Below, piece after piece: positions 1-64,000 of a stretch of 64,000 bases of DNA (within the stretch, counting starts at the first letter, position 1; each line of letters starts with the position of its first letter). The position numbers and the translations under genes were made by a program. Where the stretch lies: positions 567,916 to 631,915 of the forward strand of contig FN648564.1 of NCBI GenBank assembly GCA_000310025.1, written 5' to 3'. The stretch comes from Ectocarpus siliculosus. Lineage: Eukaryota > Sar > Phaeophyceae > Ectocarpales > Ectocarpaceae. Below the pieces are notes generated by a model that did no database searches, was not told the origin of the DNA, and was given only the letters and a program-made list of their open reading frames with translations.

Positions 1-2679
1 CGTGTGGGACTGCTTGCGCACTGAAAAAAACTGGAGGCTGTGGGCTAACATCGTGTTGGCGATCTGATGTTGGTACTAGTGTTGGTGACCATGGCTGTCT
101 GGGAAGGTGGTGATATCTTTGGCGGTCGGGGCACAGAGGAATAGTGGCGTTAAGCTGATTGTTGTTGTTATGGTGGGCTGCTTGATTTTGTTGATTGGCT
201 GTCGCCTGGGAATCAATGACACGTTGGCTTCTTGTTACACTCAACAGAAAGGTAATGACGCAGACACGGCCGAGAGGTAATCGAGTGAACACCTTGTAGA
301 CATGGGAATCATCGTTTTCAACTTTACCCAAGTTCAGGAGAGCACCATGCATTCCACCATCCGTGCTCGGTGTCAGTCTTTGCATCACACGGCGCGCATA
401 CATAAAATGCACAACGTCCTTAGTGGAACCAGGCAATAAAACGTGTTTACTTCGCCCGCGCCTGTATCAGCTACTCGCACTGGAGCCAGGCCCGCGCGAG
501 GTTGTAGGAAGCTGCCTGTTCTTTTCTCTACCTGGGCCTTCTGGTATCATGGGTCGTGTACATGGCTCGTGAATATCTCGATGGAAGAGTGCTGGTCTAC
601 CGTCTAAACTCGAAGTACAGTAGTCGTGTGTATAAACAACCCTGTACACACACGCGGACGACCTGTACCTGTCAAGGAATGATGGGCGAACGCGACAGTA
701 GGTGATCGAGTTCAGGCGGCCCTGCGTTTCCTCTCGGTGTGTTTACCAGTTTTATTGTCTCGCAAAGGGACTCGAGGAAGCGGCACAACTACTAGCCGCA
801 TGTGATTTGAAACTGATTTCTGAGTGAATCGTTGGTCGGTACAGAGCACGCGAAACTACCAGAGGGAGCCTCTCACCGCATGATGCACCCGAGCGTGGCC
901 ATCGTACAACACAAGCCATGCCCTCAACCTGTGGACCACATTGGTTTACATTATCCGTAACCATGATTGTCACGTCGATCTTCACAAACCCAATACGGCC
1001 GATGAAAAAAATATTTCTGAAATATTTTACTAATTTTGATTGGGCAATTTTTCTTGGTGTTTCGTGTAGTCACTGCGCGGACTATTGATATCGATTTTGT
1101 ATCCCGTCACCTCATCACCCAACATGACTGCACACCGATGTCGGGGCTGGTTTGAATGGCCGGCCTGGGCTTTGTGGAAAAGTGTGATTGTCGAGAGTTC
1201 ATATGTGGATGTGGCTATATCTCTTCACAAGAGTGAAAACATCGAAAGTGAATGAAAGGCGTTATGGGCGCGAAGGCGAACTGTCGTTAGCGCACATTAC
1301 TGAGACGGGGCTGCTGAACCCTTGTCGCCTCAAGAGTTGAAGTAGCCGTAGAAAACACACGGGGAACTCGTTGGATGCGAGTATTTTCCTCAAGTTTCCG
1401 TCCTGCACGCGTTTCGCTCCCTTGCCCCCTTTTTCGTTTGAGACGACGTATCAGTAAGGACCGAACCACACGATGCAGGCGTCTATACCCCATCTCTTCG
1501 AGTGAGGCCCGTCGAAAAGCGAGAATATTTCAACCGGGGATATCATGGAGTGTTTGGCATCCTGAGGCCGCGTCCACGGCCGTCATTTGTAAAGATATCG
1601 TTCAATGCCGAGGAGCACAGCAACGCTTTTTCCGGACGCTGGCTAAAGACAAACATCGTAGCCATTGCCGACAAATATACTTAGAGCTTGGATTACGACC
1701 TAACCCAGCACATGGCGCTGTTCAGCGCAAGCAAGCAGCGAAGCGCCCCCTGCCTAGCCTCTTACCTCCGCTGCTCACAGCGAGAGTTCGACCACAAACT
1801 GAGGGGCAATAAAGTCGCACAGCATTATAGGATGCGGTGATCCAAACATGATGCTAGATTCACTCCACACGGATTCTTGCGCTGCTGAGGGAGCCCCAAA
1901 CAAAGCCAGCGAAGAGTGCAGATCAGTCGTAGGTTGTGTACCTGTAGCGGCGGAAAATACCTGCACCTAGAACTACCGACAAGAAACATACACTACAGGT
2001 CTCGTATCGAACACTACATGGAAAAAATACATTATTGCCGCAATCTCGGTACATTTACCGCCTGCCGCAATGTTGACGCAAAATGCTGGCCAGAAGATCA
2101 AAACTGCATCGCAACAACACGGCAGAAAAAGAGGGGAAGTGATGAAAACGAACAACCTGCATGGTTCTGTGCTGTCTCCAACCGGGCGAAGTCACAAATG
2201 AAGACGGCTAGATCAACAACACCGTTCCCCTTAGGGTTGTGTTGTCGTGGGCGTCTCTCTGTCGCCCTTCGGTTAGGCACATTCGAACACCCGACGAAAG
2301 TCTCGACTCTAACTTGGAGATGTTCACATTGCGCTCTTCCGTTGGAGGCATACAGCAGCGGCGTACAGGCACCCCGTGTTCCAAGTCAATGTCATTCGCG
2401 GCCCCCCGTTGCCGTCAGGACCTACCGTACGTTCTCGCTCGCGAGCATCCCGATCGATTCCCCTAACGCCGATTCAGAGCTTCCCACACGCGCGTTAGCT
2501 GCTTCTCCTGGCTGCCTTTGGGACAAAATCACCACACAAATTACCGAAGAGCTCGGGATTTCTGGAGTCGAGTAAAAACTACAGCAGCAACCACTCGACG
2601 GCAAGCCACCTCTTTGTCCAGCTTAAAAAGTACTCTACGCGTGGTCATGACACCCCCAAGGGCTTGCTACTCGCTTGAA
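1..2679. other. No supportable gene; region beyond the 3' end of the methyltransferase-like gene
   Basis: Several open frames occur, the longest 219 codons on the plus strand at 1916-2575, but none shows a recognisable domain, a targeting peptide or convincing splice-bounded coding bias. The part nearest 2680 probably contains the 3' UTR of the minus-strand gene ending there. Confidence 0.4.
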
Positions 2680-5600
2680 TCACGAGCCGTTGTTGGCCGC
2701 CGCGGCCTTCTTCATCTGTCTTCTCTCGCGCCGATTGCGGCCCCCGCCTTCGCCTGCCGCCGACTTTCCCCCGGACACTGTCCCCACCTCTTCTTCCGTC
2801 TGGTGACAAAATACAGGGAGGGGGGTGCTGTAATCTAGGTAACTAGCAGGACCCGGCGGGGGTGGGGGGGGTGGGGGGTGAGGACGCAGTGACTATCACA
2901 ACCACGGGCGGAATGTGTCATAATGCAACCGCTGCCCTACTCCTCCAGACCGTGGAAGTTCGCGCCGCATCTGTGAAAGCGGGAGACAAGCCATACCGCG
3001 GGGTTGACGCCGTACACTAAACGCTACACAAGCTCCGGTGCTGTCGCCTAGAACCTGATTCGCCGCCGTACAGGCACATGCCCTCGTGCTATCGCGGAGC
3101 ATGCTCCCGGAGGCCACTCACCACCTTAGTCTTGGTGGCCATGGCCACGCAGTAGGGGTCCACGAGGTTGGTCACCATGTTCACTTCGACCGTGCCCAGG
3201 GCTTCCCGCAATGCGTCCACCTTTTGGGGCGAAAATTGAATTGGTTGAATGGTTTGTTGCTAGGTTTGACCGGTGTGTTCGCGGTGAGAGAGGGTGTGAA
3301 AGTCGAGGCAGGGCAAGGCATCGTACCGCTGAGCCGCCATCGCGTGATTGCAGTTTACTGTTACTGCGGCCGCTGCTGCTGAAGCTAATGTTGGTCGTTA
3401 TGAAAATGTGGTAGTCGTTATAGGTGTGTCTCGAAGACGAGCGTTTCAGGGAATTCACTCGTTGTTCACTCCACGCAACCAACACCGCTGGTAGGCACTC
3501 CCGACGCAGCCACGCAACAAAAGCAGGCCGAAAACACAAGGTGTGCGTCTATACGGTAGCAGATATGCCACCTGCTGTGTATATACTTACCATGCAGGAA
3601 ATACGTACAGATGTGCTACACGTCGGGGTGCTTTTGCTTGCGTCGTTAGGCGACGGGAAAATCGTCTGGAAAAACGCCCCTTCCCCTTTTTTCCAGAAGA
3701 ACGTGAGAGAGGGTCTACGGCAATGAGGCCAGGCCACGTTCGATACGCGCTGACACCAACACCCAATGACGAGGACAAAAACACCAGCACCACCATCAAC
3801 GCCAGCACCGGCACAATCTGCTAGCTAGCCTGGCACGAGTGGCACCGCCCCCTCATGAACAGGGGGGACTATCGTCCACCACACGCCCCGCCGGGAGGGG
3901 GGGGGAGCACTCGACGCATTCCTCCGGCTCCACTGTGCAACGTCCGCCGTACACAAACAAGAAACACCAACTGCTGTAGCTGCTTGTTCTCCTTTTCTTT
4001 CTGGACAGACAAACGAGTTTTACACACGTGTATTCTCACCAACTCTTGCGACTCCCCCTTCTCCACGAACAGCACAGTCCCGCCGGGCTTGAGCACGCGA
4101 GCCACCTCCGACACCAGGCCCTTGAGGGTACCGGCGGCGGCGGCGTTCGCACCTGCGAAATTCCCGAGGAAAGGTAGATGTGTGTGTCTCTCAAAAAAAG
4201 CATCGACCGCGCTAACCGGCTGACCAAAAAATATTGTGGAAACGTACAGTGTTGTGCTCCTGAAAATAGCATCGACCGCGCTAAACCGGTTGGCCAATCC
4301 GAGTTGCGTGATAGTGTGCGATACGTCATGGCAACCGGTGACTGTACGGCCGTAGGTGGCTCTCGGACGAACGGGTCTTTCGAAGCCCGGGGCGAAGGCG
4401 CGTCGGGGTTTCCAACGAAGGGAAGGGGGACGGGGTTCCCGGCCCGTGGCCTCGACCGCCATTGACTACACCCAATCCAAAATCGGTACCGGGTACGGTT
4501 TCGTACCCCAGACAAAACGGGGGGGGGGGGGGTAGATTCGCTCACTACGGGTTGTGCCTCGTTCTCACGGCAAGCATAGGATTGCAAAAGCCCGTTGTAG
4601 CGGAAGGTAGGCGGAAGGTAGACATGCAGCCCGGTCTGTTACTCCTGTGCATGCATGCATCATCCCCATGCTTTTCGTGACGGGAATATATCATCGTGGT
4701 GGTGGTGGTGGTGTTGTTGCTCATCCTGGTGTTCATGAAGGCACACACACACACTACCCACGCCATCTTGGTGTCCTCTCGCCAAAACCTCTCGCAATAG
4801 CTGTTGCACCTGTTGTTGCTGTCAATTATACTTCTTTCTTTGATGCTAACCCACGCGGCAAACATTCTCAAGGGCCGAACTTGGGGGGGGGGTCCTACAG
4901 TACAGCACACCACAGCATACCCCTCTCCGCGGGACGCGATTTGACGATCGATTCTCAACGGAGACAAAGACCAGTGCCAATCGTCAACAATGAGGTTCTC
5001 GTCAACCTCCTTTCCACATCATATACCCGCGTGCTACCGCGGGGCAATACCGGTATGGACCCGCCAGATTCACCGGCACCATGAATACCGGGCACGCGGC
5101 ATTACCTAGATAACCAGTCAACTTGGATTTTCCATCCACGTTGCATGATTTCACCATGACTGTGTCGGGCAGTGGCATTCCACATAGCTACCGCTTGCAA
5201 TCCACCCACACAAGACACATTGGTGAGGACTTAGGCACCCAACGTCGCAAACACCCCAGGCTGGTATCTACCTTTGTTGGACGCCGCCGCGGCAGCGACG
5301 CCGCCGGAGAAGCCGTAGACGGAGACTACGCAGTCCATCGTGCCAGACGTGCAGCTGATCTTGGTCCCCTCCTGCTTCCGGACGAGGGCCGTGGGGATCT
5401 TCGCCTGGATGGCCGCGCCGTTGACGATCTCCTACGAATCACGCGACGGCGACAACGCCACGTGATAAAGCACGGCCACGGAGAGGAGAGGGTCGACAGA
5501 GCAGGATGCAGGATTTGCAACGAGGTAGGCGTGTAGGCATCCAGCAAAAAAAGAAGATATTATCCACTGCTGTTCGGCGAGGCATGCACTTAGCGTGGGC

Positions 5601-8328
5601 AGCCGCGCGGGGTTATTATCTCATCTGCACGCCCATCGCGTGATGCCGTACCATGACATTTTTTCGTCGGTACGGGAAGGGATGACTCTGCCGCCGCGCG
5701 TGGTTGCGATGCGAGTAGGCGGCCACATGTATGAAATCTTCAGGCGGGCGAGGAGCTGCGATTCCCGTCCAAAATGCAAAGCCTCGACCGCCGACGTGTG
5801 ATAACCGTGGGGTCCGATGGCAGCCTCGTGCTTGCGAGCATCACATGCCGGCGGTCGAGGCTTTTTCATTTTGGACGGGAACCGTCGCTCCTCGCCCGCC
5901 TGAACATTTCAACAAGTGACAAGGAGAGAGAGAGAGAGAGAAACATGGTGCTTTCGTTGGAACTAAAGGTTTGTGGAACTAAAAGTTCAACGCTAGCAAG
6001 CCGCAGAGAGCCAGGCAGGGACGGATAGCAACCCATGCTCGTCTGAACGCGGGTCCGAGCAACGTAAGAGGCGGCAGAAGGCGAGTTGGCAGTAAACGAG
6101 GGGGATGGAGGCAACAAAACGTCGTGAACGTCTAACTCACGATCACCACACGCATGCCAGAACGAGCAAGATAGTCTGTATGGCCAATACCCCCCATCGG
6201 AGCCCTTCTCCGCTAGAGAATGGAGGACCGCGAACAGCAGGGGAACGGCGCTATTGACGACCGTCAGTCAATCTTGCCGTCTTTGGTATCTTAGGTGTCG
6301 TGATTGCCTCGGCATGGACACATCACCTCGCTATTCTCCAGGACCCCTCTTCCGCAGCATCCAAGCGGATGTCGGACGCCATCAACAGCAACAATAACAA
6401 TCGGCTGACAGAAAAAGCACACACCCAACACAAAATCCCGACCCAAGATTTGTCCCGCCATCAAGAGCGCCGAAAAAATACTAATATGCAAACAATAAAA
6501 AAAAACGCACGTTCTCGAGATCCTTGACCGTGGAAAGCGTTAGCCTCCGCACGCCCCCCGTGGGCATGTAGTACAGGGTCTTGGTGTCCTTAGCGCTGAG
6601 CTCTAGCACTTCCGCTCCTCCCTGTATCGCCGGCACCCGGTTGGTCAACAGTGCCGCAACCTGTTTTCGTTTCGTTGTTCGAGCGCGAAGCAGGGACGGT
6701 CAGTCCCATCCGAGATGGTGAGGGGGGGAAAAGGGTAACCTCTTGTGTACATGAATGAGACAGTGAACAAAATCACCACACAAGGGGTCCTGGGAGAAGA
6801 GGAGCGTGCGCTGCCCACGTACAAACGCGCAACCTGCCAGCCCAAATTCTGTGAGCGTCTGGCGCTGAAGGATGCGGTGCATACGCCCGTCATACCACTC
6901 ATCGGGACACCGGCTGTTTGCCGGAAGAGGCGGCGTTGTCATAAGGTGGTAGGCGACACCCATTTTGTACGCGTGATCTGCAGCACCGACCGCCAACAAA
7001 GTTCTACCTTGGCCGAAATCGGGAAGAGGGACGCCATGGGAGTGATGTACAACACAACCAATGATGCCCACACTGCTGCTGTAAGACCTCTCAATATATG
7101 TAGCCTGCTGTTACCCAAAAAAACACGGCGTAACCTCCAGCAAGATCTAGTTTGGACTTTTTTTGTTGACTTGGTGGCCGAATTGTTTTATTGACCTCAG
7201 CTTAGACCGAGTTCTGGCGGTGGCAGCACCTAAACTGGACCGTCTGGGCTTCACCATAGGCCCAATGATAGCCCTGCAATACTCCAACACTCGTATATTA
7301 GTACTTGTATCGTTTTGCACAGACCCGACCCTCACATTCTCTTACCTCAAATATGAACCGGAACTCGATTTCGCCGCAAGATGCACACTGCTGTGCTATT
7401 TGCGGATTCACATGCGTTCGTTGTGCGGCTCAATAGCCAAAGTTTACTATGTACCGACCCCGAACCAGGCATTCTTTCTCGTCGGCCTAGAATGCTACGT
7501 GCGCCTTCCGCAGTGCAGAATTGTACCCACGGCGCTGTGCAGGCGATTTGTGTCATCCTTTATGCACATGTGTGAAAGCCAGACACAAGACGTTGCTGAC
7601 ATCTACATAGTATTACGGCTCAACGGGTACATATGCGTAAATCAACTATATGGCAAAAACGAGCAACTTGTGCTCCGCACACACCGAACAGCAAGAACGA
7701 AAAGAAGCAGCCGCACAAACACGCCGAGCGGGAGACACGTGCTCGCTACCGTACTACCGCGGACCGGAACATGCGCAGGATCGGGTGTCGCAAACGGTGG
7801 TCCAAGCACACTACTGTAGATACCAACACATGTTCCCCTTGGCTTCTTCGTATGTTTCGCGCAACCGCAAAAGACAAAACGCAGTTAAAAACGCCGGCAC
7901 GCAACCACTGCACTCACCACGTACTGCATGCGCCAGTAGACTGCCGTCGAGAACCCGGCGGCGGCAACGCCGAGCCCGCCCAGGGCAAACAGCCCCAGCT
8001 TCGCCGGATCCATGTCCAACAGCCCGCCGCCGCCAACGTCGTCCGCCAACATGACCGCCCACGGCGGCGGCACCGCACTGCCACCGACAAGCCCACCAGC
8101 ACGCAACACACCCTGCGACAACTGTTCCACCCCTGCTGCTGCTGCTGCTGCTTCCGCTGACGGAAGCATCATGTGCGGCGGGGGGCTTCGCCTTCCGGTG
8201 CAACGGCGGTGGCTCGCTGCGATGTTCACGTTCGGGGAGACAAAACCAACCGCGGTGGGGGCCAGCAAAGAGCTCGCCAATGCGAGCACGGCGCACATGG
8301 AGGATCGCCATGCCCTGGAGGGTGTCAT
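2680..8328 (-). CDS. Plastid-targeted methyltransferase-like protein, 6 exons
   Basis: Exons on the minus strand are 8328-7918, 6660-6511, 5431-5272, 4152-4040, 3220-3122 and 2799-2680 (stop). All have GT-AG borders, and phases match through the phase-1 junction between exons 3 and 4, giving about 350 aa. The ATG at 8328 opens a hydrophobic signal (MCAVLALASSLLAP, about residues 11-24) followed by AVGF-VSP, like the signal-peptide/transit junction of stramenopile plastid proteins. A second hydrophobic stretch lies near residues 110-132. Exon 2 has GGAEVLELSAKDTK where class I methyltransferases carry the glycine-rich SAM motif. Exon 4 has SEVARVLKPGGTVLFVEKGE, a good match to the post-motif segment of Methyltransf_11-type enzymes. 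The C-terminal exon is a basic tail with RNRRERRQMKK. The degenerate SAM motif makes catalytic activity uncertain. The fold assignment is inference from two motifs; the exon chain is well supported. Confidence 0.68.
5727..5916. repeat. Intronic foldback (inverted repeat) in the methyltransferase-like gene
   Basis: The arm at 5727-5802 is nearly the reverse complement of 5840-5916, for example GCCTCGACCGCCG against CGGCGGTCGAGGC, with a spacer of about 37 bases. It lies in the intron between exons 2 and 3. It could be a MITE-like element or, if transcribed with the host intron, a long microRNA-type hairpin. The sequence alone cannot decide. Confidence 0.7.
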
Positions 8329-8557
8329 CTCTCTCAAGAGTAGAGAGGGGTGGCCAATGCTGTAGCGTTATCGTAGACAGAAGATGCCGTACCGGTACTG
8401 CAAGTTGGCGAGGGGGAGACGCAATCTGCATTGACGAAACCCATACCCACTACGTGTGCTTCCGCGTCGCACACGCTGACTCTTTTTCTCTGTTCGCAGC
8501 TTTCTCTTTGCGAGCAAAGCGCGCTGGGTCCATCTCCTGCCTCACGAACAGCACACG
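8329..8557. promoter_or_regulatory. Shared spacer between two divergent genes (probable bidirectional promoter)
   Basis: The methyltransferase-like ATG (8328, minus) and the enoyl reductase ATG (8558, plus) are separated by only 229 bp, so both 5' UTRs and core promoters must lie here or overlap the genes. A pyrimidine tract ending in CAG near 8480-8500 could be a 5'-UTR splice acceptor on the plus strand. No TATA box or named site is claimed. Confidence 0.45.
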
Positions 8558-11500
8558 ATGCACCAGAGCGCAGCACTACTACGAAGAATTCTTCATCTGC
8601 GCTTGACCCAGCCCCGACGCTGGCTGGGTACAAGAGTGCGTTTCGCCGAAGGTGGAGGCTGCAGGTGGGTCATGTTTGCCGAAGCCCAGCGGTCTGGCAG
8701 CTGCTCGTTTGACCTCGGTCGCAAGCAACTACAGCAGTATCCCAACAACATCCAGCACGCTGGCTGGGACCATTGGTGTTGTGACCAGGCTCCAGTTGGG
8801 GCCTATTTCTCCCTCAGAGAGCAAGGCTTGATGTTGCCGACCGTCCTGCTATTGCAGTGTTTTCACCGGCGGGCACGTCAACATTGCAGGACCGCCGTAG
8901 TCATGCTCTCCGCCCCTGGGACGCCACGCCCCCACATGAGATGCTCTTCGAGTTGGTGTCGTGCGGCACGATCATGCGCACCAGCCAATAGGGCACTCTC
9001 TCAAAAGCTCGGCGTGCAGCGCAATCACGCAATCATGCCGCATTGGTTCCTTCTCGTCTTCTCGTCGTGTGTCTTTCGTGTCTTTGCGAAAAAGCATCAT
9101 GAACCCTCCACGCGCGAAGTCAACCCGCACCCCCCCCCCCCCCCACCGGGCCTCCGACACAACAGCGTCGAACACGGCGACGGCGACGACGACTGCACCG
9201 CTCCTCCAGGTCCGGGACAAGTCGCCGTGAAGCTTCTGGCGGCCCCTTGCACACCGGCGGATCTCCGCGCAGTAGCGACTCGGCCGCCGCCGCCGCCGTC
9301 ACCGAACCATCATGCCAGCGGCAGTGGGCTCGAGTTCCCCCGCACCATCGGCGGAACCGAGGCCCTCTGGGAGATAACTGCCGTCGGGGGGGATGTTTCC
9401 TCCCTCCGCCCGGGCGACCTCGCGGTGCCTGTGGTGGCGGGCAACGATCCCGGGAACGGTGCTAGGCAGGCAGCAGGGACGTGGAGGACAAGGGCAACGC
9501 TGACCGAGGCTTCTCTCGTGAAGGTTCCGATAGGGGGATCCGGCGCAGCGGCGGCAGGGGTACTAGAGGAGAAGGGAGGCGATGGTGGAGGGGTCGGGTT
9601 TGAGGTGGCCGCTCACTGCTCGGTTTCGGTGGCAACGGCGATTCGAATCCTGGAAGATTTCGTGGAGAAGGAGCTGGGGGCCGGGGACCGTGTCGTTTTC
9701 ACCGGAGCTTCCTCCGCTGTGGCGCAGGCAAGATGTTGGTCCTTCCTGTTTTTCTATTTAGCGAGATCGTGGGTCTTGAAACTGACACATGTATCCGCTT
9801 GACAGGTGAGGCACAGCTTTAATCTCGTATGGTATTGGAGCGATATCAGGTATGGCGCTTGGTGGGTGGCGTTCTTTTGCATGCACTAGACGTAGGTCAT
9901 CAAGCACGAGACACGTACATAGGGTGAACAGCACGCTTCTGTCGTGTGAGTGCTGCATCACCGACGGGTACCCTACACCAACAATTCTACGCCAGCACAC
10001 GTTACCGCTGTGCGAGTTCTATGCGGCAGTGCCACCAGCAACGTAGGTGTTAGATGCAGATTCTGCAGCGGCATACACACGGCATAAACGAGCTGTTTCT
10101 GTTTTCTTTTTGTCACCGCCGTTAAGATAATTTGGGACGCCTGAAATTTGGTCTTCCATTTTTCCTGTGACAACGGAAGCTGTCCACGTCGCCTGGACCA
10201 ATACGCATGTTGAAGGTTTTCACCAGAGATCGGGGCGGCGTTCGATCTGAACAACTACAACACTCCCTTTGTTATGAGCATGGGGCTCCCGGCGAGCTGC
10301 CGGTGCGGAACACCTCCAGCATCTATGATAGATAGTAGCTGGACATGTTGGTGTTATGTTGCGCCCTTTACTCAAACGTTTAAACAGCGGTTTCGACGGC
10401 ATGCGAACTGGTAAAGATACATCATCGCTTGTTTCACTGATCGTTTTTTTCACGCATGTATGGTGCTTGCGTATCTATGCCTCACAGATTCTGCTGCAGC
10501 TTGCGGCATCACGGGGGCTCGAGAGCGTTTGCCTCGTCAACAGCGAGGAGGAAGCCGCGCTCGCCCTCAAGCTTGGGGCCTGGAAAGCGACCCTGCTCAA
10601 AGAGGTGCACCCCCGTACAGCCTCCACGCGTCTCCCGCCACCCGTGCTCTTGTGCGCACGCAACTGGAGGGCCTTGCAGTAGCGCATTTCAGGTTATCCC
10701 TGCCCCTTCCCCTGTAGCCGACCTTATCCCACCGCTATTCCTAAGACCTGGCGCGCGTAGAGGTGTGCGTTTGCTATCCCCGCCTCAGAGTTCGTTCCTT
10801 CTTTTGGCTCTCCTACTGCTTGCCTTAAACGTCAAGCCAGGGGCCCTGTGAAGGCGATGAACGGTTGTTAGGTTTCGCGGACACAGGAATATCCCGCTAA
10901 CAGTCTCATTCAACGGTATCGGCTGCCTCACGGGGAGCGCGGGCTTTCTCGTCGCAGCTAGCAGAACAATGACTCTACCCCCCACCCCCCACGCGCACCT
11001 TCACTGCTGGGATCCCCTCGCATCAGTTCAAGGCGATGAGGATGGATAACGCCTGTATAGTAGCGGACGGGGAGGGGGGCGTGCTGGGTTTCACAGCTGC
11101 GAGGGCGTTACGGTTCCGGGGATGTTTCGTCTCGTACGCCGACCTGTCGGGAGGTGGAGTCAGGTACGGGACAGGTGTACGGCGAAGGGAAGTCTTTGAC
11201 GAAATGTTTTTGGCCCCCTTGCCGGAGTTGTTGATGCGTGCTGCATGTCACGGACTTGGTTGCAAAAATATGAGTTTCGTTCACTTCGAATGGGGCGGAG
11301 CGTACCCGAACAACGTGTAGCCACGGAAGGCTGATTTGATAGACAGCGGTTGGCTCGAAAAATGTTTCATCCTGTCCGAAATCGATCACGGTTAGTTCGT
11401 TCGATACAGCGCGCTGATGCTGACCTTCGTCTGTCTGGCCACACGCGAAGGCCATAATGTTGAGTGTTCGAAACGCCCAAACCAACACCTGACTTCTAAG

Positions 11501-11968
11501 GGAAGATTGAAGATAGTACCGTCGAGGAGTGAACTTGCCGGTGCCACCCTTGGTACATGGCCAACCCCGCCCGTATTCCCCCACCCAAAGTTTAACTAAA
11601 TTTTCTCGCGCTCCCCCCCCCCCCCCCTACCCGCCTGCAACATTGGAAAATACTCACCTCACCCCTCCCCCCCCGCGGGCCATGCCCACGCTCGAATTGT
11701 AAAACAACCCCTGCAAAAAAAATAAAAAAAAGCCTCCCCGTGGCGGGCCAGATTTTTTCAGACACCAAGTGCAGGGGCTTCTCGCTCCGGAGGTGGGCAT
11801 CGTCACGGCCGCCGTCGGAGAAGAGAGAGCTCGTGGAGCGGTCACTGGGGGTGGCGGCCTCGGCGGGGCTGCGGCTCGAAGGGGCGAGGGATTTCCCACT
11901 GAGGGAGGCCGCGCTGGCGATCGACACCTTGCGGCAAACGGGATGTCCCGTATTGCTTCGCGGTTCTG

Positions 11969-11973
<5 letters not shown>
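8558..11973 (+). CDS. MECR: Mitochondrial trans-2-enoyl-CoA/ACP reductase (MECR/ETR1 family), 5 exons
   Basis: Exons 8558-8664, 9166-9727, 10488-10604, 11027-11163 and about 11733-11973 (TAG stop) keep phase and give about 387 aa. The family is the zinc-independent MDR reductase of mitochondrial fatty-acid synthesis. The N terminus (MHQSAALLRRILHLRLTQPR) is an amphipathic, Arg-rich import signal. It is followed by VRFAE, PGQVAVKLLAAPCTPADL, IGGTEALWEI, the nucleotide-binding turn FTGASSAVAQ continued by ILLQLAASRG across an intron, then FVSYADLSGGG and a family-typical end DTKCRGFSLRRW. Intron 2 has a GC donor (CAG|GCAAGA). The last acceptor sits in purine-rich sequence and is chosen mainly by phase. 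No tyrosine is present after PADL, where Etr1p has its catalytic Tyr, so activity may differ. It shares a divergent spacer with the methyltransferase-like gene. Confidence 0.75.

Positions 11974-12006
<33 letters not shown>
11973..12006. repeat. (GT)n microsatellite just after the enoyl reductase stop codon
   Basis: About 17 uninterrupted GT units start at the last base of the TAG codon, so they lie in the probable 3' UTR. Confidence 0.9.
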
Positions 12007-12009
<3 letters not shown>

Positions 12010-14229
12010 TTTGTCGTCAGTGCTCGCGTGAGCGATTGTGCCGGGTAGGAGGAGCTGGCGCCAATCCGCGGTCACGCAGAAGGATTGCTCCTCCCCCTGA
12101 GGCCCCCCTACCCAAGCGCTCGCCTTCGATTATTTTCGTATTGGACAAAAAGTAGCTGTAGAGCCGCCCGTTGTACAGAAGACGATGGTTATATGTTGTC
12201 GGGTATACCACAGTAGGTGAACGGCGGCTTGCAGTGAACGAGGTTTTCAAATCGGGGGGTTGCTGGTCGGTATTTTTTTAAGGAAGGGACGCAAACCACG
12301 CTTTGCATGGAGTCGGTGTGGGATAGATGCATTCACACGCTCATCTTCCGGGTGTGTCGTTGTTTTCCGGTAGTCTAAACGCAACGCTGAAGTCATACGA
12401 GGCTTTGTTCGATGCAGCGTACGCCGACAACAGGAGTGAGGTTGGTCCATGAGTGACAAGAGTCGGGTGATGATAGAGTCGGGTGATGCACCATTTTGCG
12501 GTGGCGGGGTGGGGGGGCGAGGTGCTTGACTCTCCTGTAGATACAGCCTAAGTCGATAGTGGTTCTAGATGGTCGATGACTTGTACAAGGTGGGGTTCTA
12601 ACCCTTTCTTCGTGGAAGCGACGAAATTTCTTTGAAAAAATATCCTCGGCTTTCAGCCAGCCCCTTTCCTCTTTAGTAATCAACCGTGAGCAAACGATTT
12701 AGCGGTGCGATAACTCTCATCCACCCCCCCAGGATATCGGGATTGTTTTGTAGTTCAGCGGTAAGATGCGCCCTTTTTTTGGTCGTCCTTCCGTTACACC
12801 TGTTGCGCAGTACGAACCCCGTGAAGCAATACCGCCGCGGGTCCCCCGGTTGACAGGCGCAGAACTTGCCCTACAAGGGCGATAGACGTTGTGTGCGTCA
12901 TGCTTTTTTGGATCTGTCTTCAGCGTGTTTGGTGGTTTCTTTTTTATTCTTGGATTGTTTTTACCTACTTGTATACTTGGGCGTTTTCGTTTTGCAGGCG
13001 CGGCATTTGGATGTGGACAGCTGTTCTTTCGCGTGCAAATATCCGAGCCTCGTGACCCATGTGAATGAACTTGGAATGAAACTTGATGATTATTCATTTA
13101 TCGTCAAGAAGCGAACGTCACTTTTGTGGAATGACCGCGACTCCCTCTATGTTCCAGCATCGGTTTCCCTTCCTTGCCGTGTAATTCCTTGTAGTTCTTT
13201 CGGGAACCATCGCGCAGTAGACGGATGGTGTTTCGTGTAGCGTTTTCAGGCACGTCGCGTGTTGTCCTGCTGCGAAATTTCACTGCGCCGCATACGGCTC
13301 GGTGCCCAGGAGGAAGTGAAAATCCCACATCCCGACGACCTCGACGTCGGATTCGAGTCAATCTTGCTATGCATAGTGGCCGGCGTGCTGTGCCTTGTGG
13401 GGCATAGTACTCCGGGTTGACTTCGTTCGTTATAGCGACCGAAACGAGCGTCGCCACACTCAAAGCATCGTTCGGCGTCATGAACGAAGCAATACTACTG
13501 TTTGCCATCTGGCCTGTATTGAAAAAAAAGAACAAGTGTGCATCACGCCAGCAATCATCACGGCCGCACACCTGCCCCCCCCATTGTGCCACGACATTGT
13601 TGGACGGGACTACACTCTTCGCAAGCGAACCCACTGCTGTGTGGCCTACTACTGTGTACATCGAACTTCACTACTTACGCCCTCTTCTATCTTATGGCTG
13701 CGTATGCTCGAAGGTCACTCTCAAGGCGATCCTCCCCACAGAAACTGGTACAACATCGCAGAACGTGAGCCGGCATCGAAACATTGCAATTCATGGGAAC
13801 CTCAACCCTGCTCGTTTCGTGCGCCGAAGCACACCGTGCTGAACCACAAGTACTCATCGAGAGCACTACATATTTTAGTATACTACTTACAACAAACATG
13901 GGAAAAATTGACATAAAGTACGGAGTATCGCTTAGACGATGCGGCCGGCACACGCACCACTATTGGCTCCCCCTCAACAAACGCCCATATCGGGCAGGCA
14001 ATTTGTCCGTGTCATGCGCGAACACCCAAAACAGCAAACAAGCACGGCCCAAGAGCACGGAGAACGACCGCTGCTCGCTACTGCTGTGGGCGTATGATCA
14101 CAAGAAGAAGACTGAAACAAAGCCCAGGGGCGAAAAACATCAAATAACGCGGTCTCCCTTATCCAGAGGGTGTGTGGCACAAGTCAACCGACGACGTTTT
14201 CGAAAAAAAACTAAAGAGCAGAAGGAAAC
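12007..14229. other. Intergenic part of segmental duplication A; remnant of a plus-strand membrane-protein ORF
   Basis: From about 12721 the sequence aligns with 54998 onward in copy C. The counterpart of the copy C open frame (55544-55789) lies at about 13310-13500; its start (EEVKIPHPDDLDVGFES) is clear, but the frame is then lost relative to C. A tRNA-like A-box (TAGTTCAGCGGTAAGATG) is at about 12752. The 12007-12720 part shows nothing recognisable. Confidence 0.45.
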
Positions 14230-17228
14230 TTAAGACGTAGCCAGCTCATGAAACGGCTCTGGGCTTTCTGTGTCGAGGTACCACCCCCACACAAACACGC
14301 CTTCCAGTTTAACCTCGAAGCCCTTCTCCACGACGTGGAGAGAGTACCCGAAGCTAACGATCTCGTCGGCGCCATTACTGTCGACGCCGCCTTCGTTTTC
14401 CCTGCGCAGGCGGTGTCGACGGATGATTCTTCCCAGCGTCGCCAGCGAGTTCGCCTTCCTCAGCTGCTTCTCGACCCAGTTCCCTCGCCCCCCACTCTGG
14501 TCGAGGTTCTCGGCTTGTCTCCGAAGCGGGTTGCGCTTCTCCATGACGATTTGTCCCCCAATCGTCACCACCTGGACCGAGGGCGGCGGCAACATGGCGG
14601 AACGGTAAGTATCTCAAGTGTTGCAGTGTGGACGTCGTGCAACTCGGCAGCCTGTACTCTAGTCCAGAGTGCTGACCTCTACACTATAGTCCAGTGTACG
14701 AATGAGACTGTTCGATGATGCAATAGTACACGCGTTAGAGGGTGTTAGACGTGAGTTTCCTGCGGCACTTCATAGAACGAACATCAAAATGATAAACCCG
14801 GGCGTTGACCCGCGGTGCCGTGTTGGGTTAGGGACAAACAAGATAACGAAAAACGGGGAAGGGCAAAAATACTTGGCGTGGGAGCTCTAGAAATATAGAG
14901 TTCTTGATCTGCGTCGAGGAATGATATGAAGCGTCAAGAACAAAGCGTTATGAGCGGAGCGGTGCAGTCGGACGTACAGCACTCACTGCACACACACGCC
15001 ACGGCTGGGATTTTCCGAGGACCTACGAGAGAGAATGTACGGCTGTCGGGATACACGTGTTTGTGGGAATGCTAATTGCATGACCTCATGGCGATACTTG
15101 ATTCAAAGCAACCACAATCGATCAATTCCTTCCATTCCTTCCACTCACCACGTCCCCAGTCTTCGTAACCTGGAGCACGATGTCGTCCCCAAAGTACCGC
15201 TGCGGTGGGCTACTGGGGACGTTCTTGGCCACTGCTGTTGTTGCCTCACTTCCGTCGTCGTTGCTGCTGCTTCCGCCGGTACCGCTGCGTCTGTTTTCGT
15301 TGTCGTTGCTGTCTGTGGCCCTTCGGCCCTTCGATGAGCGGCTGCGGCGGCCCGCTGTTGAGGAAAGGTTGGGGAGAAGCCCAAGGCCAAGCGGTGCTGA
15401 CTCTTCGATTTCTTGCTTTGATTCAAAGTTCGTGTTAGGAATGTACGCCCCATCACACGGTTGGTAGCACAGACTTGTGAGCAAGGAATACGCATGTGCG
15501 TGTGTCAAGCTTGGTTGGGTTCTATCCTGGACCTAGAAGTGAAAACGTTTCGACGGCAACAAACATACAACGAGAGTAACAACATTATCCCTGACAGCAA
15601 GGATTTTCCGAACTCGTGTGCCAAAATTTGGAGTGCCACGAAGATTTCCCCCCCCCCGTTCTAGCGAAAAACACCAACAATCCCATACTTACAACTTTCG
15701 AATTAAGTTCACGTAGGACTCACGTACCACGGGTGTAATCCCCCCCCCCCCGCAACAACCGATTCTCTTGGTCAAAACAACTCAAGTATTTCGCGGTCTC
15801 GCGTCACCATCGCATCCAGCCGCGGCAAGGCGTAAACCTGAAAGCCAGTGGGGGAGGGGAGTGAAACAAAGGGCTTCCTAACAAATCCAGGGGCAAAGAA
15901 AGCAAGTTTAAACGCACCTTCAGCCGACCTCTCTGGCTGCTGCTGCGGGACCTTCTCCTCCTCGTCCTCGTCCTTGTCCTTGTTCACGTCCGACTTCTTC
16001 TTCCTCTCTCGAAGAAACTCTTGGAGTGTTCTCTCCATCTCGGCGACGACGTCTGCTGTCGGTTCCGTGGCCTCTCTCTCTTCGTCCTCGAGCACCTTCG
16101 ACAGTTCAAACCGTTTCCTCCTGCCGGGGAAGGAGCGCATGGCCTGTGCCGGATCGGCGGCGGCCAGTACCTTGAGATCGGCGCGCGGGTCTCCACCGTC
16201 GTAGTCGGGGTTCAGGCCCGACAAGATGTTTTCCGTGCTGACTGTCCCCGAGGGTCGGTTCTCGACGGCTTGGACCATCTCGTCGCGGAAAAACCGGTAC
16301 CGCTGCGGGCCTGTGTGAAGCAAGCTGCCATCGAACCCCATGGCCATCACGTGCTTCTCGTCCAGACTGGTCATCGTGGACGGGAAGCGTAGCTCCTCGC
16401 CCACCTGTCCGAATCGTCAGAAAGTCAGCAAACGCGGACAACAAACGTAGGCGCAAGATTGAGAACGCTACAACAGCAAGCACATCGCGTTGGCAAACGT
16501 GGTCATGTGCGCATACCGCGCGAAGGGGAGGGGAGGGGAGGGGGGGGGAGGAGGGATGAGCAATACATCGGGCACAAGAGATACTACAACCACGTGATGA
16601 ACGGAAGAGACGTGTCCGCGAAAAGTAACTGGAGGAAACCGAACGGCCAAACATCAGAAAAGAACAGGCAGGCAGCCAGAAAACGAAGCGGAAGCAGCAT
16701 CGAGCGTCATCCGTACCACTACAGCAGACCGGTGGCTAGACAAAAGACGGGTCTAACCAGGCAACCTGAGCCCAGCCAGAAGCTATCACATCTACCGTGC
16801 ACTCGTTTCGAAACGAAAAAACGCAAGTTCTAGCGGGGTTTCAGGCTTGAGGGCATCTTCCGTGAAGGGAAGTTGTCATTCACCGTAATGTAGGACGGAC
16901 TTAGTAGCTGTCGGTCTTGGAACGTGTGCTGAGCTGATGGAGAAAACAACGAAGAAAACTCCCCAACAGTGGAAGAGGGCGGTGTGGTTCCCGCGCGCTG
17001 CCTGCCCTGCTGCTGCTCGCCCTGCTGTTCCTGGTGCTGCTGTTCGTGGTGCTGCTGCTCGAGCTGCCGCCGTGCACGAAGCCGGCTGGGGACGTGCAGC
17101 CGCATCCAGGAGGGGTTCTCCGGGTAGGGTATCAAGACGGCCGACATGCCGGAGGCCGTGTAGCGGGCGTGGCAGTCGAAGAAGAACTCGCCTCCCGTCT
17201 GAACATGCACCAGGGAGTTGTTGTCTTC
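14230..17228 (-). CDS. Gene A C-terminal module: exons 16884-17228, 15918-16404, 15149-15411, 14230-14571
   Basis: The first exon starts EDNNSLVHVQTGGEF, has a Gln/His/Glu-rich linker and ends SPSYIT at a GTGAAT donor; this donor keeps phase 0 and avoids an in-frame stop further on. The second (VGEELRFPSTMTSLDEKHV) has a charged segment (ERKKKSDVNKDKDEDE). The phase-1 splice to the third exon is inferred. The last exon has VVTIGGQIVMEKRNP and FGYSLHVVEKGFEVKLEG. Copy C matches every border but splices to a further exon, whereas A reads to a stop with a changed C terminus. Confidence 0.7.
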
Positions 17229-20200
17229 CTGTGATTGATATAACGAGAGAGAAGCGATACCGGGGGTCGTCGAGCGAATGGGGAAATAAGAAAGGTAATT
17301 TGTGGCGCAATGGAGCCGGCATTCCGTTCCTACCGCCTCATCTACAGAACGTATTGTGTGTCTGTGACAATGGTTGTTCGATTAAATACGTTTAGCGGAA
17401 GGAAGATCACGGCGTGCCGCCTCGAAGTTTGATATGGCGGACACAGTGCGACTCTCTCACCGGACGAAAAAAACAAAAAAACAACGTATGCATCACACCA
17501 GTTCCGCTCAGGTCGCTCCAAGCATTGCCAAGCGAGAACAAGCGTCACTTGGAACGTGCTGCTTCGAAGCATGTGGTAGAGGAAGCAATACTTGGAGATT
17601 TCGAGCAAGAAATGGGGAATCCTGTAGATTTCCACCGACCTTCAACATGGGTGAATCAACTCAGCGTTTCATGTCTCGGCACAACTAGAGGCAAAGAGAC
17701 GGTGGTTCTAGCCAATCGTGATACCTACTCGGCGCATATTGAAGAGAGGGGAGGCGAAGGGTAGTTTTTCGTCCTTATTTGCCCTGTAACCACTTCTAGA
17801 CGCTCAGAGTTAGTCGCGACGGCAAGCGAACAACGAACACCAGCAAACAAATGACCATCCACAACAGTCGCCATGGTAACATCACGACAGCACACATGAC
17901 TATGCACCTCATATCCATCCTGGGGAGTTGGGCCCTGCCCGTGGGCGTGCAGTCCCACGTATCCCTGACGCTCCACGGTGAAAATCGCTCCGGAGACCCC
18001 CTGCAACACGGGAACACCAGCAGCAGCATCGCCTTGCTACGTTAAATTCAAACATGACTATTTGGGAGCACCAGAATTGCCACAACAACAACAACAACAA
18101 CAACAACAACATGAACAAGAAAAAGCGAGGGTTTTACGGACAAAATAACGTGCAAGCATCTGGCCGCCAACGTGCCTTGGTGAGTATTTCAAAGACGAGA
18201 GGTAGTCTTCCATCACATACACCCAGCTAACTTGCGTGGTTGCCTGCAAAGTATGGCCTACCGAACCTCGATATTTTTTTAAGAGCTAACAAAGCCCCTC
18301 ACCGGCCTGCCCACTATACCGCACTGCTTGTTTCGCCCCCGTTTGCACAAACGCACACATACATACCTCGAGCTTTTCCACGCGCATCGTGGAGACGCCG
18401 AACCTCAGCTTAGCGTTCTCCTTGACGTGGAAGCGAACACCCTCCAAGTGTAGGACGGGTGTCTGGGAGAGGATGATCAATTCCTCGGTGATCTCGAGCA
18501 GCTGCAAAAAATGTATTGGTTGTGGGGAGGTGGGACATCAGTGGGAGGGAAGGGAAGAGGGTGGAGGGTAGAGGGTAGCCGAAAGAAAGAACGACACAGC
18601 TGTGTGCGGGGGATGCCCTGATTGCTGTAGCTGTTGCTGTTGTTGCTGCTGCTGCCGCTTTGGTTCGTTTTGCCGTTGCATCTCATGGCAGGAGAATTTC
18701 TACCTAGGAAAACAAATAAGGACACCATAATAAAGAGGGACACACCCGAAACATTTGGCGGGCGGAGAGAGTGAGATCGAGAGAGAGAGAAAAATACATG
18801 ACGTGGAATGAAGGATCCATTCTTCGATTTCCTTCACACCGTCGTAAAAAAAAAAACTCACCGTCTCCTCCCGGCACACGATGTCGCCCGTGATGAGCAG
18901 GACTCCATTCATTCGCGTTCGACCCGAGCGGAGTTTGTCGCAAGAGTCGATTGCTTGGCCCGGGAGTTTCTCAATCTCGTCGGAGGAAGGAAAACGGCGG
19001 CGCCTAGCCTTAGCTTTAGCTTTCGCTCGAGCGTTGGCTTTAGCTTTCGCGTTAGCTTTTGCGTTAGCTTTCGCGTTAGCTCTAGCGTTAGCTTTTGCGT
19101 TGGTGCTGGTGTCGTCGTCGGTGTTGGTGCCGCTGTCGGGGTCGGCGTAGGAGTTGGTTTTTGTGTCGTCGTCCCCAGTCGTGGAAGCAGGAGGATCGGT
19201 GGAGGGAATGGGGGCGGGGGTCGAGTCGTGTCGCTGCGGGTCCTGGTCGGGCATGGAGACGACGGTGATGCTGGAGGCCGTGTAGCCGACAGCGGCCTCG
19301 AAGCGCGTTTTTGCGCCCTCCTTGGCACGCACGAGAGAGTGCGTGTCCTCCTGTTGGTAGCAACAAGGGGAACACAGCGAGGGCCACACATGTGAAGGCA
19401 GGCAGGCAGGCAGACTGACGGACATACGAAATACAGACGTGAGGACTGATGAGGAGCGACACAGCGAGATGCTGAGACAGCGAGGTAGAATCTGGGAATG
19501 ACCGAGAGCGGGAAGCACGACGAGAGGAGGGAGAGGGAAAGGGGGGGGGGGGTGATGGACTGCATCTCTTGGCTCAAGAGGTAAACACCATGTCAATCGC
19601 GAACGGTCACGGTGCATGGGATGTTAGCGGACCTTGTCTGCTGGCCGCCAAATGTTGAGGCGGTCCCCTTTGGGTCGAGGGAAAACCAATCTGTGGCCCA
19701 AGCGCGCGAACGGCGTGGAACAATATGCTCCACTTGATTTTTCTACCTGTTGCCTGTCTGTCAAAGTGGATGCGTGCGTTCAGATTATTTGCGGTGGAAC
19801 AGTGAAATTTCCAAACACACACCAGAGACACGCAGAATGTGTGTGTGTGAGAGAGGAGGGAAGCAATTGTTACGAAGATCCGCAGATGAGGTATGCAAGT
19901 GGAGCGATAGAGAGGGGCCGAGAGAGCTACAGATGGCACCACAGCATGAGGTGTTAAACAAAACCCCAGTCCATATCTGCCATGGTATACTCACTCGAGG
20001 CTCCTGACACATGATGTCGCCTCTGACAGACACCCTGCCGTAAAACGGGTTGCGGTCGAACTCCAGCTGGTCGCACGAGACAAGGAGCAAGGATTGGGCG
20101 CCGTCGACGGCGAGAAGCCCCTGGTTCGTGGCTGCGGTGGTGGTGGTGTCGCCCCCTGTGGTAGCCAAGTAAGGCTGGTCGGAGGGCGTCGAGTTGTCTC

Positions 20201-20806
20201 GCTGCGGGTTCTGGTCGGGTGTGGAGACGACAGTGATGCTGACGGCCGTGTAGCGGACGGCGGCTTCGAAGTTCAATTTTGCGCCCTCCTTCGCACGCAC
20301 CAGAGAGTGCGTGTCCACCTGTCGGCATGGCCAACACGGGAAACACGGGGGGGGGCAGACACAGGCACAGGTTTAGCCGGATGGCCGGACAGGCCGAAAT
20401 CAAGCAGATGGAAAGACCGGAGAAGAGACAGGCAACGAGAGAACGAGGCTGTGAGGTTAGGTGCGGGAATGGCCGAGAGCAGAGAAAACAAGAGCAAGAG
20501 GGGTGTGTGTGCCCATACGTTCATAGTCGTGCATGCCGTAGTCTTACGACGATTGATCCCCAGCCGGGACGGAGCACGCCGGGTTCTCACCGGACCAGGT
20601 TCTCACATCACCAACCACGAAGCGCCCTGAGGTATTCGGCGAGGCGCATGAAGGGTGCGCTTCATCCTGCTAAGGGTGTTGGGCATCTTGTGCTTACTTC
20701 CTTGCGTACGGATGACAGCTGCTAATGACTAAATTTAAAGGCTTTTGTGGCTTTTTCGATTGAAACAATCCGATGTCAAAGGCAGCGACGTGGCCATAGC
20801 AAACAA

Positions 20807-20887
<81 letters not shown>

Positions 20888-22428
20888 CGACAGCAGCAGC
20901 AGCAGCAGCAGCAGCAAAAAAAATAGCAACAACATCATTCTCACGTCCGTGGAATCCTCGGGGAACGGAATACACTCGTCAGCATACAGCCCTAGGGCGC
21001 CTTGCGGCTCGACCGCGAAGATCCCGCCAGACTGCCCCTGCCAGGCGGAACCAAGAGCAACGACAGCATCGAAAATGTCATTATCATCACAAACACATCA
21101 ATCACAAATAGCAGCAATACCGCAGCGATGGAATTATTCCCGAGAGGCCGTTGATTCCCGTCGCAAGGAGGTTCAAAGTGGTTCAATGTAGTTGGACTGC
21201 TGTTGACATCTTTCGACGTTTCGGTACACACCGGAGATGAACACGGCGAAACGCCTCCTTGCACGCCAGCAATTTGCTACAATCTTTGACTTTGAAGTAT
21301 GTTGCCCTACGATCGCTCCACGGAACCAGTTTTGTATGCCTCCGCGCCGACCGCAAGAGTGCGAGTCTGTCGGGAATGGGATGATGGTGGTTGCGTCGAA
21401 ATCCGAAATTTTCTCTCGAACGGATTACTTTGATGGTGGCCGTCTACATCTCCGAAGCTTTCTTGCGAAAAGGTTACCGTAGTTTGGAGTTGCAGCGTTT
21501 GGGAGGCCGAAATAAAGCTGTTCCCTTCGACTTCAGAGGGAAAAAATTCAAAAGCTATGTGGACTTGTTTCTACGATAACGACTAATGTCATCGACTCTC
21601 GGTTTGGCGATGGAGCGTCTGGCGGCTACTCCTTTTGCCCTTTCTTTTGGTAAAGCCGATCGATACCTTTGGCCCAGACAAAGTGCGGAAGGGGGCGGAA
21701 TCACGCAAATCGCGCCACCTTCTCGTGCGTAACAAGCGACATACAATATTTAGGGCAACCGGCGGAACAGACAAAGGGGAAAGAGGTGTTGTCGTTTCTT
21801 TACCCCCCCTAAGACTTTTCCTCGAAGTCCTATGACCAAAGTTTTCAAACCAAGCCTCATCACCTGTGTGGGTAGGGAAAGGCAAGAAAATCGAGCATCT
21901 CGCCGGACGCTCCACCCACACGACGAAGAGATCCTCAACTTAGAGCCGGTGTATGCGCCATTTGCCTTCAACCTTGAGACGATCCAACACAACGTACAGC
22001 TCTTCCCCCTTGCTCACGTCCCCGGTATTGGTGTCTTCTGACTAATAATGTGTCTCCCACACACACACGCTGTTTGATACCGCATGGCTGAGAGAAAACT
22101 TGTAGCTCCCCTCCCTCACCGCTGTCCTCATCGACAAAAAAACAAAACAAAAAGAGACGCAAGAATGCGCAGGTTTTACCTCGAGCGTTTCCAGGTGCAT
22201 CGTGGGTATGCCGAACGTCAACGACCCGGTCTCCCGCACGTAGAACGTGACCCCCTTGAACCAAAGAGTGGGAATCTTGGAAATGAAGTACGCCTTCTTG
22301 CTCACCTCAATCGTCTGCGTTGGGTTGTGAGTAGCGAGCAAACAGGAGGGAAGGAGGAGGGTGTACAGTGGCAAAAGCGGCATGGGATCGAGGGAGTGGC
22401 GAATGGTTGTGTAGATCTCGTACGTTGA

Positions 22429-22477
<49 letters not shown>

Positions 22478-25400
22478 GATTCGTTGTTGGTGGAGAGGGC
22501 GTTGGTAATGTAGTCTTGGCGTTTCAAGTACGGTTGACTTGCCGAACGTGTGTAAGAAAAAAAAAACCTGGGTGTAGACTGGCAGTTCAGTTCAATCCTA
22601 ACGTATGGAGCGATCGAAAAGGATGTCCCCCATTCAGCGATGCTCGAATTCATTTGCGGTGGACATGGACATGACCTAGAGCACCTCGGTCAAATACACC
22701 TGTCGCTGCCAAAACCCCCAAGATAAGAAGAAAGTCTCAACTAGTTTATCATCGCCTGCGTTCAACACATGGGCAGTGGAAAAATGCCACTGCTACCAAA
22801 CAAGAGCTATGGAAAGAGTGTGTGTGGGAGAGAGAGGAGGGGACATTTGACATCGCAGCACGAGTTAGTACGCAAACAAAACCAATTCGAACAGTAAAGG
22901 GGTCCTCACCCGAAGTGGGAGGGGGGGGGAGAGAGAGAGTGCGAAGCGAGACGACAACGAGGCACAAGCTTTTTTTTCAAAACAAATCAAGCTGTCGAGG
23001 GAAGAGAGTGCTGAACTCTTCTCGCATTAAAAACCGAAGGCAAAGTACCGCAGGAGGGGCGGGTAGAGAGGGGCTCTTCTGTGTGACCACGGGTTGGAGT
23101 AAACGGCACTACAGGTAGTGCTGTGAGCGCTGATTTGAAGCCAAGACAAAAAAAAAAAAACTGTCAAGGAGTACTGTACTCACTCGCGCCTCCTGGCAAA
23201 TGACGTGGTCCGTGACTACAACGATGCCGTACACCGGGGTCCAGCCGGCTGTCAGGTCGTCACACGAGTTCAGGGTCGACGCCACGATGTTGTCAATGTC
23301 GTCGATCCGAGGCAGGCCCTGGTGTGTGCCGGCATCGGTGTTGTCCCCTGTGACAGAGGAGGAGGGCTGGTCGGGTGGGTTGTTGGAGCTGTTTATGGTG
23401 TTGATATTGTTGTTGTTGAGGGGCTGCTGTTGCTGGTGCTGCTGTAGCTGCTGCTTTCCCTTGAGGTTGAGGTTGGGGTTGGCGACACCGTCTTGCCCCA
23501 TGGTAGATGAGGAAGATGGGGGGGGTGCGCTGGGTGGATTGTCTTCTTGGTGCTGCTGGTGTTGCTCAGACGATGGGTTGGTGTTGGTGTCGTCGTCGGG
23601 ATTGATGCCACTGTCGGGCTCGGTGTGGGAGTTGGCACCGTTCTCGGCCGCATTCATGGCAGAACGTTGCTCGGTGGAAGGGCGGGGCTCTTGCTGCTGC
23701 GGCTGCTGTTGTTGCTGTTGCTGAAAGAGTCCACGAATAGAGAAAGGAAGGGGAGGGTATGGTCGTGTTACGTTGATTTTCGATCACCTCGTCCTTAGCC
23801 TCTGGTGTACCATACATTTTCATAACCATACGACAGCGTCATTTCTAGGCACAAACTCGTCAATCAATGTCTGTCTGTGCGGTGATGAAGGAAGGAGGGA
23901 GGCAAGAATGGACGTCTCCAACGAGGAGGGGTGAATCGCGCAACACAAACGGCAAGGACCAGCCAACATCTGTGTCCGCCAGCACAACCGTCTTAAGCTT
24001 CAACGGAAAGAGGAAAGACCATATGCAAACACGGTACTACCCGCGGGTGATGAAAGAGAGAGAAGGGGGGGGGTCAAGAGGAAGTCGTGATGATGCCGGG
24101 TCATCACCCTCCTCCTCTTGGTACACGTGCACCACCAAAATGCACAAGAAACCTCTCCCTCTCACCCGCTCCTCGTCAACAACACCAGCGTTGGCATCAC
24201 CGGGGCCAGCAGCGTTGTGGTTGTCGTCCGTGGCCGTAGACGGGTGCTCCACGGTGGATCGGTGAGTGCCTCTGTTGCTCTCGTCCTTGTGGTTCTTCTC
24301 CTTCTTGTTGTCCTTCTTCTTCTCCTCCTCGTTCCTCATGGAGATCGTCATAGTCGAGGCCGTGAAGCTGGCCTTACCGTCGAGCTCGAACCTCCCCTCC
24401 TTCTTCAGGGCCATGAGAGAGTGCACGTCCTCCTGGGGCGACGATCGGGATGGAGAGAGAGGGGGGGGGGGGGGGGTGAGCTGGTTCTAAGCTTTCTGGC
24501 CTGCAAGCCCAGACACGACCTTGACAACATCCGGTGACACGCCGGCCAAACGAGGCTGAACACACAGCACAGAAGTAAGGGAGGTCTCTTCGCCCATGAA
24601 CCTATGTACATGTACCTCATTGGTGTTGCCGAAAAACAAAAAACAATTTCCGAGACAACAAAACAAAACCTGATGTGTTGGTCGATGCCAGCGTACGAAG
24701 ACGAGGAAGCACCAAACATCCTTACGGACTGAGCTTGACAACAGTAGCCTCGAAAAGAGCAAGACCCACAAAACCAAAGCACCACCAACAATGCCAAAAA
24801 AGGTCAATGCCATTGCCATGTAGAATAACACCACCGAAACAAAACATCCTAGGGCATACCATACCATACCATAAGCACTAACCTCCGTGCCGTTGTCGGG
24901 CGATGGGCTCCCCATGTCAGCACTTATTGCCAGGACACCTTGGGGCTCCACCGTGAAGAGCTCGCCGGATTCCCCCTGCGCGGCGGAAATAACAGGAAGG
25001 AAGGAAGGAAGGCTTCGGTCAAAGAAACGGCTTCTTTCGTTTCGGGACAAACGTACAAGCACCAATCTACCAACAACCACCACCACAACCTTGCAACAGC
25101 GAAGACACCGAAGAACAGCAATCGCAACCACAGCCACAGCTGTAGCATCGGCTATCACGACCACACGGGAAGACCATGCAGCACACTTCAAGTGACGTCG
25201 TGTGTCCTGCCAACGGATTTTCGTGTGTGCGGTATCCTCCTGTCCTCCCCCGACCCCTCCCTTTTCGTTGTTGTTGTATCAAAAATCCCATTTTATAGGT
25301 CGAACTTTCTCGGAGAGAAAAAGAGGAAGAGAATCGGGGCGGGCCTCCTCCTGCCCCGCCAACATGAATCCGGATGATCGGGAAAACACGGCCAGAACTC

Positions 25401-28400
25401 CACGCACCCGAAACCATCGCTCAATCATTGGAACGAGAAGGTTGGGGGGAGGGGGCGTCCCGCCCCACCTGAGTGTAGTGTTCAGACATGTTTTCAACCA
25501 ATCATACATCCTAACGTCCTGCTTAGGTCCTGCTTGTGTTCGCACACAAAAAACATGCGGTACATACCCCGCAAAGCCCCCCCCACACCCCCCCATGCTC
25601 AGTTTCCAGCATCATCCATCATCCATCATCCATCATCCCCGCAAGCGCAAGATTGATTTACTCGCATAAGCGCGCACCTCGAGTTTCTCCAAGACCATCG
25701 TGGCCACGATGAATGTCAACGAGACCTTCTCATGGACGACGAAGTGCACGCCCTTGAGACGGAGATCGGGCTTGTCGGAAACAACGATCACGTCGTGGTC
25801 GACCTCGAGAATCTACGATTTTCATGGACGTCGGAAGGGAGAGGGTGCAAGGCAAGGAAACAGGGGACAGGAGACACAGATAGAGCAAGGAACGAAACCT
25901 GTTGCAAAAAAGGGTTGAAGATTGTTCTCGCCGATGACGGTGCTCTTGCTGCTTTTCTGGTGCCCCATCTGATGCTGACGACGAGAACGAAAGAGATAAT
26001 GACGATGGTAAAATTGATATACTCAATGCCAACGTTGCCCTGTCTCTTGGACATGTGGGTGTTGACCGTCGCATCGCGTGCAGGAAAAAAAAAACTCGCT
26101 TGTGGGAGTAGGGTGGGGCAGTGCTCTACGACAGCAATCCGTTGCAATTGTAGTGAAAAGCCTCGGGCTAGTACTGGGCAATGTGGAACGTACTTCTACG
26201 TACGCAGCAGCGCTTCGTTCTTAACCACCAAAAAAAAAAAAAAAAAGAGGACACAGAGAGAGAGGCAAAGAGACATATCGAGAGGCAGCAACAGAGACAA
26301 GAAACGAGACCGGGTTAGCCCACCATTGTCATTGAGAATGACACTTCCACAGCGATGATAAAGCTAACAGCTCGCTCACCCGTTCCTCCCTGCATATGAT
26401 GTCATCATCGAGGAGAAGCACGCCGGACACGCCTTGGACGGGCGTTCGCTCGAACCGGAGCTCGTCGCAGGACTCAAGGGTATACAGCGGGAGGACGTCA
26501 TCGACAACGGCAAGTGTTGGGGCTGGGCGTGACATCTCGGTTGCGGTGGCAGTACCGGTGGTTTTCGGGGTACCGTTGGAGGAACCACCGGTGTTGGCAT
26601 TGCCAGCGGTGCTGTGCTTGTCCCCTGGGGTAGGGGAGGGGCGGATGGCGGGAGAGGTGGGGGGGTTGTTGTTGTCGCCGTTCTCAAAGAGCTGCGGGAT
26701 GGGGACTCTGTGCTGCTCCTCCGGCTCCTCGACGGTCTCATCGAGCTGGGGGATGGGGACTGTGTGCTGCCCCTCCGGCTGCTGGACATCGAACGCAAGG
26801 ACGGCTCCCATGTCCAAGGCCGTATGGCGGATCTGGCCATCGGCGTCTAACGCTCCTTCCTCCTTCACGAGTTCCCTGGAGTGCTTGTCTTCCTTCTTGA
26901 CGAAATGGGGAGACATGACGACATGGAGAGATAAAGGATTAGACAGACAGACAGACAAGAAGCAAGAGGGAGAGCAGAAACAAGGGGTTGGTAATGGTCG
27001 CCTAGTTTCTCCTACAGTCCAAGAGCTATTGAAACGAGCTTGCCGACCGCATCTGCGTTGAAACCGCGACAACTTCGTGAACTAGATATCACCGCGTAAC
27101 AAGCAAGGTACGCCTAGAAAGAGACATCATTGAGACGGGGGTAGTGCTCGCCGATGAACCTGCTGCGATTGCTGTCGACACCTCCAAAAGCATCCCTTCT
27201 CCGGAGCGACGTCAGTGACGACGGTGGCAATTGCAAAACGCACACATGCACTGGACTCGCGTCAAGTTTTGGGGTTGTCTCTCTCGCAAAAGGTTTGTAG
27301 ACAGATCAATCAACAGTATGGCATTCCGGAAGGCACCCATTCTCGAATTCCACTCGTTGACACCGACGAAACTTCCTTGGTCAATGGGTTGGCACGGTCG
27401 ATGCTTAAACACACGCACACACAAACCAAAAAATACGCAAACAACAGCACCACCACCGACAAGAGCAGCAACAAACGTTGTTCCTCACCGCCATGCCGTC
27501 GTCGGGCAAGCGACCAGCTCCCCCTGGCGGTTCGACAGCAAGCACTTCCGCGGAGTCCCCCTGCCCGAGGAAAGATGGAACGCGACATCAAACGCAGCAG
27601 GAACAGGAACAGCAACAGCAACAGCAGCAACCAAAGCAAGCCTTCGGTGAAATAACTGCTTGCGTCATTCGCATACATCAGGCAGATCAACACCACCACG
27701 AGCATCAACAAACTTGTAACACCGCGATGACGACCGCGTGGCGACCTCACCCAACCCGGCAAGTTTTGACTTGACCCAAGGAGAAAAGGGTGTCAGACGA
27801 ACGGTTTCCAAGGAGGCAAAGTGTGTTCCGGGCATTGTAGGACCATAGCAAGCACCTCAACAATTCAGACTGCGAAACCCCCATCCGACATCGTTCGGTT
27901 TAGCAAACATCGCAGGAACCACATACATCTATCAACACACGGCAAATAATCAACTCAAACACGAATTTAACGCCTCCTTTCTCTATCCATCGACTCTCCT
28001 TCACATCCTACATCCAACATCCGACACGCGCCGAAGGCGATCGAGGCTACAACGGAAGCGACGATATACGCCGACATCGACGACTTGCATCTGAAGGGCG
28101 TTGACTTCGACGTACGACAGGACGCCGGCTTGTGGATCGTCGTGGCCACAAGGGCCTCCATGGTCATGGTCGCCACGATGATCCACAACCCGCGTTCTGT
28201 CGTACGTCGAAGTGGATGCCCTTCAGGTACAAGTCGTCGATGTCGGTGTACACCCGCTGTTACCTCGATCTCGATGGGATTCGGTCGGGGTGAAAGGTGT
28301 GGGATGTGGGATGTGGGATGTGTAGTTCGTGGATAGAGAAGGGAGGGACTATGGTCGTGAATACGTTGATTTTTCGATCACTTTGTCCTTAGCCTCTGGT

Positions 28401-31400
28401 GTTCCATACCTCCTCATTAACGTACTACAGCGTCATCTTCTTGCAGTGACATTCGCGACGGACAAGACAACAGAGCCTGGCATGCCCGAACCAGACACAC
28501 TCGCGTACCTTGGGCTCGGGGCACACAATGTCTGCCGTAACGGACACGACCCCTTCGAAAGGGGTCCGCTCGTTCGGGAGGTCGCCGCAAGAATCCAGGC
28601 ACGTCACGAAGTCCATGCCGCTCGCTTCCAACTCCTGCTGCAGCTGCTCCTGAGCCAGGCCTGCAGGGTTTCCCTGAGAGCCACCGGCCGCCTCGCTGTT
28701 GATGTTGCTGTTGTCGTTCTTGTAGGTACTGGGCTCTACGACGACGAACACCGCGGAGTCGGTGTAGTACATGGCCTCATCACCATGAGCCCGTACCGTG
28801 TCACCCGGGGTAAGGCGGACCATCCCGTGCAGGTCCTCCTGTTGGTTGAGAAAGGTTCGTGTATCGCAACGACCAGCGGGAATCGATTGACGCAAACAGG
28901 GGAACAGCGAGGGGCCATTGATCAGGAAGGGGAAGGCACTGACCTGTTCCACCTGCAGTACTGCTGCAACCGTGTACTCAAGAGGCAACACACAAATTTG
29001 GTTAAATCAAGCAGGAACAAGAGCATGCAATGGTCGCACCGTAAAGGGGCTACAACGACCAGTTCCGGGTGCTAGATAAAGCCGCGTGTGATGGTGGACA
29101 ATAAACTTGAAATTTGGCGAAGCATTTGTTTGGTGTTGTATGGATACGGTAGACGTAACGTCGAGTTCGTGTGCACGATTTTGCACAAGATTGGATTGAG
29201 ACAGGGTGTCATGGTAGGCAACATCGGGGACTAGCATCAATGCGTCAATTGGAAGCGGGAGGGGAGAACTAGCTTTGAGCATTGGTGGAATTCACCCTAC
29301 AACCGAAGCGAGGGGGAGCGGTGGCATGAAAAAATCAGCATAAACCAAATGTCAGGTAACCGCGACAAGAGGGGAATCATACCGGGTGCGTTACAACTTT
29401 CGGACAAAATAAGAGTGGAGAACCGCGTGAGCTTGGTCAATATGTCAGGATGTTTCATGGGTTAGGTACAATACAGCAGTAGACCGAACGTCATATCTTG
29501 CGGAGGAATCACGAGAAATATCTGTTGCGCTTTCGTTGAGTCTCAAATATTTTCCCGACTCCAATGCCTAGAACCACGCGGACGGACATCCCGTAGGACA
29601 CGATGACGGCAGGCACCAAGAACATCACGAGACAACACAAACGGGAACTAAACCATCACTATTACCACCGCCACCACCACCACCAAATATCGCTGCAACC
29701 ACTATAATACCAAGAACAGCCAACAAGAGACAGACACCCTTACCGGTGTGGCGTGGTCAGGGGCTTCGAAGCCGGGGTCTTCGACAAGGAACCCCAGAAT
29801 CCCGTCCACGTGGAAGATGCCGTCCTTGTTGTCCTGAGTGCAGCAGTAACGCACCAACACCAACACCAACACCCATACCCCACAAGAGCAACGAAATCAG
29901 AGAATGAGCCGAATCGGAGAGAGGGGGGCGAGGGAAATTGCGTTGGGCAACGAAGGTTGTTTTGCCGTGCTGAAGAGGTAGTGGGTAGCTGCAAGGCGAT
30001 TCTCCCTAGCTGGGAACGTTCGTTGAGAAAAAAAAAAAAAATCTATTGTCGCGCCCCCTCTTGTGCTGTTGCTGCTGTGGTACATATTTGGAAGTCCCAT
30101 GCTTACGATGAGGCTGGGCCTCGACAGAGTGCAAACAAAACTGAAACCATATGGCTCATGGACAAATGGCTGCCGGCTGTACGTAGACTATGTCATGCAT
30201 ACCTCATTGCTTTCGAAGACGAACCCAGCCGCCGCGCCGAAGTCGACCCTGGTTCCCTTGGGGATTTCGAAGATGACGCCCTTGATCCACATGATGGTCT
30301 CTGCAACGATGTAGACGTCGCCGTAGCCCTGGGCCACCTCGATGATCTGTTGTTGGCAGCAGCACAATCATTGTTAAGCTTTTACCCGTGCAAGTGTCTA
30401 ATGGGCTTCGCCGTAGCCCTGGGCCACCTCGATGATCTGTTGTTGGCAGTAGCACAATCATTGTTAGCTTTCACCCGTGCAAGTGTCTACTGGGCTTGGT
30501 TGTCAGGACTCTGAGTGAGACAGAGACAGATGGACGAGAGGGAGAAGGAGTGGCCGTAGCGTCTGCAGCAGCGGGCAATCAGGGCGGCGGGGCAATCCAG
30601 ACCACGGAGCCCGGTGGATCATCAATCATTACCTCCCTGTGGTATTTTCATTCCAATCTGCGAGGCTGCAGAAGCTGCCGTTGGTCCGAATCCACAGTCC
30701 GTCCGCACAGATGCCATCTCGTTGCGTCGCGCAAAGGCGAGGGCGAGCAAAGAACGGAGTGCGTGGAACCGTCCTTTCCTGGAGGTGGCTTTGTTGTGGG
30801 GTCCGGCGCGCGCCGCAAGTGGGCTGAGCGCTACAGTTCGCCAAGAACCGAGTTTACGATCCAACACAACATCACGTGTAGTCTATACAACAACAGCAGC
30901 AGCACAGCAGCAGTTCCATGCAATCCGTAGATCAAGAAAAGCCGCAGCACCTTCTGATCTGCGGGTAACATCGCCTATGAGCAACAATTCTACGGGAGAA
31001 TATTATCCGAATGCAAAAACTGGAAGAGCAGGAAGGCATGATGAACAAAAATGAAGCTGCCGTCATTTCACCACTGATCTGATGGCGACATGTGTCAAGC
31101 CCAGTGTTTCCCATCCCATGGTGTGGCAGCGCCAGACAAGATCATGTACGCCGAATTGCGCCTGCCTGTGTGTTTTGTCACAGTACAAGCAATTGCACCG
31201 TGCCCAAATAGATATATCAGAAATATAATCCAAGCAGGAAGAGAGACCGAAGGATGGGGCGATCGATCAACGTTCTTCTGTCATCTTGTTGGGGAAATTA
31301 TGCATGGTGGAACCTGACGCGGATCGCATCGCGGGCCGTTGGCTTTGAGCCTGCCAAAGATCTCCGAGCGTACTTTCGGGGTTCATGACCCGGTTCGGTG

Positions 31401-31807
31401 CCAGAGGCTAAACGACGCCCGACACCTCGACAAGTTGCAACGAACTCAGCAAGCACGGCTGGAGATAGAGACATGCACACACGCAGAAGATGCAGGCATC
31501 GGAAAAAAGTTCATCCCACTTTTGCGGCAGCGACTCTCACACACACCTTGGTCTCAGCGCAGACAATGTCGCCCACAATGGCAACGGAGCCGCGTACGAG
31601 CGTCCTGTCCATCGCGAGATCGTCGCAGCTGTAGATGTACGTAGCGCCTTCCGCCGTTGGCTCCCCCCCGTCTTGGGCAGGGGTGTCAGCGGCGGCTGAG
31701 GTGATGAGCACCACTAGCACGACCAGCAGCCGAAGAAGGTTCTTCGCCACCGTGACGAGGCCTGGAGGGCGGCAGCCTCGCCGAGAAGAGGAGATGACAG
31801 TGGTCAT
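14230..31807 (-). CDS. Modular secreted protein, paralogue A (about 20 exons, repeated a-b-c exon modules)
   Basis: I do not recognise a named family. Minus-strand exons run from the ATG at 31807 (signal peptide) to a TAA at 14230-14232. All coding exons from 31807 to 16884 have lengths divisible by three with phase-0 GT-AG introns; only the junction 15918/15411 is phase 1. Without the damaged inverted exon near 28.2 kb the product is about 1,715 aa. Exon types recur in order: a (head EDxHSLV, variable linker, tail SCDxL/RTxxxG/GDIVCxE), b (45 codons, LKGVxFxV and TMxLExLE) and c (31 codons, GxSGxFxVExQG). Alternating hydrophobic residues at short spacing suggest a right-handed beta-helix-like solenoid, as in pectin-lyase-fold or Pmp-repeat proteins; this is inference. 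No C-terminal membrane anchor is seen. Paralogues B and C lie downstream and upstream in tandem. Confidence 0.7.
17908..19350 (-). CDS. Gene A module 6: exons a (18862-19350), b (18367-18501), c (17908-18000)
   Basis: Exon a (163 codons) has EDTHSLVRAKEGAK, a linker with a long Ala-Lys-Asn repeat (units like NAKANAKA) ending in RRRR, and the tail IDSCDKLRSGRTRMNG. Exon b has LHLEGVRFHVKE and TMRVEKLE; exon c has GVSGAIFTVERQG. C carries all three (61485-61961, 60959-61093, 60500-60592) with a different number of Ala-Lys units. Confidence 0.8.
19995..20318 (-). CDS. Gene A module 5: solitary 'a' exon absent from copy C
   Basis: The 108 codons run from VDTHSLVRAKEGAK to SCDQLEFDRNPFYG and GDIMCQEPR. 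The head is almost the same as that of the next a exon (19350), while the tail is clearly different. No b or c exon follows it. The whole 1.2-kb interval holding this exon is missing from C, so it is either a recent gain in A or a loss in C. Phase 0 on both sides lets it be carried without a frame change. Confidence 0.7.
20521..20737. mobile_element. Dispersed ~220-bp repeat, copy 1 (family unknown)
   Basis: It aligns along its whole length with 35749-35976, starting at CATAGTCGTGCATGCCGTAG and ending near TGCGTACGG-TGACAGCT. It lies in a gene A intron. No coding capacity is seen; it is possibly a short non-autonomous element. Confidence 0.6.
20801..20916. repeat. (CAG)n/(CAA)n trinucleotide array in a gene A intron
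   Basis: Nearly pure CAG with CAA blocks at both ends and in the middle. It lies in the intron after the module 4 c exon. The poly-Ala, poly-Ser and poly-Leu frames it creates are not genes. Confidence 0.95.
20945..24432 (-). CDS. Gene A module 4: split 'a' (24166-24432 and 23184-23720), b (22180-22314), c (20945-21037)
   Basis: The first exon has only the head (EDVHSLMALKKEGRF and a Lys/Glu/Asn-rich linker ending DEER). The next has only the linker and tail (poly-Gln start, later LNSCDDLTAGWTPVYG and HVICQEAR). Together they equal one a unit interrupted by an extra intron. Exon b (LWFKGVTFYVRE, TMHLETLE) and exon c (GQSGGIFAVEPQG) have the standard 135 and 93 bp. Copy C has the matching b and c at 63562-63696 and 62424-62516. 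Confidence 0.75.
22429..22478. repeat. (GTT)n microsatellite in a gene A intron
   Basis: About 16 GTT units, just upstream (in gene sense) of the module 4 b exon. Confidence 0.95.
24883..26892 (-). CDS. Gene A module 3: exons a (26380-26892), b (25678-25812), c (24883-24975)
   Basis: Exon a (171 codons) has the head EDKHSRELVKEEG, a linker with a duplicated motif (HTVPIPQL then HRVPIPQL), and a tail YTLESCDELRFERTPVQG. Exon b (45 codons) has LRLKGVHFVVHE and ATMVLEKLE; exon c (31 codons) has GESGELFTVEPQG. B carries the same b and c, but its a exon has a different head. Confidence 0.78.
27489..28838 (-). CDS. Gene A module 2: exon a (28509-28838), damaged b, exon c (27489-27560)
   Basis: Exon a (110 codons) runs from EDLHGMVRLTPGDTV to SCGDLPNERTPFEG and ADIVCPEPK. 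Exon c is short (24 codons, GDSAEVLAVEPPGG). The b exon expected between them is an inverted duplication. The minus-strand arm reads YTDIDDLYLKGIHFDV but shifts frame at both sides of that segment. The plus-strand arm is open (IYADIDDLHLKGVDFDV) but points against the gene, so this b module is probably skipped. Confidence 0.6.
28041..28272. repeat. Inverted duplication of a 'b' exon (imperfect palindrome)
   Basis: The arm at about 28041-28149 pairs with 28169-28272 around a 19-base spacer (28150-28168). Each arm encodes a b-exon peptide. The plus-strand arm keeps an open frame (DDLHLKGVDFDVRQDAGLWI); the minus-strand arm, in gene sense, is frame-damaged. Confidence 0.85.
29744..30346 (-). CDS. 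Gene A module 1: exons b (30203-30346) and c (29744-29833)
   Basis: Exon b (48 codons) starts IIEVAQGYGDVYIV and carries IKGVIFEIPKG; exon c (30 codons) has NKDGIFHVDGILGF. Both are phase 0 and conserved in B (51239-51379 and 45506-45595). Exon b is three codons longer than the other b exons, so module 1 is the most divergent module. Confidence 0.75.
30319..30498. repeat. Tandem duplication (period 90 bp) spanning a splice acceptor of gene A
   Basis: The two units begin with CGCCGTAGCCCTGGGCCACC at 30319 and 30409. The unit includes the start of the module 1 b exon and its CAG acceptor, so a second acceptor with a short stub of the exon lies upstream in gene sense. Copy B has a single unit (about 51351-51445). 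Confidence 0.85.
31547..31807 (-). CDS. Gene A exon 1: signal peptide plus first 'a' tail
   Basis: The 87 codons begin at the ATG at 31807; the TTG just upstream is not needed. Residues about 20-40 form a hydrophobic core (LLRLLVVLVVLITSAAA) with a likely cleavage before DTPAQ, so the product enters the secretory pathway. The exon ends with YSCDDLAMDRTLVRG and GDIVCAETK, then a GTGTGT donor. Copy B exon 1 (52138-52392) is nearly the same in protein sequence, which supports both the start and the donor. Confidence 0.8.
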
Positions 31808-32620
31808 CAATGTGCGGTGTTGTCGGTGTTCTGGTTGCTTCTATCAATCTTCTTGCTTTCCCTGGAGAGCAAAAGAGAGGAGTGAGAGAGAGAGACAAGG
31901 CAGTGTGTAGGGGTGGAGCAACAGGCAACAGCATCGGAGGAACGGGCTACAGGTAGGTGGGATCCACAACGTGGAATCAATTTTCATTCTTGCATAAAAT
32001 AATTTGAACCCTGAGCAAATTCGCTGTGGTTCCCAGACCCAAAAATGCCCGTCGTGGGCACCGGTCGTGCGCCTCCGACAGAAGGGGTGTATGCGGCAGA
32101 TACGCCTATGAGAGACGAGAAGGCCAAGTCCAGCAATAACTGTGGTAACCTTCGAAGGATTCAACACCGACGGGCGAAGTAGGCCGCCCCGCATTCACCC
32201 GTTCACCCGCTAAGATAAGTCTCGAGGGGCCGGACAATCTATGCGTCTGTTTCTGCGCGTTGCTTCACGTGCACTGACTTACGTCTTGCGGACCTCATTT
32301 TTCGTTAAAGCGGCTGTTTTTCCGTTCATTTTTTTCTTGAGTACATCAACGAATCGCTGCTACCCGTTCGAGTCGATATATTGACTACATGCACGTGTGA
32401 GGTGTGTTATGTTGAATCGACCGAGCCATCGGAATGTTTGACAATAACCAGAAGGTGGTCATCATATGTAATATATTTTGATATTGCTGCAATCGGCGGG
32501 ATTAATTGTGAAGAAAACAACAACAACAACAACAAAATTAGCAAGCACATAATACATAGATTCAGGGTACTGTGGGCTTTCTTGTAGCAGCGTTGGTTGG
32601 TTGTCCCGTGTGTTCTATGC
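31808..32620. promoter_or_regulatory. Upstream region of gene A, conserved with gene B
   Basis: Sequence upstream of the gene A ATG aligns with 52393-53420 upstream of gene B, including a pyrimidine-rich 5' leader and a later stretch with (CAA)n. It probably contains the 5' UTR and promoter; no specific factor site is claimed. Confidence 0.4.
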
Positions 32621-33904
32621 ATAGTCTACCGTAGACGCCTTTCATACTCGTAGGTCCAGACTTGGTTGTATCTATCTAGACTACAGTATGCCTGACGCCC
32701 CAGCCGGGGTCCCACAGAAGGATTTATTTACCTTTCTTTCCCAGTTGCCCTTAGGGTTGGGTGAAAAAGGGGGTTCATTAACCAGTATCTCCCATCATCC
32801 TTTGATTTTTAGTTTATCTACAGTAATCATGACCAAATTCGGCGGTTCGTTTCTAAATCGGGAGGCTGTTGTCACTGCGGAGGGATTCGGAACCAACCTA
32901 CGGCAATGTCGCCAGAGGCAAACGAGGTTTGTTTGCAATCGCGGCGCCACGCACCCACGAATGTGAGTTATGGAACGCCGGGGTTCGGTGTACATGCTCT
33001 ATTCTACATGTCTACGGCACAATCCCTGAGTATTGTATCAAAGGTCAGCCCACCCATTGGGAGGGGTCAAACCTATGACAGGCGGGTGGTTCATCCAGCG
33101 CAATAAACCAATGAGGGGCTCGGCAGGTGAACAGCGATTGTGAGAGAGCATTGAGTGTAGCCAGGTACGGCGCGCAGACGGACGGCAATGAAAACTGTGG
33201 GTGTGGATCATCCATTTGGCATGACATAAAGTACCTACTGACAGGAGGGGTGGGGGCGTGCCCTGCTTTCATTGGTCAGCAATTGCTCAACGTCGTTTAT
33301 CGGTGCAGATGGAGTGAGGGGGGAATGGCCCCGAGCACACTCGAACAGGTGGTTTCAGCAGCTCTAACATCTTGTCACATGAAGTGCAATGAATCAAGTG
33401 CACCGTCACTCACGTTCAGCACTCAGTGGTACACTCGCTGCGTTGGCACAGTGGATGCCCTCGGATGCCTCGCTCGAATGCTCGGGGTATTTGATGCAGA
33501 TGTAGTCTACACAGCGTTCCACATTCATTGATTCGCCACCGCGTCATAGAGTGAATTCATGTTGCAATCAGTAATGAAAGCAATGTGACTATTTTTGGCT
33601 AAGTAGTACAACCGCACGGTCATTATTCGTTGTCGCGGATCGAACATCCAGTGATGAAGCGACGATGACTATCTCAATACACCAGAGTTGGATACGCGCT
33701 GTGGGCATAGGCTGCTACTGTTGGCTCTGTATCGTCGTGGAATGGAATTGTGCATGGCACCGCAATCGTGTGATTTCCTGCGAAACAGTGGCTGCCCATC
33801 GTTCAGTTCCCTGCAGGAAGTGAACACCTTGCTCCCCGTCTGGGCGTCGGATTCGATCCATTGTTGTTTTGTGGTTGTCTTCACAAAGATATCAGTAGCG
33901 TAAG

Positions 33905-34150
33905 ATAGAATGCAACACGGACCATGCTTGAGCGCCTTCCGTTATGGCTATTTGGACTTGATTTCAAAGGGCGTGCTTGGAGGTAGACTGTACGATGCCA
34001 ATGCTTACAGCAGCCTCTACTGCCGCCCTGTGCGAGAATCAAAATCAACGGCTTCTGCTTTTCCGGATGCCTCCGACTGGTGTTGCGTGTCTCGTGTGAA
34101 TGTTCTGGTGCTCTTGCGTTTATCAAAATCAGTCAACATCATCATAGGTT
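33905..34150. repeat. Diverged repeat, copy 1
   Basis: Aligns with 37845-38105. Shared blocks include GACCATGCTTGA, CGCCTTCCGTT, CAGCCTCTAC and GCCGCCCTGT. No coding function is evident. Confidence 0.6.
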
Positions 34151-35305
34151 GGCGTCAGCGGCCCCCGCCTCAGTGTTCATGTTGTCGCCGAAAAGCCGGA
34201 AGATCAGCTCCTGCTGTAGTCACGCAATTGCGAGCCACGCTGATATCAACGTGTGAAAATTATAATCAACATGAGTTGTGGAGAAATTACATGGTCTCAC
34301 ACGATATCAACATCACCAACCACAACAACAACACGGGGGTCTAACAAGCTTGCCCACACAACGAGAGGGAATGAACTCGGCAAGCCACGACGGGTGCACT
34401 AATTCTCGGACGTTTTCCTCATCCGGGTAAGGCTCGCTAAGGTGTCAAGACAAAACTCACCAAAATATGAGCGAGATCATCCTACAGTAGCGTACAGAAA
34501 AAAAAAAGTCGTCCGTGAATGGTGTACCCCAAACCTAGTTTTGGGGCAAAAACGAGAATCTCAAGCGTTTGGGGTTGCCAATACTCACAGCAACAGCAAG
34601 CGAAACGGTATGGAACTTAGATACTTGATACGAAAGAAAAGGTGCGGAAGAACACCGAGTTCTGCTTAGAACAGCGAACAAATACGAGTGAGTGCACAAG
34701 GAATGCAAAGAGCTCGCAGGAGGGGGCAAAAGAAGCGCCTGATGACCACGGCAGGGGACGAAAGTACACAGCAGCAGTTTTGTGCCCTCGTCTACAGCAG
34801 ACGCCAAGACAAAAAAAGGTGGCCAGTGCCGCCAATGCCGATCTCGGTGGCGAAATCTTGACAACACGGGCTATGTAGACACCAACGACAGAAATAGCTC
34901 CAACAAGAGGCGGCAAAGACAACCATCCGAATGTACAACAAACCGTCCTGATCTGATCCCGCGAGCCGTGCTCCATGCACGCCACCACCGCAACGTATGC
35001 TTTCACCCACCCTGAGGCTCTCCGCGAACCTATACGTTATCGAGAATCTACGGGGCCCCCTTCACTCACTCGGAGTGCCGCGGCAAAACTATATTCCAGC
35101 GTACAGTACACGCACAGCCCGTCAAGGTTACAAATAATTGTCTCAGATATTTATTCTCGATAGTATCGATTCTCGTTTGAATATACATATATATATATGC
35201 AGTGCTCTGGTTGCGCTAGAGCCGGAACCAACCCAATGATTTCGGCAACCAATCCGGAAAATTAAAGAGAGACAAAAAACAGCGTACTGAGGGCACTCAC
35301 AGCCC

Positions 35306-35560
35306 CCCCGATACAACCGGACCGAATCAGTCCATCCATCCTGAGTCATGCCGGCTGTAGATCGCCACCATGCGCACGTTCGTGTGCATCCCGGACTCGA
35401 AGGGCAAGTCTTCCCAAAAGTCTTCGAGCAGAAGCTCGACGATATGCTTTGTCTTGGTCTCGGGACAGGCTCCGTGAAGAGGAACAGCACCAAAGCCGCA
35501 AACGTTTATCTTGGCGGGGGTGGTTGCGTTGTGATCAATCAGGGCCATGCAAGCCACATC
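35306..35560 (-). CDS. Possible orphan exon of unknown protein
   Basis: An open minus-strand stretch reads ALIDHNATTPAKINVCGFG, then KHIVELLLEDFWEDLPFESG, then TNVRMVAIYSRHDSGWMD, and runs into a GTGAGT donor near 35300. The composition looks protein-like, and VAIYSRHD recalls the strand before the acid or His residue in alpha/beta hydrolases, but that is weak. No neighbouring exon was found, so it may be a gene fragment. Confidence 0.3.
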
Positions 35561-35717
35561 CGATTCGAACGGTTGAATGGACGTAGCTACTTGAGTGATA
35601 CATCCCACCAATCTTCAAATTCTCTCCTCAAGTACCAAGCCGCATAACGGTAAACGTCAGGTAACTGACCAAACAGGTAGAAGAGGGAGTTGGGGAGTTC
35701 AGGAATAAAAACGGTAA

Positions 35718-35743
35718 GGGGGGGGGGGGGGGGGGGGGGGGGG
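35718..35743. repeat. Run of 26 G
   Basis: Homopolymer directly before the dispersed repeat at 35749. Its exact length may be affected by sequencing error. Confidence 0.9.
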
Positions 35744-35748
35744 TGTAC

Positions 35749-35976
35749 TCATAGTCGTGCATGCCGTAGTCGTTTGACCATTGACCTCGCATCCCTACAA
35801 AGCCGGGACGGAGCACGCCGGGTTCTCACCGGACCAGGCTCTCACATCACCAAGCGCGAAGCGCCGTGAGGTATTTGGCGAGTCGCATGAAGGGTGAGCT
35901 GCATCCTGCTAAGGGTGTTCGGCATCTTGTGCTTACTTCCTTGCGTACGGGTGACAGCTACGTATGACTTAATTTA
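35749..35976. mobile_element. Dispersed ~220-bp repeat, copy 2
   Basis: Same repeat as at 20521-20737, here preceded directly by a run of 26 G. Two diverged copies at unrelated positions support a transposed rather than segmentally duplicated element. Confidence 0.6.
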
Positions 35977-37844
35977 TTTTCTGGTGCTTTCACTTCCAGA
36001 GACAGTTGTAAGCACTGTGTAACTGCCTCGAGGAAGCTTGACCATGTTAACACAACGTGGTGCGATCATCCCCCGTTGCGCGGAGTGAGGGTTCTCGACC
36101 CCGCACAACATGATCTACTCGACCACCATTATGGTTACCGCCAAAAAAAAAACCGAGGGGGGGGGATTAAACGATGGGGCAATACTGTACAAGTGCGCCG
36201 AAACGCGAAAAAAAAATTATACCGACAACAGGAGTTGTCTCGAACACCGCGGCCATGATGCTGCAGAATTTTGTTATCGTTCTTCCTGCATGCAGAAAAA
36301 TGCTGCTGCTCCGTTTCAGTTATTAATGACAGGGTCGGGCCGCTTTACACAAAAGCTGTTGGTGTTATAGGACGTTTTGTCCGGGCTCAATGATCCGGTG
36401 CTCAAGTTCTTATGCTTTGATAAGATGCTGACGTATGAAGTGTTCTTGTGCAGGCAATACCATGCAGCCGTCACTACAGATCTGAGTACTTTGGTTTGAA
36501 AGGACGGACGACGCCAAGAGAGAGTCGTTCCAGAATTGAGTCCAGCTGTGACTTGAAAGACAACAGACGTGGGAACAGCATGTAGAGGGTATGCTGGATG
36601 CATGGTGGAAGCGTCCGAAGTAACCACGGTGACCTACCATTCACAAGTTCCACAACCACCGACCAGGAGTTATGATATGAAACGACAGTAGTCTACACCT
36701 GATAGTGGAGCCCCCGATTCCTCGCGCGGGACTCCGCTGGCTTCGGTTTGGCATGCCATGGGCAGAATGACTGATGTAGTACGGGGATGGTAGCGCGAAG
36801 TGGGTTATGTTCGTTGGATAGCTTCTTCGACGGTGTGTGCCGAACGTGCGGCAACCAACAGACACATGGCACATGCCACGCGACGTGCGGCACGGCAGGC
36901 AAAAGTTCATATCTGTTTGTTTAGCTTTTACCAATACCTTTGAATTTCTTCCGAACGTTTGATTCTCTCACCTCGTTTCTCTCTACCTCTCACGTGTTGA
37001 CGAATGAAAAGGAGGGTGCACTCACAGCAGTCCATATAGTCAACCTGGTGGCTCCTCCCTCGCCACTACCTTCCTTCCTCATCGCCGTGCACACTTACCA
37101 CTCTGCTCCATTCTGTCTCGCCGATACCAGACGGGAAGAGGGGGATACGCGGACAGCCATCCGAGGTAGGGACCCCTTTTCAGATTACTGCTCGAGTGGT
37201 GTGGCGCGTGCGGCCGAGTTTTGGAGCGGACTCAAGGAGCGAAGTCAAGCTCGTTTCCAATTGGTACAGCACTACGTAGATATCGTGGTTACAGTCATTT
37301 CCTCAATGTTATCGTGTTTCCTTTTACGAAGTTTGTCCTTTACATGCCTCTTCACCATAATCACCGTGAAGCTGTGCGTGAACTTTAGTCCTTCGTTCAT
37401 TCTTCTGGCATTCATACCATGCAGCCGGAATCGCCAGACCCAAGTGCAACACGTACAAATGCAAAGTGAACAGAAGGGCACACGGCTCGGGGGGTTTTGA
37501 GGCTGACTTTTCTCCTATACAAAGAAAGAACAACCTTCCCGCCAGGGTTCGGTTGGGCATTCTATTGTCATCACTGAGGACACCATGAGGCGTCGTGCGT
37601 GCTGGCACGTTCAGGCACTCGCTAGCTACTGCTTACACCCCCGTGGCGGTGAGCATGGCTGTGACAAATGTTGGATGCCGCTTGGTTCCGGCACAGATTT
37701 CGGACTGTTTTCAAAGGCCGCTGCGACCTCGATATTTCAGCTCCAGTGGCAAACCTGAACGCGCCAGCATGCACGACGCCTCTTCATGTTGTCCTCTACT
37801 GCTGACAGTAGAATGCCTAACTTAACCCTCAAAACTGACCATGC

Positions 37845-38105
37845 TTGAACGCCTTCCGTTTTGCTCTATTGACTTCATAAAAAAATTGGTGAAGTTTTAG
37901 TCTTGATTTGAATGGAGGCCTGTGGAGGTAGACGCGTGAAATATATGTTTTTGAGCAGCCTCTACGGCCGCCCTGTCCGAGAATCAACGATGTCTGTTTT
38001 TCGCGATGCCTCCCGACTGTCTGTTGTACACTTTATGGACCTCTTGCGCTTGTTTTTCAAAATTCGTCAACATCAAAATTACTTTCCGCCCCTTAACTCC
38101 TGAAT
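37845..38105. repeat. Diverged repeat, copy 2
   Basis: Partner of 33905-34150 in the same orientation, about 3.9 kb away. Confidence 0.6.
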
Positions 38106-38779
38106 TGTGCATGACGTCATAACACAACATCTAAACGCAATATTGCCAAATGTTATGGCAGCGCACCACCACAGTATGCAATAAAGGGTTTTCCCAATTC
38201 ATCGGCAGGCGGACAGCTGAAAAGTCGCGTGAGCACCAGCGCGAGTGCAGGCCGTTCACTTTTCAGATGTGAACCGTTCAGCGTCGTTTTATGAGGATAC
38301 ATGTACATTTGACCCGGATAGAGACGCCGAACCAGCCTCTCGACAGTCCACCGGTCAATACGAAATGGACGAACGAATATTGTACAGCTCGATGTGTTTC
38401 ACTTTCTTTCGATAGTAACGGCGGAAATGCCATACAAAAGGGAGAGCGTTGACGTGCCTACCAATAGGATTCTGAAGCAGTGTAGCCTCTATCGTAGATG
38501 GGAGGAGGGATTACGAGTGAAAGCAGGTCGACAGCTGAAAAGAAAAAGAGTTGAAAGATTCCCGAAACAATTTCACAGCTAAGCAACTATGACACGAGGT
38601 ATACTCCGCCAAATATTTGTCGCCAGCGAGAAGAATTTCGTCATGTCCTGGCACATTTCAGCGGGCTAGACAAGTCTGCTTTACTGCAACGGGCCCACCG
38701 TGAGTGAAAATATTGTCGAAACTGTGAATCCAAACAACAGGAAACAGGGGGACACGCCCGGTCCTCACCGGCTACGGTA

Positions 38780-41700
38780 CTACCTGCGAAGCATATCTTC
38801 TTTGTCCAGATGGAGTGAGAATCCTGGTTTTGTGGAGATCGCGTTCGTGTGCGCGTGCCCGCCGTCGGAGGTGACGTCGATGACATCGGCGTCGGCATTA
38901 CCGGGGGCAGCAGCTTTGAGATTTTCGTCCGTGCCCGTAGAGGGGTGCTGCACGGTGGATTGGCAAGCGCCTCTGTCGTTCTCGTTCTTGTGGTTCTTGT
39001 TCTTGTTGTTCTTCTTCTCCTCCTCGCTCTTGTTCCTCATGGAGATCGTCATGGTCGAGCCCGTGAAGCTGGCCTTACCGTCGAGCTCGAACCTCCCCCC
39101 CTTCTTCAGGGCCACGAGAGAGTGCACGTCCTCCTGGGGCAGCGATCGGGATGGAGAGAGGGGGGGCGGTGGGGGATGAGCTGGTTCTACGTAGGCATTT
39201 TTGGTCTGCAAGCCCAGTGACGACCTTCTTGGGATGTGGACTGATAACATCCAGTGAAACGGCGGCCAAACGAGGCTGAAGACAAGGTAGTAGGGGTGGC
39301 CTCTTCGCCCATGAGCCCATGTACATGTACCTCATTGGTGTTGCCGAAAACAAAAAACCTCATGACGAGACAACAAAACAAATATGATGTGTTGGCCGAT
39401 GCCAGCGTATGAAGACGAAGAAGCACCACACGTTGCTAGGCACTGAGCTCGAAAGCAATTACCCCCAAAAGAGCAAGACCCACAAAACCAAAGCACCATC
39501 AGCAACATCAAAAAAGCCATTTCCATTGCCATGTATGATATGATAGCACCACCGAAACGAAACGTCTTACTCTAGGGGCATACCATATCATACCACACCA
39601 TACCGTACCATACCATGCCATACCATAAAGCACTAACCTCCGTGCCGTTGTCGGGCGATGGGCTCCACTTGTCAGCACTCATTGCCAGGACACCTTGTGG
39701 CTCAACCGTGAAGAGCTCGCCGGATTCCCCCTGGGCGGCGGAAATCATAGGAAGGAAGGAAGGCTTCGGTCAAAGAAACGGCTTCCTTCGGGATAAACGC
39801 ACGCTAAGCTACCAGCGACAACAACAGGAAACAGTTCAGACACCAAACAACAGCAATCGCAACCACAGCCACAGCGATAGCATCGGCTATCACGACCACA
39901 CGGGATGACGATGAAGCTCAGTTCAAGTGACGTCGTGTGTCCTGCCAACGGATATCGTGTGCGTGGCCTCCTCCCATCCTCCCAAGACCGCTCTCTCTTC
40001 GTCGTGGTTGTGTTTCTATCTATCGGTCGAGGGTCATCTCAAGAATCTCATTTTTTTGGTTGGGTTTTCTCGGAAAGAGAAAAAGAGGAAGAGAACAGGC
40101 TGGGCCTCCTCCTGCCCCACCTACATGAGTCCGGATGATCGGGTAAAAACGGCCAGAGAAGAGTGGGGAGGGGGCGACCCTCCCCACCTGGGTGTAGTGT
40201 TGAGACACGTTACCAACTAATCATACATCCTAACGTCCCGCTGATGTTCACACACAAAAGACATGCGGTACATACCCCGCAAAGCCCCCCGACACCCCCC
40301 CATGCTCAGTTTCCAGCATCATCCATTATCCACCACCCATCATCCATCATCCCCGCAACCGTAAGATTGATTTACTGGCATTAGTGGGCACCTCGAGTTT
40401 CTCCAAGACCATCGTGGCCACGATAAAGGTCAACGAGGCCTTCTCCTGAACGACGAAGTGCACGCCCTTCAACCGGAGATCGGGCTTGTCGGAAACAACG
40501 ATCACGTGGTGGCCGACCTCGAGGATCTGTGATTTTCATGGACGTCGGAAGGGAGAGGGTGCAAGGCGAGGAAACAGGGGACCGGGGACACAGATTGAGC
40601 GAGGAACGAAAGCCGTTACAAGAAGTGGTTGGAGTTCTTCCTCGTCGTGAACGGTGCTCTTGCCGCTTTTCTGGTGCACCATCTGATGCTGGAGACGAGA
40701 ACGAATAAGGATAATGACGAAGGTAGGAATTGATACGCTCATGTCAACGCTAACGTTGCCCTGTCTCTTTGATGTAAGGGTATCGACGGATCGTTCTCAT
40801 CCCGTGCAGGAAAAAAAAAAACTTGTCCGAGTGGGGGGAGAGTAGTGCTCTACGACAGCCACCAGTAATTGTAGTGACAAGCCTCGGGTTTGTACTGGGC
40901 AACATGGAACGAACTTCTACGTACGCTCCAGCGCTATGCTTCGCAACCACCAAATCCCCGAACGAGATACAGAGAGAAAGGCAAAGAGACATTGTCCAGA
41001 GGCGGCAACAGAGACAAGAGGCAAGCCCGTACTAGCCCATGATGTGTCAGAGTGACACTTCGACAGCGATGATCAAAACCAACAGCTCGCTCACCCGTTT
41101 CTCCTTGCACATGACATCATCGTCGAGGAGAAGCACGCCAGACATGCCTTCGACGGGCGTTCGCTCGAACCGGAGCTCGTTGCAGGACTCGAGGGTATAC
41201 AGCGGGAGGACGTCATCGACGACGGCAAGCGTGGGGATAGGGCGTGAGCTTTCGGTGGCGGTGGCAGTGCTGGTCCCGGTGGTGGTGGTTGTGGTGGAGC
41301 CGGCATCGGTGTTGGCGTTGAGAACGGAGTTGCCGGCGGCGGTGGTGTGCGTTTCCGCCGCCCAAGATGAGGACAGCGTTGTGGCGTAGATGTGACTGTT
41401 GGTGTAATCGTAGTCGTCGTCGTCGTCGTCGTCGTTGTTGTTGTTGTTGTTGTCGTAGGTGTCGGTGTCGGTGTCGGTGTCGGTGGGTGCAGCATAGACA
41501 ATGGCCCAGGTCTCGCTGCAGCGTTTCATCGAAACGCCGTAGGTGATGATATTTCCATCGGGGGAACCGCGGATGGTATCGTGTGGGTCGTCCTAGGGTG
41601 GTGGGAGTAAACGTTGCAACATGGCCAACAGCGCGTAGGCACGACGGCAGAAGGGGTGGGAAGGGGAGGTCTTGGGGCGATTGCAACCAGAGAACAAGGT

Positions 41701-42898
41701 TCAGTGTGTCTGTGTAAGGATAGGTTAGGGAACGTGCGATGGCGGGAGCTGAACTGCACAGAACACAACTACCGTAAACTACGGAGTTTCCCCCCCCTAG
41801 TACAGATTCCCCCCCCCCTTCATTACCTTTTCGGCCTGGAAGCAGGGTTTTGTTGATTAGCCCCGGGGTAGATCGTTTTCGACAAAAAAAAGAAAGATCC
41901 CCCGAGTATTTCAATTTCCTCCCGGGCTACCAGTTTCCCACGAGTTCCCCCCGGGAGGGATGTATTTCCCTTATTTTCTGAGTCGATGTTGTCGCATCGC
42001 AGAGCACGAAAAGCATAATACGGGACGGAAAATTCATTCGCAGATCTGCGCTTCGAGCGAGATTTAGGTGTACCGTTTGTCACTTGGCCCTCGCAGTTGT
42101 TTTATGGGTGAAATGCTCTCGTTTTCCTGTCTATTTCTTGCATTTATCACCCCTGGAATATCAGCTGAAACGTACCACAGCATGCTCTGACGAACCTTGC
42201 GCACAAAGGGAACAAATAATCGTGTTCATTTTTGGATCTCACAACTCAAGCTAGAACTGAACCATAAAAAAAGCTTATTCCTGCGGACAAACTGCGAATT
42301 CTTGTGCATGAGCTTAGGCAATGGTACCTCTTTTGCGACCCGACAACATCCTTATCCATCTCAGTTTCGCCACTCTCTCTGTGTGTGTGGTGTGTGGACC
42401 ATCACTATTTTGCACAACCCCCCGGGGGGGGGGCTTCCCCCTGCGGTAGCGTTGGAAAAAGAAAAAGACCCCCCCCCCGGTACGTCAATTACCCCCCGGG
42501 GGGGTTGGTTTCAGAATAAAAAACGATCCCCTCCCCGGGGGGAAAACTCCGTAGTTGACGGTATTACACGCGTGAGGGGCGAAGGCCAGGGTACCAAGGT
42601 GTATGTATGTATGTATGTGTGAAGCTGCTTGGGCTGGTGTTGGGGCGGTGGGAATGTAAACCCTTAAGTCGCAACGGAGTTGGTGCTTGAGCGTTGTCAG
42701 GTTCAAATAGGTGCAGGGTACCGCAGCTCCTGGCAAATCAGGTTCGTTCCTGGTTGAAAATAACTAAACATGCAGCACTGCTGGCACACGTTAGGTCGGT
42801 CTCATAACATCGTGGAGGCAGGTGTTCAGATAGAGACTAGCGACGTCTGTCCTCACCGCGAGACAGGTAGCAATGGGGCCGTTCACAAAGCACCACCG

Positions 42899-42941
<43 letters not shown>

Positions 42942-45900
42942 GAGCTCACCAAGTCCAGGCCGCTCGCTTCCAACTCCCGCTGCAGCTGCTCCTGAGCCAG
43001 GCCTGCAGAGTGTCCCTGAGAGCCACCGGCCGCCTCGCTGTTGCTGTTGCTGTTGTCGTTCTTGTCGGTACTGGGCTCTACGACTACGAACACCGCGGAG
43101 TCGGTGTAGTACATGGCCTCATCACCGTGAGCCAGTACTATGCCATCGCGGGCAAGGCGGGCCATCCCGTGCAGGTCCTCCTGCTCATTGAGAAAGGTTC
43201 GTGTATCGCAACGATGAGCGGAAACCGTTTGACGCAAACAGGGGAACAGCGAGGGGGCATAGGTCAGGAAGGGAAGGCACTGACCTGTTCCACCTGCAGT
43301 ACTGCTGCAACCGTGTGCTCAAGAAGCAACACACAAATTTGGTTACTTCCAGCAGGACCGAGAGCATGCGATGGTCGCACCCAAAAGGGGCTACAACTAC
43401 GAGCTCCGGACGCTAAAAATAGCCACGTGTGATGGCGGACCAAAAAAAATCAGGGTACCCGTCGGTTCCGGTTTTTAGGCGGATACTGTACAGGCGCGGC
43501 GGTATTTCGATGTGGCGATATTGTTTTCGGCGGATCCCAGTACTTTGCTTTCCGGCGGTACCGCCTTTGGCGGTTCCCGGTACTGCCAAACATGGCGGTA
43601 TTTTTCTGGCGGCACTGGAATATGGCGGTACTGCCTTCGGCGGTCCCGGTACCAACAAAATATGGCGATTTTCACCTGGTGGTATTGAAATATGGCGGTA
43701 TCGCCTTGGGCGCTCACGGGAAGACCAAAATATCAACATATTATATGGCGATGATAATCTACATTCGGTGCCCTCGGGCGCCTCATCAACCATCAACCGG
43801 CGACCTACTTTTCTCTCATTGCAGCGAATGTATTTTGTCATGTACTGGTGAGAGCGTATAGTTCCCCTATGGTTTCGTGATTTCACGATGCTATGCACAC
43901 CCATCGCCAAATTGAGCAGCCTCCTGGACAAGCGAAAGGCAACGAAAAGAAGACAGAAAATGCAAACAAAGAGGTGTGCTGAAATGCGATACGTCGAATG
44001 CCACGAAAACAGCATAGGTTGTTGTAGAACGGCAGCAGATTGAAGGAAACACATGGCCATTCGTGATAGCGTTTTAAACGCTATGATCAATCGATCAGCT
44101 ACTCCTCTCGCCCTGCATAGCCCAGACTTCAGTGCACTTGGGCACCCTCGTCTACAAGCCAAGGTCAATCGACTTGTTCGTCCTCTCCTCCTGAACGGCC
44201 GCTGATTTCTGTGCACTCTGGGTTGCCTTCTGCTGGACGTTGGGGCAAGTGTGTGTGTGTGGGCAGGAGGCACCCATCACGGCGAAAGGTAAACGAGGTT
44301 CTACCGAAAAAAAGCAACAAACAAAAAAGAAGAGAAAAAATACACAACACTTCGAAATTCACGCTATCTAGAAAGAAAGAGAAAGAGACAAAAAAGGGTA
44401 ACCAGCTGGACTCGAACCCACGTTCCTCGCAGACAACGTGCACTAGACAAATTCCCAGTTGCGACCTCGCAGAAATTGGGCGACATCTTGGTACTTATAC
44501 CGCGGTACTGTATGGCGGTACTATTTTGGCGGTACTGCAGTACGGCGGTACCTTTACGGCGGCACTGCTGTAGTATGGCGGTACTATTTTGGCGGTTCTG
44601 CAGTACGGCGCTACAATTTCGTTGGTACTGCAACATGGCGGTTCTTTTTTAGGCGGTTCCCGTTTTTTTTGGGTAGTACTTTTTAGGCGGTCACGAAATA
44701 TATATGGCGGTACGTTTTGGGCGGAAGGCCGCATTTAGTTGTTCGGCGGTACCGCCTTCGGCGGTTCCCGGTACCACCGCCGAAATGTGGCGGTAATTAC
44801 CGCCAGTCGGGACCGCCCACCACGGTGGGAAAAATTGAAATTTGACGCATCATTTGTTTGGTGTTGTATGCATACGATTGACGCAACGTCGAGTTCGAGT
44901 GCACGTTTTTGCGCAAGATTGGATTGAGACAGGGTGTCATGGGAACCAAGACCGGGGATTAGCATCAATGTTTCAATTGGATGCGGGGGGGAGAGCAAGC
45001 TTTGGGCATTATTGGTGGAAATCACCGTACAACGCAGCGAGGGCAGCGGCATGAAAAAAATGCAGCAAAAAACACGCCAGGAAAACCGCGACAAGAGGGG
45101 CAGAAAAACCGGGTGCAATGCAACTTTCGGGCAAAAATAAGAATGGGGGAACCGAGTAAAGTTTTCGTCAGGATTTCAGGAGGTTTCATGGGTTCAATAC
45201 AGCAATAGAGCGAGAACGTCACATCTTGCGGGGGAATCACAAACACTGCATATGTTGCGTTTTCGCTGATGATGAGTCTCAAAGAATAGACAATAGAGTT
45301 TCAAATATTTTCTCGACTCCAATGCCTAGAACCACGCGGACGGACATACATCCCGTAGGCCACGATGACGGCAGGCACCAAGAACAACACCAAGAACAAC
45401 ACGAGCGGGACAGACATTAAACCATCACACAATACCATCGCCACCACCAAAATCGCTGCAACCACGATAATACCAAGAACAGCCGACAAGAGACAGACAG
45501 CCTACCGGTGTGGCGTCGTCAGGGGCTTCGAAGTCGGGGTATTCGGCAAGGAACCCCAGGATCCCGTCCACGTGGAAGATGCCGTCCTTGTTGTCCTGAG
45601 TGCAGCAGTAACGCACCAACACCAACACCCATGTACCCCACAAGAACAATGAAGTTACAAAGAATAAGCCGACACGGAGAGAGGGGGGCGAGGGAAATTG
45701 CGTTGGGCAACGAAGGCTGTTTTGCCGTGTTCTGAAGGGAGGGGTAGTGGGTAGCTGCAAGTCAGGCCAACAACTCAGTGCGTGCGGTAATCCGCATGAC
45801 ATGTTTTTCGTGGCTGCGAAATGTTTTCGTTGAGAAAAAAAAATCTCCACTTGTCGCCCCCGTATATACTCCACTCTCTACCACATCCCGTTCGACTGTG

Positions 45901-48900
45901 GGTATATCTCGAATGGGTAGTCTTTCTGTGCGTGGATTTACTTTTCTTTTACAGGTCCTTTTTAGTGCCGGTCGAATACTGCCAGGGGCCCGATTTAGTG
46001 CCGGTAAAATTTCTGGACACAGGGGCAACCCGATATAGTGCCAGACGGCACAAAAAAGGGCGGGCCCGATATAGTGCCGGATGGGCGCCGTTGTACCCCC
46101 CCCAAATACTGCCGGTTCAAGCGCGCTTTCACGCACACACACACTTTCCGTCATTCATCCGGAGAATAGGTTAGCCTCCCCCATGCAGCCCCCTCACGTT
46201 AATGGCATTTGGAGGTGTTTCGTGTTTTCAACCGCACTGAGACTGGCGTTATTTCATCGGGCGGCCGGTAGCCGCGGATTGATGCCACAACAATAAAAAA
46301 AAAAACACACACACAAGCTAGAGACAACATACAGGCAGAAGACAGACTCCATACAGAGAAACTAGGGCACACGCGCTGCTGCAGACCCGAACAACTGTAC
46401 GCAGAGGCGCACCATGCCATGTCCGGAAGGTGTACTGCTGTGCTTTAGCGGACATGACGCCGCAAGCCCCTCATGGCCACGAGCGTAACTTAGGATGTGC
46501 GACGTAGCTACAGTGAGGGCGGGGGTACAGCTATAGCTGTAGTACATGTAGTATTAATGGTCGTTTGTTTGTGTTCTTGCAGTGCGCTTCTGTCGTGTTC
46601 TCTTTTTGTTTTCATTTCTTTCTTGCAACATCGAAGGAGGACAAATAGGAGTGAGATTGAGCTTCGTCCTGAATACTGTATCTTGATTTTTACGTTGTAC
46701 GAACGGAAGATTTTTTGCCGTCAAAGGCTAATCGGGTGCGTGCGTGCATGATGTGTGTCTGTCTGCCTTTCGCCGTCCACTATTTGGTGCTGTTGAGGTT
46801 GCCTGAAATGGTGTGATCCATGTGAGGCCAATGCCACTGCTTTCTTACCCTCAAAACAGCAGGCAGCTGTTTGGCAAAGTACACCTCTTTGGAAGATGGG
46901 CAGAGCGGTACAGAACATACATACATGTGGTACATGCGCATTAAGGATTCGCGCGACATTTCAGGCTGTGCAGGACGTGTGCTGAGGTGGGCAGAAAGAA
47001 ACGGTGCAGCATGCCAGTATACTTATTCAATCAAACTCTGTGTGTGTGTTCGACACGGTGGAACCACACGTACGTGTCGCGAGGTGCCCCCGCTGTGTAC
47101 CACTTCACAAATATATATATTTCGATCCATTTTGTACTCTGTTACCCGCAAAGCGTGACCACGAAAGAAACCAAACACACCTTCAATAGTGCCGGACCGG
47201 CACTAACAACGAGGGCTGTTCGAAACCTGAATACAGTGAGCGCCGGTTTGGCACTGTATGTAGCGGTCCTGAACTTGCAGTCTGGTTTTCGATTTGAGTA
47301 TGCCCCGTAACTCTTCACGGGTGATTAGGATGACGAGGATGATGGCGGGGAGGAAGTTGGTATGTCACTTTTTGACAATATTCAACATTCACTTACAGAG
47401 CTCGTATCTAAGATGTGCGAAGACGTTGGAACCCAATTTCACTGGTCGAGGAATGGGTTTCTGTAGTTTTGGATGAAGTTGCTGAACAATTGAATTCTGC
47501 TATAGAAGGCCCAGATTACCTGCCGCATACCGGCCATATCGATTTCATGGACGCTCATAAAGCATTCAAGGTGCTTCAGAAAAAAGTAGTTTTCACTAGA
47601 TAGATTAGATAAAGCTGCAAATTGTATTTATTTGTGTAATGTGTAAGGCTTGTTATATTAGACTAATAATAGCTGAAACGGAAGTGAATGGGGAGAGCTA
47701 TGAAAAGATTACTGGAGGCATATTTGAAGAAATGAAAGAAGCCATCACCGCACGGCAAATTAAGTTTCTGGACGATGAACATCTACCGGCCCCCAAGGAA
47801 TTTTTTCGAAACCCGGACACGAATAGACGCAAGTCTAGGAAAACCCATAAACAACCTACGAGGTATCTGCTGCCTAAACTCCATAAGGATAAGGTAGCTT
47901 GTCGAAGTATAACCACATGCTGTGCTACTACTACGGAAGGGGCGGAAAGAATAGTGCATACGTGTCTAGCTGAATTGTTGCCAGTCTGTGATGCATTGTG
48001 GAGAGAAGTTGGTAGCTCCATTGGAATTGATTCCCCCAGTAGTTGGATTACTAAAGGTGGAGACGAAATCCTGGAGATTTTATCTGACGCAGACCAGATG
48101 GCACGTTCGATTGGTGCTTCTGCCCCACATGTTGTGGAAACATATGACTTTGTTGCCATGTATACTAGCATACCTCTGTCTACTCTCTTGGCTCAATTGA
48201 ATGAATTCATAGATTTGGTGTTTGACTTCCAATTTCTTCGTGATTCTGGATATTGTTCAAAAAATAATGTACAATATGGCTTTAAGAATAGTTGTCCTTT
48301 CATTATCAAAGAAGAAGTACATTCGTCAACGGAGGAACCGGTTGCAGCACATTTGGAAGTCGTGAAGGAGAAGACATTCCTTGACGTCTTTTTAAGTGGT
48401 GTGAGTTTGAATTGACGGAAGGTTATGTTCAGTTTGGACCTCATCATATGTATCGCCAATCCTCGGGCATATTTATGGGATCNNNNNNNNNNNNNNNNNN
48501 NNNNNNNNNNNNNNNNNNNNNNNNNNNNNNNNNNNNNNNNNNNNNNNNNNNNNNNNNNNNNNNNNNNNNNNNNNNNNNNNNNNNNNNNNNNNNNNNNNNN
48601 NNNNNNCGATACATTGATTGATGACATAATCGCTATCGCTTTTGCCTCAGAAGCCAATAGTTTAAAACTTACGGATGTCATATATAGTGTTGATACTCCG
48701 TACGATCCGGTAGTAGGCATAGGCATGAGTGAAACGTTAGGAGGAATGTATGACCGACTGATCAGTGATGGAGATGGCAATATCATCCCTAACTGTATTG
48801 AGTTGACCCAGGAACAAGTATTATAGGACATAGTGCACACTTTTTAGATATGGAAATAGTCCAAGATTTAGCAGGTTCCCAAGTGCAAATGTATGATAAA

Positions 48901-51900
48901 CGAGACACGATGAGTTCTCTGAAGTCATGTCGCCGATTTCCCCACATTGAGACCAAAACTAGTTATCGTTCGAAGTATGCTGTATTACATAGTAGCCAGT
49001 TGTGTCGATTTGCAGTTCGTTGTACACGTATTGAATTTTTTGAGCGAGCGGCAGCTAAGTTGATGAGAGATTGATATGTTAACACACCATTACAAGGCGA
49101 ATCTTTTAGGCACTAAGCTACATAATTTTCGTCAGGTCTTCTTTAGGAAATCACGCATACATGTTATGGATTCTTGGCGTACAGAAGCCAGAGTACAATT
49201 TTGGTGTAGAACATAATATTTGGTATCTTATTTTCCATGGGGGTGATTTATGATTTTATTTCTTTACTTATGGGAATACGGGGCAAGTAAGGGTAGATTA
49301 AGAGCGAAATGACAGGGTGTATATTGTCGAAGAAAGTACAGATAACCAACGATGTTGGTATCAACGCAGGTAGCCACTGTGGTATCAATTAGGATGTGAT
49401 GATTGATTTGAATGTATGTGCTATTAGAGACATGAGGATATTTGAATGGAGCTCACAGTTTTAATAGGTACTCCTCGCAAGAAAATACGCGCAGTGTGGA
49501 TGAATTCTTGTAGGACATCCCGAGGAAATAAAACTTGAAACATCACAACTGGGACACTCGACAATAGAGTAATGCATAACACTCGACAATAGAATAATGG
49601 ACGATGGATAAGAACGGCAACGAGTTGCCTAATTTCCCACTAGCAAGGGGGAACACAGTGACCCGTGTCCCTTGCAAAAATATCATTGCTGTAACCAAAT
49701 TCTTCTAATAATCTCGGATCCCAAATGACGTCATATGACCCAGTGAAACTTCTTCTAAAACTTAGACCCAGTGACGTCACATGACCAGGTGAAAATACAA
49801 CACCTCGACGGCCTCCAAATCTGCAGTTGAGCCCATGGTCGGGAAGCCCCTTTCGCACATTCCCAGTTTGATCCCTACCGCAAGCCTCCCATACATTGTG
49901 TTCGGAGCAACCGGCATTCGGATCCCTGCCGTGGTACCACATATATATATAGCCCCTCCGATAGGACTTGAGGCAAGGCGGGAAGGCTGTATCGGGTTTC
50001 GTGCTAAGGTGCTCTCCCATATTGACCTCGTGGCTGACACACATGACATCGTCTTCGCTGCTGATCGCTGTACATCCAGGTGGGTAATTTCTACTACGTG
50101 TTGTATCCTTCGCCTACTCCGTAACATGTCCACACCAGACCACTGCTCCACACGGAGAGACCAACTGCTACTCGCTGCTGCTGCTGACCTTCATGACGGA
50201 TGCTCTACGACATGATTACGACATGGTTGCGACAAGATATCTCGACAAACCGCTTTGAGGAACACCAGGCAGGGAAGTTGACAACAACCACCACACACAT
50301 TGGATGTAAATCATTTGAAAACTTTCATGCTCTACTGATGGTGTTTACCAACACCCAACATAATATAATAATACAAGAAACAAGCTAACATGATGCAACC
50401 TGAATGCTATGCCCTACCTACCATGCACCACGTATACCATTCTCATCTACTGCTGTATAAACATCACTGATGCGTTACCCCAAACAAAGGATCAAAAACG
50501 ATTTGTAAATTCAAAAAAACGGCGGGAAACACCTGCTGTCCGTGAAATTCAAAAATCTGTAGATGATTTGAAAAACGAGTGATGATGTACTGCTTGCTGT
50601 AGACTTCGTTCCACCTTCCATGATTTTTACAATATTATTCCTAATATGTCTAAAAAACCAGCAAGCTGTCAATAGACACTTGCGCCGTGTCCCCTGTGAA
50701 GGTTACATTTTACAATAATACACGACACAACGGAGGGATTCCCCCCGATATTTTGTCGTTGACCCAGTAGAGCACTACAGGGGATGTATTGTAAAATGTA
50801 AGTTACCCATCTATCTATACAGATGTTTTTGTACTTAGCACCAGCTGGCATCACTGGTATAAATCATCAGTGTTGTATAAAATACTCGAAATAAGTCCAG
50901 TACCCAGCCGGTTTCCCTCCACTCACTGAAAAGACTCCACCACATCCCGTTCGACTGTGGGTATATCTCGAATGGGTAGTCTTTCGGTGTGTGCTTTTAT
51001 TATTCCTTAACTGTTGTTCGCATTAGTGCCGGTTGCCCGATTTAGTGCCGGTGAACGGTCTGGGCACACACCGGCACTAAATAGGGCCCAGTACTGCTGT
51101 ACACTGCTTGCTGTACGTAGGTATGTATGTGGAAGCCCCATGCTTGTGGCGGGCGGCGCCTCGAGATCGTAAACAAACCTGAGACCATATGGTTCATAGA
51201 CAATGCTGCCGGCTGCATGTAGACTATGCCATACATACCTCATTGCTTTCGAAGACGAAACCAGCCGCACCGAAGTTGACCCTGGTTCCCTTGGGAATTT
51301 CGAAGATGACTCCCTTGATCCACATGATGGTCTCTGCAAAGATGAAGACGTCGCCGTAGCCCTGGGCCACCTCGATGATCTGTTGTTGGCAGCAATACAA
51401 TCAATCATTGTTTGCTTTTACCCGTGCGAGAGTCGAATTAGCTTGGCTGTCAGGGCTCTGAGTGAGACAGAGACAGATGGAAGAGCAGCAATCTATGTAC
51501 AGCAGCAGCAGCAGTCCACATGCAGTCCGTAGATAGTTCAAGAAGAGCCGCAGCACCGTCTGATCTGCGGGCAACATCGCCTATGAGCAATAATTCTACG
51601 GGAGAATATTAGCCGAATGCCAAACACCTGAAGATCAGGCAGACATTGTATGGTGAACAAAAATGAAGCTGCCATCATTTCATCACTGATCTGATGGGTA
51701 GATGTGCCAAGCCCTACAGGATTTCCCATAGTGTGTGGCAGCGCCAGACCAAATCATGTAGACTACGTGAATTGCGCCTGTTTTTTTAATACTACATACA
51801 GTTGTACCAGTATATATCAGATGAACAAAGAAGGCAGAGAGAGCGAAGGATGTGGCAATCGATCAACGTTCTTCCCTCATCGCGTTGCGGAAATCATGCA

Positions 51901-52392
51901 TAAGTGGAACACCTGGCGTGGATGGATCGCATCACGGGCGGTTGGCTTTTGAGCCTGCCAAAAGATCTCCGAGCGTACTTTCGGGTGGTTCGGTGCCAGA
52001 GGCTGAAGCCCGACACCTCGATAAGTTGCAACGAACTCAGCAAGCACGCGGTTGGAGAGAGAGACATGCACACACGCAGAAGATGCAGGCATCGGAAAGA
52101 AGTTCATCACACTTTTACGGCTGCGACTCTCACACACCTTGGTCTCAGCGCAGACAATGTCGCCCATAATGGCAACGGAGCCGCGAACGAGTGTCCTGTC
52201 CATCACGAGATCGTCGCAGCTGTAGATGTACTTGGCGTCCTCCGCTGTTGGATCCCCCCCGTCTTGGGCAGGGGTGTCAGCTGAGGTGATGAGCACCACT
52301 AGCACGACCAGCAGCCGAACAAGGTTCTTCGCCACCGTGACGAGGCCCGGAGGGCGGCGGTCTCGCCGAGGAGAGGAGATGGCAGAGGCCAT
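38780..52392 (-). CDS. Modular secreted protein, paralogue B (shortened, about 8 exons)
   Basis: Exons on the minus strand are 52392-52138 (ATG, signal peptide LVRLLVVLVVLITSADTPAQ), 51379-51239 (b), 45595-45506 (c), 43180-42950 (head-only a), 41592-41095 (a), 40526-40392 (b), 39730-39638 (c) and 39133-38780 (head-only a running to a TAG). All lengths are multiples of three, giving about 598 aa. Compared with A it lacks the module 2 tail, b and c, and everything after module 4. Its last exon reads on through NADADVIDVTSDGG into a unique C terminus; an alternative donor (CGCAG|GTAGTA) overlaps the stop codon. The intron between exons 2 and 3 holds a 5-kb retroelement, and the next intron a 1.4-kb insertion. 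The open frames suggest a functional short paralogue, but transcription is untested. Confidence 0.62.
42898..42941. repeat. (AAC)n microsatellite at the truncated module 2 'a' exon of gene B
   Basis: About 14 AAC units directly past the donor of the exon at 42950. In A the same place encodes the SCGDL tail, so the array marks the point where the tail is lost. A poor remnant, ICQELR in gene sense, is at about 42730. Confidence 0.9.
43441..44820. mobile_element. 1.4-kb insertion with GGCGGTAC arrays (probable non-autonomous element)
   Basis: Absent from the matching intron of A: the flanks 43420-43440 and 44821 onward join at about 29090-29100 there. Both ends (43485-43720 and 44500-44800) are packed with variants of ATGGCGGTACT and GGTACCGCC, like subterminal arrays of transposase binding sites. 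No transposase and no clear terminal inverted repeat were found. The interior holds a tRNA-like unit at 44396-44456. Confidence 0.55.
44396..44456 (-). tRNA. tRNA-like Pol III unit (degenerate)
   Basis: The minus strand has an A-box-like TGTCTAGTGCACG, a perfect B box GGTTCGAGTCC, a 6-bp anticodon-type stem (CACGTT/AACGTG) with a 10-base loop, and a run of six T directly after the 3' end. It is 61 bases long with a short D arm and imperfect acceptor pairing, so it is more likely a tRNA-derived sequence or pseudogene than a working tRNA. Confidence 0.35.
45881..45926. repeat. Direct repeat, left end of the Penelope-like insertion
   Basis: 46 bases identical to 50940-50985, beginning CCACATCCCGTTCGACTGTG. 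Penelope elements often carry such LTR-like flanking repeats. Confidence 0.85.
48483..48606. other. Assembly gap (124 N)
   Basis: A run of N inside the reverse-transcriptase region. Its true size is unknown. Confidence 0.99.
50940..50985. repeat. Direct repeat, right end of the Penelope-like insertion
   Basis: Identical partner of 45881-45926. Beyond both copies lie TAGTGCCGG motifs (45.96-46.08 and 51.02-51.08 kb). Confidence 0.85.
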
Positions 52393-52844
52393 CACGGTGC
52401 GGTGTTGTTCCGTGTTCTGGTTGCTTCTATCAATCTTCTTGCTTTCCGTGGAGAGCAAAAGAGAGGAGTGAGAGAGGCAAGGCAGTGTGTAGGGGTGGAG
52501 CAACAGGCAACAGCATCGGAGGAACGGGCTACAGGCAGGTGGGATCCACAACTTGGAATCAATTTGCATTCTTGCATAAAATAATTTGAACCCTGAGCAA
52601 ATTCGCTGTGGTTCCCAGACCAAAATTACCCGTCGTGGGCAGAGGTCGTGCGCACCTCCGAACGATGAGGTACGCGGCATATATGGGAGACTGGAAGGCC
52701 CAAAGAGAAATGTGTCTCTCCAGCAAAACTGTGGTAATCTTCGAGGGATTCAACACGGACGGGCGCAGGCCGCTCCGCATTCACCCGTTCACCCGCTAGT
52801 CTAAGTTTAGTTTCGTGTGGCCGGACAATCTATTTTATTTTTCT

Positions 52845-52882
52845 TCACGTTGCTTCACGTTGCTTCACGTTGCTTCACGTGC
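52845..52882. repeat. Short tandem decamer upstream of gene B
   Basis: TTGCTTCACG is repeated three to four times here, once in the matching upstream region of A (near 32260). Confidence 0.8.
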
Positions 52883-53564
52883 AGTCATCGCGTCTTGCGG
52901 ACCTCATTTTTTTTTTTTCTTATCGGCTGGGTTTTCCGTTCATTTTTGTCTTGAATACATCAACGAACCTCAGCTACCCGGGTTGTTATGTTGACTACTG
53001 CGTGATGTGCCGTATGTCAACAATCGGCCGAGCTATCGGAATGTTTGACAATAACCCGAAGGTGATGACTTCTTCTCCCGTGTCAATAGAGTATCTACAT
53101 ACATACCTGGCATACCTGCGGTGGCACCTTCACCTCGTTTCTCACCCCCACCCCTTTCGTTTGAAACTGCCGCACGACTACGGTAGAGTGGGGGGGCGGG
53201 ATATATATCAGAGAATAATGATCGTCTTGAAGTAAGTGTGGCATATCGAACTACTGTACAATCGTTGGTCAAGGGCGACCCATTTTTCTGGGTCAATTTT
53301 ACTTCTATTTTTTCCTTGAATAAAAGGATACATGTGTGTGTCTGGTAGCTATTCATTGCAATCGACGGGTTTAATTGTGAAAACAACAACAACAAGCACG
53401 GATACACGGTAAACCGTGGGCTTTATTGGAGGGTGGTTTGTCCCATCCGTACTAGTCTACTCTAGAAGCCTCTTTAGACTATGTTCTCTTCGGTGCAGAC
53501 CATCTTGCCGCTGACGCACCCGCTGGTATCACACAGGCAGGGTTTGTTCACCTTTCTTACCTTT

Positions 53565-53625
53565 GGCGATGGTGGAGGGGTCCGGTTTGAGGTGGCCGCT
53601 CACTGCTCGGATTCGGTGGTAATGG
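53565..53625 (+). pseudogene. Fragment of enoyl reductase exon 2
   Basis: These 61 bases match 9578-9638 in the enoyl reductase gene with about four differences, encoding GDGGGVRFEVAAHCSDSV against GDGGGVGFEVAAHCSVSV. No other exon follows. It lies exactly where the A/B homology stops, so it marks a duplication junction. Confidence 0.8.
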
Positions 53626-54997
53626 TGTTAATGGCGGCATGGTGCGCGAGGGCGCCCGTCACTTTCATTCGATGCCTTCCGCTGGCAGGAAAGGTTCAGG
53701 TGCATGGATGCACCACATTGACTTGCTTTCTTGAGACGCCTTGTTTTGACACTTTTCAATAAATATTTCGATTTTTTCGCTCCAGCAACTCTGAGCGCCA
53801 ATCTACACCGTTCAGTGAGTATGTGTGATGCGCCAGTCGGGGGCACACAGGATGATTTCTTCCACCTCTTCTCCGGCAATTCTTACTCCATTTTTCGACG
53901 CGGGAAGGGCTTAAAGCCCCGCTCTTGTTTGTGTTCACTGGCAACTACTGTATGCTTCACTTTGACACTTTACGGTTGTTCACTCCGGATAACTCAAGAC
54001 CCCCAACCTAGAGCCAGAAGGTTAGCGAGGAAAGCAACCGAATCCATCAACCACTGTTGTCTTGTGGCCGAGCCTACAGTCGTCTCCGCTTTGAAGGCAC
54101 TCGACTTACGGGAACTCCCCGTGGTAAACAAACATTTTTTTTCAGAAGCGTGATGCTCCGTGAACGCAAACCGTGGTACATTGGGGAGTATCATTTCTAC
54201 TTCGCGCCCCCCCTGAAAAAATGAAACGTGCCGGAAGGCGGCAACTATTAAATCGTGCTCCGCGAGGTCTGCGTGTCTGTGCAGCTGTTTATGTACCTAT
54301 GTGGGTATGCGAGATTCCTTTCGAGCGAGGACGAAGACAAGTGGTGCAATCCATCATCGATCACAGAGAGAGGTGTGGTACACTCCATTCATTCTCTCTT
54401 GTTGAGCAGTTTGGTTGGTCCTACTTGTACAAGGGAAGGGGGGAACGGAAGAGTTGGGAACATGCGAAAAGCTCAAGATACGAACCACATCGATATAAAG
54501 GGGACTCGGCCGTTTTCTTGGGCCAATATCAGAGGTTGATCCTTGCCCCGACCTTGATGATTCTAAGCTGCCGGCCCATACCTTCGATCGCTGTGAATCC
54601 GTCCACATACTATTTGGAATCTGATGTCAAGCGTAGCGGAAGGGCAAGGGAAATGCAACACACGATTCGAGATTTTTTGTGGAAGAAGTAAAATATTTCT
54701 CGTGTCCTTGTTGTGCTCTACTGATGGAATACCTCTCAGAGGAACCAGTGGTGTGTTCATTGCGTGCCACCGTCGACCAGGCTGTTGGTATTTCATTCCT
54801 TCTAGCTAATAGCCAAAATTGAAAACATCGGACTACTTGATTGAGCGTAACAAGTATCGCATCAACTTGCGGAACGCTTCCACTATTGTGCTCACTGTTT
54901 TTCGTATGCGGCCGTGCTTGTGGAGCCGCATCATTGGTCGCATGGCACGCCTCCATCGACCCCGGGGAGGGTGAGATAATGTCCCCTGACGCCTACC
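53626..54997. other. No feature recognised between duplications B and C
   Basis: Open frames up to 172 codons (54173-54691, plus) lack motifs or conservation. No alignment to the rest of the window was seen. Confidence 0.4.
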
Positions 54998-57900
54998 ACC
55001 CCCCAAGGATATCGTAACGATCTTCTTGTAGTTCATTCAGTGGTTAGATGCGTCCTTTGTTGGTCGTCCTGCCGTTCCCCTTACACCTGTCACACAGTAC
55101 GAACCCCGTGAATCAATACCGTCGCGGGCCCATCGGTTGAGAGACTCAAGAGCTTGCCCTACAAGAACGACAGATTTTGTGTGTACGTCATGCTTCTTTG
55201 GATATGTCTTCAGCGTGATTAGTGGTTCCTTTGGTGGAATGTATGTGACCTACTCGCAGCGGCCGTTTTTCGTGAGTTTCCGTTTAGCAGGCGCTCTCGG
55301 GCATTCGGATGCGGATAGAGGCTCTTTCGTGTGCAAATATAGGAACCTTGCATTGAATGCAAGTGTAGACTATCATTCATTTATCGCGCAGAACCGAACT
55401 TCACTTTGTGAAATGACGACGACTCCCTCCATGTTCCAGCATTTCTGGCCGTGTAATACCGGGTACTTCTTTTGGGAACAGTCGTGCAGTAAACGGATGG
55501 TGTTCTGTGTAGCATTTTCAGGCAAGTCGCGTGTTGTCCTGCTGTGAACTATTGCTGCTTGCGCACATGGCTGGACGCTCTGGAGGAAGTGAAAATCCCA
55601 TTTCCCGACGACCTCCCGGTCGGATTCGAGCCATCACTCCTTTTCATAGTGACCGGGGTGCTGTGCTTATGGGGCATAGTACTCCTGGCTGACTCGGATA
55701 GAGCAACCGAGGCGATCGTCGCCACACTCAAAGCATCGTTCGGCATCACGTACGAAGTGCAATACTGTTCATCATCTGGCCTGTATTGAAAAAATAAAAG
55801 TTCATCACGCCATCTTCTCGGCCGCACACCTTCCCTCATTGTGTCACGACATTTTTGGACGGGACCACACTCTTCGCATGTGAACCCACCGTGAAATCTA
55901 CTGTGTACATCACACCCTACTATGTATGAATGTACTCACGCCCTCTTCTTGTTTGTAGCTGCGTGCTCGAAGGTCACACTCAAGGTGGTCCTCCCGACCG
56001 AAACTGGTACATTTTTTGCAGAACGAGAGCCCCGCATCGATGTATTGTCATTCATACGAACCTCAGCCCTGCTCGTTTCGTGCGCCGAAGCATACAGCGT
56101 GCTGAACCGCAAGTTCTCATCGAGAGAACTAGTGTATTTACTACAAAAAGACATCGGTAATTATAGGTCATGAGGAGTGCGGAGTATCGCCTTCCGGCCG
56201 GCACACGCACCATTATTGACTCCCCCCCCCCCAACGCCCATATCGGACAGACAATTTGCACGTGTCAACCACCAACAGCCAACAGCAAACAAGCACGGGT
56301 CAAGAGCACTAGCGACGGCTGCTCGCTCGCTAGCTGCGGACTTGTTACGCCAGGAAGAAGACTGAAGTAAGCCCAGGGGCGAAAGGTACACCATGCAACC
56401 TGCGATCTCATACTTTCAGCGAGTGCGTACACCTCGACCGACGTTATCGAAAAAAACTACCACATACTAACCAGCACACCAGAGGGATAGTGACAGGCGC
56501 CATCCGCCGAAAAGGAAATCGGGCCCCCACTGTAGCTGAATAATCATATTAAAGAAAATAAATCGACTACTTTCTTGCAAAATAACACGCCCAGAACCAT
56601 CGTCCAAGAAGTATCGCAAGAAACAAATCAGTTCGAACTCCGATATTTTTTCGCCACACCTCCCCGGATCTTTTTTACTCTCCTCGTCAATCGATTCCGG
56701 AGGGGTACAATCAACCCAATTGAAACACATAAACTGGTCCGTCGTGCTTCGTTTGTTTAATCCATGCCGACGTCAAACTCCAAGATCTTAGCAGAGGATA
56801 TTTCGACCCCGTCACCCACTCTCAAACAAAATTCGGATATCTACCGCGGGTGTCGGAAACAGAACTCACACGTACCTAGCGCGTGTCCCACATCAAACGG
56901 TTGCGGGTTTTCTCTGTCGACGTCCCACCCCCACACAAACACGCCGTCTAGCTGCACTTCGAAGCCCTTCTCCGCGACGTGGAGAGAGTATCCAAAGCTA
57001 ACGATCCCGTCGACGCCGTTGCTGCCCCCGCTGCCGTTGCGTTCTCTGCGCAGGCGGTGTCGCCGGATGATTCTTCCCAGCGTCGCCAGCGGGTTGGCCT
57101 TCCGCAGCTGTTTCTCGAGCCAGCCCCCCTGCCCCCCACTCGGGTTTCGCTTCTCAACGACGATACGTCCCCCGACCGTCACCACCTAGACAGAGGGCGG
57201 CGGTAGTATGGCGGAAAGGTAATCATCTCAAATATCTAGTGTGGACGTCGTACACCTCTGTATCCTGTACTCTAGTCCAGTGTACGAACGAGACTGGTCG
57301 ATGATGCAATACTCGTACATGCGTTGCAAGGTTGTCAGACGTAATTCTCCTGCGGCACTTCATAGAACGAAAATCAAAATGATCAACCCGTGCGTTGAGC
57401 CGCGGTGTCGTGTTGGGGTTAGCGACAAACAAGATGCCGAAAAACGGGTAAGGGTAAAAACACTTGGCGTGGGAGCTCTAAAAATATAGCGTTCTTGATC
57501 TGTGTCGAAGCATGAAGCGTCAAGGACAGCGCGATGAGCGGAGCGATGCAGTCGGACGTGCGGCACTCACTGCACACACACGCCACGGCGGGGATTTTCC
57601 GAGGACCTACGAGAGAGAATGCACGGCTGCCGGGATACACGTGTTTGTGGGAATGCTGATTGCATGACCTCATGGCGATACTTGATTTAAAGCAAAAAAA
57701 AATGATCAATTCCTTCCATTCCTTCCACTCACCACGTCCCCCGTCTTCGTAACCTGGAGCACGATGTCGTCCCCAAAGTACCGCTGCGGTGGCCTACCGG
57801 GGACGTTCTTGGCCACTGCTGCTGTTGCCTCATTTTTGTCATCGTTGCTGCTGCTTCCGCCGGTACCGCTGCTTCTGTCTTCGCTATCGTCGCTGTCGGT

Positions 57901-60900
57901 GGCCCTTCGGCCCTTCGATGAGCGGCTGCGGCGGCCCGCTGTTGAGGAAAGGTTGGCGAGAATTCCAAGACCAAGCGGTGCTATGTCTTCGATTTCTTGC
58001 TTTGATTCAAAGTTTGTGTTTCTAACTTTTAACAATACGGTATGTACGCCCCATCGCACGGTTGGTAGCACAGACTTGTGAGCAAGGAATGCGCTTTTGC
58101 GTGTGTCAAGCTGGTCGGGCTCTATCCTGGACCTAGAACTCAAAACTCTTCGACGGCAACAAACAAACAACGAGAAAAGCAACATTTCCCCGTCAGCAAG
58201 GGTTGTCTCGAACTCCTGTGCCAAAATTTGCAGTGCCACGTAGCACTCTTTCCCCCCCCGTTCTTGCGAAAAACACCAACAATCCCATACTTACCAATTT
58301 TCGAATTAAGTTCACGTAGGACTCACGTACCACGGGTGTAATCCCCCCCCCCCCGCAACAACCGATTCTCTTGGTCAAAACAACTCAAGTATTTCGCGGT
58401 CTCGCGTCACCATCGCCTAAACCTGAAAGCCAGTGGGGGAGGGGAGTGAAACAGAGGGTTTCCTAACAAATCCAGGGGCAAAGTAAGCAGGTTTAAACGC
58501 ACCTTCAGCCGTGCTCTCTGGTTGCTGCTGCGCGACGTTCTCTTCCTTGTCCTCGTCCTTGTCCTTGTTCACGTCCGACTTCTTCTTCCTCTCGCGAAGA
58601 AACTCTTGGAGTGTTCTCTCCATCTCGGCGACGACGTCTGCTGTCGGTTCCGTGGCCTCTCTCTCTTCGTCCTCGAGCACCTTCGACATCTCAAACCGTT
58701 TCCTCCTGCCGGGGATAGAGCGCATGGCCTGTGCCGGGTCGGCGGCGGCCAGTACCTTGAGGTCGGCGCGCTGGTCTCCACCGTCGTAGTCGGGGTTCAG
58801 GCCCGACAAGATGTTTTCCGTGCTGAGTGTCCCCGAGGGCCGGTTCTCGACGGCTTGGACCATCTCTTCGCGGAAAAACCGGTACCGCTGCGGGCCTGTG
58901 TGAAGCAAGCTGCCATCGAACCCCATGGCCATCACGTGCTTCTCGTCTAGACTGGTCATCGTGGACGGGAAGCGTAGCTCCTCGCCCACCTTCCCGAATC
59001 GTCAGAAAGTCAACAAACGCGGACAACAAACGCAGGCGCAAGATTGAGAACGCTACAACAGCAAGCACATCGCGTTGGCAAACCCGGTCATGTGTAAAGA
59101 GAGTGCGCATACCGCGCGAAGGGGAGGCGAGGGGAGGGCATTACATCGGACATATGAGAAGCGGCAATCACGTGATGAGCGGAAGAGACGTGTCTACGAA
59201 AAATAACTGTGGAGGAAACAGAACGGAGAAATAATGAAATAATAGAAATGAACACGCAGGCAGCCAGAAAACGAAGCGGAAGCAGCATCGAGCGTCATCC
59301 GTACCACTACAGCAGACCGGTGGCTAGACAAAAGACGGGTCTAACCAGGCAACCTGAGCCCAGCCAGAAGCTATCACATCTACCGTGCACTCGTTTCGAA
59401 ACGAAAAAACGCAAGTTCTAGCGGGGTTTCAGGCTTGAGGGCATCTTCCGTGAAGGGAAGTTGTCATTCACCGTAATGTAGGACGGACTTAGTAGCTGTC
59501 GGTCTTGGAACGTGTGCTGAGCTGATGGAGAAAACAACGAAGAAAACTCCCCAGCAGTGGTAGAGGGCGGTGTGGTTCCCGCGCGCTGCCTGCCCTGCTG
59601 CTGCTCGCCCTGCTGCTCTTGGTGCTGCTGCTCATGGTGCTGCTGCTCGAGCTGTCGCCGTGTACGAAGCCGGCTGAGGACGTGCAGCCGCATCCAGGAG
59701 GGGTTCTCCGGGTAGGGTATCAAGACGGCCGACATGCCGGAGGTCGTGTAGCGGGCGTGGCAGTCGAAGAAGAACTCGCCTCCCGTCTGAACATGCACCA
59801 GGGAGTTGTTGTCTTCCTGTGATTGATTTAACGAGAGAGAAGCGATACCGGAGGTCGTCGAGCGAATGGGGAAGTAAGAAGGGAAAATTGTGGCGCAATG
59901 GAGCCGGCATTCCGTTCCTACCGCCTCATCCACAGAACGTATTGTGTGTCTGTGACAATGGTTGTTCGATTAAATACGTTTAGCGGAAGGAAGGTGCCGG
60001 CGTGCCACCTCGGAGTTTGATATGGCGGACACAGTGCGACTCTCTCACCGGACGAAAAAAACAAAAAACGACGTATGCATCACACCAGTTCCGCTCAGGT
60101 CGCTCCAAGCATTGCCGAGCAAATCAAATGAAACATGTTATTTCGAAGTATGTAGTAGAGGAAGCAATACTTGGAGATTTCGAGCAAGAAATGGGGACTA
60201 CTGCAGATTTCTTCCCTTTTCGAGCTAGGTGGTTCAACTCAGCGTTTCATGTCTGGGCACAACTAGAAGCAACGAGACGGTGGTTTTAGGCAAGTGTGAC
60301 ACTACTCGGCGGACATTGAAGAGAGGGGAGGGGAAGAGTAGTTTCAGAGGGGAGGAGAAGGGTAGTTTTTCCTCTTTACGCTGTAGGCACTTATAGACGC
60401 TCAGAATTAGTCGTGACGGCAAGCGAACGACCAACACAGCAAATGACCATCCACCGCAGTCGCCATGGTAACATCACGACAGCACACGTGACTATGCACC
60501 TCAGATCCATCCTGGGGAACGGGGCCCTGCCCGTGGGCGTGCAATCCCACGTATCCCTGAGGCTCCACGGTGAAAATCGCTCCGGAGACCCCCTGCAACG
60601 CGGGAACACCAGCAGCAGCATCGCCTTGCTACGTTAAATGCAAACATGACAATTTGAGAGCACCGGAATTGCCACAACAACAACAAGAACAACAACAACA
60701 TGAACAAGAAAAAGCGAAGAGCTTACGGACAACGTATCGTGCGTGCATCTGGTTGCAAACGTGCCTTGGTGAGTATTTCAAAGACGAGAGGTAGTCTTCC
60801 ATCACATACACCCAGCTAACTTGCGTGGTTTCTGGCACATTATGGCCTACCGAACCTCGGTATTTTTTTTTGAAGAGCAAACAAACCCCCTCACCGGCCT

Positions 60901-62340
60901 GCCCACGTTGTTGCTCTACTAGTTTCGCCCCCGTTCACGCACACGCACACATACTTACCTCGAGCTTTTCCACGCGCATCGTGGAGACGACGAACCTCAG
61001 CTTAGCGTTCTCCTTGACGTGGAAGCGAACACCCTCCAAGTGTAGGACGGGTGTCTGGGAGAGGATGATCAATTCCTCGGTGATCTCGAGCAGCTGCAAA
61101 AAATGTAGTGGTTGTGGGGAGGTGGGACGGTGGGGCATCAGTGGGAGGGAAGGGAATGGAAGAGGGTGGAGGGTAGCCGAAAGAAAGAACGACAGAGCTG
61201 TGTGCGGGGGATGCCCTGATTGCTGTAGCTGTTGCTGTTGTTGCTGCTGCCGCATTTGTTCTTTTTGACGTTGTATCTCGTGACACGAGACTTTCTACCT
61301 TTGGAAATGAGATAGCCAAAGAGAGACAGAGGAAAACAAAGATACAGAGAAAATAATAAAGACGGACACACCCGAAACATTTGGCGGGCGGAGTGAGTGA
61401 GATTGAGAGAGAGAGAACGACATGACGTGGCATAAAGGATCCATTCTTCGATTTCCTTCACCCCGTCGTAAAAAAAAAACTCACCCTCTCCTCCCGGCAC
61501 ACGATGTCGCCCGTGATGAGCAGGACTCCTTCCATTCGCGTTCGACCCGAGCGGAGTTTGTCGCAAGAGTCGATTGCTTGGCCCGGGAGTTTCTCGATCT
61601 CATCGGAGGAAGGAAAACGGCGGCGCCTGGCTTCAGCTTTAGCGTTAGCTTTAGCGTTAGCTTTCGCATTAGCTTTAGCTTTCGCGTTAGCTCTAGCGCT
61701 AGCTCTAGCGTTAGTGCTGGTGTCGTCGTCGGGGTTGGTGCCGCTGTCGGGGTCGGCGTAGGAGTTGGTTTTTGTGTCGTCGTCCCCAGTCGTGGAAGCA
61801 GGAGGATCGGTGGAGGGAATGGGGGCGGGGGTCGAGTCGTGTCGCTGCGGGTCCTGGTCGGGCATGGAGACGACGGTGATGCTGGAGGTCGTGTAGCCGA
61901 CAGCGGCCTCGAAGCGCGTTTTTGCGCCCTCCTTGGCACGCACGAGAGAGTGCGTGTCCTCCTGTTGGTAGCAACAAGGGGACCACAGGGGGGGTCACAC
62001 ATGTGAAGGCAGGCAGGCAGGTAGACTGGCATACGATACACAAACGTGAAGACTGATGAGGAGCGACACGGCGAGATGCTGAAACAGCGAGGTAGAATCT
62101 GGGACGGGAAACATGGCGAGAGGAGGGAAAGGGGAAGAGGGGGGTGATGGGCTGCATCTATTGGCTAAAGAGGAACACACCATGTCAATCGCGAACGGTC
62201 ACGTTGCACGGGATGCTACCGGATTTGGTCTGCTGCCCGTCAAATGTTGAGGCGCCCCCCTTTGGGTCGAGGGAAAAGCAACTTGTGGCCCAAGCGCTAA
62301 CGGCGTGGAACAATAAGCTCCACTTGATTTTCTACCTGTT
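54998..62340. repeat. Segmental duplication, right member of the A/C pair
   Basis: Aligns with 12721-19760, and further to the right with 20930-22310. It continues beyond the right edge of the window. Confidence 0.85.
55544..55789 (+). CDS. Putative small membrane-protein exon, partly conserved in A
   Basis: The open frame reads EEVKIPFPDDLPVGFEP, then one hydrophobic helix (SLLFIVTGVLCLWGIVLLA), then SDRATEAIVATLKASFG. The copy at 13310-13500 keeps the first part but loses frame in the helix. It may be an exon of a plus-strand gene convergent with gene C, with a further candidate exon at about 55960-56110 (SKVTLKVVLPTETG). The family is unknown, and it could be a decaying gene in both copies. 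Confidence 0.3.
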   Translation: MNYCCLRTWLDALEEVKIPFPDDLPVGFEPSLLFIVTGVLCLWGIVLLADSDRATEAIVATLKASFGITYEVQYCSSSGLY

Positions 62341-63696
62341 GGCCACGGGTGTAGTAAGTATTCGATTTAGGGTGCTTTCAACAGTACCAACAACAACAGC
62401 AACCACACCAAGATCAATCTCACGTCCGTTGAATCCTCGGGGAGCGGGATAAATCCGTCAGCATTCATCGCCAGGAAGCCTTGCCTCTCGACCGTGAAGA
62501 TACCCTCAGACTGACCCTGCCAGGCGGAACCAAGAACAACGACAGCATCAACAACGACATTGACATAACTACAGTATCATAACAACTACGAGATTGGATC
62601 AGGAGCTTCGATGACATCATTCTGAAGAGGCCGTCGTTTCCCGTCGCAGCAGGGGTTGTCGGTCCAACGTGTTTGCACTGTTCGGAAATTTCAGCACACG
62701 TCGGAGATGAACATCGCGAGTAAATCACGCCGCAAGTCCTCCTTCCACCCGCTGGGAAAATATCGTTACCCTGCGATCGCTCTGCGGAGCCACCCTTGAG
62801 CACGATCACCCCGGTTGCAACAGTGTGAGCTTCTCGGAAAATTGGATGATAGTTTGACATCCGAAGCTATCGCGATAATCAGCTCGTTCGAAAACACAGG
62901 GTTGTGGAGACAGAAATAAGCCAAACCTATTTGTTCCCTCCAATCTCAGGAGTACACGATCAAAAGCCTTGTGGAGTTGTTTCTACGATACGTGCTGAAT
63001 AAAGCAAGCCGCGGTTTGGCAATCGAGCATAGCCTGCACGACTATGGTACTATATGTATTTCAAACATCGATTTCCTTGGCCCAGATGAAGTGCGGAATA
63101 GTCAGCAAGGTGGCAGCAGGGGGTGGATTTCTGTGTTTCGCGCGAGCGTCTCGTGTGTAGCAGTCGGCAGGGATTAAAAAGGACGGGGTAGTAGAGAAAG
63201 GAGAAGGAGGACTAAATAGGCATTTTATTGCCCCCCCCCTGATGAATGCTGGAAGGATCTACACAACAACTCAACAGCTGTGTCGCGAGGGAAGGGCAAG
63301 AGAAACGAGGACACTGCCGGGGCTCACAGATACCACCATATTCAATTTTATCCCCGTTGTGTCCGCCGCGTGTCTTGCATCCGGGGACGATCTACTACAT
63401 CGCACAGCTCTTCCGCCTTACCCCCTTCCCGGCGTGTCTTCTGCTGCATGTGTCTCCCACACACGCGCGAGCACTGCTACGCAGATACAGTATGGACGAG
63501 AGACAACCGTGCTCTTCTTTTTCCCAAAATATCAACAAACACAAGCATCCACACATGTTACCTCGAGAGTTTCCAGGCGCATCGTATTTACGGCGAACCT
63601 AGCCACCGCGCTCTCCCGCACGTGGAAGCTGATACCCTTGAATCGAAGATTGGGTAGCATGGATACGATGTAAGCTTGCTCGTCGATCACGATCGT
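56757..63696 (-). CDS. Modular secreted protein, paralogue C (3' part; 5' part beyond the window)
   Basis: Minus-strand exons visible are b 63696-63562 (LRFKGISFHVRE), c 62516-62424 (GQSEGIFTVERQG), a 61961-61485, b 61093-60959, c 60592-60500, a-like 59816-59472, then 58989-58503, 57995-57733, 57185-56876 and 56818-56757 (TAA). Phases match throughout, including phase-1 junctions 58503/57995 and 56876/56818, giving about 799 aa of C-terminal sequence. It lacks the solitary a exon of A (module 5). Its last exon (GDGVEISSAKILEFDVGMD) has no counterpart in A, where about 370 bp are missing. In the second of the C-terminal exons, A and C differ by an indel only after the proposed donor, which supports that border. 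Confidence 0.72.
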
Positions 63697-64000
63697 CTGA
63701 CACAAAATGAGGGGGCACAGAAGAGGCGACATCGGCATGGGCTCGAGAGGGAGCACAGGTAATGATTGGTGTTGTTTGTTGGAGGTGGTAGTGTTGTTGT
63801 TGATGATGTTTTCGTTGTCATCGTTGTCGTAGAGTGGTATATGGTGCCTCGGCACTTTCCCGGTAGTGTATACATTGTAAGGAGATCTCCACCAGCCCAG
63901 GGGTAACAATTCTGATGTCAACAGATCGAAAACGATGTCAAGAATGTAGCAACCGTCATTTGCTGTGGGAATGACCAAGAACTCCCGGCCCAATCGAACC

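Follow-up and report, generated by a model that had tools for sequence, protein, structure and literature searches.

The extracellular mosaic proteins of animals are assembled from modules of the EGF and fibronectin type, encoded by symmetrical exons that are usually of phase 1, and the right-handed beta-helix is the fold class that includes the mannuronan C5-epimerases of brown algae. There are 28 genes for these enzymes in Ectocarpus siliculosus, according to the accessible part of PMC8307928. Brown algal ROCO proteins (LRR-ROC-COR) are candidate immune receptors with a GTPase domain and shuffled LRR exons, each LRR being one 72-bp phase-2 exon, and diversifying selection has been reported for them (accessible text of PMC11378527). 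The brown algal NB-ARC-TPR receptors are described, in the portions of the literature available, as having exon-shuffled repeats and tandem gene copies.

We analysed a 64,000-nucleotide stretch of the E. siliculosus genome (the window), containing three genes (A, B and C), all on the minus strand, of a family that resembles each of these systems in part. With the ROCO-LRR genes, as far as the accessible text describes them, it shares a brown algal host, in-phase repeat exons, a repeat number that varies among paralogues and predicted solenoid repeats, and with the NB-ARC-TPR genes, to the same extent, exon-shuffled repeats in tandem copies. In place of the 72-bp phase-2 exon given there for ROCO-LRR, it has three exons per domain, with b exons of 135-144 bp and c exons of 90-93 bp, in phase 0. 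Like the animal mosaics its products appear to be secreted beads on a string, with one exon phase class and conserved cysteines in the modules, but the phase is 0 and not 1, the domain is unrelated and each module takes three exons, so that sub-domain cassettes can move.

Each repeat is a domain of some 140 residues made up of a-tail, b, c and a-head, with linkers lying within the a exons and phase-0 introns around all three exons of the period. Six of the eight intact b exons in the window are 135 bp, those of module 1 in B and A being 141 and 144 bp, and six of the eight c exons measure 93 bp and have GT next to them, the module-1 copies (at 29833 and 45595) being 90 bp and reading ...ACACCG/GTA. 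AG stands upstream of every b (8/8), c (8/8) and a-head (10/10) start in the window and GT downstream of every b (8/8) and a-tail (9/9) end, and all b, c, a-head and a-tail edges checked there are in phase 0, so b, c or a whole module can be lost or exchanged without a frame change. Across genes A, B, C, D, E and G all 20 a exons are open in a single frame from a-head to a-tail, with GT after all 20 and AG before 19 (the exception, in E, has its entered start inside the exon; one A exon was entered with its donor codon). These edges bear out the preliminary description of modular paralogues built from phase-0 cassette exons, including its sizes for b and c; the exons are real, although module counts and gene ends needed correction. 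Window profiles, seeded with most of the listed pieces, score those pieces at E 4e-10 to 3e-25; independently of these profiles, a single spliced gene A domain recovers relatives on other contigs, for example C22 (E 1.8e-10).

Gene A begins with exon a1 (31547..31807), which carries the start codon (ATG 31807), a signal peptide with the hydrophobic stretch LLRLLVVLVVLITSA and the first a-tail (YSCDDL...CAETK), and ends in a phase-0 GT donor. It is followed by b1 (30203..30346, 144 bp, AG/GT, phase 0), c1 (29744..29833, 90 bp, donor CACCG/GTAAG) and a2 (28509..28838, 330 bp), an open frame between exon edges that joins a-head 1, a linker and a-tail 2. Module 2 is a remnant (27486..28256): its b is broken and adjoins an inverted repeat (28067-28250), and its c is shortened. 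Exon a3 (26380..26892, 513 bp) again has exon edges and an open frame and precedes b3 (25678..25812, 135 bp) and c3 (24883..24975, 93 bp), both AG/GT and phase 0. The region of a-head 3 and a-tail 4 (23184..24432) contains a split or damaged exon, as stops close both frames from 24040 to 23783. Beyond it lie b4 (22180..22314, 135 bp) and c4 (20945..21037, 93 bp), both AG/GT and phase 0, then a5 (a-head 4, linker, a-tail 5; 19995..20318), with b5 and c5 absent downstream, and a6 (a-head 5, linker, a-tail 6; 18862..19350, 489 bp, exon edges, open frame) with b6 (18367..18501, 135 bp) and c6 (17908..18000, 93 bp), again AG/GT and phase 0. The last a exon (16884..17228, 345 bp) contains a-head 6 and a Gln-rich tail and ends in the donor ACG/GTGAATG, a site at which seven genes have Val (GTN) in the same place. 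Gene A had been credited with about seven modules; seven a-type exons are indeed present, but only four modules are complete and two are partial, module 2 with its broken b and module 5 without b and c.

Gene B comprises a1 with its signal peptide (52138..52392, by exon edges), b1 (51239..51379, 141 bp) and c1 (45506..45595, 90 bp), a-head 1 (43070..43180), an open a3 of a-head 2, linker and a-tail 3 (41095..41592, 498 bp), b3 (40392..40526, 135 bp), c3 (39638..39730, 93 bp) and a-head 3 (39029..39133), both b and both c exons being AG/GT and phase 0. No a-tail 2, b2 or c2 was found after a-head 1 and no C-terminal exons were found downstream of a-head 3, and the gene seems to be truncated, lacking the constant C-terminal region. 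Its modules number two complete and one partial instead of the three to four proposed.

Gene C crosses the window edge, its start lying outside near C464:643.3 kb. Within the window are b5 (63562..63696, 135 bp), c5 (62424..62516, 93 bp), b6 (60959..61093, 135 bp) and c6 (60500..60592, 93 bp), all AG/GT and phase 0, together with a6 (61485..61961, 477 bp, exon edges, open frame) and the last a exon (59472..59816, 345 bp). What had been called a third arrangement is the visible part of a gene that in full has six modules and 22 exons. The predicted splice of these 22 exons gives 1810 open codons and that of gene D 1730 open codons from 20 exons, neither with an internal stop.

Behind the modules are three further exons, missed by the preliminary description, which form a constant C-terminal region (16404-14233 in A, 58989-56841 in C). 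CT2 lies at 15918..16404 in A (VGEELRFPS..., donor read as phase 1) and at 58503..58989 in C, the conserved core of CT3 at 15149..15199 in A (RYFGDDIVLQVTKTGDV, in an exon whose 5′ end is not fixed) and 57733..57783 in C, and the terminal exon CT4, with the stop codon, at 14233..14571 in A (...EGVFVWGWY...) and 56841..57185 in C. We rejected a separate neighbouring gene as the source of these exons, since in seven loci on three contigs their order behind the modules is the same and the CT4 stop codon falls 3 to 27 residues past the WGW motif. Genome-wide, CT2 occurs at eight long places and one fragment and CT4 at nine places, one of them weak. Ten loci were found on three contigs, seven of the ten having the whole C-terminus, and complete domain copies range from two to six per gene (A to E and G); the family is thus small and not a large repertoire. 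An inverted fragment lies at window positions 5744-6007 and further fragments at C464:901-904 kb. Scans with single spliced domains, a method that finds close relatives only, gave 5 and 4 pattern matches in two passes over a collection of viral contigs and 51 in one pass over a collection of genome contigs, none a confirmed relative.

Six residues are invariant in 22 spliced domains (C3, G15, C25, F54, G88 and D108); they are mostly structural in type (Cys, Gly, Phe), apart from a single Asp (D108), and neither an acidic nor a His cluster is conserved. Five models of the b exon, folded by itself, ranged in pLDDT from 87.8 down to 54.4, the best (mean 87.8) having strands at 2-4, 7-11, 16-20, 24-26, 31-35 and 38-42, from which the exon is predicted to form two 22-residue beta-solenoid coils. 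Hydrophobicity autocorrelation peaks at lags of 8, 15 and 22 residues (p 0.009 to 0.019, uncorrected for 38 lags). Together the model and the periods suggest a three-sided beta-solenoid with coils of 22 residues for each domain, in keeping with the solenoid-like pattern noted earlier. Like right-handed beta-helix proteins the products would have coils of about 22 residues with three strands each, as the model and the periods suggest, and belong to a secreted, brown algal matrix setting; they would differ in forming short beads of about six coils with linkers where those proteins form one long helix, and they have no sequence match to them and no recognisable active site. The 45-residue best b model matched no known structure, its single Foldseek hit standing at E 5.5 and VIA-align giving none, and a model of the CT4 exon was uninformative (pLDDT 44.8). 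As for the secretion proposed earlier, hydropathy agrees with it, placing an N-terminal hydrophobic stretch in genes A, C, D, E and I; in C and D this stretch (residues 18-36) is the only strong one, with no second hydrophobic segment.

Pfam returned no family at cut-off for the 22 domains (best E 0.073; four families were each hit by a single member) or for CT2 and CT3-CT4, and these weak hits, like those of CT2 to YejG (E 0.029) and of a CT2 frame to a radial spoke family (E 0.026), were taken as chance. NCBIfam gave no beta-helix family (best E 0.039, also taken as chance), and a profile search of PDB sequences matched no solved structure and no beta-helix family; an RbcX hit of one domain (phmmer against PDB, E 0.035) vanished in that search and was dismissed as chance. 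PHROG 1997, of unknown function, matched four of the 22 domain members (best E 0.0018). By Pfam, neither a ROC-COR GTPase nor NB-ARC matched the 22 domains, CT2 or CT3-CT4, the C-terminal exons scanned have no signalling domain, and the modules and C-terminal exons have no LRR or TPR match, in keeping with the earlier statement that the repeats are neither. A match to a known single-function family, which would have refuted the preliminary description, was looked for and not found, and the literature surveyed, mainly titles and abstract openings with some passages, contains no description of the family.

Comparison of the paralogues identified changes at the level of single cassettes. A differs from C by a clean 1698-bp loss of b5 and c5 at the DNA level that keeps the frame; C contains a mosaic c-exon tract (0/500 permutations), and C and D share a c exon and most of its downstream intron in different modules. 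In the clearest cases, the loss in A and the exchange in C, the breakpoints lie inside introns and the frame is intact. Losses in D also keep the frame. In module D2, a-head 2, linker and an unlike c form one open stretch, so that the a-tail and b are missing there, and as the former acceptor of c persists, splicing of the exon in both ways is possible; a swap of the unlike c together with the a-head was rejected on account of that single open stretch. Exons had been proposed to be gained, lost and swapped freely: loss and one c exchange stand, but free swapping is unsupported, because 96 of 102 exons are nearest to the same module type of another gene. Seventeen of the 20 pairwise dN/dS ratios fall below 1, and the three above 1 are indistinguishable from neutral (Fisher p 0.42 to 1.0). 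Constraint is significant, uncorrected, in six of the ten module pairs tested and in CT2, and purifying selection extends to diverged pairs such as D3/G3 and D4/G4; the diversification suggested earlier finds no support in these ratios.

We favour, with somewhat better than even confidence, a small undescribed brown algal family of large secreted solenoid-bead proteins that changes by cassettes mainly under purifying selection. Its members are probably new extracellular proteins and putative polysaccharide binders. The sequences show an N-terminal hydrophobic stretch, then domains of about 140 residues with low-complexity linkers and then the constant C-terminal region, and the two invariant cysteines, 22 residues or one coil apart, may pair and cap the domain. 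Located within or on the extracellular matrix, the beads would bind a ligand of repetitive structure, most probably a polysaccharide of the matrix or of microbes, with module number setting reach and valency. The family would change by duplication, deletion and occasional exchange of cassettes between modules.

It is possible, if doubtful, that the locus is instead a neutral birth-and-death cluster, with a few working genes among many decaying copies and module variation as functionless noise from recombination between similar introns. Such decay would account for truncated B, for the broken module 2 and gutted module 5 of A, for module 4 of E, reduced to c and part of the a-head with an inverted b fragment, for J, of which the 17 kb examined contain just module 1, CT3 and CT4, and for the scattered fragments. 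With no C-terminus in B, closed frames and a broken b2 in A, and J and K seeming incomplete within the stretches examined, some of the family may be dead, two of the three window genes among them. The purifying selection on several pairs, diverged ones included, the open frames of C and D across 22 and 20 exons and the in-frame losses in A and D nevertheless count against noise as a general explanation.

A diversifying recognition repertoire, in which secreted solenoid receptors or effectors gain new specificities through shuffled module exons, appears unlikely to us. It draws support from the secreted layout, the solenoid model, the variation in module number, the phase-0 cassettes and the exchange of one c exon, and the accessible text of PMC11378527 reports exon shuffling in the candidate ROCO-LRR receptors. 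It is opposed by the dN/dS ratios, by the retained module identity of 96 exons in only ten loci, and by C and D having no second hydrophobic segment and the C-terminal exons no signalling domain. The family also differs from the receptors, as described in the accessible sources: it is apparently secreted, has neither a GTPase nor an LRR match and shows no significant diversifying selection by pairwise dN/dS, in contrast to ROCO-LRR, and unlike NB-ARC-TPR it has no TPR or NB-ARC match and repeats predicted to be beta and not alpha.

Variation may also act below the domain, single exons being exchanged, dropped or spliced out so as to alter a single face of a solenoid bead and preserve the rest of the fold, a reading that we consider quite improbable. 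As b spans two predicted coils with phase-0 edges, a single-exon change with the rest of the fold kept would be possible; the c exon shared by C and D and the gene A bead without b and c are relevant here. A diverged right-handed beta-helix cell-wall enzyme, such as a mannuronan C5-epimerase or polysaccharide lyase, would suit the secreted layout, the beta-solenoid model, an alga with an alginate matrix and the large brown algal epimerase families (PMC8307928, accessible part), but is very hard to reconcile with the empty Pfam scans of 22 domains and C-terminal exons and with invariant residues that are mostly structural.

On the reading of a small secreted solenoid-bead family, a domain with no counterpart above cut-off in Pfam or among solved sequences adds an extracellular protein family to the brown algae, a lineage in which multicellularity evolved independently. 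Its gene structure shows exon cassettes working below the level of the domain, in a phase other than that reported for the LRR exons of brown algae. If sub-domain cassettes do act as outlined and alternative splicing acts likewise, a single locus would yield secreted binding proteins in many combinations, and brown algae would have, next to ROCO-LRR and NB-ARC-TPR, a third repertoire of exon cassettes, this one extracellular. The family provides a compact test case of whether independent multicellular lineages converge on modular secreted proteins built from symmetrical exons.

A six-frame profile search of the window, using profiles seeded with most of the pieces they recovered, identified eight b, eight c, ten a-head and nine a-tail pieces plus fragments on the minus strand, a-head and a-tail being the domain end and domain start carried inside an a exon. 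AG/GT introns in phase 0 are compatible with every edge of these pieces. One open frame was present in all 20 of the a exons entered, each a single exon running from a-head through a low-complexity linker to a-tail. Because each a exon closes one domain and, past the linker, opens the following one, the natural unit is a-tail, b, c and a-head, with a length of 136 to 144 residues. Twenty-two domains could be assembled completely, drawn from A to E, G and I; E1, a near-duplicate of D1, and the incomplete H4 were excluded. Alignment of the 22 gave six invariant columns, two of which are cysteines 22 residues apart. The linkers of genes D and E contain 18-residue repeats of the QPEEQQTVSIPQLVETVE type (a exons L041, L042, L043 and L044), and one a exon that matches between the two genes measures 675 bp in D and 621 bp in E.

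A constant region of three exons, CT2, CT3 and CT4, lies 3′ of the last a exon in the same order in A, C, D, E, G, H and I, with the stop codon in CT4 from 3 residues (D, E, G) to 27 residues (C, H) past a WGW motif. A donor-like site that A, C, D and E have in common, and that has probable counterparts in H, G and I, gives a phase 1 reading for the CT2-CT3 intron, in contrast to the phase 0 module introns. Spliced with the 5′ end of CT3 trimmed to whole codons, and with one fused exon in D, gene C comprises 22 exons and 1810 codons and gene D 20 exons and 1730 codons, neither with an internal stop. The sole strong hydrophobic stretch of both is N-terminal, and judged by hydropathy the two products are probably secreted, soluble proteins. 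The preliminary description of the window was right at its core, namely module exons flanked by phase 0 introns, but did not list the constant region, and the genes are longer than it described.

To count the family we used three types of domain and two of the C-terminal exons as queries against the whole genome (189 Mb, 492 contigs) and then read the loci; all counts are lower bounds. The family has at least ten loci: A to E on the contig of the window (C464), G, H and J on contig C22, and I and K on contig C138, with fragments at C464:901-904 kb and at window 5744-6007. CT2 to CT4 are present in seven loci; in the stretches fetched, K has CT2 and CT3, J has CT3 and CT4, and B has none of the three. 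E nearly duplicates D in inverted orientation (95 % over 7 kb). Within the window, C is the only gene open throughout; B is truncated, and in A b2 is broken and the frames are closed between a-head 3 and a-tail 4. A 62-bp inverted repeat of b-exon sequence (window 28067-28128 and 28189-28250, 87 % complementary) lies in A, whose module 2 was apparently disrupted by an inverted duplication. The inverted CT2 fragment at window 5744-6007 (+; E 1.6e-13) is the dead remnant of a further copy on the other strand. Past their stop codons, A and C are followed 3′ by 76 % similar DNA (window 12721-14135 and 54996-56384).

GC content per 2 kb in the window, which covers C464:567916-631915, is 39 to 61 %. 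Inside gene B, the long intron between b1 and c1 holds reverse transcriptase-like open frames, partly masked as N (window 47609-48843), which we take to resemble Penelope-like elements; a Pfam scan of window 47609-48415 gave no match. An open frame at window 8480-9802 (+) matches an alcohol dehydrogenase GroES-like domain just below the Pfam cut-off (E 2e-4). The EsV-1-7 cysteine motif, abundant in brown algae, is very numerous in the genome (150 scored of 880 candidates) and had no match in 14 control genomes. The genome is read here, as in the preliminary description, as that of a brown alga.

The order of module types is kept across genes. The closest exon in another gene was of the same module type in 96 of 102 exon comparisons (28 typed modules), a consistency check and no independent test, the types having been assigned by us and partnerless modules left out. 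Against this order stand clean losses and one exchange. A 1698 bp stretch of C holding b5 and c5 is absent from A, where the flanks abut with 0 overlap and the a5 and a6 exons join in frame. Gene D is missing one a-tail and one b, so that a-head 2, its linker and a c exon form a single open stretch; E has the same spacing. In B, profile search and locus reading did not find a-tail 2, b2 or c2, and similarity to A stops just 5′ of a-tail 2. Module 3 of C is a mosaic, in which a tract from 637601 to 636957 on C464, taking in the c exon, its acceptor and the greater part of the intron behind it, agrees at 82 % of informative sites with what follows module 2 of D, versus 22 % outside the tract; the remaining sites match module 4 of D. 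This signal (223 sites) was reached in 0 of 500 permutations, and either C or D could have been the donor. Set against the kept order, these events indicate that cassettes are really lost and exchanged, but rarely.

The exons are coding sequence, for the most part under constraint. Among 21 module pairs, which share genes and hence are not independent, dN/dS was 0.17 to 0.72 in 17 (one of them, D2/G1, comparing different module types) and above 1 in three (1.05, 1.46 and 1.50), with one pair lacking synonymous change; the pair C3/D4 contains the mosaic. Values for D3/E3 (two exons) and for CT2 of A/C were also below 1. Ten pairs and CT2 were tested against neutrality by Fisher's test, with rounded counts and without correction: six of these pairs and CT2 were significantly constrained, while four pairs, including all three with dN/dS above 1, were indistinguishable from neutral. 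Pairwise dN/dS and Fisher's tests on module pairs thus gave no support for diversifying selection. The interpretation first offered is half borne out: the secreted layout and modules stand, whereas diversification for recognition has no supporting selection signal, and an immune role would require evidence of diversification that was not found.

When folded alone (8 window copies), the b exon is modelled with two strand triplets, six strands in all, spaced 22 to 24 residues apart (pLDDT 87.8 for the best model and 83.6 to 54.4 for the other four). Mean hydrophobicity autocorrelation over the 140-column domain peaks at lags 8, 15 and 22 (p 0.019, 0.012 and 0.009, uncorrected for 38 lags). Together these point to a three-sided beta-solenoid in which b would form two coils and the two invariant cysteines would lie one coil apart. 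Structure searches and searches of Pfam, NCBIfam and PDB sequences returned no match identifying the fold; a phage family of unknown function, PHROG 1997, weakly matches 4 of the 22 aligned domains (best E 0.0018), perhaps through a shared solenoid pattern.

Most brown algal ROCO genes encode each LRR in one phase-2 exon of 72 bp, and shuffling, alternative splicing and diversifying selection are reported for them (PMC11378527); the second class on record is that of the NB-ARC-TPR genes (PMC12879055). The present family has the principle in common with both as described there, but where tested lacks their defining features. Our literature search found no paper describing it.

These genes form a new family, neat in its gene architecture, that combines a secreted layout, modules and a constant C-terminus. 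Its products would act in extracellular binding as strings of solenoid beads joined by linkers of varying length. Since the alga has an alginate and fucan wall, the likeliest ligand, at a guess, is a matrix or microbial polysaccharide.
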